Shown here: positions 1 to 64,000 of the stretch, piece after piece
How positions within the stretch are numbered: the first letter of the stretch is position 1
How the letters are laid out: the number at the start of each line of letters is the position of its first letter
Source: Arctopsyche grandis
Taxonomy: Eukaryota; Arthropoda; Insecta; Trichoptera; Hydropsychidae
Direction of reading: 5' to 3'
Length of the DNA: 64,000 bases
Assembly: GCF_051622035.1 (NCBI RefSeq)
Contig: NC_135365.1
Coordinates: 15,542,001 to 15,606,000 of the forward strand
Notes under the pieces: model-generated
Databases searched by the model: none
What the model was told of the DNA's origin: nothing
The model's input: only the letters and a program-made list of their open reading frames with translations
Made by a program: the position numbers and the translations under genes

Positions 1-88
1 CTGACTTTTACGTTTCACCCTTATTATTTTTCAGTACATATATAAGATTAGATTGCTCATCTTTACATATTATATGCATGTAGAATAG

Positions 89-306
89 CGGTCTCCGTGA
101 CGGGCCGGAATGTGAAATGCCGGAAAACGCAAATATCGGAAGGCAAAGATCAAAAATCGAAAGATCTTAAGTCGAAAGATCAAAAAAAAAGGGTGCATGA
201 TAAACGGTAAATACTCACGTACATACTCACTTAATTTGCGCGAGCAGGATACAACAGGAACAAGAGGAACGGGCTTTTCCTCCCGTATTCTGCGCGCGCA
301 CATTAA
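89..306. mobile_element. Single arm of a long-inverted-repeat (Mutator-like) element
   Basis: The stretch opens with CGGTCTCCGTGACGGGCC and runs to a CCTCCCGTATT / GCGCGCGCAC segment. It matches, nearly base for base, one arm of the palindromic elements at 10145-10522, 38539-38923 and 44692-44940. Only one arm is present, so this is a truncated copy. It is much richer in GC than its surroundings and has no coding capacity of its own. Confidence 0.75.
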
Positions 307-339
307 TAGACAATAGACAAAATAAGTTATATAATGGTA

Positions 340-515
340 TCCGAGAGAATGTAAAAGGGAGAAAGGAAGGCCGCAAGGAAGATGGGTAGACGAAATTAGA
401 AAAAAATGTGTGGGGTGAGATTTGTAGATGAGAGTTGAGATAAAACAGAAACGTGTTGGAGAGGCCTACATTTAACAGTAGATGGTGAATGGCTGTAAAT
501 GACTATACATTTTAA
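340..515 (+). mobile_element. 3' relic of a non-LTR retrotransposon ORF2
   Basis: In one frame the DNA reads GRPQGRWVDEIRKKCVG followed by a stop. This resembles the GRPxxRWxDDI signature that closes the reverse-transcriptase ORF of many insect LINEs. The following nucleotides (a GTAGATGGTGAATGGCTGTA segment) recur at about 14.03 kb behind a second degenerate copy. Only the C-terminal tail and 3' flank survive. Confidence 0.5.
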
Positions 516-530
516 AGGCAACGTACTTAC

Positions 531-619
531 GAGCCGCGGCTACTGTTGGTGTGTACTCTGTCGAGTACAGGTCGTTCTGCGTCCAAATTAGAAATTAATT
601 TTGGCAGGGGTATGTTCAT
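531..619 (-). CDS. Candidate first coding exon of an unidentified gene leaving the left edge
   Basis: Reading leftward from an ATG at 619, the codons give MNIPLPKLISNLDAERPVLD followed by about ten more residues ending in NSSRG. The exon then meets an excellent donor (GTAAGT, complement of 525-530). The exon and the sequence upstream to about 860 are distinctly GC-richer than the region and are not repeated elsewhere in the window, as expected for a promoter and first exon. I do not recognise the peptide. No second exon is visible because the intron would run off the window. It could instead be a chance open frame beside a non-coding exon. Confidence 0.35.
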
Positions 620-2700
620 AGTTCCGGGGAGAGATTCGAAAATTACTATATTACGCACGTCGTATGATACGCCTCGACAGTGAAGCCGAAACGCGGCTTA
701 GTTCTGTGCGGACTTTGGGCGGGTGAGGACGCGCCATAATATTGCATTGGATACTTGAACGACAAAATCACTATAGCGGATGTAATTATTATACATAGTA
801 ATTGCCGCAAATGATAACAACCATACTGCTCGTCGACCCCCCTCGTTGACATTTTTTATTTATTATTTATCGTTCAATTTGAAGCGGATCACTTACCCCC
901 TGTACGGCGATAAATAATTAAACAGCAATTAACCGTGGAGAATTACTGGAACCGGAAGGACGCATTCTACTCAAACTTGGTACGTACCCTAAATTGTGTT
1001 TTATTTATGCATTTTCTTCAAAGACGAAAATTTATGCCTCGAAGTATGTAGGTAAAATTCACGTATGTAGTAGTTGAATATAATTAAATTTTTTACATTT
1101 CAAATAAATTTTTAAATATGTTACTATTTTTTTTTGTTTTTTTTTTTATTTGTTTTGTATATATGTAGGTTTATAATTCATCACAATAAAATCTTATTCG
1201 TTTGTACTGATTATACGTTTATATTATAAATATAAAATATAATACATAGTACATAACAGTAGATATGAATTATGAAGATTTGTTAAAATCATTAATTTCA
1301 TCATTTTAAGTATATTTTATGTCGTGGATAACACATTCTTATAATATCGTTGTTGTCAAGGAAAACGCTATTATGTATGTAAGTACAACTTTCAAAAAAA
1401 AATTTTTTTTGCATAATTAATAAAAGTTTTATATTATAAAGATTTTTTTACAATATATGTGTGTATGTATGTACATAGTATTTAATGTTAAAAATTTCAA
1501 TGTATATTTAACAACATTGAAAATCAACTTAACAAGTTTTTTTGTCTACAAAATATAATTTTTTTTTATATTATTTGTTATTTATATGCATTTTTAAATG
1601 TGAGTTACCAACTGGGAAGAACAAAAAAAGAGAATTTATATTAATACTAGTGTAGTACCCGATGATACATCATTGCATGGGTGTTGGCATATTAAGTTAT
1701 TAAATAAAAAAAATTAAAAGAAATGTGTCGTCGGTCATGTTTTCGATCCCCACTCGGTCGAATTTTTTAAAAATACCTTTTATATATATTTAATTTAATA
1801 TTTATATTTAATTATTTAATATGAAAAAAAAATCTATGTAACTACCTATGTACATATAAACAATATAAAACACCGATAGAAAAATTAATTATTTAATTGA
1901 TTAATTAAATATTAATTAAATTATCAATAGATCGCGGTAAATTCTCTGCCAAGCGGAAACATTAGGAGCGATCAGTATATATAGAAGCTTTTTCTTTTTT
2001 TATTGTATTCGTACATACGTTTTGGCAGTGATTTGGCTACGACGTACATACCTACATATGTTTATCGAATCGAAGCGACTATTATAGTACGGCGACCATT
2101 ATAATAGTATAATAGATAAATAAAAATAATATTTTCATGCGTAAATCAAATAAAAGAGAGGCCACTGGATAGCAAAAAAACTTTTGTTTATCTCAAAATA
2201 TGTTTTCATAGGAAGGAGAGGGAGTGAGGCTCTATTTAATGGAGGCAGATGAGTAATTGGTTCTTTAAAATATTAGAAGACATAATTTTATGAAAAGAAT
2301 ATCAGAAGTAAAATATTTAATATGCAATATACATACATCGGTCACAAAATTAGCAAACTTATTGCGATTACTGTCAGCACTATAGGGATAAATAAATAAA
2401 TACTTATAAAATGTCACCGAAAGCACTAAAGGGAGTAAGGCTTGCTGGGGTACAGATTTGGCGTACCGGAGTACATGAAGGTTTTATTAAAAAGAAAATA
2501 TTTTAAAGTTGAAAAAAAAATGTTTTCTTAAAAAAAAAAAAGTTTCTTATGTAGATATTTACATATGTTTATAGAATTAAAATATAAAGGTAAATACAAA
2601 ATTAATTCGCTCGCTTCAACTTTCCTTTGAAGTTTAATCAAAGAGAGTTTTTATACAACAATTAAAATTTAATAACATACATTTAAGTAGCCTTCGTTGC
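620..2700. other. Intergenic, AT-rich
   Basis: Positions 620-860 hold a GC-richer, non-repeated stretch that may be the promoter of the candidate exon at 531-619. From 860 to 2700 the sequence is very AT-rich, with poly-T runs and TATGTATGTACATA microsatellite motifs. A short piece at about 1653-1710 (containing CATTGCATGGGT) recurs at 7975-8030 and belongs to an interspersed repeat. I see no gene. Confidence 0.5.
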
Positions 2701-2846
2701 GAATCTCTCGTCTTATAATATAATATTTACACTTCACAGGAATACTTTGAAGTTTAAAGTCCATTTTAAGTGTGAATCTCTCGTCCTATAATATAATATT
2801 CACACTTCACAGGAATACTTTGAAGTTTAAAATCCATTTTCGTATT
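2701..2846. repeat. Tandem duplication of a 73-bp unit
   Basis: Two head-to-tail copies begin at 2701 and 2774. Each starts GAATCTCTCGTC and contains TATAATATAATATT and CACAGGAATACTTTGAAG. They differ at only a few positions. Confidence 0.85.
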
Positions 2847-3202
2847 GAAAATATCCAAATTTTAAGCGTTGAAGTTTGTCGATCCTTTTAACTGCGGAGC
2901 GCTCGCTTGTAATGTAATGTAATCTTTGACGATAAGTTTTCCGGAAAATTTTCCGCTAGTCGACGGCATTCTCGATTGGCTCATTCGAAATGCATTTCCA
3001 ATTCATTAGCACCTTCATCTGCTCATTCTATCTATGTATATGATATTAACCTTGCGAATACGTCGCTCCTACGCTAATTAAATAATGCACTGGCGGTCAA
3101 TGTTCGGTGTTAGAACAGAGTGGCACTCAACATGCGGTATGAATTACCAAAGTAATTCGATTAAAATTATATATATATGTATGTATATTGGGTCTCTTAT
3201 AT

Positions 3203-3932
3203 AGGGTGACTCGACAAAGCCGCGCCGAAAAACCCGCGCAGAACAAGCTCGTCAATGCCGCGCCGAATAGAAATACAAAATTAAATGAAAATTAGTTCAA
3301 CCGAGGTTGTTGGAGAATATTTAAAATAGTTGAAATATCGTATTGTATTCAAATTTTCAGTTATAGGGCAATCAATTTGTTTTAATGGTCTTAAATGCCA
3401 AAATTTCTTCTAAGCGTTATTTAATTTATCTAATTGCTTTATAATTTTGTAAAAAGTGTGAAGCTAAATTAGATTCTGTCAAAAACATTTGTGAAAATGT
3501 AACTGGTTATGATTTCACTGAAACGTCAACTTTTATTTTTGTTACTGACGTTTTTGACCCATTTGACGTTTGATTTGCCGGGCGGACCTCGATTGGGTCG
3601 TGCGAGCTATTTTAGAGATGTTAATTTGACATTAAATGTCGTTTTGAAATATGTATGTCGTTTAATTTATTTTACAGCCGTGCCAAAAACTATTATCCCT
3701 ATTTTTTTATCACAGTAAAGCAAGTGTTAAGTAGCTTTTGTTTAATGTTGCGCTCAGGACTTGAATGTCTAATTATGAGTATGTTTTTATATTTTTTGGA
3801 TATGAAATATAATACATAGGAATTTACTTTTGTCCTGAGTCGTGCGTGGTTTTATCGGCGCGGCATTGTCGTGAGTGGTTTTGTCGGCGGGGGAATTGTT
3901 GTGCGCGGCTTTGTCGGGGTGTCCTATTTTAG
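3203..3932. mobile_element. DNA transposon-like element with GC-rich terminal inverted repeats
   Basis: The left end reads GGGTGACTCGACAAAGCC and the complement of the right end reads GGACACCCCGACAAAGCC. Further in, both ends share GGCGCGGCATTG in inverted orientation, so the inverted repeats span about 70-100 bp of unusually GC-rich DNA around an AT-rich core. A flanking TA duplication is possible. The small frames inside (3509-3718 and 3875-4093) have no recognisable product, so the element looks non-autonomous. Confidence 0.65.
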
Positions 3933-5679
3933 TGATTCATGGCTTATACATATATTATGTATTTTTGTACTTACATAGAGTAGAAAATTGTAGTGGCCAA
4001 CAATTATATTGTAATAATTTCGGTAATTATTCACTTAAATCAATAATATGTTTGTATGCATGTAGATATGTTATGTACATACATACATATTGACTAGTTT
4101 CGAGAATCTTTTGTAGTTAAATACATACAGAAAATTTAGCCGAATTATCAATTTTTTATATATCTACTTATACTACAATTATGAAGGAAGATCGTTGGTA
4201 AAAAAATTTCAAAATGTTCTCTTAGAATTATATTTGAATTAGATCATCATAACTGGGAAATTGTGGGAAAATTTACTAGTTATTTATTGTGTATAATTTT
4301 TTTTTTGTTCAAAAATTTATTGTATTGTGTTACTATATTTGCACCGTACATTTTATGAGAAAATATTATATGTATTATGAAAGAATATAAAATGTTAAAT
4401 TGTAATAGGATTTTTGAACCCTTATTTGAACCCTAATTTAACCCTAGGTACTGGGGGATATTAAACCCAAGTTTGCCTCTCTATTGTGTAACAACCAACT
4501 TATCTAAAGCTAATCGACATATTCGATGTCAGTGGTTCTAAAACTTTTTAAATATACATACATATATATTTACGATCAAAGTTTTGAGTAGCTTAGGAAC
4601 GAAAGCGAAATAACGTGTTTAATGAAGCGTTTATTTGTATAGAAGAGCACCGTTTCTTTCTAAAAACAATAAAAGGCGGCCACCCGGGGCGCACCTGAGT
4701 TCAAACGTTAGCTTTTCTCACGATATAAACAATGAAGAATAATGACTTTGCTGGCGTTAAAAAAAGTCGAATATTCCTATAGGGAAAAGGGGAAATATAT
4801 TTTTTTTTACATTATTTTGTTTGTATTTTTTTTTCGACTGTTCGTTTACAATTGTGAATTGTGTTTCAGCGGGACCTTCGGGGTCCTGGCGTGTCCCAGT
4901 CTAGGGACCTGGAGTCATGGAAGTTGGTCTTGTCGTTGAAATAGGACCAGGACGAACGAAGCTGTGTTCGAGTACCAATTGACGCAACGAATTGAACTTT
5001 GACACGTCTCTGCACACGTACGCACCGAATTGGATATTGTCTTATAATTGATGGTAGGTACACTTTCATGATATTAGACATTAATGTTGTTATTGAGATG
5101 GATAGCGTAATGGTGTTATGTCGCATAGCTTATGTGAATAATAACTTCGTTAAGCATAACTTCGATTATCCGGCATGAATGGGTATTAAAATCATCTGGA
5201 TAGTGAAAAATTCTGATAAAACAAGATAACAAATAAATAGCAATAAATAAACTAAATATGAAATATATATTTTTTAAACAAAATGGATCGCATGTTAGCT
5301 TTTGGTTGAGCTATATAAAACTACACGTTCAAATTCTTCATTTTGTGATTTTTTCATAACTTTATCCTCTATTTTTGTTGTTAAACCGATTTGTTTTTCT
5401 CAATCTGGATAATCAAAGTTTTACTGTATTATAAATTCACTTCGTTTTTGACTTGAATATATTTATAATTGTTCTTCTAGCCATTAGGGAAAGATAAATA
5501 GAGTTCAATTTTGAAGAGCTAAAATGGGAGAGTAGAGTTGGTATGGAGAGTAATCATTTAGTTTAGCGCTAAAAAAGTCCAGAAAGTTTTTAGTAGTTCT
5601 CTAGTAGTTATTATAATATTTTCAGATTAATTAGCAATATATGTAACGTGCCTGATCTTTATTAAATAATACTGTCGTT
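3933..5679. other. Intergenic, with one GC-richer island at 4866-5052
   Basis: The sequence is mostly AT-rich. The island at about 4870-5052 is not repeated in the window. It is preceded by a good acceptor (GTGTTTCAG) and followed by a donor-like GTAGGTAC, so it could be an exon or untranslated exon on the plus strand, but no conserved peptide is seen. It contains short complementary GGACC / GGTCC motifs. Confidence 0.3.
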
Positions 5680-6005
5680 TAAAGCCGCAAACACCTTGAA
5701 TTGTACGCCATACACATGCTCGTGGTTTCCAGCTAGGAAGGGCGTTTCTTCAAGTCAGTGTTACTTCGTTCAATCTTATTATTATTAAGACAAGTTTCTA
5801 CTACATTTCTTCAAATATGGGAATCACCGTTATTGATCACTGTCAAACCTATGTCAATACGAGGACAAAATATCACCGAAAACATTCCAAGGGAGTGGTT
5901 TTTGAGTGTCATAGCATAGATCAGGCGTGTTAGTATGTGCAAAACTATATGAAAAAACCCGAACTGCGTACCTCTCTGTGTCTGCGCCTTAAAGGTGTAA
6001 AAAAA
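5680..6005. repeat. Interspersed repeat family F, copy 1
   Basis: This is a diverged match to 9265-9590. Shared landmarks include GTGGTTTCCAGCT, GACAAGTTTCT, ACATTTCTTCAAATATG and GTGCAAAACT in the same order. It is probably a decayed transposable element of unknown class. Confidence 0.6.
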
Positions 6006-6339
6006 TGTGATCCGATCCTAAATCTCATCCTCTGTAGTGTTTTTGGTGTAAGTTGTAATAACCCACGTAAGTTGATTCATATGGCGAATTACATTCAAAT
6101 TGGCCACTATATATTACAATTGAAAATTCAGTTCAACTATAAGTTGGTTCCCGGGTTAGGATGGAGAGGTTTGGTTTTCATGAAAGCGTCATTCGACTAG
6201 TAAATTGAGTTGGAAAGTCACATTTTTGTTTTGAATACATTCTTAGAGTTATCGTTATAGGATACTCATTACCATCATTCATAATAACTACCAAATATTA
6301 ACGCATTATTGAATTCTAAAGCATTCGTAAAAACATTAG

Positions 6340-6520
6340 AACTGTCAAAACTGTTATACTACAGCTGGCGCACATTGTTGGAAGTATATTTGCGCTCGTA
6401 GAGCAATAGTCTACTAGTTGAATTGCATTCGAATATGAATGACACAAAACGCCAGTTGGAATATATTACAACTGAAAATACACTTCGACTGTAACATATA
6501 CATACACATAATCTCAGTTC
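6340..6520. repeat. Interspersed repeat family G, copy 1
   Basis: The stretch carries CTGGCGCACATTGTTG, ATTCGAATATGAATGAC and AAAACGCCAGTTGGAATA. The same landmarks recur twice within 52845-53190. It is a short decayed repeat with no coding content. Confidence 0.6.
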
Positions 6521-8218
6521 TATAATTGGACATTCTACAACTGCTACTTTAAGTACATTCTATTTTACTACTACTTTCATTCTACTATATACTTTCATTA
6601 AGCAAAACTGTCCGATTTCGTGCTTTGAAGGGTGGAAATTTTTTATGGAATCATCTCAACAATGAATATTTTGATTACGTACACATGTTTTAAAAATGTA
6701 AAACGGATGAGAGGGAGCTCGTGTGCGTGAATGGTGTACCTGGTTGATTTATTGCTCTGTAGTACAGAGTCTGTACCATATAGTAGGTAGAGAGCAATTG
6801 CTTATACTACATGTAACGCATACTAATAGTGTTGAAACATATGTATGTAGGAGTCTTTAAGTAACTATGCTAAAAATTGAACAGTATTCCGCGAGCATCT
6901 GGATTACGAGCCCAACGCTCTTAGTACTTTTAAAAGTCACATCCATTAGACGGAAGTTATGTGTAAGTGTATAGCATTTTTGCTCATACATACGTATTTT
7001 GTATGTGGCCTTTGCGTTTGACGGCCGTTTGATTTGTCGAACTTTCAAGCACGTATTGTTTTCAATTGGAAATAACGGCATTGCATCGGTATTGTGTAGA
7101 ATTTTAAGTTGCAATAATATCGTAACGGTTTTTTTTTGTCACAACGTGATTACATATTTATATACATATTCATACAGTGTAAATCTGGCATGAATTCAAG
7201 TTATACACGCCAGTTTTTAGGGGAAGGTTATCAACCCTTCGCTTAATTCGTTGCATGCGTATCTATGTAGATATTGTTGTGCATAGTTAGGGTGGTTTGT
7301 AATGCAATGTCCTACCGGACTCATACATATTTCCGTGGCCTGTTATTAGAACAACTGATTTCATAGAAGATATTCGAAAAACTCCACGCGTAGTAAGATT
7401 ATCAAGTGTGATTATTCAACGATAATTTATAGGCGTCGAAGTTAAATAAGGCGATGTTTAAATTTGATAAAGTTTCGTGTAGCATATGTACGTACGTGTT
7501 GTGTGCGGTGTATTAATCCACGCTCGATAACGCGACGAAATAATTTGCATAGTCCAGTATGCGTTTTTAACCCTCTTTTGAGCGGACATTTACCTATCGA
7601 TCTACATCTGTCCCTTACCAGTGACATAAATGGCTTCGCACCCCATCCACACCCCGTGGGGTGACAAGTTTTGTCATTTTTCAAAGTCGCAAAAAATAAA
7701 TAAAAACGATCACGCCATCATCGTGATCGAGCACCGCCAAAATAACGTGCAATATATCACGTCTCGGGTTCTTTGTTTATTCTGCTATCTACATCCAATT
7801 TTTTCTGAATATTTATCAAACGTTTGAGGGATGCGATGGGGATGATCCATCATCGAGACGTTTTGTAGTACGTGCAATACATAGTTTCATCGATTTTGTT
7901 TCATCGAAGTACGAGTATTGTTGCTTTGTAGTTTTACCTATTATGAATATTATTAAGAACATACAAGAACTAGTGTTGTGCCTGATGAAATATCATTGCA
8001 TGGGTTATGGCATATTAAGCTATTAATTTATCTGATTTTCATTAAAACAAACGGTTCCAACAAATTGGCAACCTTGACCCATTTCTCGCAATTTTTGGGT
8101 TTTCAGCATCTTGAATTTCACCTATTCGTATAAAAATGCTGCAAATTTGTCCATAAATGTCTCGAAAATTTCGAGTTTCTAAGCATCTCGAAATTTGATG
8201 ATTTATATAAACAAATTC
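6521..8218. other. Intergenic; partly non-repetitive
   Basis: The interval mixes AT-rich DNA with a more complex stretch at 7280-7830, where short frames overlap on both strands. None of these frames shows a family motif or consistent splice signals, so I do not call a gene. Positions 7970-8030 carry the same repeat head seen near 1653. Confidence 0.4.
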
Positions 8219-8725
8219 GGGTGACACCAATCCATGACTTTATCTATGTATTTGAGGAATATAAGAAAGTCACAAAACAAAATTCTATATTGAACCGTAC
8301 AGACACATTCACACATACCGGCAGCATTATGAAATACTAATAGCTATGATAGCATTTTCGATACAAATTGAGCGCAAATGTATGGAGACTTACACAAGAC
8401 AAAAGTTCTACTTTCGGTTGTCGGATTTTGTTAAAAATTTTTTTATTACTTAAAATCACTATCAATATTATACACATTAAATATCAAGAAAATAAAAGTA
8501 ATTTAAAAGGTCAAAATAAAATAATGAAATTTTGATTTAAAAAAAATACTACTTCCAGTTTACAAATTCTGACCAAAACTTTACCAGATTTAAATTAACA
8601 CATAAAGAATACAAATATAAATTTTCAGCTTGATACGTTCAGGGGTGTGGACACAACATATTTAACCTTTCTAAGAGGAAAAAATACCACTTCCGGTTTA
8701 TTAAATTTAGTGATTTTTTTTATTT
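8219..8725. repeat. Interspersed repeat family D, copy 1
   Basis: Landmarks in order are CATGACTTTATCTATG, AAAGTCACAAAACAAAATTC, TTTCGGTTGTCGGATTTTGT, ATATAAATTTTCAGCTTG and CACTTCCGGTTTATTAAATT. The same series is found at 39258-39680 and 43818-44307. There is no open frame. It is probably the non-coding part of a retroelement or a MITE. Confidence 0.75.
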
Positions 8726-9264
8726 TCATCACATTGATATAAGAATTATTCTTGAATTTTTGAAGTTTTGAAAAAAATTTACCGTTTTATATCACACAAT
8801 TACAGAAGTGAAACTTTCTTACGCAAAATGTACATACATACTTACAAATTGGTTAGGTTTGTGAGGTAATTCTAGCTAGCAAAGGAAGAGGGAGGAGAGA
8901 GGAGAGGTTCACTTTATCATCCGTAAAGAAGTTTTAAATTCAGAAACCTTCGTAAAGTAATAGCTTATATGTATGTATGTATTTATGTTCATTTCAAATA
9001 CCTACATTTGTTGATTTGTTAAATTGTCATTTCCCTTTGTAGTGTGCGTGACTTTCGAACTTGTGAATAAGACGTTACAAGTGAGTCATTATAAACTATA
9101 CTGAATGAGGATAAAGTAGAATTAATCTTGATTCGTAATCTTCCTGCTTCGAGCCATCCTGTCGTTTGAATGAGTTTTGAAAACTCTAAGTAAATTAATT
9201 AAATAATTCGCAAATTAATAAATTTGTTTGTTTTCAAGCATTGTCTTGTTACTTTTTGACTAGA

Positions 9265-9590
9265 GTATTGACTTTTAAGACACAAACATACTGAATCGCA
9301 CGGAGTGAACTTGTGGTTTCCAGCTGTGACGGGCCTTCTTCAGATTCCTGTTAATTCGTACGATCTTATTATTTTGACAAGTTTCTCATACATTTCTTCA
9401 AATATGCCAAACCTATGTATATGAAAGGATAAAATATCAACGACACTCCAGAGGGTGAGTTTTGGGAAGGATCGCGATCGTACAGACTAGGTATGGCAGC
9501 AATTTTTTGGCAAGTGCAAAACTGTCTAAAAAAACACGTGTCGCGTACGATTTTGTGTGTTTGCACCTTTATAGTGAAATAACTACGGAA
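9265..9590. repeat. Interspersed repeat family F, copy 2
   Basis: This pairs with 5680-6005. It is shorter internally and well diverged, and contains a GGATCGCGATCG motif not seen in the other copy. Confidence 0.6.
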
Positions 9591-9929
9591 ATTTAATCTT
9601 CAATGGTATCACATTGTAAACGAAAGGCGAGATTGGACCTCTGCTAGAACAATATTTGTTTTTAAATGTATGTATGTTTGAGTAATATGTACATATGTAT
9701 GTTTATAATAAAAATTACGGTGATCCCAAAAATAAGAATATCTGGTATAAAATGTTAACTAGTAAACCATACATACTCGTATGGCAAATATTTGTGTATG
9801 GAAAATATTTAAATTCCATTAGCTCCCTTTTGAGCAGTACGTGGAAATAATATTGTATTTGTCGTTTTATTTTCGCGTTTATATTATTACTAAAAATGTT
9901 ATATGAGCCTTTATATTTGAAGTTCAATT

Positions 9930-10130
9930 TTCAGTTTATCAAAAAAACCATTTCTATTTGACTTAATTCACAAACTGTTATCACTTATTTTAATTCGATA
10001 TGTCCAGAATCTCGGAAAAGCAGAATAAACCATTGACAGGCCAGGTATTTTTAAATTTTGTTAAACGCAAAAGATTATATGTATTTAATGTTTTGCAAAA
10101 TATTTCTCGAAATGAAGAAAAGTGGATTTG
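9930..10130 (-). repeat. Interspersed repeat family E, copy 1 (inverted)
   Basis: The reverse complement carries CTTTTCCGAGAT, CATATCGAATTAAAAT and CTTCATTTCGAGAAATA. These are the same landmarks as the plus-strand copies at 17385-17640 and 19318-19590. Confidence 0.7.
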
Positions 10131-10144
10131 AGCCACTCAAAAAT

Positions 10145-10522
10145 CGGTCTCCGTGACGAGCTAGAATGTTAAATTACAGAAAACGCAAATATCGGAAGGC
10201 AAATTTCGAAAATCGAAAGATCTTAAGTCGAAAGTTCAAAAAAAAAAAGGGTGCATGGTAAACGGTACATACTCACTTAATTTGCGCAAGCAGGATACAA
10301 CAGGAACAAGAGGAACAGGCTTTTCCTCCCGTATTAATGTGAGCACGCAGAATGAAAAGCCTGGAAACGCGGGAGGAAAAGCCTGTTCCTCTTGTTCCTG
10401 TTGTATCCTGCTCGCGCAAATTAAATGAGTATGTACCGTTTACCATGCACCCTTTTTTTATCTTTCGACTTAAGATATTTGTGTTATCTGTAATTTAACA
10501 TTCTGGCTCGTCACGTAGACCC
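10145..10522. mobile_element. Complete long-inverted-repeat (Mutator-like) MITE with 9-bp target duplication
   Basis: Two arms of about 170 bp are inverted around a short centre near 10335-10370. The left end is CGGTCTCCGTGACGAG and the complement of the right end is GGGTCTACGTGACGAG. The element is flanked by a perfect 9-bp direct repeat, CTCAAAAAT, at 10136-10144 and 10523-10531. Long inverted arms with a 9-bp duplication are the hallmark of Mutator-like elements. No transposase is encoded, so it must be mobilised in trans. Confidence 0.8.
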
Positions 10523-10636
10523 CTCAAAAATATAACGGGTTCATACATTTTATTTTGATTACGTTAAAGTATTTAAGTCCGACTTAAAATATGTAATTTG
10601 TAAAATATTTAACCTTTCCTTATCTACATATGTACA

Positions 10637-10986
10637 TACATATATATAAAAATGAATGTCTGTCTATCTGTGTGTCTCGAATAGGCTCCTAAGCCACTGA
10701 ACCGATTACGATGGAACTTTCAAGATTTGTTGTATGCATGTCTGGGAAGATTACTGTGAAATAAAAACGGGAAAACACCTCTTAATAATAATAATATTCG
10801 TAATTACGATTTTAATGACGCGAAAGTAAAGCTATCCTCCCAACTTCAACTCATCACGCCGCGAGTGTGACAACAATCGCGCCGCGCCTACTTCGCACTG
10901 AAACGGGAACGGGGATGAGAACGGGAACGGGAACGGGAATTGCACGCATCAATGTGGCATTGCAACGATGCCGGGTTCAGCTAGTC
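10637..10986 (+). mobile_element. Helitron-like non-autonomous element
   Basis: The element opens with an AT-rich head and AAAAATGAATGTCTGTCT, includes GAACCGATTACGATGGAAC, and closes with CCGGGTTCAGCTAGT. A CTAG(T) terminus after a CCGGG segment, with no inverted repeats, is typical of insect Helitrons. A GGAACG-type hexamer array lies inside at about 10901-10940. There is no Rep/helicase coding sequence. Confidence 0.55.
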
Positions 10987-11004
10987 TAGTATATTGTATA
11001 ATTC

Positions 11005-11222
11005 CGAAAAATACTTTGTATGTATGTATGTACATATGTATGTTTGTTTATTTGGTTCGTAAAATCCATGAAGTTCAATTTAACAAAGAAACAAATGAAT
11101 ATCCAAATAAATTTAAATAAAAAAACTATTCAATTAAATTTAATAAAATGTATACTTATAGATTAGCCATGTTTAAGCGGTTTATATTACAAATACTAAG
11201 CGAAGCCGGGTAAAACCACTAG
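11005..11222 (+). mobile_element. Short Helitron-like element, copy 1
   Basis: This is about 200 bp, with TTGGTTCGTAAAATCC near the start, ATTAGCCATGTTTAAGCGG in the middle and GCGAAGCCGGGTAAAACCAC followed by TAG at the end. Related copies are at 32437-32643, 35650-35848 and 42947-43146. The complete copies start with TC and end CTAG or CTAA, matching the Helitron 5'-TC and CTRR-3' rule. Confidence 0.6.
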
Positions 11223-12080
11223 TTTTATATATTTATGTACATACATACATACAAAAAGAAGTTAAATTTTCTCAAAAACACTATTACTTAGCAAGAAAAA
11301 TTGTCTCATCTCATAAATGCTATCTTTCCAGTATATATTGTCAAAAAATGGGAGTATAGGTGATAATTTTTTTTTATAAAATGTTGGAGTAAATATTCTA
11401 GACTTATTTTACACCCGATAAAGCTTTTATTTTATTCGAAATGTTAGACTTTGCGTCTGGAGACAAGATGAGACACGATATGAATTAATTTTCGTTGCAT
11501 AACCTCGTACAATCCGCCCACTCGAGGGTTTCCCACTAATGCAATTATTGCGAAATTAGCGTACGCTACGCGTTGGCGAGCATCTCCCGTTTGAAGACGA
11601 CTATTGTCATATTCGGATCACGTAATCGTCAAATTGAACGTGAACGTGAGCCACTCTACGACTCCTCAAGAACTGTCAAATTGGTGACAAACAATTAGTC
11701 GACGACGAAGACACTCGAATGGGGACCACCGCTCCATATACATATACCCAACAAAAGATCAATCCCTTTGTGCCTATTCTTTTACCCCTCGTTTCTAGCC
11801 ATCCCACTTCAGAAGCACCAGCTGCGGCTCCAACAGTCACAATGAAAAGGCGTGATAGTTAAAAAAATGCGGGCAGTTTGATTTTATGAACCATATCGGT
11901 TAAATCTATTGTAACGCGAATGATTTAACTCGTAAATCAATATCGTCCAATCGTTGAGGGGTCGATTTATAGAATGGTATCAATTTACTCAGTATATGTA
12001 TGTGTATAGTAGAGCTATGTACATATTTATTTATTTATTTATATTTACATACATATTTTTACATACATATATACAAATAT
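11223..12080. other. Intergenic; GC-richer unique block at 11430-11870
   Basis: The block at about 11.43-11.87 kb is not repeated in the window and is clearly richer in GC than its flanks. I see no conserved open frame in it. It is a candidate regulatory region or non-coding exon. The rest is AT-rich with CATA microsatellite runs. Confidence 0.4.
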
Positions 12081-12129
12081 ACCAGGAAGGCTTAACAGGT
12101 ATACCCCAAATGCGTCTTCCTGGTCCACA
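12081..12129. repeat. Hairpin terminus of repeat family H
   Basis: ACCAGGAAGGC and its complement GCGTCTTCCTGGT bracket a loop of about 20 bases containing TAACAGGT. The same hairpin forms the ends of the MITE at 14792-15307 and occurs singly at 27372-27455 and 58738-58783. Confidence 0.65.
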
Positions 12130-12317
12130 TAATTATTACATAGATACATGTAAATCTAAACAATATCTGACATCTATCGTCAGATATTACAAATATCGTA
12201 TTAATACGATAAATAACGATGACTAACTTTCATGTAACAATACGAATTTTATATTCGATAAACAACCACAGAGACATCTATGGTGAGCAATATGGCGAAA
12301 CCTAAGATATAACAATA

Positions 12318-12535
12318 ACTAAAGGTTCGCAACAGAAAATTGGGAAGGAAACGCCAATTTTACAGGAATCGTTTCAATGAAAATCAGAAAAATTGGCAAA
12401 TTTTCATAAGAAACGATCGACCTTGACAAATCAAGGTCTGGCCAATAGTGAGACTTATCGGGAATCGAACTCGTAACATCAAGTACGAGATAATTCAACA
12501 TTCACCACTAGACCACGCTACTGGTCGAACTCTGT
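12318..12535 (-). mobile_element. tRNA-derived SINE (head type 1)
   Basis: Read on the minus strand, the head is GTGGTCTAGTGGTGAATG with an A-box, then an ACGAGTTCGATTCC B-box, as in a tRNA-type RNA polymerase III promoter. The body runs through GGCCAGACCTTGATTTG and ends with CAATTTTTCTGATTTTCAT and a GATTCCTG tail. The head matches the SINE at 59223-59331, while the body matches the other SINEs here. Confidence 0.8.
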
Positions 12536-13864
12536 ATATTATGTTTTGTTATTCGTAATCGTTTAAATCTTTGAACTATTCGGTACTTACTAGATACTTA
12601 CGTATGTAGTTACATTGAGATAATGATGTTTACAGAATCTATGCATGGGTGCATAAGTCGTGATGTCAATATGTATAATAACAAGTTTTTCATATGTTTT
12701 CGTGTCTTTTTACTAATCGAGGTCGAACTCTGCACATTTATTTATACTTTTTTTCATTCAGATGGATATGTAGGCTATTTAAATGTGACGGGTTATTTTT
12801 AGGGATATATTGGGATGACTACAGTTATTATTTTAATGAAATCTCAATTAGATGAAAAAAGTATTGTAGATATTATTGTAATTTTATAGTTGATAGGTTT
12901 CATGTTTAGTCAACAACTTCTCTAGAATCTAATTTTGAAAGGTTGATTATAAATGTAATAAGTAAAGGTAGGGAAATTTTAGACTGTGCTAATGACGTAT
13001 AAATATGTAAATACATATTAATCGAGATACGACGTAGAGTACATTTGGGATAATATTTCTACAAGTTACTGGTTGGTTTGGTGAGTAATCCTCCGATTCT
13101 TGCCGACTTGAGCTTTAATGTTCCCAAATATGAGTTCAAAATTTTAGTATTCGAGTACTTTTATTTTCAATCTACAGCACATGTAATTCTATTTTTGTAC
13201 CAGATAAGGATTCTCTTAAAATTTGTATAATATTTTGGCCTTTTTAAAATTTCATCTAAATAATTTAAAGGTACTATTCGAATATTTGCTAGCTCTATTC
13301 CCAGCCGATTTCTATTATATGCCGCAGTTTGTTCTCTACTCTTGTGGCACGTACTAATTTGATGGCTTCGTCACCTGTTTCAATCCGTTTTTCAACCAGA
13401 TTACAGTTAATTTGGATTTAGTTAATCTAAAATATGCTGATGTAGTTGGAGGATTGTTTAATTTGAGATCGTATACGTGTTCTAATATTGTATTTGTTTT
13501 TATATATGTATGTACATATATTGATTTATATGTTTGTTTTTTAAAAGCGTTTACTTCTTATGTCTATTTTCATTTATTATCATTTGCTTTGCATTCATTC
13601 TTATTGAATTTTTTTAGACATAGTGACGACTTAGATCTATTCTGTAACGTCACTATGGCAAAATTGTAAAAAATAAAATATAATAAATTAAAAATATTTC
13701 AATCTTGAGAAAGATCGCGGTCATTTTTTAATCGGTTTATCTCATACAAAATAAGTACATTTTAAAATTGAATTTTTTAAAAATAAAAAAATCGATTATA
13801 AGTTCTCTGTTTCATTGGAAAGTAGGCGAAATCCCATTATATTAGATAATATATATGTGAAGAG
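12536..13864. other. Intergenic, AT-rich
   Basis: I see nothing I can support here beyond TATGTA-type microsatellite motifs. A short frame at 13412-13669 encodes a low-complexity hydrophobic peptide and is probably fortuitous. Confidence 0.5.
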
Positions 13865-14075
13865 ATAAAAAAATGGCAATGGGTGGGCCTCGTGGCTAGA
13901 AGAGTGGACAAAATAAGTGCTAGAAGAATTCAAAAGGGTGAAATGAAGACTGCAAGAAAAATGGGTAGACCAACTAAGGAAAATGTGTAGGATGAGATGA
14001 ATGAGAGTTGCGCAACATTTATACAGTGGTAGATGGTGAATGGCTGTAGATGATGATTGATGTACATGGTACATC
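13865..14075 (+). mobile_element. 3' relic of a non-LTR retrotransposon, second copy
   Basis: The sequence parallels 340-515: it has GGTGAAATGAAGACTGCAAG, an AAAATGGGTAGACCAACTAA segment (KMGRPTKE in one frame) and the same GTAGATGGTGAATGGCTGTA tail. It is heavily decayed, with no open frame. Confidence 0.5.
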
Positions 14076-14099
14076 TTTAGCTTTTATAATGCTACGTTA

Positions 14100-14791
14100 C
14101 TGGTATCCATTTATTTTTGTTTAATGTTAGGCACATGGGAGATAATATTATTTTAATATTAAATACCAATACTTGTATACAACTGTTATTGTATTAGTTG
14201 ATTATGTGAAAACTTTAGAAGTTTTCAATGGCGTAATATTACGAAAATTTATTTTAAATACAGGCGGAAACGGACACTTCAAGCCAGTAAGATATAAACG
14301 TATAATTCCTTAGTTGTTTTGTACAAAGTTGTTTCAGACAATCAGTCATCTGTCATGTTGAGTTTTCAGTCGCTCGCTTTTGTCCTGTTTGTTCTAGTTT
14401 ATTCAAGATGTGTTTCGTGTTCTTTTGAAACTTTAACGAACCCGAGAAACGATGAAACTTTGTTCGTTTAGACGCTCTCGTATTGTTTGTCTGTCACGAA
14501 GTTTCAGCAAACTTTCAGCATTGCACATCGTCTTCTACGGGTTGTGTTTGTCGAGTTTCGCGATCTCTGCGTGTACCTCTCAATTATCATCCAACTGAAT
14601 AACTTCGTGTATATTTATTCGTATAATTCATTAACACTAAAAATCCGGTAATCGGCTAAAAATACGAATTCACATCGGAACTTCTTGATATTCGATTGTG
14701 TTTGCGATAAATCGATTACTTATCTATTTAAATCGATAGTTAGTAATCTTGGCGTTTTATTTTATTTGTTTTATTTTTTATATACATACAT
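14100..14791. other. Intergenic; unique GC-richer block at 14260-14640
   Basis: The block at 14260-14640 is unrepeated and compositionally unlike the flanks. It includes initiator-like ATCAGTC motifs at about 14340. It could be a distal promoter or non-coding first exon of gene 1, which starts translation 3.6 kb downstream, but nothing proves this. Confidence 0.35.
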
Positions 14792-15307
14792 ATACCAGGA
14801 AGGCCTAACAGGTAAACCCCAATGCGCCTTCTTGGCCAATTACATACAATGCAGCATTTTTATTACATAAATATTAGCCAGCAGTATGGCTCAGAGATTA
14901 GATTTTGATTTAGCACCAAGAGATTATTGGGTTCAATCCCAGGCTTATCTTGAAAACTGCTGGTTAAACTTGAATATTTGTGACTCCAAGTCGATCGTTT
15001 CTTATCAGAGTTTGTCAATTTTATCTGATCATTGTTTAAAGGGTTCCTCAAAATTAGAAAAAAAATTATCCTACCTACTGTTACAAATTTTCTGCATTTT
15101 AGGTATGTACAATTTATAAAAAACTATGTACAAGTCAATTCCATAGCTGTCTCAATGGATTAATTGATTAATAAATTAATTAATTGTTAATTTCGTGTTC
15201 TTCAGTCTCTCGAAATACAGTGATTTATGTAATAAAAATGCTGCATTGTTTGTAATTAATTGTCTAGGAAGGCGCATTGGAGTATGCCTGTCAGGCCTTC
15301 CTGGTAT
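14792..15307. mobile_element. MITE with about 80-bp terminal inverted repeats (family H), containing a SINE
   Basis: The left end reads ATACCAGGAAGGCCTAACAG and the complement of the right end reads ATACCAGGAAGGCCTGACAG. The identity continues inward for about 80 bp through CAATGCGCCTTC and AATGCAGCATTTTTATTACA. Each end also folds on itself (CCAGGAAGGC with GCCTTCCTGG). A SINE occupies 14878-15050 inside the element. There is no transposase. Confidence 0.75.
14878..15050 (+). mobile_element. tRNA-derived SINE (head type 2) nested in a MITE
   Basis: The head is GCCAGCAGTATGGCTCAGAG (A-box) followed by GGGTTCAATCCC (B-box). The body includes ATTTGTGACTCCAAGTCGAT and TTTCTTATCAGAGTTTG and ends near GGGTTCCTC. 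It lies entirely inside the family H MITE. Confidence 0.8.
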
Positions 15308-15436
15308 ATATATACATTTATGTAAAAATAAAATAAATAAGTTGCTGAATTAAGAGACTACGAATTACGAGACATCTATGAATTTTCATACATACATTTT
15401 ATTGTTCATAAATCTTACTCAAATAGTAGTGACATA

Positions 15437-15680
15437 GCGGTAGGATGGGTTTTTAGCCAATTTAATGGTGAAACCGTTTCAACAATGAAATCAGAAAAAT
15501 TGGCGAAATCTGATAAGAATCGATGGACTTGGAGTCACAAATACCCAAATCTGACCAGCAGCATTACAGATAACTCGGAATAAATTCTTTTCAATCGAGG
15601 GCAGCTCACGGGATTGAACCCGATGACCTCTCGTCGCTAGACAAAAGCACAACAACGGAGCCATGCTGCTGGCTTTTGGT
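15437..15680 (-). mobile_element. tRNA-derived SINE (head type 2)
   Basis: On the minus strand the head is GCCAGCAGCATGGCTCC, with B-box GGGTTCAATCCC. A GATTGAAAAGAATTTATTCC spacer follows, then the shared body with TTTGTGACTCCAAGTCCAT and a CAATTTTTCTGATTTCATTG end. It is one of the fuller copies in the window. Confidence 0.8.
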
Positions 15681-16089
15681 AAGTTAAAGCCAATTTTGGT
15701 CGTCATTCCTTGACAAAATTTTTATACGCCTCTGAAGGTACTGTATATTTTTCCTGCAAATCTATTGGAGTTAAACTTGAACTCTTTACATTGATAGGGT
15801 TTGATCAAACTGGCTGAGGAATGTTATATGGATGAATGAAAGGAGACTTTATTGATTCTAATAAAAGTGAAATGGATGAAAGGAAAGGAGGGTGTATTGT
15901 TAAACTAGTAAAGAAATAATCGAAGTTACAGAAATGGTGCGAGAATGTCCGCAACGTTACTGGTTCAGTTTCTGACTCCATAGTTCACGTATAATCAAAC
16001 GACATATTATACATGTTCATGTGTATTTAAATATGAATTTAACAAATTGTCTGTTCAAATATTATTTTTGTATATTTTGAATCGATTCT

Positions 16090-16360
16090 CATATGAAAAT
16101 TTACAAGGTTGTCGAAAAAGTGTGCGGAATCAATTTCGGGTTTCGCGTTTTGTGAATATTGAATATCCGGTGTGGACCGGTTCAATCATCGCGTTACACA
16201 GGATGTGATTGATTCCCTGGTGGTACTTCTTGGTTATTCGATACGACCCCTATCTCTTCCAATTACATTCCCCAACTTTGAAGCGAAGAGATTTCGTGAC
16301 AGGAAACGGGAGCCTATACACAAAATCGCGACCGGAACCGATATAGAAAATTCAATCTAT
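16090..16360 (+). other. Candidate untranslated 5' exon of gene 1
   Basis: The stretch is GC-richer than its flanks, unrepeated, and ends in a consensus donor (CTAT then GTAAGTAC) at 16360/16361. Gene 1's first coding exon begins with an acceptor at 18259, so a non-coding exon must lie upstream and this is the best placed candidate. A frame from 16172 to 16399 crosses the donor and has no recognisable motif, so I treat it as non-coding. Confidence 0.35.
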
Positions 16361-16990
16361 GTAAGTACTTTATCGACAGCACATGTGCCTGTGGTATAAC
16401 ATTTTTGCGTGGAAAATATCTTATATATCTGTATGTATGTATGTATATATTTTAAAACTTTTATTATTACGTTTTTATGGATAAAGAAATTGCCTTAGAA
16501 ACTTATCTTGTGTATCTGTACTACAAATATCGTTACACTAACTTGTAAATCTAATAAATACAAAATTATATTTTTTTCGGGGGAGAATGAAATCCGTTTT
16601 ATCGACCGTTTTAATAGTTTCTTATATAGGGCTGAATTTAAAAATAGTTCTAAAAGATATCGTTAAAATATAATTTTTGACTAAAAGTGGTACAAGCTTG
16701 CGATATTTACATATCTTATTTGTATAATTCGTAGCTCTGCAATGAAATGAATTTGTAAAAAGTTTTCTTGCTAACAGCTTAATTTGTCAATTTCTAATAT
16801 TTTTAAACTAAGAATTCCAATACCGGTACTACCGAAACCGGTTCTAGCGGTTTATGCATAAAACAGACAACCGATAGTACCGAAATGTGAAATTTTCAAT
16901 TTAACGTTAGTTGAATTGTGTCGAGTTTGTATGGATTATTCGAAGAATGAGTCAAAATTCAACATCCCTTTTGACCACTATTTAAAGAAG
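16361..16990. other. Intergenic or intronic, AT-rich
   Basis: The interval is mostly AT-rich. At 16815-16890 there is a cluster of ACCGGTA-type motifs (AATACCGGTACTACCGAAAC), related to the minisatellite at 17985-18110. Confidence 0.45.
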
Positions 16991-17293
16991 GGTAAACGGA
17001 CTACTAGTCATATGTGAACCAGTCACAGGACAACCGGTCGCTCTAGATCGGTCACACGTGATCTCCCGTCACACTAAAACTGGTTACGAGAAAACTGGTC
17101 ACACCCTAAAACTGGTCACACCCGAAAATTGGCCACAAAAATCTGGTCACACCAAAAAATTAAAAATTGGTCGAATTTTTGGGTGTGACCAGTTTTTTCG
17201 TGACCAGTTTTAGGGTGACGGGTGATCACGTGTGACCGATCTAGAGCGACCGGTTGTCCTGTGACCGGTTCACATTTGACTAGTAATCACCGA
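16991..17293. repeat. Near-perfect 300-bp palindrome built of GGTCACAC / ACCGGTC motifs
   Basis: The left arm carries CAGGACAACCGGTCGCTC, TAGATCGGTCACACGTGATC and repeated AAAACTGGTCACACC. The right arm is its reverse complement with few mismatches, around a centre at about 17160. The outer ends share ACTAGTCA. It is unlike the AT-rich surroundings and encodes nothing. It is most likely a foldback or MITE-type transposon. Confidence 0.8.
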
Positions 17294-17384
17294 ACCTAAA
17301 GAAGCCGCTAAATGTATCATAAATTTAAAATCAAATATAAGGTAGGTTGAAAATATCGTTCTTATACCTGAGACGATTTCCGAA

Positions 17385-17640
17385 TACATATGAGCCGTTA
17401 TATTTGAAATTGGCGTAAGTACACTTTTCTTCATTTCGAGAAATACCTCGCAAAACATTAATTATATTTTTTTGCGTTTTACAATATTTAAAAATACTGG
17501 TGGCCTGTAATGCGTTTATTCTGCTTTTCCGAGATTTTGGACATATCGAATTAAAATAAGTGATAACAATTTGTGAATTACGTCAAACATAAGTAGAATT
17601 TTTGGCCAATTTTGAATATAACAGCTCATATATTGCTTAT
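17385..17640 (+). repeat. Interspersed repeat family E, copy 2
   Basis: Landmarks are GAGCCGTTATATTTGAAATT, CTTCATTTCGAGAAATACC, TTCTGCTTTTCCGAGAT and ACATATCGAATTAAAATAAG. The same sequence with small changes is at 19318-19590, inside gene 1 intron 1, and inverted at 9930-10130. Confidence 0.75.
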
Positions 17641-17984
17641 AAGCTTCGTTACCTTCCAATTCTGTCGGAAACCTATGTTTTTCACTTTAATCAGTTATTT
17701 AAATACATATGGATGTAGTGTTTAAAAGATAAAACCATCCTTTCCACACAAACATTCTTCAAAGCAAGGAGGATGTAAAATATTAATTACATTTTTGACA
17801 CTCGCTGATCGGTAATTCATGCGGCTTAGAAAGACTCGACATAATTTAATAATACATGGCAGTAGTTGATTAAACTATTAAGTTGTTATTGAAATAGTTT
17901 ATGATTAACTGACAATTAGCCTACAAATAATGAATTGATAGTTATTGGTAATTATTTAAAATTTACTGCACCAATTGCATAAAT

Positions 17985-18110
17985 AAACTAATACCGGTAG
18001 ATACCAGTACTAACGGCAAATACCTATACTAACGGTAAATACCGGTATTAATGGTAGTGAAAAATTTTATTCGGTAAAACCGGTAGTGATAAATGTCGGT
18101 ATTTTTCGAA
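17985..18110. repeat. Short minisatellite, unit about 19 bp
   Basis: Three imperfect head-to-tail units of the type CGGTAAATACCGGTATTAA are followed by GGTAGTGAAA and further CCGGTAGT motifs. It lies 150 bp upstream of gene 1's first coding exon. Confidence 0.6.
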
Positions 18111-18269
18111 TCTTTAGTTTGAACTCACTGTGGATGACTTTGAATTTGTTTGGCTATGCCACTAAAATGTAAAAATTGTTTATCAAATGTCAAATTATAT
18201 ATGTTGAACTGATTTTAGTCAGTAATGTTTATCCATGTATTTTTTTTTAATTGTTTCAGTATTCTAGTC

Positions 18270-21200
18270 ATGACTCAAGTGAGGGAACCTCTGGGAATAG
18301 TGGACGGTGGTCCACCATCGCTCACATTTTCGATCAAGTCAAAAAAAGGCCTCCACGTATCTAGGAGTCTGGCTTTGCTGTTCGCTGCCATTTATATAAT
18401 CTCAATAGTGGCCACTGGATTGCTGGTGTATAACTTCGTGGCATGCCCACACCTGGATTTCCCGACACCGGAGTTTTCCGAATCTTGCAATGATTCCTTT
18501 TCGGCAGACGTCAGCGTAAAGCCGACCTCGGAGAAAGATGAGAAAGCCATAGAATTCGCGCTGGAAAGTGAAAAGCTCGACGTGAGATTGCCTAGATCGA
18601 TCTTGCCTATCAAATACAATATAAAACTGTTGCCGTTCATATTCGAAGGGAATTTCACGTTCAACGGCGATGTCAGCATTGTCGTTCAAGTCACGGAAAA
18701 CACTAACAATATAACACTTCACGCCGCCGAGTTGTTTATAACTAACACAGAAGTTCTAGCCATAAATGAGAACGGCGTCGACAGCAGTTTGATAATAATT
18801 GGCCAATCGAACGATACCGAAAAGCAGTTTCACACGATTCATCTCAAGAACGATTTGAAGTCGGGAGAGCATTACCGTATCAATATGAGTTTCGTCGGCA
18901 GACTCAACGACGACTTGCACGGCTTCTACAGAAGTTCGTACAAAGTTAACAACACGACCAGGTAATAAATTTTACATTTCATTCGGTTCAGTTGAAATGT
19001 GGAGTGTTCCAAAAGAAACGATCATTAAAGAAAACTTCGAACGGGTAATTTTCGCCCGTCGTAAAAACGGGAGGCGTACATTTTTATGAGATTTTTAATA
19101 TATTTTATTGGGACTTTTATGTCTGTGCTGAATATTTTCTTTTCGAACACTTCATAAAATTCTTTCATTTACATAATGTCTTAGTATGTGATTCTTATAA
19201 TATATCAGCTGAATCAAATTTTTATTATAAGTAGAATAGACATACTGTAGAAAATCTTGTCGCAGTGGCGTCCCTAGAGTTCTTTGTGCTCCCCAAACAA
19301 TGTATGCTTAAATGAATTTAATATATGGGCCGTTATATTTGAATGCGGCATAAGTCTACTTTTCTTCATTTCGAGAAATATTTCACAAAACATTCAATAT
19401 AATGTTTTGCGTTTAACAATATTTAAGAATACTGGTGGTATGTAATACGCTTATTCTGCTTTTCCGAGATCATGAACATATCGAATTAAAATTAGTGATA
19501 AAAAATTGTTTAATTAAGCCGAACAGAAATAGTGTTTTAGAACTGAAAATTGGACTTCCGCCACTTTCAAATATAATGGATCATACATATATTGAAATAA
19601 TAGTAAATAACAAACGATAATAAATCGGTATAAAGAGCTTTCACTGACATTTATAATCTAGTTGAGTCAGTGTTGTTAATTCAAAACATATGTATGTATT
19701 TATAATTTCTCGTATATTATAAAAAAATTTTACATACCAAAAAAGTCATGATATGCATATGCAAATTAATATATGTAGGTATATATTAAATTGAATGTTG
19801 ACGCTCTTAAGGTGACAGCTTCATACAAATGCGTGACAGGCGACAATTTGTCAAGATTCAAGATTTATTTTATTTATCATAATATTTATTTGAATATATT
19901 GAAACTAATTTTTAGTTTCGGAATGAGTTTAACACAATAAGAAATAAAATAATTATATTTTGAAAATATCTATAAGCTAGCATTTCTTTATCAATTGATA
20001 ATGGATGATATTACAGAGAGGCTGCTCATCCTCATTTCATCTAGCCATTCCTTCTTTCGGATTTTGTATGACTTTTTCTATAAAATTTAATGACAGTTGA
20101 TTCACTAAAATTCATTGACCCTTATGATAATACAACTAGTTTCTACTGTTCACTTATCTACACATACAGCGCAGAATAATGGTAAGCATGTTATCCTTCG
20201 AGCAGAGTGGTCACGGTTCGATTCACACTAATAGCTGCGGGCCAGACCTTGATTTGTGACTCCAGGTCGATCGTTTCCTACCAGAGTTTGCCAATTTTTC
20301 TGATTTTTATTTAAACGGTTCCTGTATTGGCATCTCTTTTCCAATCTCTCTTGCATATTTCAAGTTATTCAACGTTTTGAGGTTCATCTATTTGTATAAT
20401 AAAATTATGTAAAAATTTCTTCATATATGTCACTGTGGATGATGTTTGTATGAATTCGCATTGTATAAATGCTTGTATTGATTGTGTCGACGTATTGTAT
20501 CTGTATTAGTGCACTCGTCGCTTTGGAGTGGTCTGTAAAGGCGAGTGTACACCTTAAGTTAATTTGTCAGTCGGTAGCAATGAGCGAAGTGAAATATAGA
20601 AGAACCTTGTAAAAAAATTTGCTACTAGTAAAATCTGAAAGTGATTTTTATTCAGTCATAGATAAAAACTTTTGAATTAAGATCAAGTAGATTTTAGCTG
20701 TCAATTTTCTTACAGATGGATCGGTACGACTCAATTTCAACCGACAGATGCCAGAAGAGCTTTTCCGTGTTTCGACGAGCCTGCTATGAAAGCTCGATTT
20801 ACGATAACGATCGGTCATCCAAAGAATATGACAGCCATATCAAACATGGATTCGACGGGAGTGCAGGAACCTGTGTTGGTATTTGTTCAAATTGAAATCA
20901 GTCAAAATCTATTGAGCGTAATCCGCTGATTTCATTTTACAGCAAAGGTCTTCCCAATTATGTTTGGGACCACTTCCGAGAATCCTTACCCATGTCGACG
21001 TACCTCGTGGCGTTCGTAATATCAGATTTCGCTCATAAGAGTGTTGGCAACTTCACCGTTTGGGCTCGAAAGGATGCTATAGAATCCGCCAATTATGCAC
21101 TGGACGTAGGGCCCAAGATATTGAAATATTTTGAAGAGTTTTATCAAATTAAATATCCTCTGCCGAAGATCGACATGGTTGCTCTTCCCGATTTCAATGC

Positions 21201-24200
21201 TGGTGCTATGGAAAATTGGGGACTAATGACGTTCAGGTAAATTGAAACTTATTTGATTATTTTTCATTCGTTGATTGTTTTTATGCGTGTTGTTTGTTAC
21301 TTGTAGAGAAACTACAATGCTCTACGAAGAAGGGGTTTCGGCTAAAATAAACAAACCTAGAGTGGCTACAGTTATATCCCACGAGTTGGCTCATCAGTGG
21401 TTCGGAAATCTAGTCACACCGTCTTGGTGGTCTGATCTTTGGTTAAATGAGGGATTTGCCAGCTACGTCGAATACGTTGGAGTAGATGCTGTAAGTTAAT
21501 TTAATTTGAGGATGTTTTATGGTTTTTAATGCAAATTTTGGTAATGAATTATTATCTTTAACATTTCATCGACTTAATTCCAAATTTTGCTATTTATAAT
21601 TATGGCTCAAGAGGAAATTGAGAAAGCCTCTTTCCCTCCCTCTTGATCTTTCGAGTGCATACATATATCACTCAATGCAATTTTTAAAATAAGTCCCACC
21701 AACATTTTTTTCATGCTATGTGGATAATGGTGAAGATTAATATTTATTAAAACAACTGTCATCAGTATCTACATATGTACATTTGAAGTGTATCTGTGTT
21801 TATAGTATAATTAATATTGATAGGTTGAAAAATCATGGAAATCAATGGATCAATTTGTTATACACGAGGTGCAAAATGTCTTCAGCTTGGACGCTTTATC
21901 ATCTTCTCATAAAATATCGATGGAAGTGGGAAATCCTGATGAAATAAATGAAATTTTCGACAAAATCTCTTATGGAAAAGGTTGGTATTGTCGTCAAATT
22001 AATAATATTAGTTGATGTGAATATTATTACTGCTATTTCTATACAACAGGTGCTGCAATTATAAGAATGATGTATCATTTCTTGACGAGTGAAGTCTTCA
22101 ATAAGGGCATCACAAACTATTTGCGCAACAGAAAGTATCAAAGTGCCGAGCAGAATGATCTTTGGAAAGCACTCACGGAGCAGGCGAGAAATGATGGCAT
22201 TTTCGATGACACCATGTCAGTTAGCACCATTATGGATACATGGACTCTACAAACTGGTTTCCCTGTACTTAACGTTGTTAGAGACTACGAAACTGATTCC
22301 ATGTATCTGCAACAGGTAGGTTATTATGATGGTATGTATGTTATTTTGCCAAAGTTTCCAGTTTAAATTGTATTTTTTTTCCAGGAACGATTTATGCTAA
22401 TCAATATAAAAGGATATCACAATGAAACTGAAAAGGAACCGTTATGGTGGATACCGATAACGTACACGTCTAGAAGCAATGCCGATTTTAAAACGACTAG
22501 GCCGGTTGAGTGGATGAAGTGTGCTAAAACTTTAAATCTCACTCAGACAAACGTTTCCTATAATGACTGGGTCATTTTCAATATACAACAGACCGGTGAG
22601 TTTCCGTTTATAGTAAACAATATTAAGTTAGTTGCATTAATACCTTACAGTCAGCTGCTTCTAAAAAGGTTAAGAACCACCATTGTAGAGTGATAGCTAT
22701 TTTTATATGATTTTTAATGAAAATTAATTGGTTTCCTTTTCCTTAGGATTCTTTAGAGTCAACTATGATGAGCGTAATTGGCGTTTGATAATTTCACACT
22801 TGAACGATGCGGCTCATTTTGATGAAATTTCGATATCGAACAGAGCTCAAATACTCGACGATGTTCTGAATCTAGCACTGGGTGGAAGATTGAGCTATTC
22901 TGTAGCATTGGATGCTACAAAGTATTTGATACACGAAAAGGAGTTTGTTCCCTGGAAGGCTGGCTTGGCTGCTTTGGGCTACATTGATTCGATGCTTTCC
23001 AAAGGCCCTCATTATTTAGAGTACAAAGTATGAACTCTAACATAATCAAAGAGATGTTTTCACATAATCGGATTTAGTATATACTATGGAACGATTTTGT
23101 TTTCAGAAATATATTTTAAGTTTGATAAAAGGGGTGTACGACGAGGTCGGCTTCTCCGATCGAGCCGATGACGAGATGCTGACTATCTACAAGCGCATTG
23201 ACGTCATCAACATAGCGTGTTTGATGGAATATGTGGATTGTGTGAAGCAGGCCGTTACCAATTTTCATAATTGGATGATGGCACCTAATCCGGACGCCTA
23301 TAATCCGTGCGAAATCTTTTATATGAATCTTTGCGATTAGAAATTCGATTTGGTTAATTGCTTTCTTTTTACATTTTCTATTTAGGATTTCGCCAAATCT
23401 GAGGAACATTGTTTATTGCACTGCCGTTAGGGTTGGAGGTGCTGAACAGTGGCATTTCATAAGGGAGAGATTCACTCATGCTAGATCAGGATCTGAAAGG
23501 GATCTTCTGTTGACTGCTCTTGGATGCACACGTTTGCCGTGGTTATTGATAAGGTCCATAATCTTTACTATTTTAAGTTAAATTATTCAAAACTGTTAAA
23601 AGAATGAACTTTTGTTCAATACAGTCAAAATTTATTTATATCATTAGCTATACAAATGGATGATGAATTGATAAAACTAGTATTACTAGCATATTGTCAA
23701 TGGAATACATATGTTTATGTAGATGTAACAGTGAAGGATAAACATGTCGAATGATAGATATACATAATAAAGGCATATAATGTGTGGGATCAAATATACA
23801 GAGATTGATTTTAATTTTGGATGCTGTAATATTATAAAATAATTTAGATTTTAGAGATTGTAGATTTTAAGTGGTTCAAAATGAAAGTTAAGCTATTGTT
23901 TATTTTTTCGTTTCAGATATTTGGATCATTCTCTAAGAAACGACTCTGGTATTAGAAAACAGGATGTATATAGAGTTTTCGGAGCAGTGTCAAACTCAGT
24001 GATCGGTCAACCAATAGCTTTTTCATTTATTCGACAGAATTGGCCTCGAATTAGGAATTAGTATGATTTTTATATTCTAACAATATATACATATAAGGCT
24101 ATTTAATGTATTTTGTATTCTTATTTTCAGTTTGGGTTCAACGTTTTCAAATTTGAATCCAATTGTGAAGTATTCAACAAGGAAATTAAACTCTCAACAT

Positions 24201-25480
24201 GAATTAGATGAGGTGATTTTATAATTTCATTTATAACTGGTCTAAGAACCGCTCAAATTAGTACATATGTTTAGATTCAAAATATTGAAATAGAAAACCA
24301 ATCCTCATTAATGTAGTGGAATATAAAACTGGCCAAATAAATGTATTTCAGCACGGGAAAAGTGTGTGAAAATTATAAATATTTTTGACTTTAAAAGTCG
24401 CTAGATAATTATTCAGAAGTATTTTAAAGAAATGATAAATTATAATCAATAGAAAAACATCTGACTATTGATTTCAATACTCACTATTAGCGCAGAAATA
24501 CTAGATTTTGAGTTAAAGGCCAAAAAAAACTGTAAAAATTATGTATTTATTTTAAACGTTCGTATCTCATAAACGAGAGCAAGCCAACAAAAACCATTGT
24601 CATGTTCGAATTTAATGGGTTAAGCTTAGTAAATATTGTTTAGTTTTTGCTCTAGTAACTCAAAAACGTGATTTTTTGTTACTCAGGGTAAATAATTATT
24701 GAATGCCCTTAAGAAGGCTGTATACCTGAAACCTTAATTTTGTTGCCGTTTCTTTCTTCGATATATATATTGAATGAATGCGACAGTTCCGCTTCGACCA
24801 GATAATACGTATTTTAAATCGACAAAATCGAGGTTTCGTATTCTCCAGTTTTCTCCTCCAAAACTGGACCAATTTAAAAAAAATTCATCATCGGTATGAG
24901 AAAGATATTTTCTATGTTTGTGCGCTCGTATTTTTTTAAAAATCAACCGTTAAATAAGCACGCTGGACTATTTTCGTGGGTGTAAAAAAGAGGCGATTTT
25001 ATAGATGTTTGGCGGCTCCTAGCTCCTATAAAAAATAACTAATCAAAAAAATAAAACCACAGAAACATGCCTATGGTGGATATCCATAGCATATTAAAAA
25101 ATAATTTATCTAGTGACCTAATTGAGGAAGGGAGAAGTGTAATACGTTTGTTTGGACAAGACGCTGGTGTCCAGCCCTCTTAAGTTATTCAAATTAATTG
25201 TTTTTAAGGAAAAGATGTATTGCTTAGCGGATTGTTGTTGTAATTTATTGATTAATTAGAATGTATGTAGATATAATTGAAAAAATAGGTTGTCATTGTG
25301 ATTAATATATGTAAATCTATGATATATTTTCAGCTGAAAAAGTTTTCATCGGAACGAAGAGGCGAATTGGGTCGAACGATTGAACAAGCAATCGAAAAGA
25401 CCGAAGCAAACATTATATGGATGGATCGAAACTATGAAACGATTGTAAAATGGTTGGACGATGTGACGAAAGCGAGTTGA
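18270..25480 (+). CDS. Gene 1: type II membrane aminopeptidase N-like zinc metalloprotease (complete)
   Basis: M1-family ectopeptidase that removes N-terminal residues from peptides at the cell surface. Coding exons: 18270-18961, 20716-20874, 20943-21236, 21307-21490, 21824-21980, 22050-22315, 22385-22595, 22747-23027, 23107-23306, 23386-23553, 23917-24060, 24131-24212 and 25334-25480. They sum to 2985 nt, giving 994 aa in frame throughout. A single signal-anchor helix spans residues about 34-57 with a short cytosolic tail before it and no GPI tail, so the product is a type II membrane protein. GAMENWG is at residues 371-377. Zinc ligands are His407, His411 and Glu430, with catalytic Glu408 and Tyr493. 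The start at 18270 is preferred because an acceptor (TTGTTTCAG, ending 18259) lies 10 nt upstream; the ATG at 18225 is in the intron. Donors after exons 2 (GTTGGT) and 9 (GTGCGA) are weak but are required by the frame. The length is typical for the family. Confidence 0.93.
19318..19590 (+). repeat. Interspersed repeat family E, copy 3 (gene 1 intron 1)
   Basis: This matches 17385-17640, including GGGCCGTTATATTTGAA, CTTCATTTCGAGAAATATT and TTCTGCTTTTCCGAGATC. It lies in the long first coding intron. The open frame 19435-19620 is a by-product of the repeat. Confidence 0.7.
20165..20345 (+). mobile_element. Degenerate tRNA-derived SINE in gene 1 intron 1
   Basis: The stretch carries a CACGGTTCGATTCACA B-box, GGGCCAGACCTTGATTTGTG, CTCCAGGTCGATCGTTTCC and CCAATTTTTCTGATTTT. 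The tRNA-like head is poorly preserved. Confidence 0.7.
24213..25333 (+). other. Gene 1 intron 12 (last, 1.1 kb)
   Basis: The intron is bounded by donor GTGATT after 24212 and acceptor ATTTTCAG before 25334. The central part (about 24480-25180) is more complex than normal intron DNA and may be a single old transposon copy, but it has no partner in this window. Confidence 0.6.
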
Positions 25481-25505
25481 TAGATATTTTTTTTAGATAG
25501 GATGG

Positions 25506-25592
25506 GTAAGTTTATTTATTTTTATAATGTATGTACATAATTGATGATTATTTAAAATAATAATTTGTCTAATTTCATCTTTCATATTTTAG
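25506..25592 (+). other. Possible intron in gene 1 3' UTR
   Basis: A donor GGATGG then GTAAGT lies 25 nt after the stop codon. An acceptor ATATTTTAG ends at 25592. This would be an 87-nt intron in the 3' UTR. It is only a splice-site match and could be unused. Confidence 0.3.
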
Positions 25593-25859
25593 GTTTGTAA
25601 TTTTAAAGGATCGATGATTTTTTCAAGAAATAGTGATTTGTTTGGTTTGTGATGTTTTAAATTATTCAGCAAAAATTGTCTATACATACACATAAAAAAT
25701 ATATTGTGGATTGCGTAATTTTGTGAAGTTTAAATAGTAGGTATTATTATAATACATAAACTTTGATTGAATTCGAATCATAGGCATAATTTTAAAACAA
25801 ATACATTTTACTAACAATTATTAGTGATTTATGTGTAAAAATTATGTTATATTTTATAA

Positions 25860-25865
25860 AATAAA
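25860..25865 (+). terminator. Candidate polyadenylation signal of gene 1
   Basis: This AATAAA hexamer about 380 nt after the stop is the first clear canonical signal downstream of gene 1. Confidence 0.45.
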
Positions 25866-26117
25866 AAATTTCAATGTACTTAAAATAGATAAAAAAACAA
25901 ATGTGTTCTTTGACTGAAATTTGTCATAGTTATTTTTTTATGTATGCATGCTATTTAATTCATTTCAAATACAATTTCCGTTCAGTTTGATAATTTTTCA
26001 TCATTTAATAACCATCCCAAAATGTCTAATGTGAGTATATTAACAGTAGTACGAAAAATATTCTTTAGTACATACATTCTTTATCGACACATTCATATGT
26101 TCCGTGATGTATCTAAT

Positions 26118-27055
26118 GGTGCTTACGGACTAAACCAAGGAAGATTTTGGGCCAACTTTTTAACCAGCAGGATAAAACCAGTAACGTACAAAATATCGAA
26201 ATAAAAATTAAATTTAAAAATTGAAATTAAATATCAAAATTAAAACTATTATTATTATATTAAAATTAAATTCAAATATCAAAATAAAATTATAATCATT
26301 ATATTAAAATTAAAATAAAATATTGAAAGTTAAAACAGAACATGCCCAATTTATGCCCGATTGACCTAAAATTAGATCATTAACAATCACATACAGGTAA
26401 TCCTCGACATAAAATGTTTTGACTTACGAAGATACGCACTAAGATCGAAAAAAAATCAAAGAATTATTATTTTTACTTCCCCGTAATGCACAGTTACTGA
26501 GAATATATCATGTATTAGTATGGGTGATCCAGCGATCGTCGGCAATCCGTTGCGTTGTCGGTACATCAATCGAAATTCTTTTAGTCTTCAATTGTTTCTC
26601 TCGTCGAAATAAATCAAATAATTAAATCCATCTCAGAGGTAAAATTTATCGAATAATGTGTGATTATTAATTTTATTTCGGCGAAAGAAAAAAAAAACCC
26701 TTTGACAAATCACCGACAACCGACATCGACAGTTTTTTTGTTAAATGTTTCATCGATGGCCGAAATACAGTAGTATATCGTGACGATTTTAAAGACATAA
26801 TAACAAGGTTTTTTTTCGCTCGTAATCAGAGAAATTATAATATTTTTCTGGTTGTAAATGCGTATCGTCGTAATTCAAAACATTGTTGTAATTCAAAACA
26901 TCAACGATGATCTAATTTTAGATCAATCTCGCTCTTTAGCTTAATTTTGATATTTAATTTCAATTTTTTAATTTAATTTTTATTTCAATATTTTGTACGT
27001 TACTTGTTTTAAAAGTTGGCCCAAAATCGTCGTTGATTTGGTCCGTACGCAGCAT
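26118..27055. mobile_element. Foldback element of about 940 bp between genes 1 and 2
   Basis: The left arm reads GCTTACGGACTAAACC, then GATTTTGGGCCAACTTTT, then GTAACGTACAAAATAT. The complement of the right arm reads GCGTACGGACCAAATC, GATTTTGGGCCAACTTTT and GTAACGTACAAAATAT. Inverted matches continue inward (CTAAAATTAGATCAT, ACGATACGCA) almost to the centre near 26.6 kb. No protein is encoded. The element fills most of the gap between the converging genes. Confidence 0.75.
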
Positions 27056-27059
27056 AAAA

Positions 27060-27290
27060 CAGCAGCAATCGAGCAAGAGGCTGAAATGGCAGCAAGCACC
27101 AAGAGGCGCCGAGTTCGATCCCGTGAGTTGACCGCCATTGAAAAGAATTTATTCCGAGTATATTATCTGTAATGCTGCTGGTCAGACTTGGATATTTGTG
27201 ACTCCAAGTCGATCGTTTCCTATCAGATTTTACCAATTTTTCTGATTTCATTGTTGAAACGGTTCCTCTATTAAAATTGGCTAAAAACCA
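27060..27290 (+). mobile_element. tRNA-derived SINE (head decayed)
   Basis: The B-box GAGTTCGATCCCGTGAG and the spacer ATTGAAAAGAATTTATTCC precede GCTGCTGGTCAGACTTGGAT, TTTGTGACTCCAAGTCGAT and CCAATTTTTCTGATTTCATT, ending at ACGGTTCC. The A-box part is poorly conserved. It sits directly against the foldback element's right end. Confidence 0.75.
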
Positions 27291-27371
27291 TCATACTTAC
27301 TACGTCACCACTATTTTAGTATGATTAATGTACAATAAAATGACTCGTTAGTTTTGAGTTTTGTAACTCAG

Positions 27372-27455
27372 CGGCTTGTATAATAAAAATGCTGCATTGT
27401 TTTTAATTGGCCAGGAAGGCGCATTGGTGTTTACCTGTTAAGTTTTCCTGGTACA
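27372..27455 (-). repeat. Family H terminus, 3' of gene 2
   Basis: The stretch contains TAATAAAAATGCTGCATTG, then GGCCAGGAAGGCGCATTGG and CCTGTTAAGTTTTCCTGG. This is the same order as the right end of the MITE at 14792-15307. Its left partner is not found. Confidence 0.65.
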
Positions 27456-27626
27456 TATGTTCGTAAAAATATATCTTTATTTTAATTTGCGTATCAATTA
27501 TTTTCCGGAACCATCCGTCGAATTCAACGGGCACAACACTAGTAATATGAATAGAAACTGTCGTTTAAGTGAGTTGCTGGATAGTATGAACATTAAATGA
27601 ACCTTTTAATTTTTTTCGATAAATAA

Positions 27627-27632
27627 TTTATT
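27627..27632 (-). terminator. Polyadenylation signal of gene 2
   Basis: AATAAA on the minus strand, about 70 nt past the gene 2 stop codon. It is well placed to end the transcript. Confidence 0.65.
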
Positions 27633-27702
27633 TTCACTATAGATAATTGAATCGTGTCATTATAAAATATCGCATTTAAAATACTAGGACTTAACTATTA
27701 CA

Positions 27703-34812
<7,110 letters not shown>

Positions 34813-34822
34813 TTCTATGTGA

Positions 34823-37800
34823 AAATAAAGTGAGGCGTTAATTTGAATCACAAATTAGTATGAACATAGTTTTGCCCGTTGATATTTCAACGGGTGGTTT
34901 TATTTTTGTGGAAAATAATTTATTGCCTTGTACACAAAATATCCAAATTCATTACGTCGAATAAACAAATATATATGTAGGTAAACCCGTGCGCAACGAT
35001 TCAAACGGAAGTCGGTGAATATTTATGCTTTTAAAAATCAAATGCTGGCCAAAAGTGCTCTGATCTATGAAAATAATGAAAATCAAAATAAATACTAGCA
35101 AATTTCTGAATTATTAGTTCAAGTGCTTTATCGTTAATATTTTATGATTTGAAATCATCCAACGCGACAGACTGAGATGAGCACAGGTGATAATGATCGC
35201 GATTATGTTTTTATTGCGTTGTCACAATGTAACCTTATCGATTGGCAATATATCCGCTTTTTAACTGGTGTTGTAAAGTTGTATAACATATTTGTTATGA
35301 TAGTGATCGCGACAACATAATTTTTCAGTATAATATGATGATTGATTACATGATCTGTCGATAATACTGATACAAAAATTTATTATAGTCATTCTGAACA
35401 AGTTAATTGGAAAACAGAACAAAGATCGATTATTCGATTACAATTGTCGGGTCGATTAAAACTATGTATGTGAGATGATCACATGATTGATGTTGTATAT
35501 ACGTAATAGATGCGATGAAAAATATCGATACTGTATAAATGTACGTTGATTGGGAAAATACGTAGACATATTATGTACATGCATATATAAAGTGCGTACT
35601 TTTAAATTGTTGTTACGTTTTATAATAAAATATTTCGTTCATGAATATGCATAAATTTCGAAAGAGACTTTGTATGTATGTTAGTTTTAGTTCGTAGAAT
35701 CTGTGTCGTTTAACTTAATAAAAAACAAATGAATACTAAAATAAATTTAAATAAAATAAAACTATTCAAATAAATTTAATAAAATGTTTACTATTAGATT
35801 AGTCATGTTTAAGCGGTTTATATTACAAATACCGAGCGAAGCCGGTATTTGTATATAATTTATTTGTATTTATTATTTATTTGGTATTTGTATATACTTG
35901 TATATAATACAATAGAAATGAATATTGAACTAAATCAAGACTGTGATTACTTTTCTAATATTATATAAAGTCAATAAATAGCTCTTAGTCAAGTTGAACA
36001 ATTCAACAATTACTAGACTTTGCATAAGTTGGTTTTGATTTATCTACGATTTATGTACTAAGAATCTAAACTATAATTTATTGAACGGGAAATATTTCTA
36101 GTTTTTCACTTTTGTTTGATAATTTGACGAACTTAACATAATATATACATACATACATATCTCATAAGGTTTATTTTGATTTTCAGATTTCGAACCGTAT
36201 GAAATATTTTTTTGAGTATATTATTTATATATGTATGTACATATGTGTGAGTATTTGTTATTAAAAATGTAATTAAATATCTGTCTGCGTACTAGGGATT
36301 AGATTATCTCTATTGAAGTATTGTTATCTCGGGGTTTATATGATTGATAAAAAAAAGTTATGATAATAGAAAAGTCAATATATAATACATACAAACATAC
36401 ATATGTATTATATAATAAATTCAATAAATTGTATACAGTAAAAAAATACACAATACCTATATATTAAAAAAAAATCACAAAGTACTATCAAATACTAAAA
36501 ATATCTCATACATTCAATTCCGAATTTACATATTCAATTGATAAATTTGAATAGTCGAAATCTTGGGATGCTAATTCTGTATTAAATTTTATTTTAATTA
36601 AATAAATATAGAATTACGTATTAAATGAAATACATACATACATATATTTTTTTAAATATTACGATATATCGGGGTGTGCATAAATACACACACATACATA
36701 CATATGTACGTCTTCAGTTTTTTTCTTTTGAGTATAGAATCAACTTTAAATTATATAAATGAAAGCTTTCAGTAAAAAATACGATACAAATTAAATTGTG
36801 AATATAATTTGTATCGTCCTAAAAATTATTGCATATTATCATATTAGTTTGAAGTTGGGATATATTTTTAATTATTATTGTAGACTGAATATGTAGAGCT
36901 TAAATATTTTTTATCCCGAGATCTACTGGTATGTCCATAAATATATTTATTAATAAAAAATCAACAAAATCAAACTTTTACAAGACTTTCTTAAGAAAAA
37001 CTTCTATTAAAAAAATAACTGTAATACTAATAAATGTGAACTGTATAATTTCGTATATAATATACACGTAAATAAAATTATATTGTATTGATTTGGTTGT
37101 ATCTTAAGTTTTGCTCAGTATGTAAGCTATTATAAAGTAAATTAAACATTAAAAAAATAATATTCCATTACGTACAATGTATGTGGAGACAAATTTAACT
37201 AACCCGAGGTGTTTTTTTTACCTGCCAATAAAATTCATAGCATTGTTCGTAATGTTTGCACTATGATAAACCGTACCATATTAGCACGGTTATGTCAATG
37301 TTTGCTTACCGATTTTTCAGGCTATGCCGAGATGGTATTATAAGACTAGAATTGCAGGTGCTCGTTCTGCAGCACCTGAACAGTATCTGGTGGAGCTTCT
37401 TTATTCACCGATCAGTTAAATATGAAGAGGCTGATTCAGTTCGTTATCAGTTCATTTCTAACATTTGGAGATATTGTTTTGCGTATCAATCGAAGCCTAA
37501 TCATTATTCCTCTGATATTTGCTCATACTATGTATAATGAAATAACATGAAATAACAAATACAGAACGGAAATGGAAAGATTACGTACTGCAATCCAACA
37601 ATATAATTTGCAATTCGGCTAATTGTAAAATTGACCAGGTTTAAGATGTGTAAGACCATTTTGTGAGAATCGGTTTGTCAAATATGTAATTAAAACAATT
37701 TATTGTAACTTGAAATCCTTGTCTTTACATTAAATATGATAATGTCTCAGTCTGATCTTTAAAATGATCCCCTTTGACAAATCGACATTTTTGAGTTTTC

Positions 37801-38529
37801 GTTGAAGAACTAGTTGTACCACCAGTTTCTTGAATCTGTAATGGATGGAATGGATGTTGCCAACGATCTTGATGCCTATTCCATTAAAATCAATCATTTA
37901 TTTCAAGAAGAGATGAACATTAGATCTGTATTCGTAAACTGTACATGGATCTAATTTATATCTAATATCTCCCGTAAAAACTTTTATTCAAGCTTATTGC
38001 AAAGATTTTGAGTAGAAAATCAATTAGTGGAAATGATCGAAATGGTGAATTACATATTTACGTTATGTACATATGTACATAGATTCTGCTGTACATAAAA
38101 TACATAACTATTGAAGCTTTCAAGAGATATATTAATTATACCTACATATACTGACAACATTACAAACAAGTTACATATGCTCTCGACTAGGTTGCGTTTC
38201 AAAGCGGCAAAATTAATTTAAAAATTACACTAGTATATGAACATATGTACATACATACATACGTACAGATGTACATACATATATGCAGGTATTACAAATT
38301 TTATAGTGCATTGAAATAATTTAAAATTTTCGTTGTATTACTTTTTTTCTTCTGTTGATTGATAATATTTATTCAAATGCCATACACACTAGTAAATAAA
38401 TTGATTAAATTAAAGTAAATAAAGTGATTAAAATAAAATACTGTATACATTAATATATGAGAACGTTTGTGTTTTAAAAAAAAAAAAAATTAAATATATG
38501 TATATGTATGTATGTATGTATGTATGTAT
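34823..38529. other. Intergenic region upstream of gene 2
   Basis: This must hold the promoter and untranslated first exon of gene 2, but I cannot place them firmly. Most of it is very AT-rich with TACATA microsatellites. Positions 37210-37760 are more complex and include a minus-strand donor-like GGCAG then GTAAAA at about 37220, a possible untranslated exon end. No open frame shows a known motif. Confidence 0.4.
35650..35848 (+). mobile_element. Short Helitron-like element, copy 3 (3' truncated)
   Basis: It matches the 11005, 32437 and 42947 copies from AATTTCGAAAGAGACTTTGT through ACCGAGCGAAGCCGG, but then breaks off into TATTTGTA repeats before the CTAG end. Confidence 0.6.
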
Positions 38530-38538
38530 ATATTATAT

Positions 38539-38923
38539 GGGTCTACCTCACGTGCCGGAATGTGAAGTGACGGAAAACGCAAATATCGGAAGGCAAAGAT
38601 CGAAAATCGGAATTTAAATTGAAAGATAAAAAAAGGGTGCATAGTAAACGGTACATACTCACTTAATTTGCGCGAGCAGGTTACAACAGGAACAAGAGGA
38701 ACAAGCATTTCCTCCCGTATTAATGTGCGCGCGCAGAATACGGGAGGAAAAGCCTGTTCCTCTTGTTCCTGTTGTATCCTGCTCGCGCAAATTAAGTGAG
38801 TATGTACCGTTTACCATGTACCTTTTTTTTGATCTTTCGACTTAAGATCTTTCGTTTTTCAATCTTTGCCTTTCAATATTTGCGTTTTCCGGCATTTCAC
38901 ATTCCGGCCCGTCACGGAGACCG
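38539..38923. mobile_element. Complete long-inverted-repeat (Mutator-like) MITE, copy 3
   Basis: The left end is GGGTCTACCTCACGTGCCGG and the complement of the right end is CGGTCTCCGTGACGGGCC. Arms of about 180 bp meet at a GCGCGCGCAG centre near 38725. The flanks are ATATTATAT (38530-38538) and ATATTGTAT (38924-38932), a 9-bp target duplication with one mismatch. Confidence 0.8.
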
Positions 38924-39257
38924 ATATTGTATATATAGGCACATATTATTTTTGTATATATATATATATAATATATAATGTACTTACCTTAAATATATCT
39001 TAGGTATCTCGCGCGAATTCGAGTTGATAAGCATCTCGAATTTGCTGATATTATAAAATGCGACCTAAATAAATAAATAAATGACATAAATGTCTTTATG
39101 ATACCGTATAATTGTTTGCAATTGGCCAGAAAAGTGCATTGGGACTTACCTGTTACATATGTATAATTATGACTAAAATAAAATAATTATTTGTTGTATT
39201 ACCTGTATATATGTAACATATATCTATGTATATATGAATCATCACAGCTGTAAAATT

Positions 39258-39680
39258 TGGATGTGACCAACCTATGACTTTATCTATGTATTTGAGGAAT
39301 ATAACATGTATACATATATAATAAAACAAAATTTGATAATGTCGCACACACACACGTTTGCACATACCATCTATGAGAGCATTTTCGATACATGTTTGAG
39401 CTTTAATGTAGGGAAACACAAAATTTCAACTTTCGGTCGTCGGATGTTACAAAATTTTTTTTATTACTTAATATCATAAATATTATGAGCATAAAATATC
39501 AAGAAGATAAAAATAATTTGAAACGTCAAAATTAAATAGTGAAATATTGTTCTAAAAAAAATCCCAGTTCCGGTTTATGAATTCTAACCAAAATCTTATC
39601 ATCTCTAAGTTGGTACATAAATACAAATATAAATTTTCAGTTCGATAAGTTCAGTAGTGTGAAAAAAAACTGTTTAAATC
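39258..39680. repeat. Interspersed repeat family D, copy 2
   Basis: It has the same landmark order as 8219-8725 and 43818-44307, including TGACTTTATCTATGTATTTG, CTTTCGGTCGTCGGATGTTA and CCAGTTCCGGTTTATGAATT. Confidence 0.75.
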
Positions 39681-39772
39681 GTGTGGTCACAACATTTTTG
39701 ATTTACATAGATAAAGTGATAAAACGTAATACTTTTTGATGTGTACATATATGTTCATATGTATATATGCAC

Positions 39773-39775
<3 letters not shown>

Positions 39776-39842
<67 letters not shown>
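39776..39842. repeat. (TA)n microsatellite
   Basis: About 65 bp of pure TA dinucleotides. Confidence 0.95.
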
Positions 39843-39846
<4 letters not shown>

Positions 39847-39954
39847 TACATATGCATATCGAAGTGTATCTGATTATCTTTATATCGGTCCATACATTTC
39901 CTTAATCGATAATCATATTATTGCTTGTGGTACTACTTAATAACCATATTATTG

Positions 39955-40483
39955 ACGTATGTACATGTAATAAACGTAAAACACATATTTACCTAAATTT
40001 TGAAGGACGTTTCAATATAGAACGATAAAAATCATTCAAATGACAAAGACGAATTAGATTTTTTCGATCTTGATTTAAACCAAGATTGTCGATGTCATCG
40101 GATTAATCATATCCAAGATAAGTGGAAATTTTATTTTTCACTAGTCATTTGCGTGATGAAATAAAGTAATTGAATTAATGTTAAATAAATACATCTTCAA
40201 CACATTCAATTTCCTTTTAGCACTTATATAATTTGCTGTAAATCACGCATTATGAACCCACAAATGTACATACATATGTATGTAAATACATACTTATTTA
40301 CATATGTGATACAATCTAAGACCTTTATCTGTAACAGCTTTATGTAATTGTACGACTATTTATGTGGGTTAAGACACATTAAATGGCGTTTCTGCCAACC
40401 AAGATATTTTTCGATTTTGCTTTAAACATACAAATTTGCATTTGCATATTTGGTTTGGTCTCGCGAGACAAACCAAATGCATT
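39955..40483. repeat. Block A, copy 1: 530-bp segment duplicated at 58138-58667
   Basis: It begins TATGTACATGTAATAAACGT and ends in the palindrome around TCTCGCGAGA. The copy at 58138-58667 follows it base for base with roughly one change in twenty. It includes AAGATTGTCGATGTCATCGG, ATTATGAACCCACAAATG and GGCGTTTCTGCCAACCAAGA. It could be a mobile element or part of a segmental duplication; see findings. Confidence 0.85.
40447..40483. repeat. 37-bp near-perfect palindrome
   Basis: The sequence is symmetric about TCTCGCGAGA, with TTTGGTTTG on one side and CAAACCAAA on the other, and GCAT / ATGC at the outer edges. The second copy of block A keeps the centre but has ATATGG / CCATAT arms, so the symmetry has been retained while the sequence changed. 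Confidence 0.75.
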
Positions 40484-40746
40484 TGTATATGTTACAGTTA
40501 AATTATAACAGCTGTGAAATTAATGTTTCACTGACATTTCAGTGAAATCATATCCAATTACATTTTTACTGGGTATAGTTATATTTTCACTACGGAAATT
40601 ACATATTCACTATTAGTGAAATTATAATTTTTGACAGTTATCCACTATTTGTTTCGATTTGGCTTTTTTTGATGTCGCATGTGTGGGACTGGATGCGAAA
40701 GCAAACATATCATAATATCTTAGCAGCCAACCCTTATTTATTTAAG

Positions 40747-40773
40747 GCTAGGTTAGGTTAGGTTAGGTTAGGT
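40747..40773 (+). repeat. Interstitial telomeric repeat (TTAGG)5
   Basis: About five uninterrupted units of TTAGG, with a degenerate TTAGGTTAAGTTAGGG about 25 bp further on. TTAGG is the ancestral arthropod telomere repeat and is absent from flies. Confidence 0.85.
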
Positions 40774-40872
40774 AAGAGTTGGTTTTATTTATTTAAGATT
40801 AGGTTAAGTTAGGGTTGGTAATACGTTTTAATTCGAATTCATACGTTGTTATTCGAATGCATGGTGCATAAG

Positions 40873-41726
40873 TACAGATGAACAAAAATCTGAATTTCGA
40901 ACGAACGGGAAAAAACCGGGAATTTTGGGAAAAAGACGGAAAATTTGGAGTTTTTTTTTTTACATAAAACTGTATTTTTTTAATTGTGAATGACCAAAAT
41001 AATACAAAACATTTTAGTACATAGCTAATAATTAAAGAAAGGTCACATTAATTTAAAAATAAGAGTTTTTATAAAATTATTTGGATGCCAAACATTACAT
41101 TTATTCAAAATTTATGTATAAAATATATTTAATATAATACAAAATCCTCTTTGACATTGAAAATTTTATGTATTTATATTTCAACAATAGATAAAGGACA
41201 GTTTTAATGCATATATTGATGCATATTTAAGTAAATGCTGTATCAAGTTGATGAGATTCGGAATCAGTAATATATTGTCAAAATATGATTCTACATATTT
41301 AGTATCAAACGTAGGTAAACGTGAACATGCAGAAGATACCATGCATGAAGATTCAGAAGTAGTGGGCTGGTCTATTGCATCTACATACACAAGTCAATAA
41401 TATCGGTATCCATTAAGAGCGGTAAAAGCGGTATCCATTTCTTTATATATAGCGTACGTAAATATATAATTTGTCATTTTTGTAGCATTTGGGAAGTTAT
41501 ATGTATTTCGTATTACAATATCTACATACATACAGCTGCAAACTTCTTATTTGTTCTACATGAAAATGTTTAGATTAATTCAAGTGTTGCATGTGTCGAT
41601 TTGAAAATCCGATTTATATATATTTTTTTCAATTTTCCCAATATTTCCGTCACCCGAAATTCCCGGGGAAAAAATCCGGTTTATTCCCGGGAATAAACAA
41701 GGTTTTTTCCTGACGGCACATCTCTA
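40873..41726. mobile_element. Non-autonomous hAT-like element with 8-bp target duplication
   Basis: The flanks are a perfect 8-bp repeat, TGCATAAG, at 40865-40872 and 41727-41734. The left end is TACAGATGAAC and the complement of the right end is TAGAGATGTGC. Just inside both ends are GGGAAAAAACCGGGAATTTT and related GGAAAAAACC / CCCGGGAA motifs. An 8-bp duplication with short imperfect inverted ends indicates the hAT superfamily. The interior is AT-rich with no transposase. Confidence 0.65.
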
Positions 41727-41734
41727 TGCATAAG

Positions 41735-42946
41735 CGTTCGAATTATGAATTCACTGACATTGAGAAGTGAATATTATGAATATAGTGTGGTAATTATTAC
41801 ATCCGTACTTACTGTTTGAGTCAGTGAAATTATAATCTCACTAGTGATATTATAGTTTCGCTGTAACATCTTTTAACTATGTCAGAGTCAGCTTATATAT
41901 ATAGTATTGGTGGTTTCAACTGGTGGTTTCGAAAAGGAATTGATACAGAAATTAAAATAAAGTTTTTACATACAAATATAAACATATTATAATGTTAATG
42001 TAATTATCCTATGTTGTCCTACAAAGCTAGAGAGAAAAAAAAGGTTGACAATAGAAATTGACAATGGTGAATCCATTTTTTTGTCCAAATATAAATCGAC
42101 CGCCAATCTCTAATCATAACAATAATAATATAAAACCATATATATTTTTTATTTTTTTATTCAATTAGGTCAATATCAATTCCAAAATGGCCCCCTTCTT
42201 GAGCATTTTCTGGATTCGCTAGTGCATCTATCTTATGGTATTTAAAATATTCAACAAATATTTCATCGATCCAGATTGATGACCACCAATAAATGACACG
42301 TGGGGCACTTACATACGTGTGCAATAGTGACGGTCACTTGTTGTTTGATGATTCATCTTCGTAAAAAATGGGAGAAGGTTCTATTACATGAAATAAAATT
42401 GATAATTATCAGTTACCTTGATAACATGGATATTTGTTGTATTTGGAATTTAATAAAAATACTGATCGATTGGCGATTAAATGACTAAAATTTTTAGTCC
42501 GAATTTATGGATGAATGAACGTAAAAACATATGTACATATAGGTGCATAATAAAACACTACATTTGAATAGGTGCACAGAGATATGAGTAGATGAAAATA
42601 TTTCCGAGTAAAAATTACCTGTATGTTCTTCAAATTAGGATTGACGCTGCAAATTGCAGGTCTAATTATTTCCCTAAATATTTTATGATACTCTTAGATA
42701 CATTAATGTTCCTAGTTTTTAACATCCGGTCTAGTTCAGATGGTGAAATGATCTTTTTTGGATCAGGTGCTATGTCAGTAGGTTCAAATCGGGATATAAA
42801 AAACGCTATCAAATATGTTACATATTTGAACTGTAATTTTTTTCGTGTATTATTTTTCCGATAATATGATATTTTTCTATAACGGAATAATACATACATA
42901 TATAAGGCTTATGGTTTTCCAGGACCATTTATTTTCATATCTAATA
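41735..42946. other. Intergenic, AT-rich
   Basis: Short open frames at 42300-42488 and 42592-42864 show no known motif, and I see no convincing gene. The text just right of the hAT target duplication resumes a GTTCGAATTATGAATTCA context similar to that left of it. Confidence 0.45.
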
Positions 42947-43146
42947 TGTAATTTCGAAAGAGACTTTGTAACTTTGTATGTAACTGTTGTTGGTTCGTAA
43001 ATCTGTGACGTCATTGAACAAATGAATATTCACATAAATAAAATAAAACTATTCAAATAAATGTAATAAAATGTTTACAATTAGATTGGCCATGTTTAAG
43101 CGGTTGATATTACAAATATCGAGCGAAGCCGGGTAAAAACACTAGT
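42947..43146 (+). mobile_element. Short Helitron-like element, copy 4
   Basis: It starts TCTAATATGTAATTTCG, carries GATTGGCCATGTTTAAGCGG, and ends GAAGCCGGGTAAAAACACTAG. Terminal TC and CTAG agree with the other copies. Confidence 0.6.
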
Positions 43147-43817
43147 ATTCTATGTATACGGAGGGGCTTGAAATGTTTACATAGGTCTTATTTTACTTAT
43201 GTTGAATCTGGATTTGCAGTGAGTGTGATTCATCAATACATGGAAATACCTTTCTAGCATGTGTTGGTCGGAAAAGTGTTTCAAATATCTGAAAAAATTG
43301 GGTTGATTGATGATTTAATGGTGATTGTTTCAGCTTAGCGGTGAGAAATACATTTTATTATACACAGATACATATGTATTATGATGATTATAGTAGGTAC
43401 ATATTTCCAGGAATCGTATTGATCACATCAACGAATTGATACAACACAATAGAAGCTTAAATTATTATATGGTTTCTTTAATTCTATTATTCATATTGGA
43501 ATGTTATTGAATTTCATATGCTCAAATGAAAATTGATAATATTATTTTGATGCAAAGCAATTAGAGAACAGAGCTCGAGATACTTATGAATTTTTGAATA
43601 AGTATCCAAGCTGCTGATGACGATGAATTATTTTTACAAACATTATATGCATATTTATGTACATATGTATGTACTTTCATAGGTGTCCAGTCAAAATCGC
43701 TCGGTAAATTAGCGTCCCGGAATTACCACGCGGAGACAAAACCATGTATATGAAAAATTAATATTACGTGATTTTTTTCGTCGAATTAAAACTGTGGTCT
43801 AAATAAAAATAAAGTGA
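43147..43817. other. Intergenic, no feature seen
   Basis: AT-rich sequence with TACATA microsatellite patches. I see nothing supportable. Confidence 0.5.
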
Positions 43818-44307
43818 AAATTTGGATGTGACCGGTCCCATGACTTCTATGTATTTGAGGAATAATAAGAAAGTCACAAAACAAAATTCGATATTTAAAC
43901 ATATGTATATTCATTCAACAACATTCAGACAAATTGAGTGCAAATGTAGGGAAACTTGTACAAGACAAAAGTTTTACTTTCGGTTGTCGGATTTTGTTCA
44001 ATTTTTTTTCTATTACTTAAAATCACTATAAATATTATGCATAATAAATATCAAGAAGATTAAAATTGTTTAGAATGTCAAAATAAAATAATTAAAAATT
44101 GTTTTAAAAAAACATACTACTTCCGGTTTACGAATTCCGACCAAAACCTTATCAGCTCTAAGTTAGTACATAAAAAAAACAAATATAAATTTTCAGCTCG
44201 ATACATTCAGGGGTGTGGAATGAATCGTGATTACAACATTTTTGACTTTTTTAAGAGAAAAAAATCCCACTTCCGGTTTATTAAATTTAGTGATTTTTTT
44301 ATATGAT
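43818..44307. repeat. Interspersed repeat family D, copy 3
   Basis: It matches 8219-8725 through TATGTATTTGAGGAATAATA, TTTCGGTTGTCGGATTTTGT, CTACTTCCGGTTTACGAATT and CACTTCCGGTTTATTAAATT, and ends at the same TTTAGTGATTTTTTT boundary. Confidence 0.75.
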
Positions 44308-44691
44308 AGTTGTGCATTGAAGTTAAGCCAGATGTGCAGATTGGACAGATATAAATTCAAATGTATATATGTATGTACACAGTAAAGATTCGTTTATGGT
44401 TGAATAGAATAAGTATGGATCGGAATTAAATTGGTATGCCTATGATAGCGAAACCAATTTTGTTTATATCTCGATGAAATTTTTCGAGATACGGAAATTA
44501 AGCCGTAAAATATAACCGCATGTTATTCAAACGAAAACCGAATTTTTGATTGTATACATACATAGGTACAACTATGTATGTATAATATTATACAAATATA
44601 CATACATATGTACATATGCTATTGTACGTGCATATGATCTTTGTATGTAATTCAAGTGCAAATATCTACATATATTGTATATGTAGGTAAT

Positions 44692-44940
44692 CGGTCTCCG
44701 TGACGGGCCGGAATGTGAAATGCCGGAAAACGCAAATATCGGAAGGCAAAGATCGAAAATCGAAATTCTGCGCGCGCACATTAATACGGGAGGAAAAGCC
44801 TGTTCCTCTTGTTCCTGTTGTATCCTGCTCGCGCAAATTAAATGAGTATGTACCGTTTACCATGAATCCTTTTTTTCGATCTTTGCCTTCCGATATTTGC
44901 GTTTTCCGGCATTTCACATTCCGGCCCGTGAGGTAGACCC
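44692..44940. mobile_element. Long-inverted-repeat (Mutator-like) MITE, copy 4 (internally deleted)
   Basis: The left end is CGGTCTCCGTGACGGGCC and the complement of the right end is GGGTCTACCTCACGGGCC. The left arm is shortened, bringing the total to 249 bp against about 380 bp in copies 2 and 3. The flanks GTAGGTAAT and GTAGGTACA approximate the 9-bp target duplication. Confidence 0.75.
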
Positions 44941-45539
44941 GTAGGTACATATGTATATGTACATATGTACATCTTCTTATCAAAATATAAAAAAGGCAAA
45001 CGCAAATATTGTACACAGTAAAGTATAGGTAAATTGTATGTAGATGACGCTAGTACGAGCGATTCTTTTAATCATTTTTTTTTTGGGATTTAAATTTGGA
45101 ATATTAATTCGATTATATTTTCCCAACAATTTTAAATATCAAGAGGATCTGGTTATTATTTACGATTTTGCTTCCAAATGGTTAAACGATCTATTATATA
45201 AAGTTACATTTAATACCTATAATAATTGAAGTTGAATTAAATTTCGAAAAAAAATTACCATAAATAAAGAAAACATAACATGTTAGTGCCTCGTCTATCA
45301 TTATTAATTTGCGCATTTTAGGAATGCAAAATTGAGGATTGCTTTATTAATGACAATGATGTCAATTTAATACATGTTATAAATGTTATTGACACAATGA
45401 TTGTGTTGTAAAATTTTGTAAAAATAAGTTGTAAAAATAATTTAATAATAATACCAATAAATACGACTAGATAAAAAGAAAAACATTAAGGTAAATTTAT
45501 AAAATTTATTATTATATCAAATGACTAATCAAAATGTAT
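44941..45539. other. Intergenic, 3' flank of gene 3
   Basis: AT-rich. Parts of 45290-45500 (AGGAATGCAAAATTGAGG, TGTTGTAAAATTTTG, AAGAAAAACATTAA) resemble 62290-62410 downstream of gene 5, showing that the duplication included 3' flank. Confidence 0.45.
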
Positions 45540-45545
45540 TTTATT
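45540..45545 (-). terminator. Polyadenylation signal of gene 3
   Basis: AATAAA on the minus strand, about 60 nt beyond the gene 3 stop codon. Confidence 0.65.
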
Positions 45546-45604
45546 ATGCATTTGCTATTAATTCTATACATCTATGTACATACATTTCTTAATATTTGCA
45601 TTAG

Positions 45605-48600
45605 TTAAAATAATAAATATATACAAAAACAAAGAGTGGCAACAAAAATTGATATGTTTTTAGTATTTGCAGAGTTTCTGGAGTCTTTGAGTGAAATATT
45701 AATAACATTTTCATTCAACCATGGATCCAAATCTTTAAAAACATTTTCAATCCAATAAAGATTCTTAAGAATAATACCAAATGCTGCGTCAGCGGCATCT
45801 GCTTCAGTCATTGTATAGTCATCTATATAAAGCCTCATAAAATCATCGAACTATAAAGAATAAAATGCTAGTAAAATAAAATAAATATAAAATGTGGTGG
45901 AAAATATTAAATTACATTTGGAACGTACTTGTAACGCATTTTCTCCCGTAACTATATTGTCTCTAAGAGCATTGATTATCTTTACCGTACTAGAGGGCAT
46001 CCTAGAATTCATGTAAGTACGATCAAATATATGAAAAAATAAATCAGGTATACTTTAAATTCGAATGTACTGGTTATCGGTACGCACATAGTTTGAATAG
46101 TGGTGAAATTATTCTTGACAAATTCCATTGCATGATTTAGACCGAGTTCCCCAGAATCGATAACTGATTTTACAATAATGTATCTATGATCTGGAGTAAG
46201 TTCGATTTCTTCTGCAATACTCATCGACAAATAACTGAAAGAGAAAAATGGGAGAATCAGAAAAAAATCAGAGAAGGAAATTAATATCCGAAATGCAGTG
46301 TTATTATGTATGTATATACATATATACGACTTACTTTTTGATAATATCATCATTTTCGGAACAAGCCAAACTTTTGAGGATAGTGGTCTTTTCAGATATT
46401 GACGATGAGTTAATGTACTTGTTCCAGAAGAAATTCCATATTTTTACCGTAGAATTTTGAATGCCATAACAGTATACAATGTTTCTCATATCAGGATCAA
46501 TTTTCATATAATCAACGTCATTTTCAGTTAAGGTTTCGAGTGCTTCTTTCGATTTTTTCAAGCAATTCTCATTTCCCACACTACAGGCAATCTTTGCAAT
46601 GGTTTTTCTCGTCATTTTCTTTATATAATCATCGTCTTCATTTGTATCAAATCCAACACTATCGTACATTTTATTGCTGATTTGAAGTATATATTTCTAA
46701 AATTTAAGTTTTGATAAATTTATAAAAATAAATGTATATATTTTAATGAATTTAGATATTCATGCAATTATATATGAATAAATGTATGTATGTAATTATA
46801 CACACTTTGTATAAGGAAATGTTGGCAGCCGCTGGCATTATCTTATTTAGGAAGAGTATTCCAGGTTCTACAGTTTTCCAAACAATAAAATCAACCTCTT
46901 CTCTTAAATAGCTTAACAAGTCAAATGTAATATTGTAGGACTGGAAATACAAACATATTAAAAACTCATTTAATATTTATTATTTTGATTAAAAAATAAA
47001 ATGATTTAAATACCATGGTTAGAGATTTTGCGAGTGCCATGGAATCATCAAGGAGTTGAGCTCTATTCAAAAAATGAATATTACTGAAGTTTTGAGCTTT
47101 CAAAGCTTCACTCAGAATCTTCCAATTATTGTTATCGTACAATACACGATAGTAACCTTTGTGATAGTAAAAATGAAATCATAAAAAATCTAAGCTATTT
47201 AAAAAAAAAATTGTAATTCAATGTCTACCTGTTACTTGTGTGTTTAAAATAAACCAGGAATTATCTTTCAAGTCCATAGGAATATTCAAAGTGGTTTGAT
47301 CTGGACTAAACCATTGTTGTACTGACGTGTGCTCAAAGTTACCATCTTTAGAAGTGACCCATGTTATTGGTATCCACCATTTTTCCGAGCTGGAAGTTTC
47401 TGAATCTTGGTAAAAGCGTCTCTGAAATTTCGTAATAATGTTAAAATTGAAGCATTTCTTAAAATTGTTTTGGAGTATATGTAAATACGATACGAACTTG
47501 AGTTATATCTATAGAGTTTTTGTCGTTTGATATTACAGCGCTAACTACAGGTAGACCAGGCTGGTTTGACCAAGATCCAAAAACTTCTGAAACCGTAACA
47601 TTTTCCGGAAACAATCCTTTGCCATTAGCTGCCGCTTGCAGACCAGCAAATAGCGTTTCTGGCTCTGCAATACCTTGAGGTCTGTAATGAATATTTCATA
47701 CATATTGCTAATGGTATATCCAAATTAAGTAATATTTTTGAATAAAATTGAACATAATTTTCATTCAACTTGAAACTATTAAAAAAAAATAGACTATTTT
47801 TTTAATTTCAGTTGACAACTGGACAATACGTACACATATACGTATATAAATCTTTTAAGTAAATTAAATGATTATATTAAATTATGTTATACTTCTCGCT
47901 TAAAAACTCCGAACTCATTTCTAAAATAAACTTACACGGAGATCAAATAATTTGTCAATCCTTGTTTGAAAATTGGCTCTCCTAGGATGTGGGACATCAT
48001 TCGAATAACACTTCCAGCTAAAATAAAAATTCAGAGAATAAACATATCCATTTACATTTAAAATATTTAATATAATTGAACATCACATTTTTTGTAAGCG
48101 ATTGCATTAAAATTTTGAGAGATTTCCAATGGTGTTATGACTGAGGATGACATAGGATTGGTTGATTCTAAAGCATCCGCCTCCATAGCTTTGTGGAGTG
48201 TTCTGAGGACATATTGGTCCATAATTCGCCATTCTGGAGCGATCTGTCAAGACATTTGTACAAGAATTTAGTGTTTTGTTTAATTACCAAAGTACATACA
48301 TATGTATATTTCAATCATTGATTTTACTCTTTCTGATGTAAAAGATTCAAAGTATGTAGCAAATCCTTCATTTAACCACAGATAATCCCACCAAACAGGA
48401 GTGACCTCATTTCCAAACCACATATGAGCATTTTCATGACATAAATTTGTAACGACTAATTGTAAGTCATCCATAGTCGTAACACCGGGTATGTTGAATA
48501 AACCAGATTCTCTGAAAGTGCGTGATAATAAACTATTTAGATAACGAAGATAGCATTGGAGTGATTTGATGGAAAATAATAGCATACCCGTATGTGATAA

Positions 48601-50411
48601 GTCCCCAATTTTCCATTGCTCCGCCTCCAACATTAGGAATCGCTATATTGTCCAGCTTTGAAAGGCCGTATGTGACGTTTGTGTACTTCTCTAAATCATC
48701 AATGCTTTTCTCCCCGAGTTTGAATGCAAAGTCTATATATTGAATAGCATTCGGTCTTGCAAATACCCTATACTTTTTAGAAAAAAATTGAATGGGTTGG
48801 TCTTCGTTAGATACGTAGGAAAAGTCGGAAATTGCAAAAGCAATCAAGTAAGATGACATTGGAACGCTTGGTTCGAATGCGTACAAATTGAGGTCATCTT
48901 GTAACGGAGGACTGAAAATAATGAAAACGAAATGTTAATTACTTATAAATAACATAGGCCTACAAAAAAATTTGATTCATTGCATTTAAAGTTAATTAAT
49001 AAATGATTTCAATAAAATTATATTGAGTTATTTATGTACATCTAACACTGTTCGACAAATGACGACTATTTTTTTTTTTGGTTCAGAGACGAGATATGAC
49101 TTTTCTTACAGATCTATGCCCAGTGAACACGAATCTGGTAATAAAAAATGTTTATTGGCTCGAGATTCGGAGATATGTGTTTTTTAAATCGCGCGATTTT
49201 TCTATATCTTGGTGTTGTTCGGTCGATGTCTCAAAATCAATTTCCTGTTCAAAATGAATATTGGAATCTATATTCGGGTATTTTATCTTTCATTTGTAGT
49301 ACTTTTCAGCTTTTAAATCTCTCTAAGTAGTCACATCAAAAGTCAAAAGTACGTATTTTCACTTGGGATTTTTCCACAGTTAATACTATTTTATATTGAG
49401 TATTTTCTATTGAAACATGTTTATTGGCACAATATACTCCATATTTAAAAATTTTATAATCAGTTTTTATAAATCATTAAGTATCAATAACATACATAAT
49501 TTTATCTTTTTGTCGGAATGTTATCTATTGCTCTTTGTTGAAACGTTTATTTATTTTCTCAGTAGTTTTTAGTAAGTTATTTATGTACTGTGCTATTTGT
49601 ACAGCTAATCACACTTCAAGTGTGATTGAATGTAGATTAAAATTCGCTACATTTATTTCAAATACGAACGTATGTATATCTATATTGGTAACTTACAGTG
49701 AAGTATCATTTGTTTGGTCAGTATTGAATATTGCATAATATCCTGCAGGTGTATAAATATTCATTTGAAAGATCGCCTTCAGGGCAGGTTCATCATAACA
49801 CGGAAAAACATCTCGAGCATTCACAGCTTCGAGTTGAGTACTTGCTAAGTATCTGGAAAAAAATTACGTAACACATTATAAAATTGATCGTGCAATTCAT
49901 TGCTCTGCATTTTTACATACTTGGTTAATCCATCGTCGTTCTGGTAAGAGCTTATGAACAGTCCGTGTGAATAAGTTCCATATTTGCCTAAATAGTCAAT
50001 GTCGATTACGTACAGTTGGTTGATTTTTAACAGTTTTGTTAATTTTATTCGCAAAAAATTCGTATCGCCATTAGATATCGTGTGATTCATGTAAATATTG
50101 TTATTGTCTTCTGTCGAGTGCACAGTAATATTATTAATCCTGAAAACGTTGGAATGTAGAACAATTTCGTCAGTTTCTATTTCGGCAAATGTGTTGATGG
50201 CCACGTGTCCTGGGAACGAATCCTGTTTATTTGGGTCAATTTTCAAAATCACCGTGTAGTGCGAAGGCTTTGTCGTTCCTGGCAGTCGGTATTGTAAAAA
50301 ATTGGATTTCTTTTTCGGGAAAGATTCAACATTGGTGTTTTTCGTCAGCGAAATCGGAGATGCAATACATTCACTAACCACAAAGACCAGTAATATTATT
50401 TTGAACATCAT
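45605..50411 (-). CDS. Gene 3: secreted or GPI-anchored aminopeptidase N paralogue (complete)
   Basis: M1 aminopeptidase. Coding exons, 5' to 3': 50411-49921, 49852-49697, 48911-48588, 48511-48328, 48243-48087, 48017-47936, 47681-47498, 47421-47229, 47156-47014, 46940-46806, 46696-46335, 46234-46088, 46001-45929 and 45850-45605. They sum to 2877 nt, giving 958 aa. [18 protein letters not shown] is a signal peptide. The C-terminus [16 protein letters not shown] is a short hydrophobic tail compatible with GPI attachment. GAMENWG is at 313-319. Zinc ligands are His349, His353 and Glu372 in a [12 protein letters not shown] context, with Tyr435 as catalytic tyrosine. The residue joining exons 3 and 4 is Gly where genes 1 and 2 have Arg. 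An acceptor (CGTTTCAG) sits two bases before the ATG, so there is an untranslated 5' exon. Genes 4 and 5 are its closest relatives here. Confidence 0.92.
49047..49433. repeat. Interspersed repeat family I, copy 1 (gene 3 intron 2)
   Basis: It begins ACTGTTCGACAAATGACGAC and continues through TCTATGCCCAGTGAACAC, TTTTTCTATATCTTGGTG, TTCGGTCGATGTCTCAAAAT and GTATTTTCACTTGGGATTTT to GAAACATGTTTATTGG. The same series is at 61282-61655. There is no open frame. Confidence 0.8.
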
Positions 50412-52844
50412 TCCTGAAACGTCAAAAAATCTATAAAGGATTATTCATTTTCAGAATTGCATTTTTTTGAGATAGTTCAACGTATGTAAAGTTTCTACCA
50501 CCAGGTCACTGACTGTTCTTACTTTACAAATTATTTTTAAATATCATTTTAAAAATTTTATATAAAATTTTTAACGTTGCTGCCACCAAGTTGCCGATAG
50601 TCAGTTTTTAAGGGTTTTTTTTTTTACAAAAAATCAACAAAAATATGATTTAAAATTGATTTTTATTATTATTTTAAAACGAATGAAATTAAAGCTTTTT
50701 GAAATATGCTAAAAAATGTATGCTTATCAACGGAAAACAGATAAAGAAGCGTATCATGCAGAAAAGGTCTTCATGATCACGATTCTAGGTGCCACGTGCG
50801 CACGATTGACAAGGGATATATGTACATATGTATGTACATATGAATTATGTATGAAATACTTGGCTACAAAAATCGAAAACGTAATGCAATCAAAATAAGC
50901 TGAAAATTGATACATGTAGTAATAATGGTAAACAGACTATTTCACACAATGTGATCGTGCGCACGACAATCGCGAATACGGAATATCTGGAACTCGAGTT
51001 GTCGTAAGTATGATAGTTCGCGTGTACAACTCTCGATGGATGGAATTTACGGGTATCAGGTGTTCCGTGATCGAGATCGTTTTGTTTAGAATAATCACCC
51101 ATCCAGTATTAATATGAGATTAGTTAAATTTATAGAATAACCACCAAATTTCATATATACGTACGTGCTTTATTAAAATTGCTTTTTTTTACCTGTTTAC
51201 GAATTGATTGAACAAATATTAATATTGAGTATTTATCAAGATTTTATGTACATAAAATGTAGATGCCTTTGGGCATACTGAGTCACAGATATGTACATAT
51301 TTAATTAAATTGTATCAATTATTAGATTAGATTATATTTCCCACTTTTTTCTGATAATTCAACTAGTTTCATATTCGATTAAATGACGCAATATTAACGC
51401 AATTGCTTGAAGGAAATGCATACTTGAAGGACATGCATATTGAAAAAAGAAAACAGAAATGAAACAATTTTTTTGTTAGAACAATAATCCTTTAACCTTA
51501 CTTACTAAGTTACCTTTAAGAACTATTATACACCCAAAACCAAACCATAATATGGAGAAAAGTGATGAAATATTGTCTTAATCTGGATGATAATTATGAT
51601 TAACAGTTTCTCAACTATTTTGGGTCAAAGTATATTTTAATTTAATTATGTAGAATACATATACATATATGTATATATGTATATCAATATAAAACTTTAT
51701 GCTTTTGTTTATAAAATTAAAAAAAATAGAATATACACCTTAGAAAATATGTTAATATAAAATTAAGCACAATTTCCATCGGGAAAATACATACAAATTA
51801 TAAAAATCATTCATATTATTTTGAAAAATCTATTAAAAGTGTCATTTAATATTTACTATAATGGATTGGTCCAATTTAATTACGATTTTACCTGACAAAA
51901 CTTTGGGAAGCCTCAAATCGATTAAAATAAACTGATAAGATATCATTTCATTTCAAAATAATCAATTTTATATAATTTACTACTTCACCGTACAAATGAC
52001 GAAATATAAATGAATGAGGGCTTATCTAATGGCACTTTACCTATATTATATGTGTGTATGTATTAATGATTCCAATTTACCGTAATTTCTGTTGACCGAT
52101 AATTCGATAATATTGTTTTTACAAATTCCCGGTTTTTAAATCTAAATAAACAACTTTTTTATGTACAAAATATATTTAACCAAGTGCATATAAATATAAT
52201 TTATTATATACTTAAATATATTAACCAAAAAATGGTATGAGTGGTAATTAATGAATGATTCATAAATGACTAAAAAAATGAATTTTTTGGTTCGTAGTTT
52301 AAGAAATTAGCAGCGAATAAAACATACTGAATTATTTATAATAGTTGTAATCTATTTTCAAAACAGTCATTTCCTTTTTCAGTTTCTTTATTTTTTTTTT
52401 TTTTCTGGGTAGATTCCTTTTCCAAACTGACTTCAGTTTTATTTCATGTATGTACCTATACATGACATATCGCTTTACCTCACAGTCAATTTGGAAAATT
52501 ATATTTTCTACGATTAAAATAGCATTGAATTGGTTGGAATTATGTAAATATCGATACTTTTGATAATATTCTAATCACATTTTTTGTACCAAATATTGAA
52601 ATATACTTGGAAAAGAATTGTGTAATACATATAAATACATAATATGTATGGATTGGTTGGAAAAAAGATCTACTTTAAATTAAAATTTATAAATTTTAGT
52701 GGCATCTATCGATCAACTTTCAAACTGTTAAAATTATTTTTGATTTAAATGAGTTCAGAACCTGACACTTCTATTGAAAAACGTGTAACAAATTAAATAT
52801 ATGAAAATAAAGCATTCTTATAATCATCAGAGTAGTCAAAGCTT
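50412..52844. other. Region between genes 3 and 4
   Basis: The first part must carry gene 3's 5' leader and promoter. A non-repeated, GC-richer patch at 50890-51110 is the best candidate for this. The rest is AT-rich. A stretch at 52290-52370 (CATAGTTTAAGAAA-type text with AGCAGCG) recurs at about 62180-62250, so the 3' flanks of genes 4 and 5 share sequence. Confidence 0.4.
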
Positions 52845-53190
52845 AACTGTTATATTACAACTGGCTCACGTAGATATGTAATTTACTAGTTTTATTCTAA
52901 TATGAATGACCTAAAACGCCAAATATAATACAACTGAAAATACTCTTCGACTTTAAAATACATACATATACACAACGAACGCCAGTTATATACAACGGTT
53001 ATATTACAACTAGCGCACATTGTTGAAAGTTTTTTTGTTCTTATAGAGATATAATTTAATAACTGAATTATATTCGAATATGAAAAACGTAAAACGCCAG
53101 TTGGAATAAATATTGGAATAAAATTCAGTTGTACGTATATATAATGTACTACTGAAAATATAATTTGGCTGGAACATATGTGCATATATG
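52845..53190. repeat. Interspersed repeat family G, two adjacent copies
   Basis: Two related pieces (about 52845-52945 and 52990-53180) carry TATTACAACTGG, CGCACATTGTTGAAAG, ATTCGAATATGAAAAACG and AAAACGCCAGTTGGAATAA, as in 6340-6520. Confidence 0.6.
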
Positions 53191-53397
53191 TATAAAGAAA
53201 CAGTCTGGTCATAAACATACAAGTTATATGTACATAAATTGGGACAATATTGAGATTTCCTAATTTTTAAAACAAAGGAATTCAATATACAAATTAAATA
53301 AAATAAAAATTGAAAGTCGTGTACCAAATTGAATATTTATATTTTAATTTTTATATTGCTACAGTCATAATGGTTACTTTCTCAAATCTTACAATAC

Positions 53398-56300
53398 TTA
53401 TTCAGAAATATTTGAAATCGTGGTAGAACTCTCCACGTTTTCCAACAACCAAGAATCAATGTCTGGCAATACTCTATCAAGCCACGCCCTATTTGATGCT
53501 ATCACAGATTGAGCTACAGCTACAGCTACACTTTCATTTATTGTGAAATCTCCGGTCTGAGCAAATTCGTTAAACTGTAATTGATTTAATATAAAATAAA
53601 ATTTAATATTAAAACGAAAACAAATTGTAAATTATTATCAATCATATACACACTTGATCTACATTCTCCTTGGTGACGATTCTACTCCTAATATAGTTTA
53701 TTAGGGTTACTGTATACTCAGGCATGCTGTAAAAGATATATGTATGTAGGTTAAATTGCATATTAATATTTAAATATTAAAATAAGTTTATATAGAAAAA
53801 CATAATTACATCGATTTGATAGCGGCGAAGTTCGTCGTAATGAATTTTACGGCTTGATCAACACCTACATATCCAGCATTGATTACAGATTGTAGTACAG
53901 TGTACCTGTGTCTATTGTCGAAAAGTCCAGAATTGTTTTCAACAGTCAACATTAAATAACTGAAAGATATGATAAAATTATTTTCAGATTTCATGAATTC
54001 TCACACTTTTAAAAAAACTCCCTTTTATTATTAATATATGATCTAGTGTTTGCGATTCGTTTAACTAGACTTACTCTTGAAGGATTTCAATATCCTCGGA
54101 GCAGGCAAGATATGTGAGGATGGTTACTTTTTCAGAATTAGACGTTGCGTTGATGTATTTGCTCCAGAAGAATTTCCACAAGTCATTTGTGGCGTCACGA
54201 ATACCAGAACAATAAACAGAGGCTCTCACATCAGGATCAATCGTCATATCTGCATAATAGTTATAAACATTTAGAAATCATTTCAACAGTAAATTTTCAA
54301 ATGATAAGCCATTTTAATACAATTCAACAAACTCGTGTCTAATAAAATTTGCGGTATATTTAAAATATATCAGTAATCTCACTATAATTTTGAGTCAGTT
54401 GTTCAAGTTTTTTGTTAGAATTTTCTTTACAGTCCACATTTCCGGCATTGCAAGCAATGTTTAAGATTATATTTCTGTTCATTTTCGTAACATAATCGTC
54501 ATTTGGTTTTGGTTTAAAACCAACGTTTTTGTAAACTTTATCTATTATTACAGGTGTCTATTTTTGGAAAAGAAAGACTCGAATGATTCAAAGATGGTGA
54601 TACAAAATTTTTAGTTAATTTATATTTAGTTAACAAGATATTTAGAATGTGGCAGGAAAAATCGACAGTATTTATATTTATAAAATTTGAATGGAATCCG
54701 AAAGGAAGAAGGAAATATTTTTTTAGTGAAAGAAAAATATATATGAGAACCTATAATGCAAATTTTTCAGATATTGTCCACAATGGCTGTCACCTTCTTC
54801 ACAATTTACGAATTTTTAAACATTTATCGTGATTAAATTTCACTACTGCCATAGCGGAAACAATTGACATCTCTATCGGGGGCAAAACCTCGCAAAATTC
54901 AAAAGTTTCAAAGCGATCAGAAGGATATAGGGAGTTTTCCATACCATCGGACAAAGTGAAACTAGTAAAAATCCTGTAAAAAAATAAAGATGACCGGAAG
55001 TATACGCGAAAGTAAGTACATATGTACATACATACATATGTATGTACATATAAACGAAATTTTCTTTAAATGTATATATGTATATGTGTATTAAATACCC
55101 TGTATTTATTGAAATTGGTGGCAGCAGGCATCACCAAGTTCAACGTGTTTATTCCAGGTAATACAGTCAACCAAGGAATGAAGTCAACTTCTTCTTTTAA
55201 GTGGAATAACAAATCAAATGTCGTAGCGTAGTTCTGTAGAAAAAACAATGTCATTTTATCAATATATAAATAAATATGTTGCTATATTTTTAAAAAACAG
55301 AAAAATACAAACCAGCCGTAAAGTCCTCGCCAGTTCTAAAGAATCGTCAATTAACTGAGCTCTATTTAAAAGATGAATACCGCTGAAATTTTGAGCCTTC
55401 AAAGCTGAGGCCAAAAGTTTTCAATTCTTGTTGTCGTACGTCACACGATAGTAGCCTGATTCGTGATAAAAATAAAATTTATAAACAATATTTAAAATAT
55501 ATACAAATAAAATTAAAAAAATATGAAAATACAATACCAGTTTCTTGTTTGTTTAGTATAAACCAACTATCTTCATCTAACTCCAAGGGTATATTTAAAA
55601 CGGTATCGTTCGGGCTGAACCATCTTTGCACTAACGTATTTTGAAAATCACCCCCTTTAGATGTGACCCAAGTTATTGGAATCCACCATTTTTCGGAAGA
55701 CGTAATATTTGTTTGATAAAACCGCGTCTGATAAAATTGCATGATTTTCCAATTAATTTATATATTAAATTGTACATCTATAGTAAAACATATGTATTTA
55801 ATCAAACTTGTGTCAGGTTTATGGATCCATTGTTGCCTCCTGTGGCCGTGACCAAAGGATATCCAGGTTGAGTTGACCAAATTCCAAAGATGTCTGTAAC
55901 TGTTAAATCATCTGGTAGTATGTTTTTTCCATCGGCAGCTGCTTGAAGACCGTCAAATAGTTTTTGTGGCTCTGCGAGACCTAGAGGACTAAATTTAAGA
56001 TATGTTACTTACGTTTTTTTTTTTATTTAAAGTAAAAGTTATGTTATATATAAACATAAAAACTTACTTGGATTTCAAATAATTTTGGAGACCTTGTCTG
56101 AAAACTGCCGTTCCTAAGATATGTTCCATCATTCTTATCACACTGCCAGCTGGAATTTAAATAAATTGTACATGAAACAGATCATTGAAAGTGATTATTT
56201 ATTGAAAATAAAATAACACAATACGTACATTTTTCATACGCTATTCTGTTAAAATTATTGCTGATTTCTCGCGGCGAAGCGACAGAAGCTGTCATTGGGT

Positions 56301-56868
56301 TCGCAGATTCTACGGAATCTGCTAACATGGCTCTATGAATGGATCCCATGACGTACTGGTCCATTGTTCGCCACTCTGGTGCAACCTATTATAGAATATT
56401 TATATATGTACCTAAATTAATACTTTTCACGTAAAAGTTTTAAATTTAAATAAAAAATTAATCATACTTCTTGGGTTGTGTATGATTCAAAATACGTGGC
56501 AAATCCTTCACTCAACCACAGATAATCCCACCATGCTGGACTGACTTCATTTCCAAACCACATGTGACCATTTTCGTGGGACATGATTGTAGCGATGAAC
56601 TGCTTATCTCTCGTAGATGTAACTCCAGGTATATCTAGCAAATATTGCTCTCTAAAGTGCAAACGATACGTCAATTCATCAAATATAAACAAAAGTATTT
56701 TAAAGATGGAAAAAAAAGTCTTGCCTATATGTGATAAGACCCCAATTCTCCATGGCGCCTGCTGAAAAATCCGGTATGGCAAAGTTGTCCAGTTTTGAAA
56801 GGGCATAGGTGACGTTAGTGTATTTTTTCAGATTATTTATACTCTTCTCGCCGATATCGAGAGCGAAA
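53398..56868 (-). pseudogene. Gene 4: 5'-truncated aminopeptidase N pseudogene
   Basis: Exons, 5' to 3': 56868-56725 (partial exon 3), 56651-56468, 56385-56229, 56149-56068, 55988-55808, 55727-55538, 55455-55313, 55233-55099, 54557-54383, 54249-54075, 53959-53810, 53726-53654 and 53574-53398. Reading enters mid-exon at DFALDIGEKS because a mariner occupies 56869 onward and no exon 1 or 2 exists between it and gene 5. GAMENWG, HENGH with its paired glutamate, and the catalytic tyrosine are intact. However, the conserved Trp codon after YDNKN in exon 9 has become TGA (55421-55423). The donor after exon 3 is GC rather than GT. The last exon ends NISE with no hydrophobic GPI tail. Other splice sites and frames are sound, so the decay is recent. 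The product, if expressed, would be dead. Confidence 0.88.
54720..54985. repeat. Interspersed repeat family J, copy 2 (intron of gene 4)
   Basis: It shares AAAATATATATGAGA, CTATAATGCAAATTTTTC, AGTTTCAAAGCGATCAGAAG and AAAGTGAAACTAGTAAAA with 28190-28690 at moderate divergence. Confidence 0.5.
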
Positions 56869-58137
56869 TCTGACTGACCTGATCTGTAGGCTGACACATA
56901 GATAGCGCTACTAGTTTTAAATCCATATGATTTTTAGTTAGCCCCAACCTTAAAAAGACACGTGTATAAATTTGACAGCTGTCGTACTATTAGTTTGTGA
57001 GTTATAGCATTTTGAGTGAAGCAACTTTTATTAGTTTGAAATGGATAAAAAGGAATTTCGTGTGTTAATAAAGCATTGTTTTTCGGCGAAAAAAAATACT
57101 ATTGAAGCCAAGGTTTGGCTTGATAAACATTATTCGGACCTTGCACCAGGAAAATCAACCGTTGAGAAGTGGTTTGCTGAGTTTAAACCAGGCGAAATGA
57201 GAACCGATGACGATGCACGCAGTGGACGCCCCAAAGAGGCTGTTACCGACGAAAACATCAAAAAAGTCCACAAAATAATTTTGGATAACCGTAAAGTGAA
57301 ATTGATTGAGATAGCTGAGACCCTAAAGATATCAAAGGAACGTGTTGGACATATCGTGAATGAATATTTGGGTATGCGAAAGCTCTGTTCAAAGTGGGTG
57401 CCGCGCGAGCTCACAATCGACCAAAAACAACAACGAATTAATGATTCTGAGCAGTGTTTGGAGCTGTTCAATTGTAATAAACCCGAATTTTTGCGTCGAT
57501 ATGTGACAATGGATGAAACATGGCTCCATCATTTCACACCGGAGTCCAATCGACAGTCAGCTGAGTGGACTGCACGTGATGAAGTGACTCCAAAGCGTGG
57601 AAAGACGCAAAAGTCGGCTGGCAAGGTTATGGCATCAGTATTTTGGGATGAGCATGGTATAATATTCATCGACTATCTTAAAAAGGGAAAAACCATTAAC
57701 AGCGACTATTGGAGCGTTTGAAGGACGAGATCGCGGAAAAACGGCCCCATTTGAAGAAGAAGAAAGTGCTGTTTCATCAAGACAATGCACCGTGTCACAA
57801 ATCAATGAAAACGATGGCAAAATTGCATGAATTGGGCTTCGAATTGCTTCTGCATTCACCGTATTCTCCAGATCTGGCCCCCAGCGACTTTTTCCTGATC
57901 TCAGACCTCAAGAGGATGCTCGCTGGACAGAAATTTTGCGCCGATGAAGAGGTAATCGCCGAAACTGAAGCCTATTTTGAGGCTAAAGACAAATCGTACT
58001 ATAAAAATGGTATCGAAAAATTGTATGACCGTTATAATCGTTGTATCGCCCTCGAAGGCAACTATATTGAATAATAAAATCAAATTCTAACAAAAAAAAG
58101 ATTTTTTCTATGCTAGCCTACGAACTTTTCAGCCTAA
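56869..58137 (+). mobile_element. mariner transposon (mellifera/cecropia-type), inactive
   Basis: About 1.27 kb, with a transposase reading frame in the middle. The right end, complemented, is TTAGGCTGAAAAGTTCGTAG. The left end aligns with it as TCTGACTGACCTGATCTGTA (14 of 21 bases with one gap) and continues through GGCT and ATAGA. No clear TA duplication flanks it, which is unusual for a simple insertion. The left flank is coding exon 3 of gene 4 and the right flank is block A copy 2. Confidence 0.85.
57041..58074 (+). pseudogene. mariner transposase, frameshifted
   Basis: Tc1/mariner-family DDE transposase. The first part (57041-57721) has the N-terminal helix-turn-helix DNA-binding region, the WVPRELT linker (known in the family as WVPHEL) and the first catalytic Asp in YVTMDETWLHH. 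The second part (57709-58074) has the second Asp in HQDNAPCH and the third in YSPDLAPSD, 34 residues apart, giving the DD34D signature. The frames are joined at about 57708, where INSDY runs straight into LERLKDE. Some 10-11 nt seem to have been lost, creating a frameshift and early stop. The remaining sequence is well preserved, so the loss is fairly recent. The sequence is recognisable as mellifera subfamily. Confidence 0.9.
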
Positions 58138-58667
58138 TTGTTATGTACATGTAATAAACGTAAAACACATTTTTAACTAAATTTTGAAGGACGTTTCAAT
58201 GAAGAACGATAAAAATCATTCAAATGACAAAGAATAATTAGATTTTTTCAATCTTGATTTAAAACAAGATTGTCGATGTCATCGGATTAATCATATCCAA
58301 GATAAGTGGAAAATTTCTTTTTCACTAGTCATTTACGTGATGAAATAAAGTAATTGAATTAACGTTAAATAAATACATCTTCATCACATTCAATTTCCTT
58401 TTAGCACTTATATAATTTGCTACGAATCACGCATTATGAACCCACAAATGTACATACATATGTATGTAAATACATACTTATTTATATATGTGATACAATC
58501 TAAGACCTTTATCTGTAACAGCTTTATGTAATTGTACGACTATTTATGTGAGTTAAGACACATTGAATGGCGTTTCTGCCAACCAAGATATTTTTCGATA
58601 TTGCTTTAAACATACAAATTTGCATTTGCATAATATATGGTCTCGCGAGACAAACCATATTTATTTT
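58138..58667. repeat. Block A, copy 2
   Basis: This is a near-identical copy of 39955-40483, starting at the mariner's right end and ending at the same TCTCGCGAGA palindrome. After that the two loci diverge immediately (poly-T here). Confidence 0.85.
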
Positions 58668-58737
58668 TAATTTTATTTTTTTTTAATATTTTTTTATTTT
58701 TTTTTTAATTTTTTTATTTTTTTTATTTAATTTACAC

Positions 58738-58783
58738 CAAGAAGGCCTAACAGGTAAACCCAATGCGCCTTCCTGGCCAAAGG
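58738..58783 (+). repeat. Family H hairpin terminus
   Basis: CCAAGAAGGCCTAACAGG and AATGCGCCTTCCTGGCC form the same hairpin as at 14792 and 15263. Only one end is present. Confidence 0.65.
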
Positions 58784-59222
58784 CAATTATATAAACATAT
58801 ATGTACACCATCCATATATACCATATATATTTAGTGAGCGTAAATTGTCGGAAATTACTCTAACCCATTTATCTGGTAGTCTGCGCTCATCATTGTTTTC
58901 ATGATTGATTGTGATTTATGAGTGAAATTTTGATTAACTCTCTTCCATTTGGGCCTTACAGGGATGTTTTGTATTTGTAGTTGTTTCTTACATATTTATT
59001 GAAACTGGCTGTAGGTGCAAGGCATTCCTTATGCTATATTTTATTTGATATTTTTACTTTATCTGTTATTATTAAATGCTATTTTTTATGTTTATGTATG
59101 GATGTATTTATGTTTATGTTTAATTGTTATTTTGTTTTTTTTTTGTGTTATATTTTTTGACCATTGTGGCGCTTTAGGAATTCCTGTTATGCCACAATGG
59201 TCTGTTTAGAATAAATAAATTA
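58784..59222. other. Intergenic, AT-rich
   Basis: No gene. A complementary pair, GACCATTGTGGC and GCCACAATGGTC at about 59159-59202, could form a hairpin. Confidence 0.45.
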
Positions 59223-59331
59223 ATACCAGCAGCGTGGTCTAGTGGTGAATGTTGAATTATTTCGTACTTGATGTTACGAGTTCGATTCCCCGCTAAGTCT
59301 CGTTGTTGGCCAGACCTTGATTTGTCTAGGT
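59223..59331 (+). mobile_element. tRNA-derived SINE (head type 1), interrupted by a hAT element
   Basis: The head ACCAGCAGCGTGGTCTAGTG is followed by the B-box ACGAGTTCGATTCCCC and GGCCAGACCTTGATTTGTC. It stops at GTCTAGGT, where CAGGGGTCGG of a hAT element begins. The head matches the minus-strand SINE at 12318-12535. Confidence 0.8.
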
Positions 59332-60900
59332 CAGGGGTCGGCAACCTGCGGCTCGCGAGCCACATGCGGCTCTTTGGATGTGAAGCTGCGGCTCTTTGGA
59401 TGTGAAGCTGCGGCTCTTTAGTTCCATACGCAAATATTATATATTTTATCAAAAAAAAAAAAATTAAAAATCGTTCTGAATCGATTAAAGAGGATTAGGC
59501 ACCGATTCTATCACACCGAGTCACTTGTGGTCGCTTTTCACCGCACCCCTCCCCCGTCACACGCGTCGTCACTGACGTCAGTCCGTCGGAAGCTCTCGAA
59601 TTCCACAAATAACAATACAGTCATAATTTATTTGTTTGCAGTGAAGCGTTCACCCCAGCTCGTAGTTTCGTCATCCGCTCGCCGCTTCCACGAAATGGTA
59701 CGCACGGCCTGAATCGTGTTGCAGATTTTGTCCTCAGCTGCAATGATATTCGAAGCATATATTGACATTTTTTTCTTTTTATGAGACCTGTGCTATTTAG
59801 AAACGAATATGATTTTCTCAGTCGGATTTTCAAGTGCTTAGATCTCGTTACGCGGTATGTGTGTTGTGCTAAGACGCTGTTGTTTCTGTTAATTGTACGA
59901 AGATTATCTATTTTTATGTAAGTACATTTTATTACAATATTTATATGTCCAGTTCTTCGATACAGCGAAGAATAAATCATCAATAATAAACATGGTTGTA
60001 AGTATGTCCAAATACTTCAGAGCCCGATATAGAAATAATAGACAATGACAGAGAAAGTTGAACTAGAAATTGAACAGTCCTTGCAAGAAAAACTTGATCA
60101 AGCAAAGTAAATAATTGCAAAACTTGTCATCTGCTGTTGGATACCTAAATAATAATTTTAAAAATTCTTTATTATAGCTTCACCGCAAGCATGGCATCTA
60201 CAAAAAAAAAGAGAAGAACTGAAGAAGAGCATCGAGAATTCAATCGGGATTGGATGGAGTCGTTCGCTTTCATATGCAACTCAGATGGCCTTCCGACTTG
60301 TCTCATTTTCCAAGAAAAACTCGCATACATTAAGAAATCAAATTTAGAGAGACACTTCACTAAAAACATACTCAGTTTGCTAGTAAATATCCAGCCGGCG
60401 AAGAACGAAAAAAAGCTGTCGACGAACTCCAAAAACAAAAACAGCAATCAAGTTCTACGTTAATTAACTGGATGCAATCTACATGTAATGTTAATCTGGC
60501 AAGCTTCGCGGTATCACTAGAAATTGCAAAAAAAGGTAAACCATTCACAGATGGTGAGTATGTCAAAGATTGCTTCATACGTGCAGCTGAAGAACTGTTT
60601 TGTGATTTCAAAAAAAAACCAGAAATCGTGAAAAAAATTAAAGATTTGCCACTATCCGCTAAAACAGTACAAGATAGAATAGTTAAAATGTCTTCAAATG
60701 TAACATATTTGCAGGTGGAAGATATTCAACTTTCTTCTGCCTTATCACTTGCTATAGATGAGTCTTGCGACATAAAAGACACGGCACAAGTTGCCCTTTT
60801 TGTCAGGTATATGTCATCCCAAGGTCCAAAAGAAGAACTTCTACTAGATACATGTGTACTTCAGTTTTAAACATTATAAAATACGATCATAATTTTGCTA
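59332..60900 (+). mobile_element. Decayed hAT element with GTF2IRD2-like transposase
   Basis: The start CAGGGGTCGGCAACCTGCGG is a classic hAT (Charlie-type) terminus. It is followed by a 22-bp tandem duplication (GGATGTGAAGCTGCGGCTCT and two more bases). A transposase-like reading frame follows at 60191-60870. The opposite terminus was not found, so the element is truncated. It inserted into a SINE. Confidence 0.75.
60191..60870 (+). pseudogene. hAT transposase fragment (GTF2IRD2/BED-finger type), frameshifted
   Basis: The first part opens MASTKKKRRTEEEHREFNRD and contains a degenerate BED-type finger: the normal Cys-x2-Cys reads CLIF, followed by NLERHF. A frameshift at about 60366 moves the reading to a frame giving [20 protein letters not shown], which joins the open frame of 60472-60870 (INWMQSTCN, then [20 protein letters not shown]). 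The latter is the start of the RNase H-like catalytic fold, with DES as the first acidic site. The remaining catalytic and dimerisation regions are absent. This family gave rise to domesticated vertebrate genes, but this copy is clearly dead. Confidence 0.75.
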
Positions 60901-61281
60901 ATTCACATTCACTTGCGAAACTTTCAAATGTACAATTATAAGTTTCTTGAATTTTTAAATCAGTGGAATCTCATACTTGATAAATGGAATAAGGTTAACA
61001 CCGCACTTCAGCAGAAGGAACAGGATATTTAGTGATCATCGTTATTGATTCAGGGGCTCAATAATGATTTTAGAAATTTTCGAGAAAATAGTTTATGTAA
61101 AAGTTACTGAACATTGCATTAAATTGTATTATAAAAAATATCTTAGTATAATATTATAACAAATATATAACAATAGAAATTGAATTAGTAAGTAATATAA
61201 ATTTTGATAATAGAATAACAGACTTTGCTAAAGCCAAATTCAGGGAAAATTCGTCTGTAGCTTTTTTAGCTGTAATAATTA
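60901..61281. other. Possible further hAT remnant, then AT-rich DNA
   Basis: Positions 60900-61035 contain a more complex stretch ending in GAAGGAACAGGATATTTAG that may be a rearranged part of the hAT element. I cannot align it with confidence. Confidence 0.35.
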
Positions 61282-61655
61282 CACTGTTCGACAAATGACG
61301 ACTTTTTATCTATGCCCAGTGAACACAAATCGGGTAATAAAAATGTTGATTGGCTCTAGAATCGGAGATATACATACGTATGTGTTTTTCAAATCGCGTG
61401 ATTTTTCTATATCTTGGTGTTATTCGGTCGATGTCTCAAAATCTGTCAATTTCCTGTTCAAAATGAAATTGGAATCTATAGTCGGGTATTTTATCTTTCA
61501 TTTGTAGTACTTTTTAGCTTTCAAAGTAGTCGTCCAGTTCAAATCAAAAGTTAAATGTACGTATTTTCACTTGGGATTTTTTCCCACTGCTAATACTATT
61601 TCATATTGAGTATTTTCTATTGAAACATGTTTATTGGGATAGTGTTCTGGCCACA
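61282..61655. repeat. Interspersed repeat family I, copy 2
   Basis: It matches 49047-49433 from ACTGTTCGACAAATGACGAC to GAAACATGTTTATTGG, lacking a 40-bp segment near the start and with scattered changes. Confidence 0.8.
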
Positions 61656-62596
61656 CTATTTTTTGTTTTCGTTTAAAAGGGTTAATTAGAAGTTTTCTGA
61701 ATTTTAAATCGGTAAAATTTTGAGCTAAAAGCTCGTACTAGTATTTACTCGTATTTTCACAAATCTGAGTTGAATTAATAGGGATAATATATTAAATTGT
61801 CTTTAAATGAGAATTAAATAAAATTCCACTTAGAAAAATCATATTTCGACTATTCTTGTGGATTAATAACAGAAATTCGTTTATTTTATCGAGATAAGCC
61901 ATTTATAAAAATTAAAATAAATGATAAACAAACGACAAAAAAATAATAATCTCGACATTTTAATTGTGTTTTAACTGCACTGATTCCTTTTATAATATAT
62001 TTATTGCGAAATTGTCAATGTGGAACATTTATAATATAAATAATAACTGTTTTTTTAATGTTTAATTTAAATATTAAATATTTAATTTAAATAGTAATAA
62101 TAAGAAAATTTTAAATTGGCACCAAATTTGATATTTGCCAAGGGCACCAATAACATCGCTACGGCTCTGGCAATGAATGAATAATTCATAGTTTAAGAAA
62201 ATAGCAGCGGAGAAAATATAATGAATTTATTATAATATTTGTAATCTAATTTTTTGGGTTTTATTTCATTTCATCAAAAAAGTATTAATTAGGAATGCGA
62301 AATTTAGGGTTAATTTATCAAAAACATCAGAATTACAATAAATATTATCATATAATGGTGTTGTAAATATTTTATGCTAAAGGCACGACAAAAAAAAAGA
62401 AAAACATAAATTTAACAAAATAACATTTATAACAAATTCCAAATATCAACAGCCATTAAATAAAACCAATATGTATTTTTAAAACCAATATGCATATGCT
62501 AGTCATATGTACATTAATATATATAAAAAAAATCACCACTAACACGAAAACCATGTGAACTGTATAAGAGGTATATAATTATTGAAAATATGAAAA
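61656..62596. other. Intergenic, 3' flank of gene 5
   Basis: AT-rich. It shares short tracts with the 3' flanks of gene 3 (62290-62410) and gene 4 (62180-62250). No clear polyadenylation signal lies close to the gene 5 stop codon. Confidence 0.4.
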
Positions 62597-64000
62597 TTAT
62601 GAACACCAAAGAACACCAAAGAACACCAAAGAATACCAAAGTAAACCGTTTTTAGTATTTGTATCAGTAGAATTTTCAATCAACGATGGATCTATGGCTT
62701 TCGTTTCTTTTTCATTCCTACCAACAATTTCTGGAAAAATAACAGTAGAATTTTCATTCAACGATGGATCTATGGCTTTCGTTTCTTTTTCATTCCTACC
62801 AACAATTTCTTGAAAAATATCAGTAGAATTCAACCATGGATCTATGTCTTTCAAAACTTTTTCTATCCTTTTTGTATTTTTATTAATAATTTCATATGAT
62901 GCATCCGCAAAATCTCCCTCTGATGATGTAAAGTGTACTATATTAAGATCCGCAAAAGCCCCAAACTATATAAAATAAAATGTTTTCTCAAATTAAATGT
63001 GGTGGGAAATATAAAATCATAATTGGTACGTATGTATGTACATACTTGTGATTCACTGCCTCCCGTAACTATATTGTCTCTAAGAGCATTGATTATCTTT
63101 ACCGTACTCGAGGGCATCCTAGAATAGATGTATGTAAATACGATCAAATATATGAAAAAATAAATCAGGTATACTTTAAATTCGAATGTACTGGTTATCG
63201 GTACGTACATAGTTTGAATAGTGGTGAAATTATTCTTGACAAATTCCATTGCATGATTTAGACCGAGTTCCCCAGAATCGATAACTGATTTTACAATAAT
63301 GTATCTATGATCTGGAGTAAGTTCGATTTTCTCTGCAATACTCATGGATAAATAACTGAAAGAGAAAAATGTTAAATCCAGAGAAGGAAATTAATATCCG
63401 AAATGTAGTGTTATTATGTACATAAATATATACGACTTACTTTTTGATAATATCCTCATTTTCGGAAGAAGCCAAACCTTTGAGGATAGTGGTCTTTTCA
63501 AACATTGACGACGAGTTAGTGTACTTGTTCCAGAAAAAATTCCACATTTTTAATGTAGAATTTTTAATGCCATAACAGTATACAATGTCTCTTATATCAG
63601 GATCAATTTTCATATAATCATCCTCATTTTTAGTTATTTTTTTTAGTGTTTCTTTCGATTTTTTCAAGCAATCCTCATTTCCCACACTACAGGCAATTCT
63701 GGTAATGGTTATTCTCGACATTTTCTTTATATAATCGTCATTTTCATTTGTATAAAATCCAACGCTATTGTACATTTTATCGCTGATTTTAAGTATATAT
63801 TTCTAAAATTTAATTTTTGTAAAAATATTAATAATTATTTTATTTTGACTAATTTGTATTACATATGTATGAATATACACACTTTGTATAAAGAAACGTT
63901 GGCAGATGCTTGCATTATATGATTTAGGAAGAGTATTCCTGGTTCTACAGTTTTCCAAACAATAAAATCAACCTCTTCTTTTAAATAGCTTAACAAGTCA
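62597..64000 (-). CDS. Gene 5: aminopeptidase N paralogue, 3' part only (runs off the right edge)
   Basis: C-terminal exons of a close copy of gene 3, 5' to 3': beyond 64000 to 63883, 63802-63441 (362 nt), 63355-63209 (147 nt), 63118-63046 (73 nt) and 62965-62597. The sizes equal gene 3's exons 11-13 exactly. They encode the helical C-terminal (ERAP1_C-like) domain; catalytic exons lie outside the window. The final exon differs greatly from gene 3: it is 123 codons long with two full copies plus part of a 26-residue repeat (IVGRNEKETKAIDPSL core) carrying NST glycosylation sequons. It ends in LLWYSLVFFGVLWCS, a hydrophobic GPI-like tail. All visible frames and splice sites are intact, so this is probably a functional gene. 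Confidence 0.85.
62601..62640. repeat. Four tandem 10-bp units within the gene 5 stop-proximal coding sequence
   Basis: GAACACCAAA is repeated three times, then GAATACCAAA. On the minus strand the units are read in successive frames and encode most of the hydrophobic C-terminal tail. Confidence 0.85.
62671..62826. repeat. Two tandem 78-bp coding units in gene 5 last exon
   Basis: Units start at 62671 and 62749 and are nearly identical. A third diverged unit begins at 62827. Each encodes 26 residues in frame, so the array lengthens the stalk without disrupting the gene. Confidence 0.9.

Follow-up and report, generated by a model that had tools for sequence, protein, structure and literature searches.

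Sequence comparison indicates that two neighbouring aminopeptidase genes of Arctopsyche grandis were duplicated side by side, and that the mariner transposon lying between the copies is most likely the mark of a later deletion and not of the duplication itself. The window analysed is the 64,000 nt at positions 15,542,001 to 15,606,000 of the forward strand of NC_135365.1 (assembly GCF_051622035.1); it was extended rightwards past 64,000 for genes 5 and 6, and positions above 64,000 are given in the extended numbering (Table 1). The region is an M1-aminopeptidase array containing a duplicated pair, genes 3 and 4 followed by genes 5 and 6. All four genes lie on the minus strand and their order is repeated in the same orientation, which is the arrangement of a tandem segmental duplication. 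The main BLAST matches, those of block A and of the gene copies, had E = 0, thus excluding chance. The original prediction had proposed a tandem duplication of genes sharing one orientation, with a gene 4 homologue lying beyond the window, and rightward extension did reveal this homologue, gene 6, together with its exon 1.

Table 1. Features of the duplicated aminopeptidase region of A. grandis
Feature	Position	Strand	Remarks
Block A, left copy	39958..40487	+	begins at TA 39958-39959, the presumed empty equivalent of the site where the mariner inserted
Gene 3, type A M1 aminopeptidase	45608..50444	-	open exon pieces e1-e10; Pfam Peptidase_M1_N, Peptidase_M1, ERAP1_C
Gene 4, type B M1 aminopeptidase, without 5' exons	53401..56870	-	nonsense codon at 55421-55423
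15-bp filler	56871..56885	.	between gene 4 exon sequence and mariner
Mariner copy	56886..58141	+	3' end intact; 5' end clipped, with no TA and a terminal inverted repeat short of its outer 20 bp
Block A, right copy	58142..58669	+	flush with mariner 3' TA
Gene 5, 3' part	62828..64000	-	copy of gene 3; rest at 64001-68219 of extended sequence
Gene 6, gene 4 homologue	71.6-77.5 kb	-	beyond window, right of gene 5; exon 1 at 77001-77525

Insect M1 aminopeptidase N genes occur as tandem arrays in which several genes share an orientation and adjoining copies are nearly identical in patches. The A. grandis array is like these in its orientation and patchy near-identity, and unlike them in that genes 4 and 5, its two inner copies, both carry disabling lesions. 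Among the papers listed by a literature search, none was clearly concerned with how aminopeptidase N clusters undergo conversion or tandem duplication.

Profile matches to Peptidase_M1_N, Peptidase_M1 or ERAP1_C exceeded the cut-off in four of the five gene 3 pieces and in one of the two gene 4 pieces; the remaining piece of each gene matched none. Gene 3 contains the motifs GAMEN and HENAH, and gene 5 contains VAMEN, which we take to represent the GXMEN and HEXXH...E motifs of M1 aminopeptidases. Gene 5 had been described as a close copy of gene 3; a copy it is, though not a uniform one, with identity in 250-bp windows ranging from 71% to 99%, two intron 1 windows (49022-49521) failing to align (44-49%) and exon 1 split by an insertion at ~67154-67678. 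The divergent patches differ by 9-14%. Conversion was assessed on paralogue pairs with outgroup polarisation: differences between genes 3 and 5 were clustered (variance/mean 5.7, permutation p = 0.0002) and changes in the divergent patches fell on both lineages, suggesting an old pair that has been converted in patches. Near-identity between the paralogues was likewise clustered, beyond what coding constraint accounts for, as in interlocus gene conversion. The gene bodies thus form a conversion-like mosaic, strongly suggesting that gene conversion has maintained the likeness of parts of them.

Gene 6 matches gene 4 with 95.7% identity over 53018-54542 and 99.1% over 54549-56870, and a tract of ~3.5 kb, 97-100% identical in the two genes, extends right up to the junction, its differences becoming sparser in that direction. 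As anticipated, gene 4 has no 5' exons and is cut on the mariner side, its sequence stopping at 56870. The exons absent from it are present in gene 6, where ~2.3 kb (75225-77525) lies between the point matching the end of gene 4 and the distal end of exon 1, and tblastn with gene 3 exon pieces (E up to 0.001) found no displaced gene 4 5' exons in 56.87-62.83 kb. Additionally, positions 55421-55423 of gene 4 form a nonsense codon in place of the Trp codon of gene 6. Gene 6 has no mariner at the counterpart of the gene 4 junction.

Block A proved to be repeated at both of the places where it had been reported, with 94.5% identity over 530 columns (BLAST) and, over 39958-40483, 26 substitutions at 524 aligned sites (5.0%) and one gap event. 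The similarity begins exactly at the 3' TA of the mariner; the left site (39958) holds no mariner and no obvious footprint. A genome search returned 71 candidates, of which 40 were scored: two were block A, 36 matched the adjoining repeat only and two matched a short ATGTA-rich piece. Since only the two window copies cover block A among these 40 places, its interpretation as an independent dispersed transposon was rejected, in keeping with the expectation that it would not recur at many unrelated sites. A dispersed repeat starts at ~40484, at the end of the left copy, and the right copy is followed by a poly-T-headed repeat. For the neighbourhood to the left of block A, comparing 20.0-39.97 kb with 56.7-63.0 kb, and 30.0-40.1 kb with 75.2-83.6 kb, produced nothing beyond matches that were weak or that fell in AT-rich repeats or fragments of dispersed repeats.

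The spacers bear directly on whether a single duplication of 39.95-56.87 kb, with its junction between gene 4 and block A, produced this order, as had been proposed. Such an event predicts a unit (39.96-56.87 kb) that is homologous throughout and evenly diverged. We found instead that divergence is uneven and that, once the genes and block A are set aside, most of the unit has no demonstrable homology between the copies, so this part of the proposal was not upheld. The best score for spacer 50525-52865 was 59.7 bits, equalled by one of 145 control segments, and thus revealed no homology above control; that for the downstream region 40490-45690 was 45.4 bits, exceeded by at least eight of 21 control segments, some of them with known repeats. 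An old spacer homology read from such weak matches was dropped after the comparison with controls. The sole spacer piece that is clearly alike (87%) lies beside the 3' end of gene 4, at 52870-53029. Block A, 95% alike amid spacers without homology, needs a separate explanation, perhaps conversion or constraint.

The mariner differs from its consensus by 15 substitutions in 1256 sites (1.2%) and two indel events. Its transposase reading frame is interrupted; a Transposase_1 match is retained at 63.2 bits (cut-off 24), and HTH_48 and DDE_3 matches are present under their cut-offs. It had been reported to lie at the junction without a clear TA duplication. The left TA is indeed missing, but the right TA is present at a clean 3' end, at the first base of right block A, and the filler separates the element from gene 4. 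We regard the element as a clipped copy, since no TA adjoins its 5' end and the repeat there lacks its outer 20 bp. Among 26 other copies of the family that were read, these 20 bp were kept (at most one mismatch) in 22, 20 of which have an adjoining TA; in the other four the outer repeat is lost or altered, and loss of the tip need not therefore mean a large deletion. No full-length match to the filler was found in the surrounding 190 kb, the best matches there being exact, of at most 13 bases, and all taking in adjoining exon letters; an 8-base match also occurs inside the mariner. A border 20 bp inside the element's 5' end with a 15-bp filler is the signature of a transposon-bounded deletion sealed by end joining, whereas alternative transposition gives a precise element joint at both ends. 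The 5' end is thus a repaired break, not a transposition end.

Relative ages point the same way. The mariner's 15/1256 differences from consensus and block A's 26/524 between copies (binomial p = 0.027) correspond to 1.2% against 2.5% per lineage, and the mariner looks younger, although the contrast is modest (p = 0.03; p = 0.06 when half of the block A differences are used) and the consensus, built from the best-matching copies, may lower the mariner's apparent age. Together with the near-absence of spacer homology and the conversion-like mosaic of the gene bodies, these figures make the duplication look older than the mariner. With its 5' end broken and repaired with filler, the mariner is thus a poor candidate for the part in the duplication that the original prediction had given it.

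We consider it fairly probable that an old duplication of the pair and gene conversion were followed by insertion of the mariner beside right block A and then by a deletion that began at its 5' end and reached into gene 4. The ancestral M1 aminopeptidase pair, one gene of type A and one of type B, was duplicated head-to-tail to give gene 3-gene 4-gene 5-gene 6, as homology and order show. Parts of the gene bodies would then have been kept alike by conversion, while spacers were lost or replaced, partly by transposons, as several insertions show. Later, the mariner would have entered a TA that forms the left edge of right block A, left block A presenting the unoccupied counterpart. A double-strand break at or just inside its 5' end, plausibly an aborted excision, would have undergone leftward resection before end joining closed it with the 15-bp filler; lost in the process would be 20 bp of the mariner, the 5' exons of gene 4, everything between and probably the true duplication junction too. 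Gene 4 would be left a beheaded pseudogene and the mariner the mark of the deletion junction. That block A similarity starts exactly at the TA is as expected if the homology farther left was lost to a deletion with one end in the mariner.

A precedent exists in rice, where excision of Mariner DTT_SC went with a deletion of 2,479 bp on one side that has the element's end as its border, and where excision fillers average 13 bp (PMC4423477). The A. grandis locus shares a Mariner-superfamily element, a deletion border at the element's end and a similar filler (15 bp here); it differs in that the element is gone in rice and remains, with a clipped 5' end, in A. grandis.

Could the mariner itself have made the duplication? 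Lying at the 39958 TA of one chromatid or homologue, it would have been joined to gene 4 by breakage at its 5' end or by alternative (hybrid-element) transposition, duplicating 39.96-56.87 kb and leaving the element where the copies meet. The right repeat does begin precisely at the mariner 3' TA, genes 5 and 6 follow in the predicted order, and reversed-ends transposition of maize Ac yields tandem duplications whose junction holds the element (PMC3744419). Our locus resembles the Ac case in having a class II element between direct repeats, one starting precisely at its end, and departs from it in the imprecise 5' joint, the seemingly greater age of the duplication and the strong divergence of the copies outside near-identical patches. 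Since the truncated, filler-bearing 5' end is no transposition joint, the supposedly duplicated spacers lack homology, gene 3/5 patches differ far more than the mariner's 1.2%, and the empty left site demands that heterozygosity or precise loss be added, we judge this origin unlikely. An unequal crossover of homologues that carried mariners at different sites, the 39958 TA and gene 4, would leave a single junction mariner and both parental sites empty, as at 39958 and in gene 6; it meets the same age problem and predicts an intact 5' repeat with a TA in gene 4, which is not seen, so that a later small deletion has to be added, and we find it highly improbable.

Other readings separate the mariner from the event. 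Were the joint of gene 4 exon and block A the original junction, made by illegitimate joining, gene 4 would have been born truncated and the mariner would have landed later and lost its 5' tip. The gene order is exactly as this predicts and tips are lost or changed in the four other copies noted above, but this takes an unrelated mariner landing only tens of bases from the junction and a separate break there afterwards, a coincidence that the deletion model avoids; we hold this distinctly doubtful. Copying of the mariner and block A stretch from the left locus into a gene 4 break, as a templated insertion, would account for block A, and not its neighbours, being 95% alike, yet would, we infer, require that the donor chromosome carry a mariner at 39958 and that allelic divergence be near 5%, and seems very unlikely. 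To an assembly error or merged haplotypes we give hardly any credence: the locus sits in a 30.8 Mb contig, and gene 3/5 divergence and the distinct insertions of the right copy exceed plain allelic difference.

Alongside the later deletion that we favour, there is a small chance that one mariner break both truncated gene 4 and made it like gene 6, the gene 4 end having been resected, having invaded gene 6 and been re-copied from it over the ~3.5 kb tract described above, and then been end-joined to the clipped mariner. If so, a transposon-triggered break would behead one paralogue and homogenise the remainder in the same repair.

A transposon between two repeats is easily held responsible for a duplication even where it probably marks a deletion that came afterwards; erosion of the inverted repeat, filler DNA and the relative ages of the parts are three signs that help to tell these cases apart. 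Read from its sequence, the history of this locus appears ordinary in kind and unusually legible, with the turnover of a gene array, from birth by duplication through homogenisation by conversion to loss by insertion and transposon-edged deletion, readable in adjacent copies.

The region analysed comprised the window together with 20 kb to its left and 106 kb to its right, and genes were mapped across it by tblastn using exon pieces of gene 3 as queries. A Pfam scan and tblastn revealed genes 3, 4 and 5 to be minus-strand genes of the M1 aminopeptidase family: four of the five scanned pieces of gene 3 exceeded the Pfam cut-offs for Peptidase_M1_N, Peptidase_M1 or ERAP1_C, and one of the two scanned pieces of gene 4 matched Peptidase_M1. 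The gene pair 3+4 recurs as 5+6 in the same order and orientation (we term genes 3 and 5 type A, genes 4 and 6 type B), bearing out the tandem duplication of the original prediction. A homologue of gene 4 had also been expected to the right; this is gene 6, which possesses the exons missing from gene 4.

Positions of the features in window coordinates (above 64000, right of the window)
Feature	Position	Strand	Source	Remark
M1 aminopeptidase gene match	18564-23530	+	tblastn	inside window
M1 aminopeptidase gene match	28976-33376	-	tblastn	inside window
TA microsatellite	30793-31185			~390 bp
Block A, left copy	39958-40487
Gene 3	45608-50444	-	tblastn
Gene 4	ends 56870	-	tblastn	without 5' exons
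Filler	56871-56885			15 bases, between gene 4 exon and mariner
Mariner	56886-58141
Block A, right copy	58142-58669
Gene 5	62828-68219	-	tblastn
Insertion in gene 5 exon 1	about 67154-67678			~510-525 bp
hAT-like insertion	69068-71213			between genes 5 and 6
Gene 6	71.6-77.5 kb		tblastn	exon 1 at 77001-77525
Additional type-B genes or fragments	83.5-87.2, 90.4, 96.1-107.6, 111.4-116.8 kb		tblastn

The two copies of block A, a repeated segment, are 94.5% identical. A search of the genome (475.7 Mb, 189 contigs), in which very common words were skipped, returned 71 candidates; among the best 40, to which scoring was limited, it was the two window copies that covered block A. At 36 of these 40 places the match was confined to a repeat starting at the right edge of left block A, and at two to a short ATGTA-rich piece. 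At its right end, block A carries a palindrome around TCTCGCGAGA (40449-40478, 58633-58662) that differs between the copies, both arms having changed correspondingly.

Identity between genes 3 and 5 ranged from 71% to 99% across 250-bp windows, except for two unalignable intron-1 windows (44-49%). By the same measure, genes 4 and 6 were 93% to 100% identical over 53078-56850, and the spacer at 50553-52825 fell to 45-51%. Differences were clustered in both gene pairs, with variance/mean ratios of 5.7 for genes 3/5 (45900-48980) and 3.6 for genes 4/6 (53080-56868), each beyond 5000 of 5000 permutations. When polarised with two type-B genes, the divergent gene 3/5 patches displayed changes on both lineages. 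Coding constraint alone would not fit the gene 3/5 pattern well, since exons e2, e3 and e8 (approximate limits, from tblastn exon matches) fall in divergent patches while 47.0-48.26 kb, introns included, is 96-99% identical. Judged from sequence, the uneven, clustered divergence and the changes on both lineages suggest that the duplication is older and that patches of it later underwent gene conversion.

Collinear spacer matches between the copies were weak (63-72%) and were rejected as traces of an old duplication, not being special against control segments. Among 145 controls, one matched the best true score (59.7 bits); the score of the downstream spacer (45.4 bits) was surpassed by at least 8 of 21, some of these holding known repeats. 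Because controls reach or exceed the true scores, the spacers have no demonstrable homology by this comparison, save for a stretch beside the 3' end of gene 4 (52870-53029 versus 68917-69068, 87% identity). Such non-homology would be compatible with an old duplication without proving one.

Gene 4 is beheaded, lacking its 5' exons, and is also interrupted by a nonsense codon (55421-55423) at a position that encodes Trp in gene 6. Gene 5 possesses VAMEN in place of the GAMEN motif, and an insertion whose ends, by eye, resemble inverted repeats splits its exon 1 and yields an in-frame stop. In exon-level matches, no disabling lesion was seen in genes 3 and 6. Relatives of the exon 1 insertion reside at 49079-49427 (gene 3 intron 1) and 61308-61735. 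The hAT-like insertion has ends CAGTGGCGTAAC/GTTACGCCACTG and a repeated TTGAAAGC; the corresponding site between genes 3 and 4 is without it. Open frames at 60149-60870, in the spacer below gene 5, resemble a hAT/BED-type transposase; 60364-60870 gave no Pfam match.

At the junction, gene 4 exon sequence can be aligned to gene 6 as far as 56870, and mariner homology starts at 56886. Mariner ends were compared in 26 of the 39 other listed copies. In 22 of the 26, the 5' inverted repeat retains its outermost 20 bp with at most one mismatch, adjoined by TA in 20 of those 22; the window mariner lacks this stretch. Its 3' end is intact, the terminal TA being the first dinucleotide of block A, and left block A starts with an identical TA preceded by unrelated sequence. 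The earlier remark that no TA duplication is visible was correct, the cause being the broken 5' end. In four of the 26 copies (L022, L035, L036 and L037), the outer 5' repeat is lost or altered and the 3' end, TTTTCAGC, is kept. This hints that loss confined to the 5' side has recurred, with the caveat that the query itself lacked the 5' tip and sampling is perhaps biased.

Compared with the consensus of the 26 copies, the window mariner carries 15 differences in 1256 sites (1.2%) and two indel events. Between the two copies of block A there are 26 differences in 524 sites (2.5% per lineage if evenly split). The binomial p was 0.027 for mariner versus block A differences, 0.06 against half of the block A differences, and 0.01 when 10 mariner differences, counted as private, were set against that half; the age contrast is suggestive, not decisive. 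At 0.7% per lineage (54 of 3766 sites), the gene 4/6 tract looks younger than both the mariner and the block A duplication.

Alternative transposition can yield tandem duplications with an element at the junction (PMC3744419). It predicts precise ends, however, which the window mariner, with its broken 5' end, does not have, and the suggestion that the mariner may have taken part in the duplication is not supported. We prefer a mariner-edged deletion following an older pair duplication; this requires no coincidence of an independent mariner insertion with a pre-existing junction. In rice, a Mariner excision is reported to have been accompanied by a deletion of 2,479 bp whose start coincides exactly with the end of the element, and the fillers left by excision averaged 13 bp (PMC4423477). 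In the favoured sequence of events, the gene pair would have been duplicated and then subjected to conversion and transposon turnover; a mariner would have inserted at the TA beside right block A and suffered a break at its 5' end, from which a deletion may have run leftward into gene 4 and been closed with filler.
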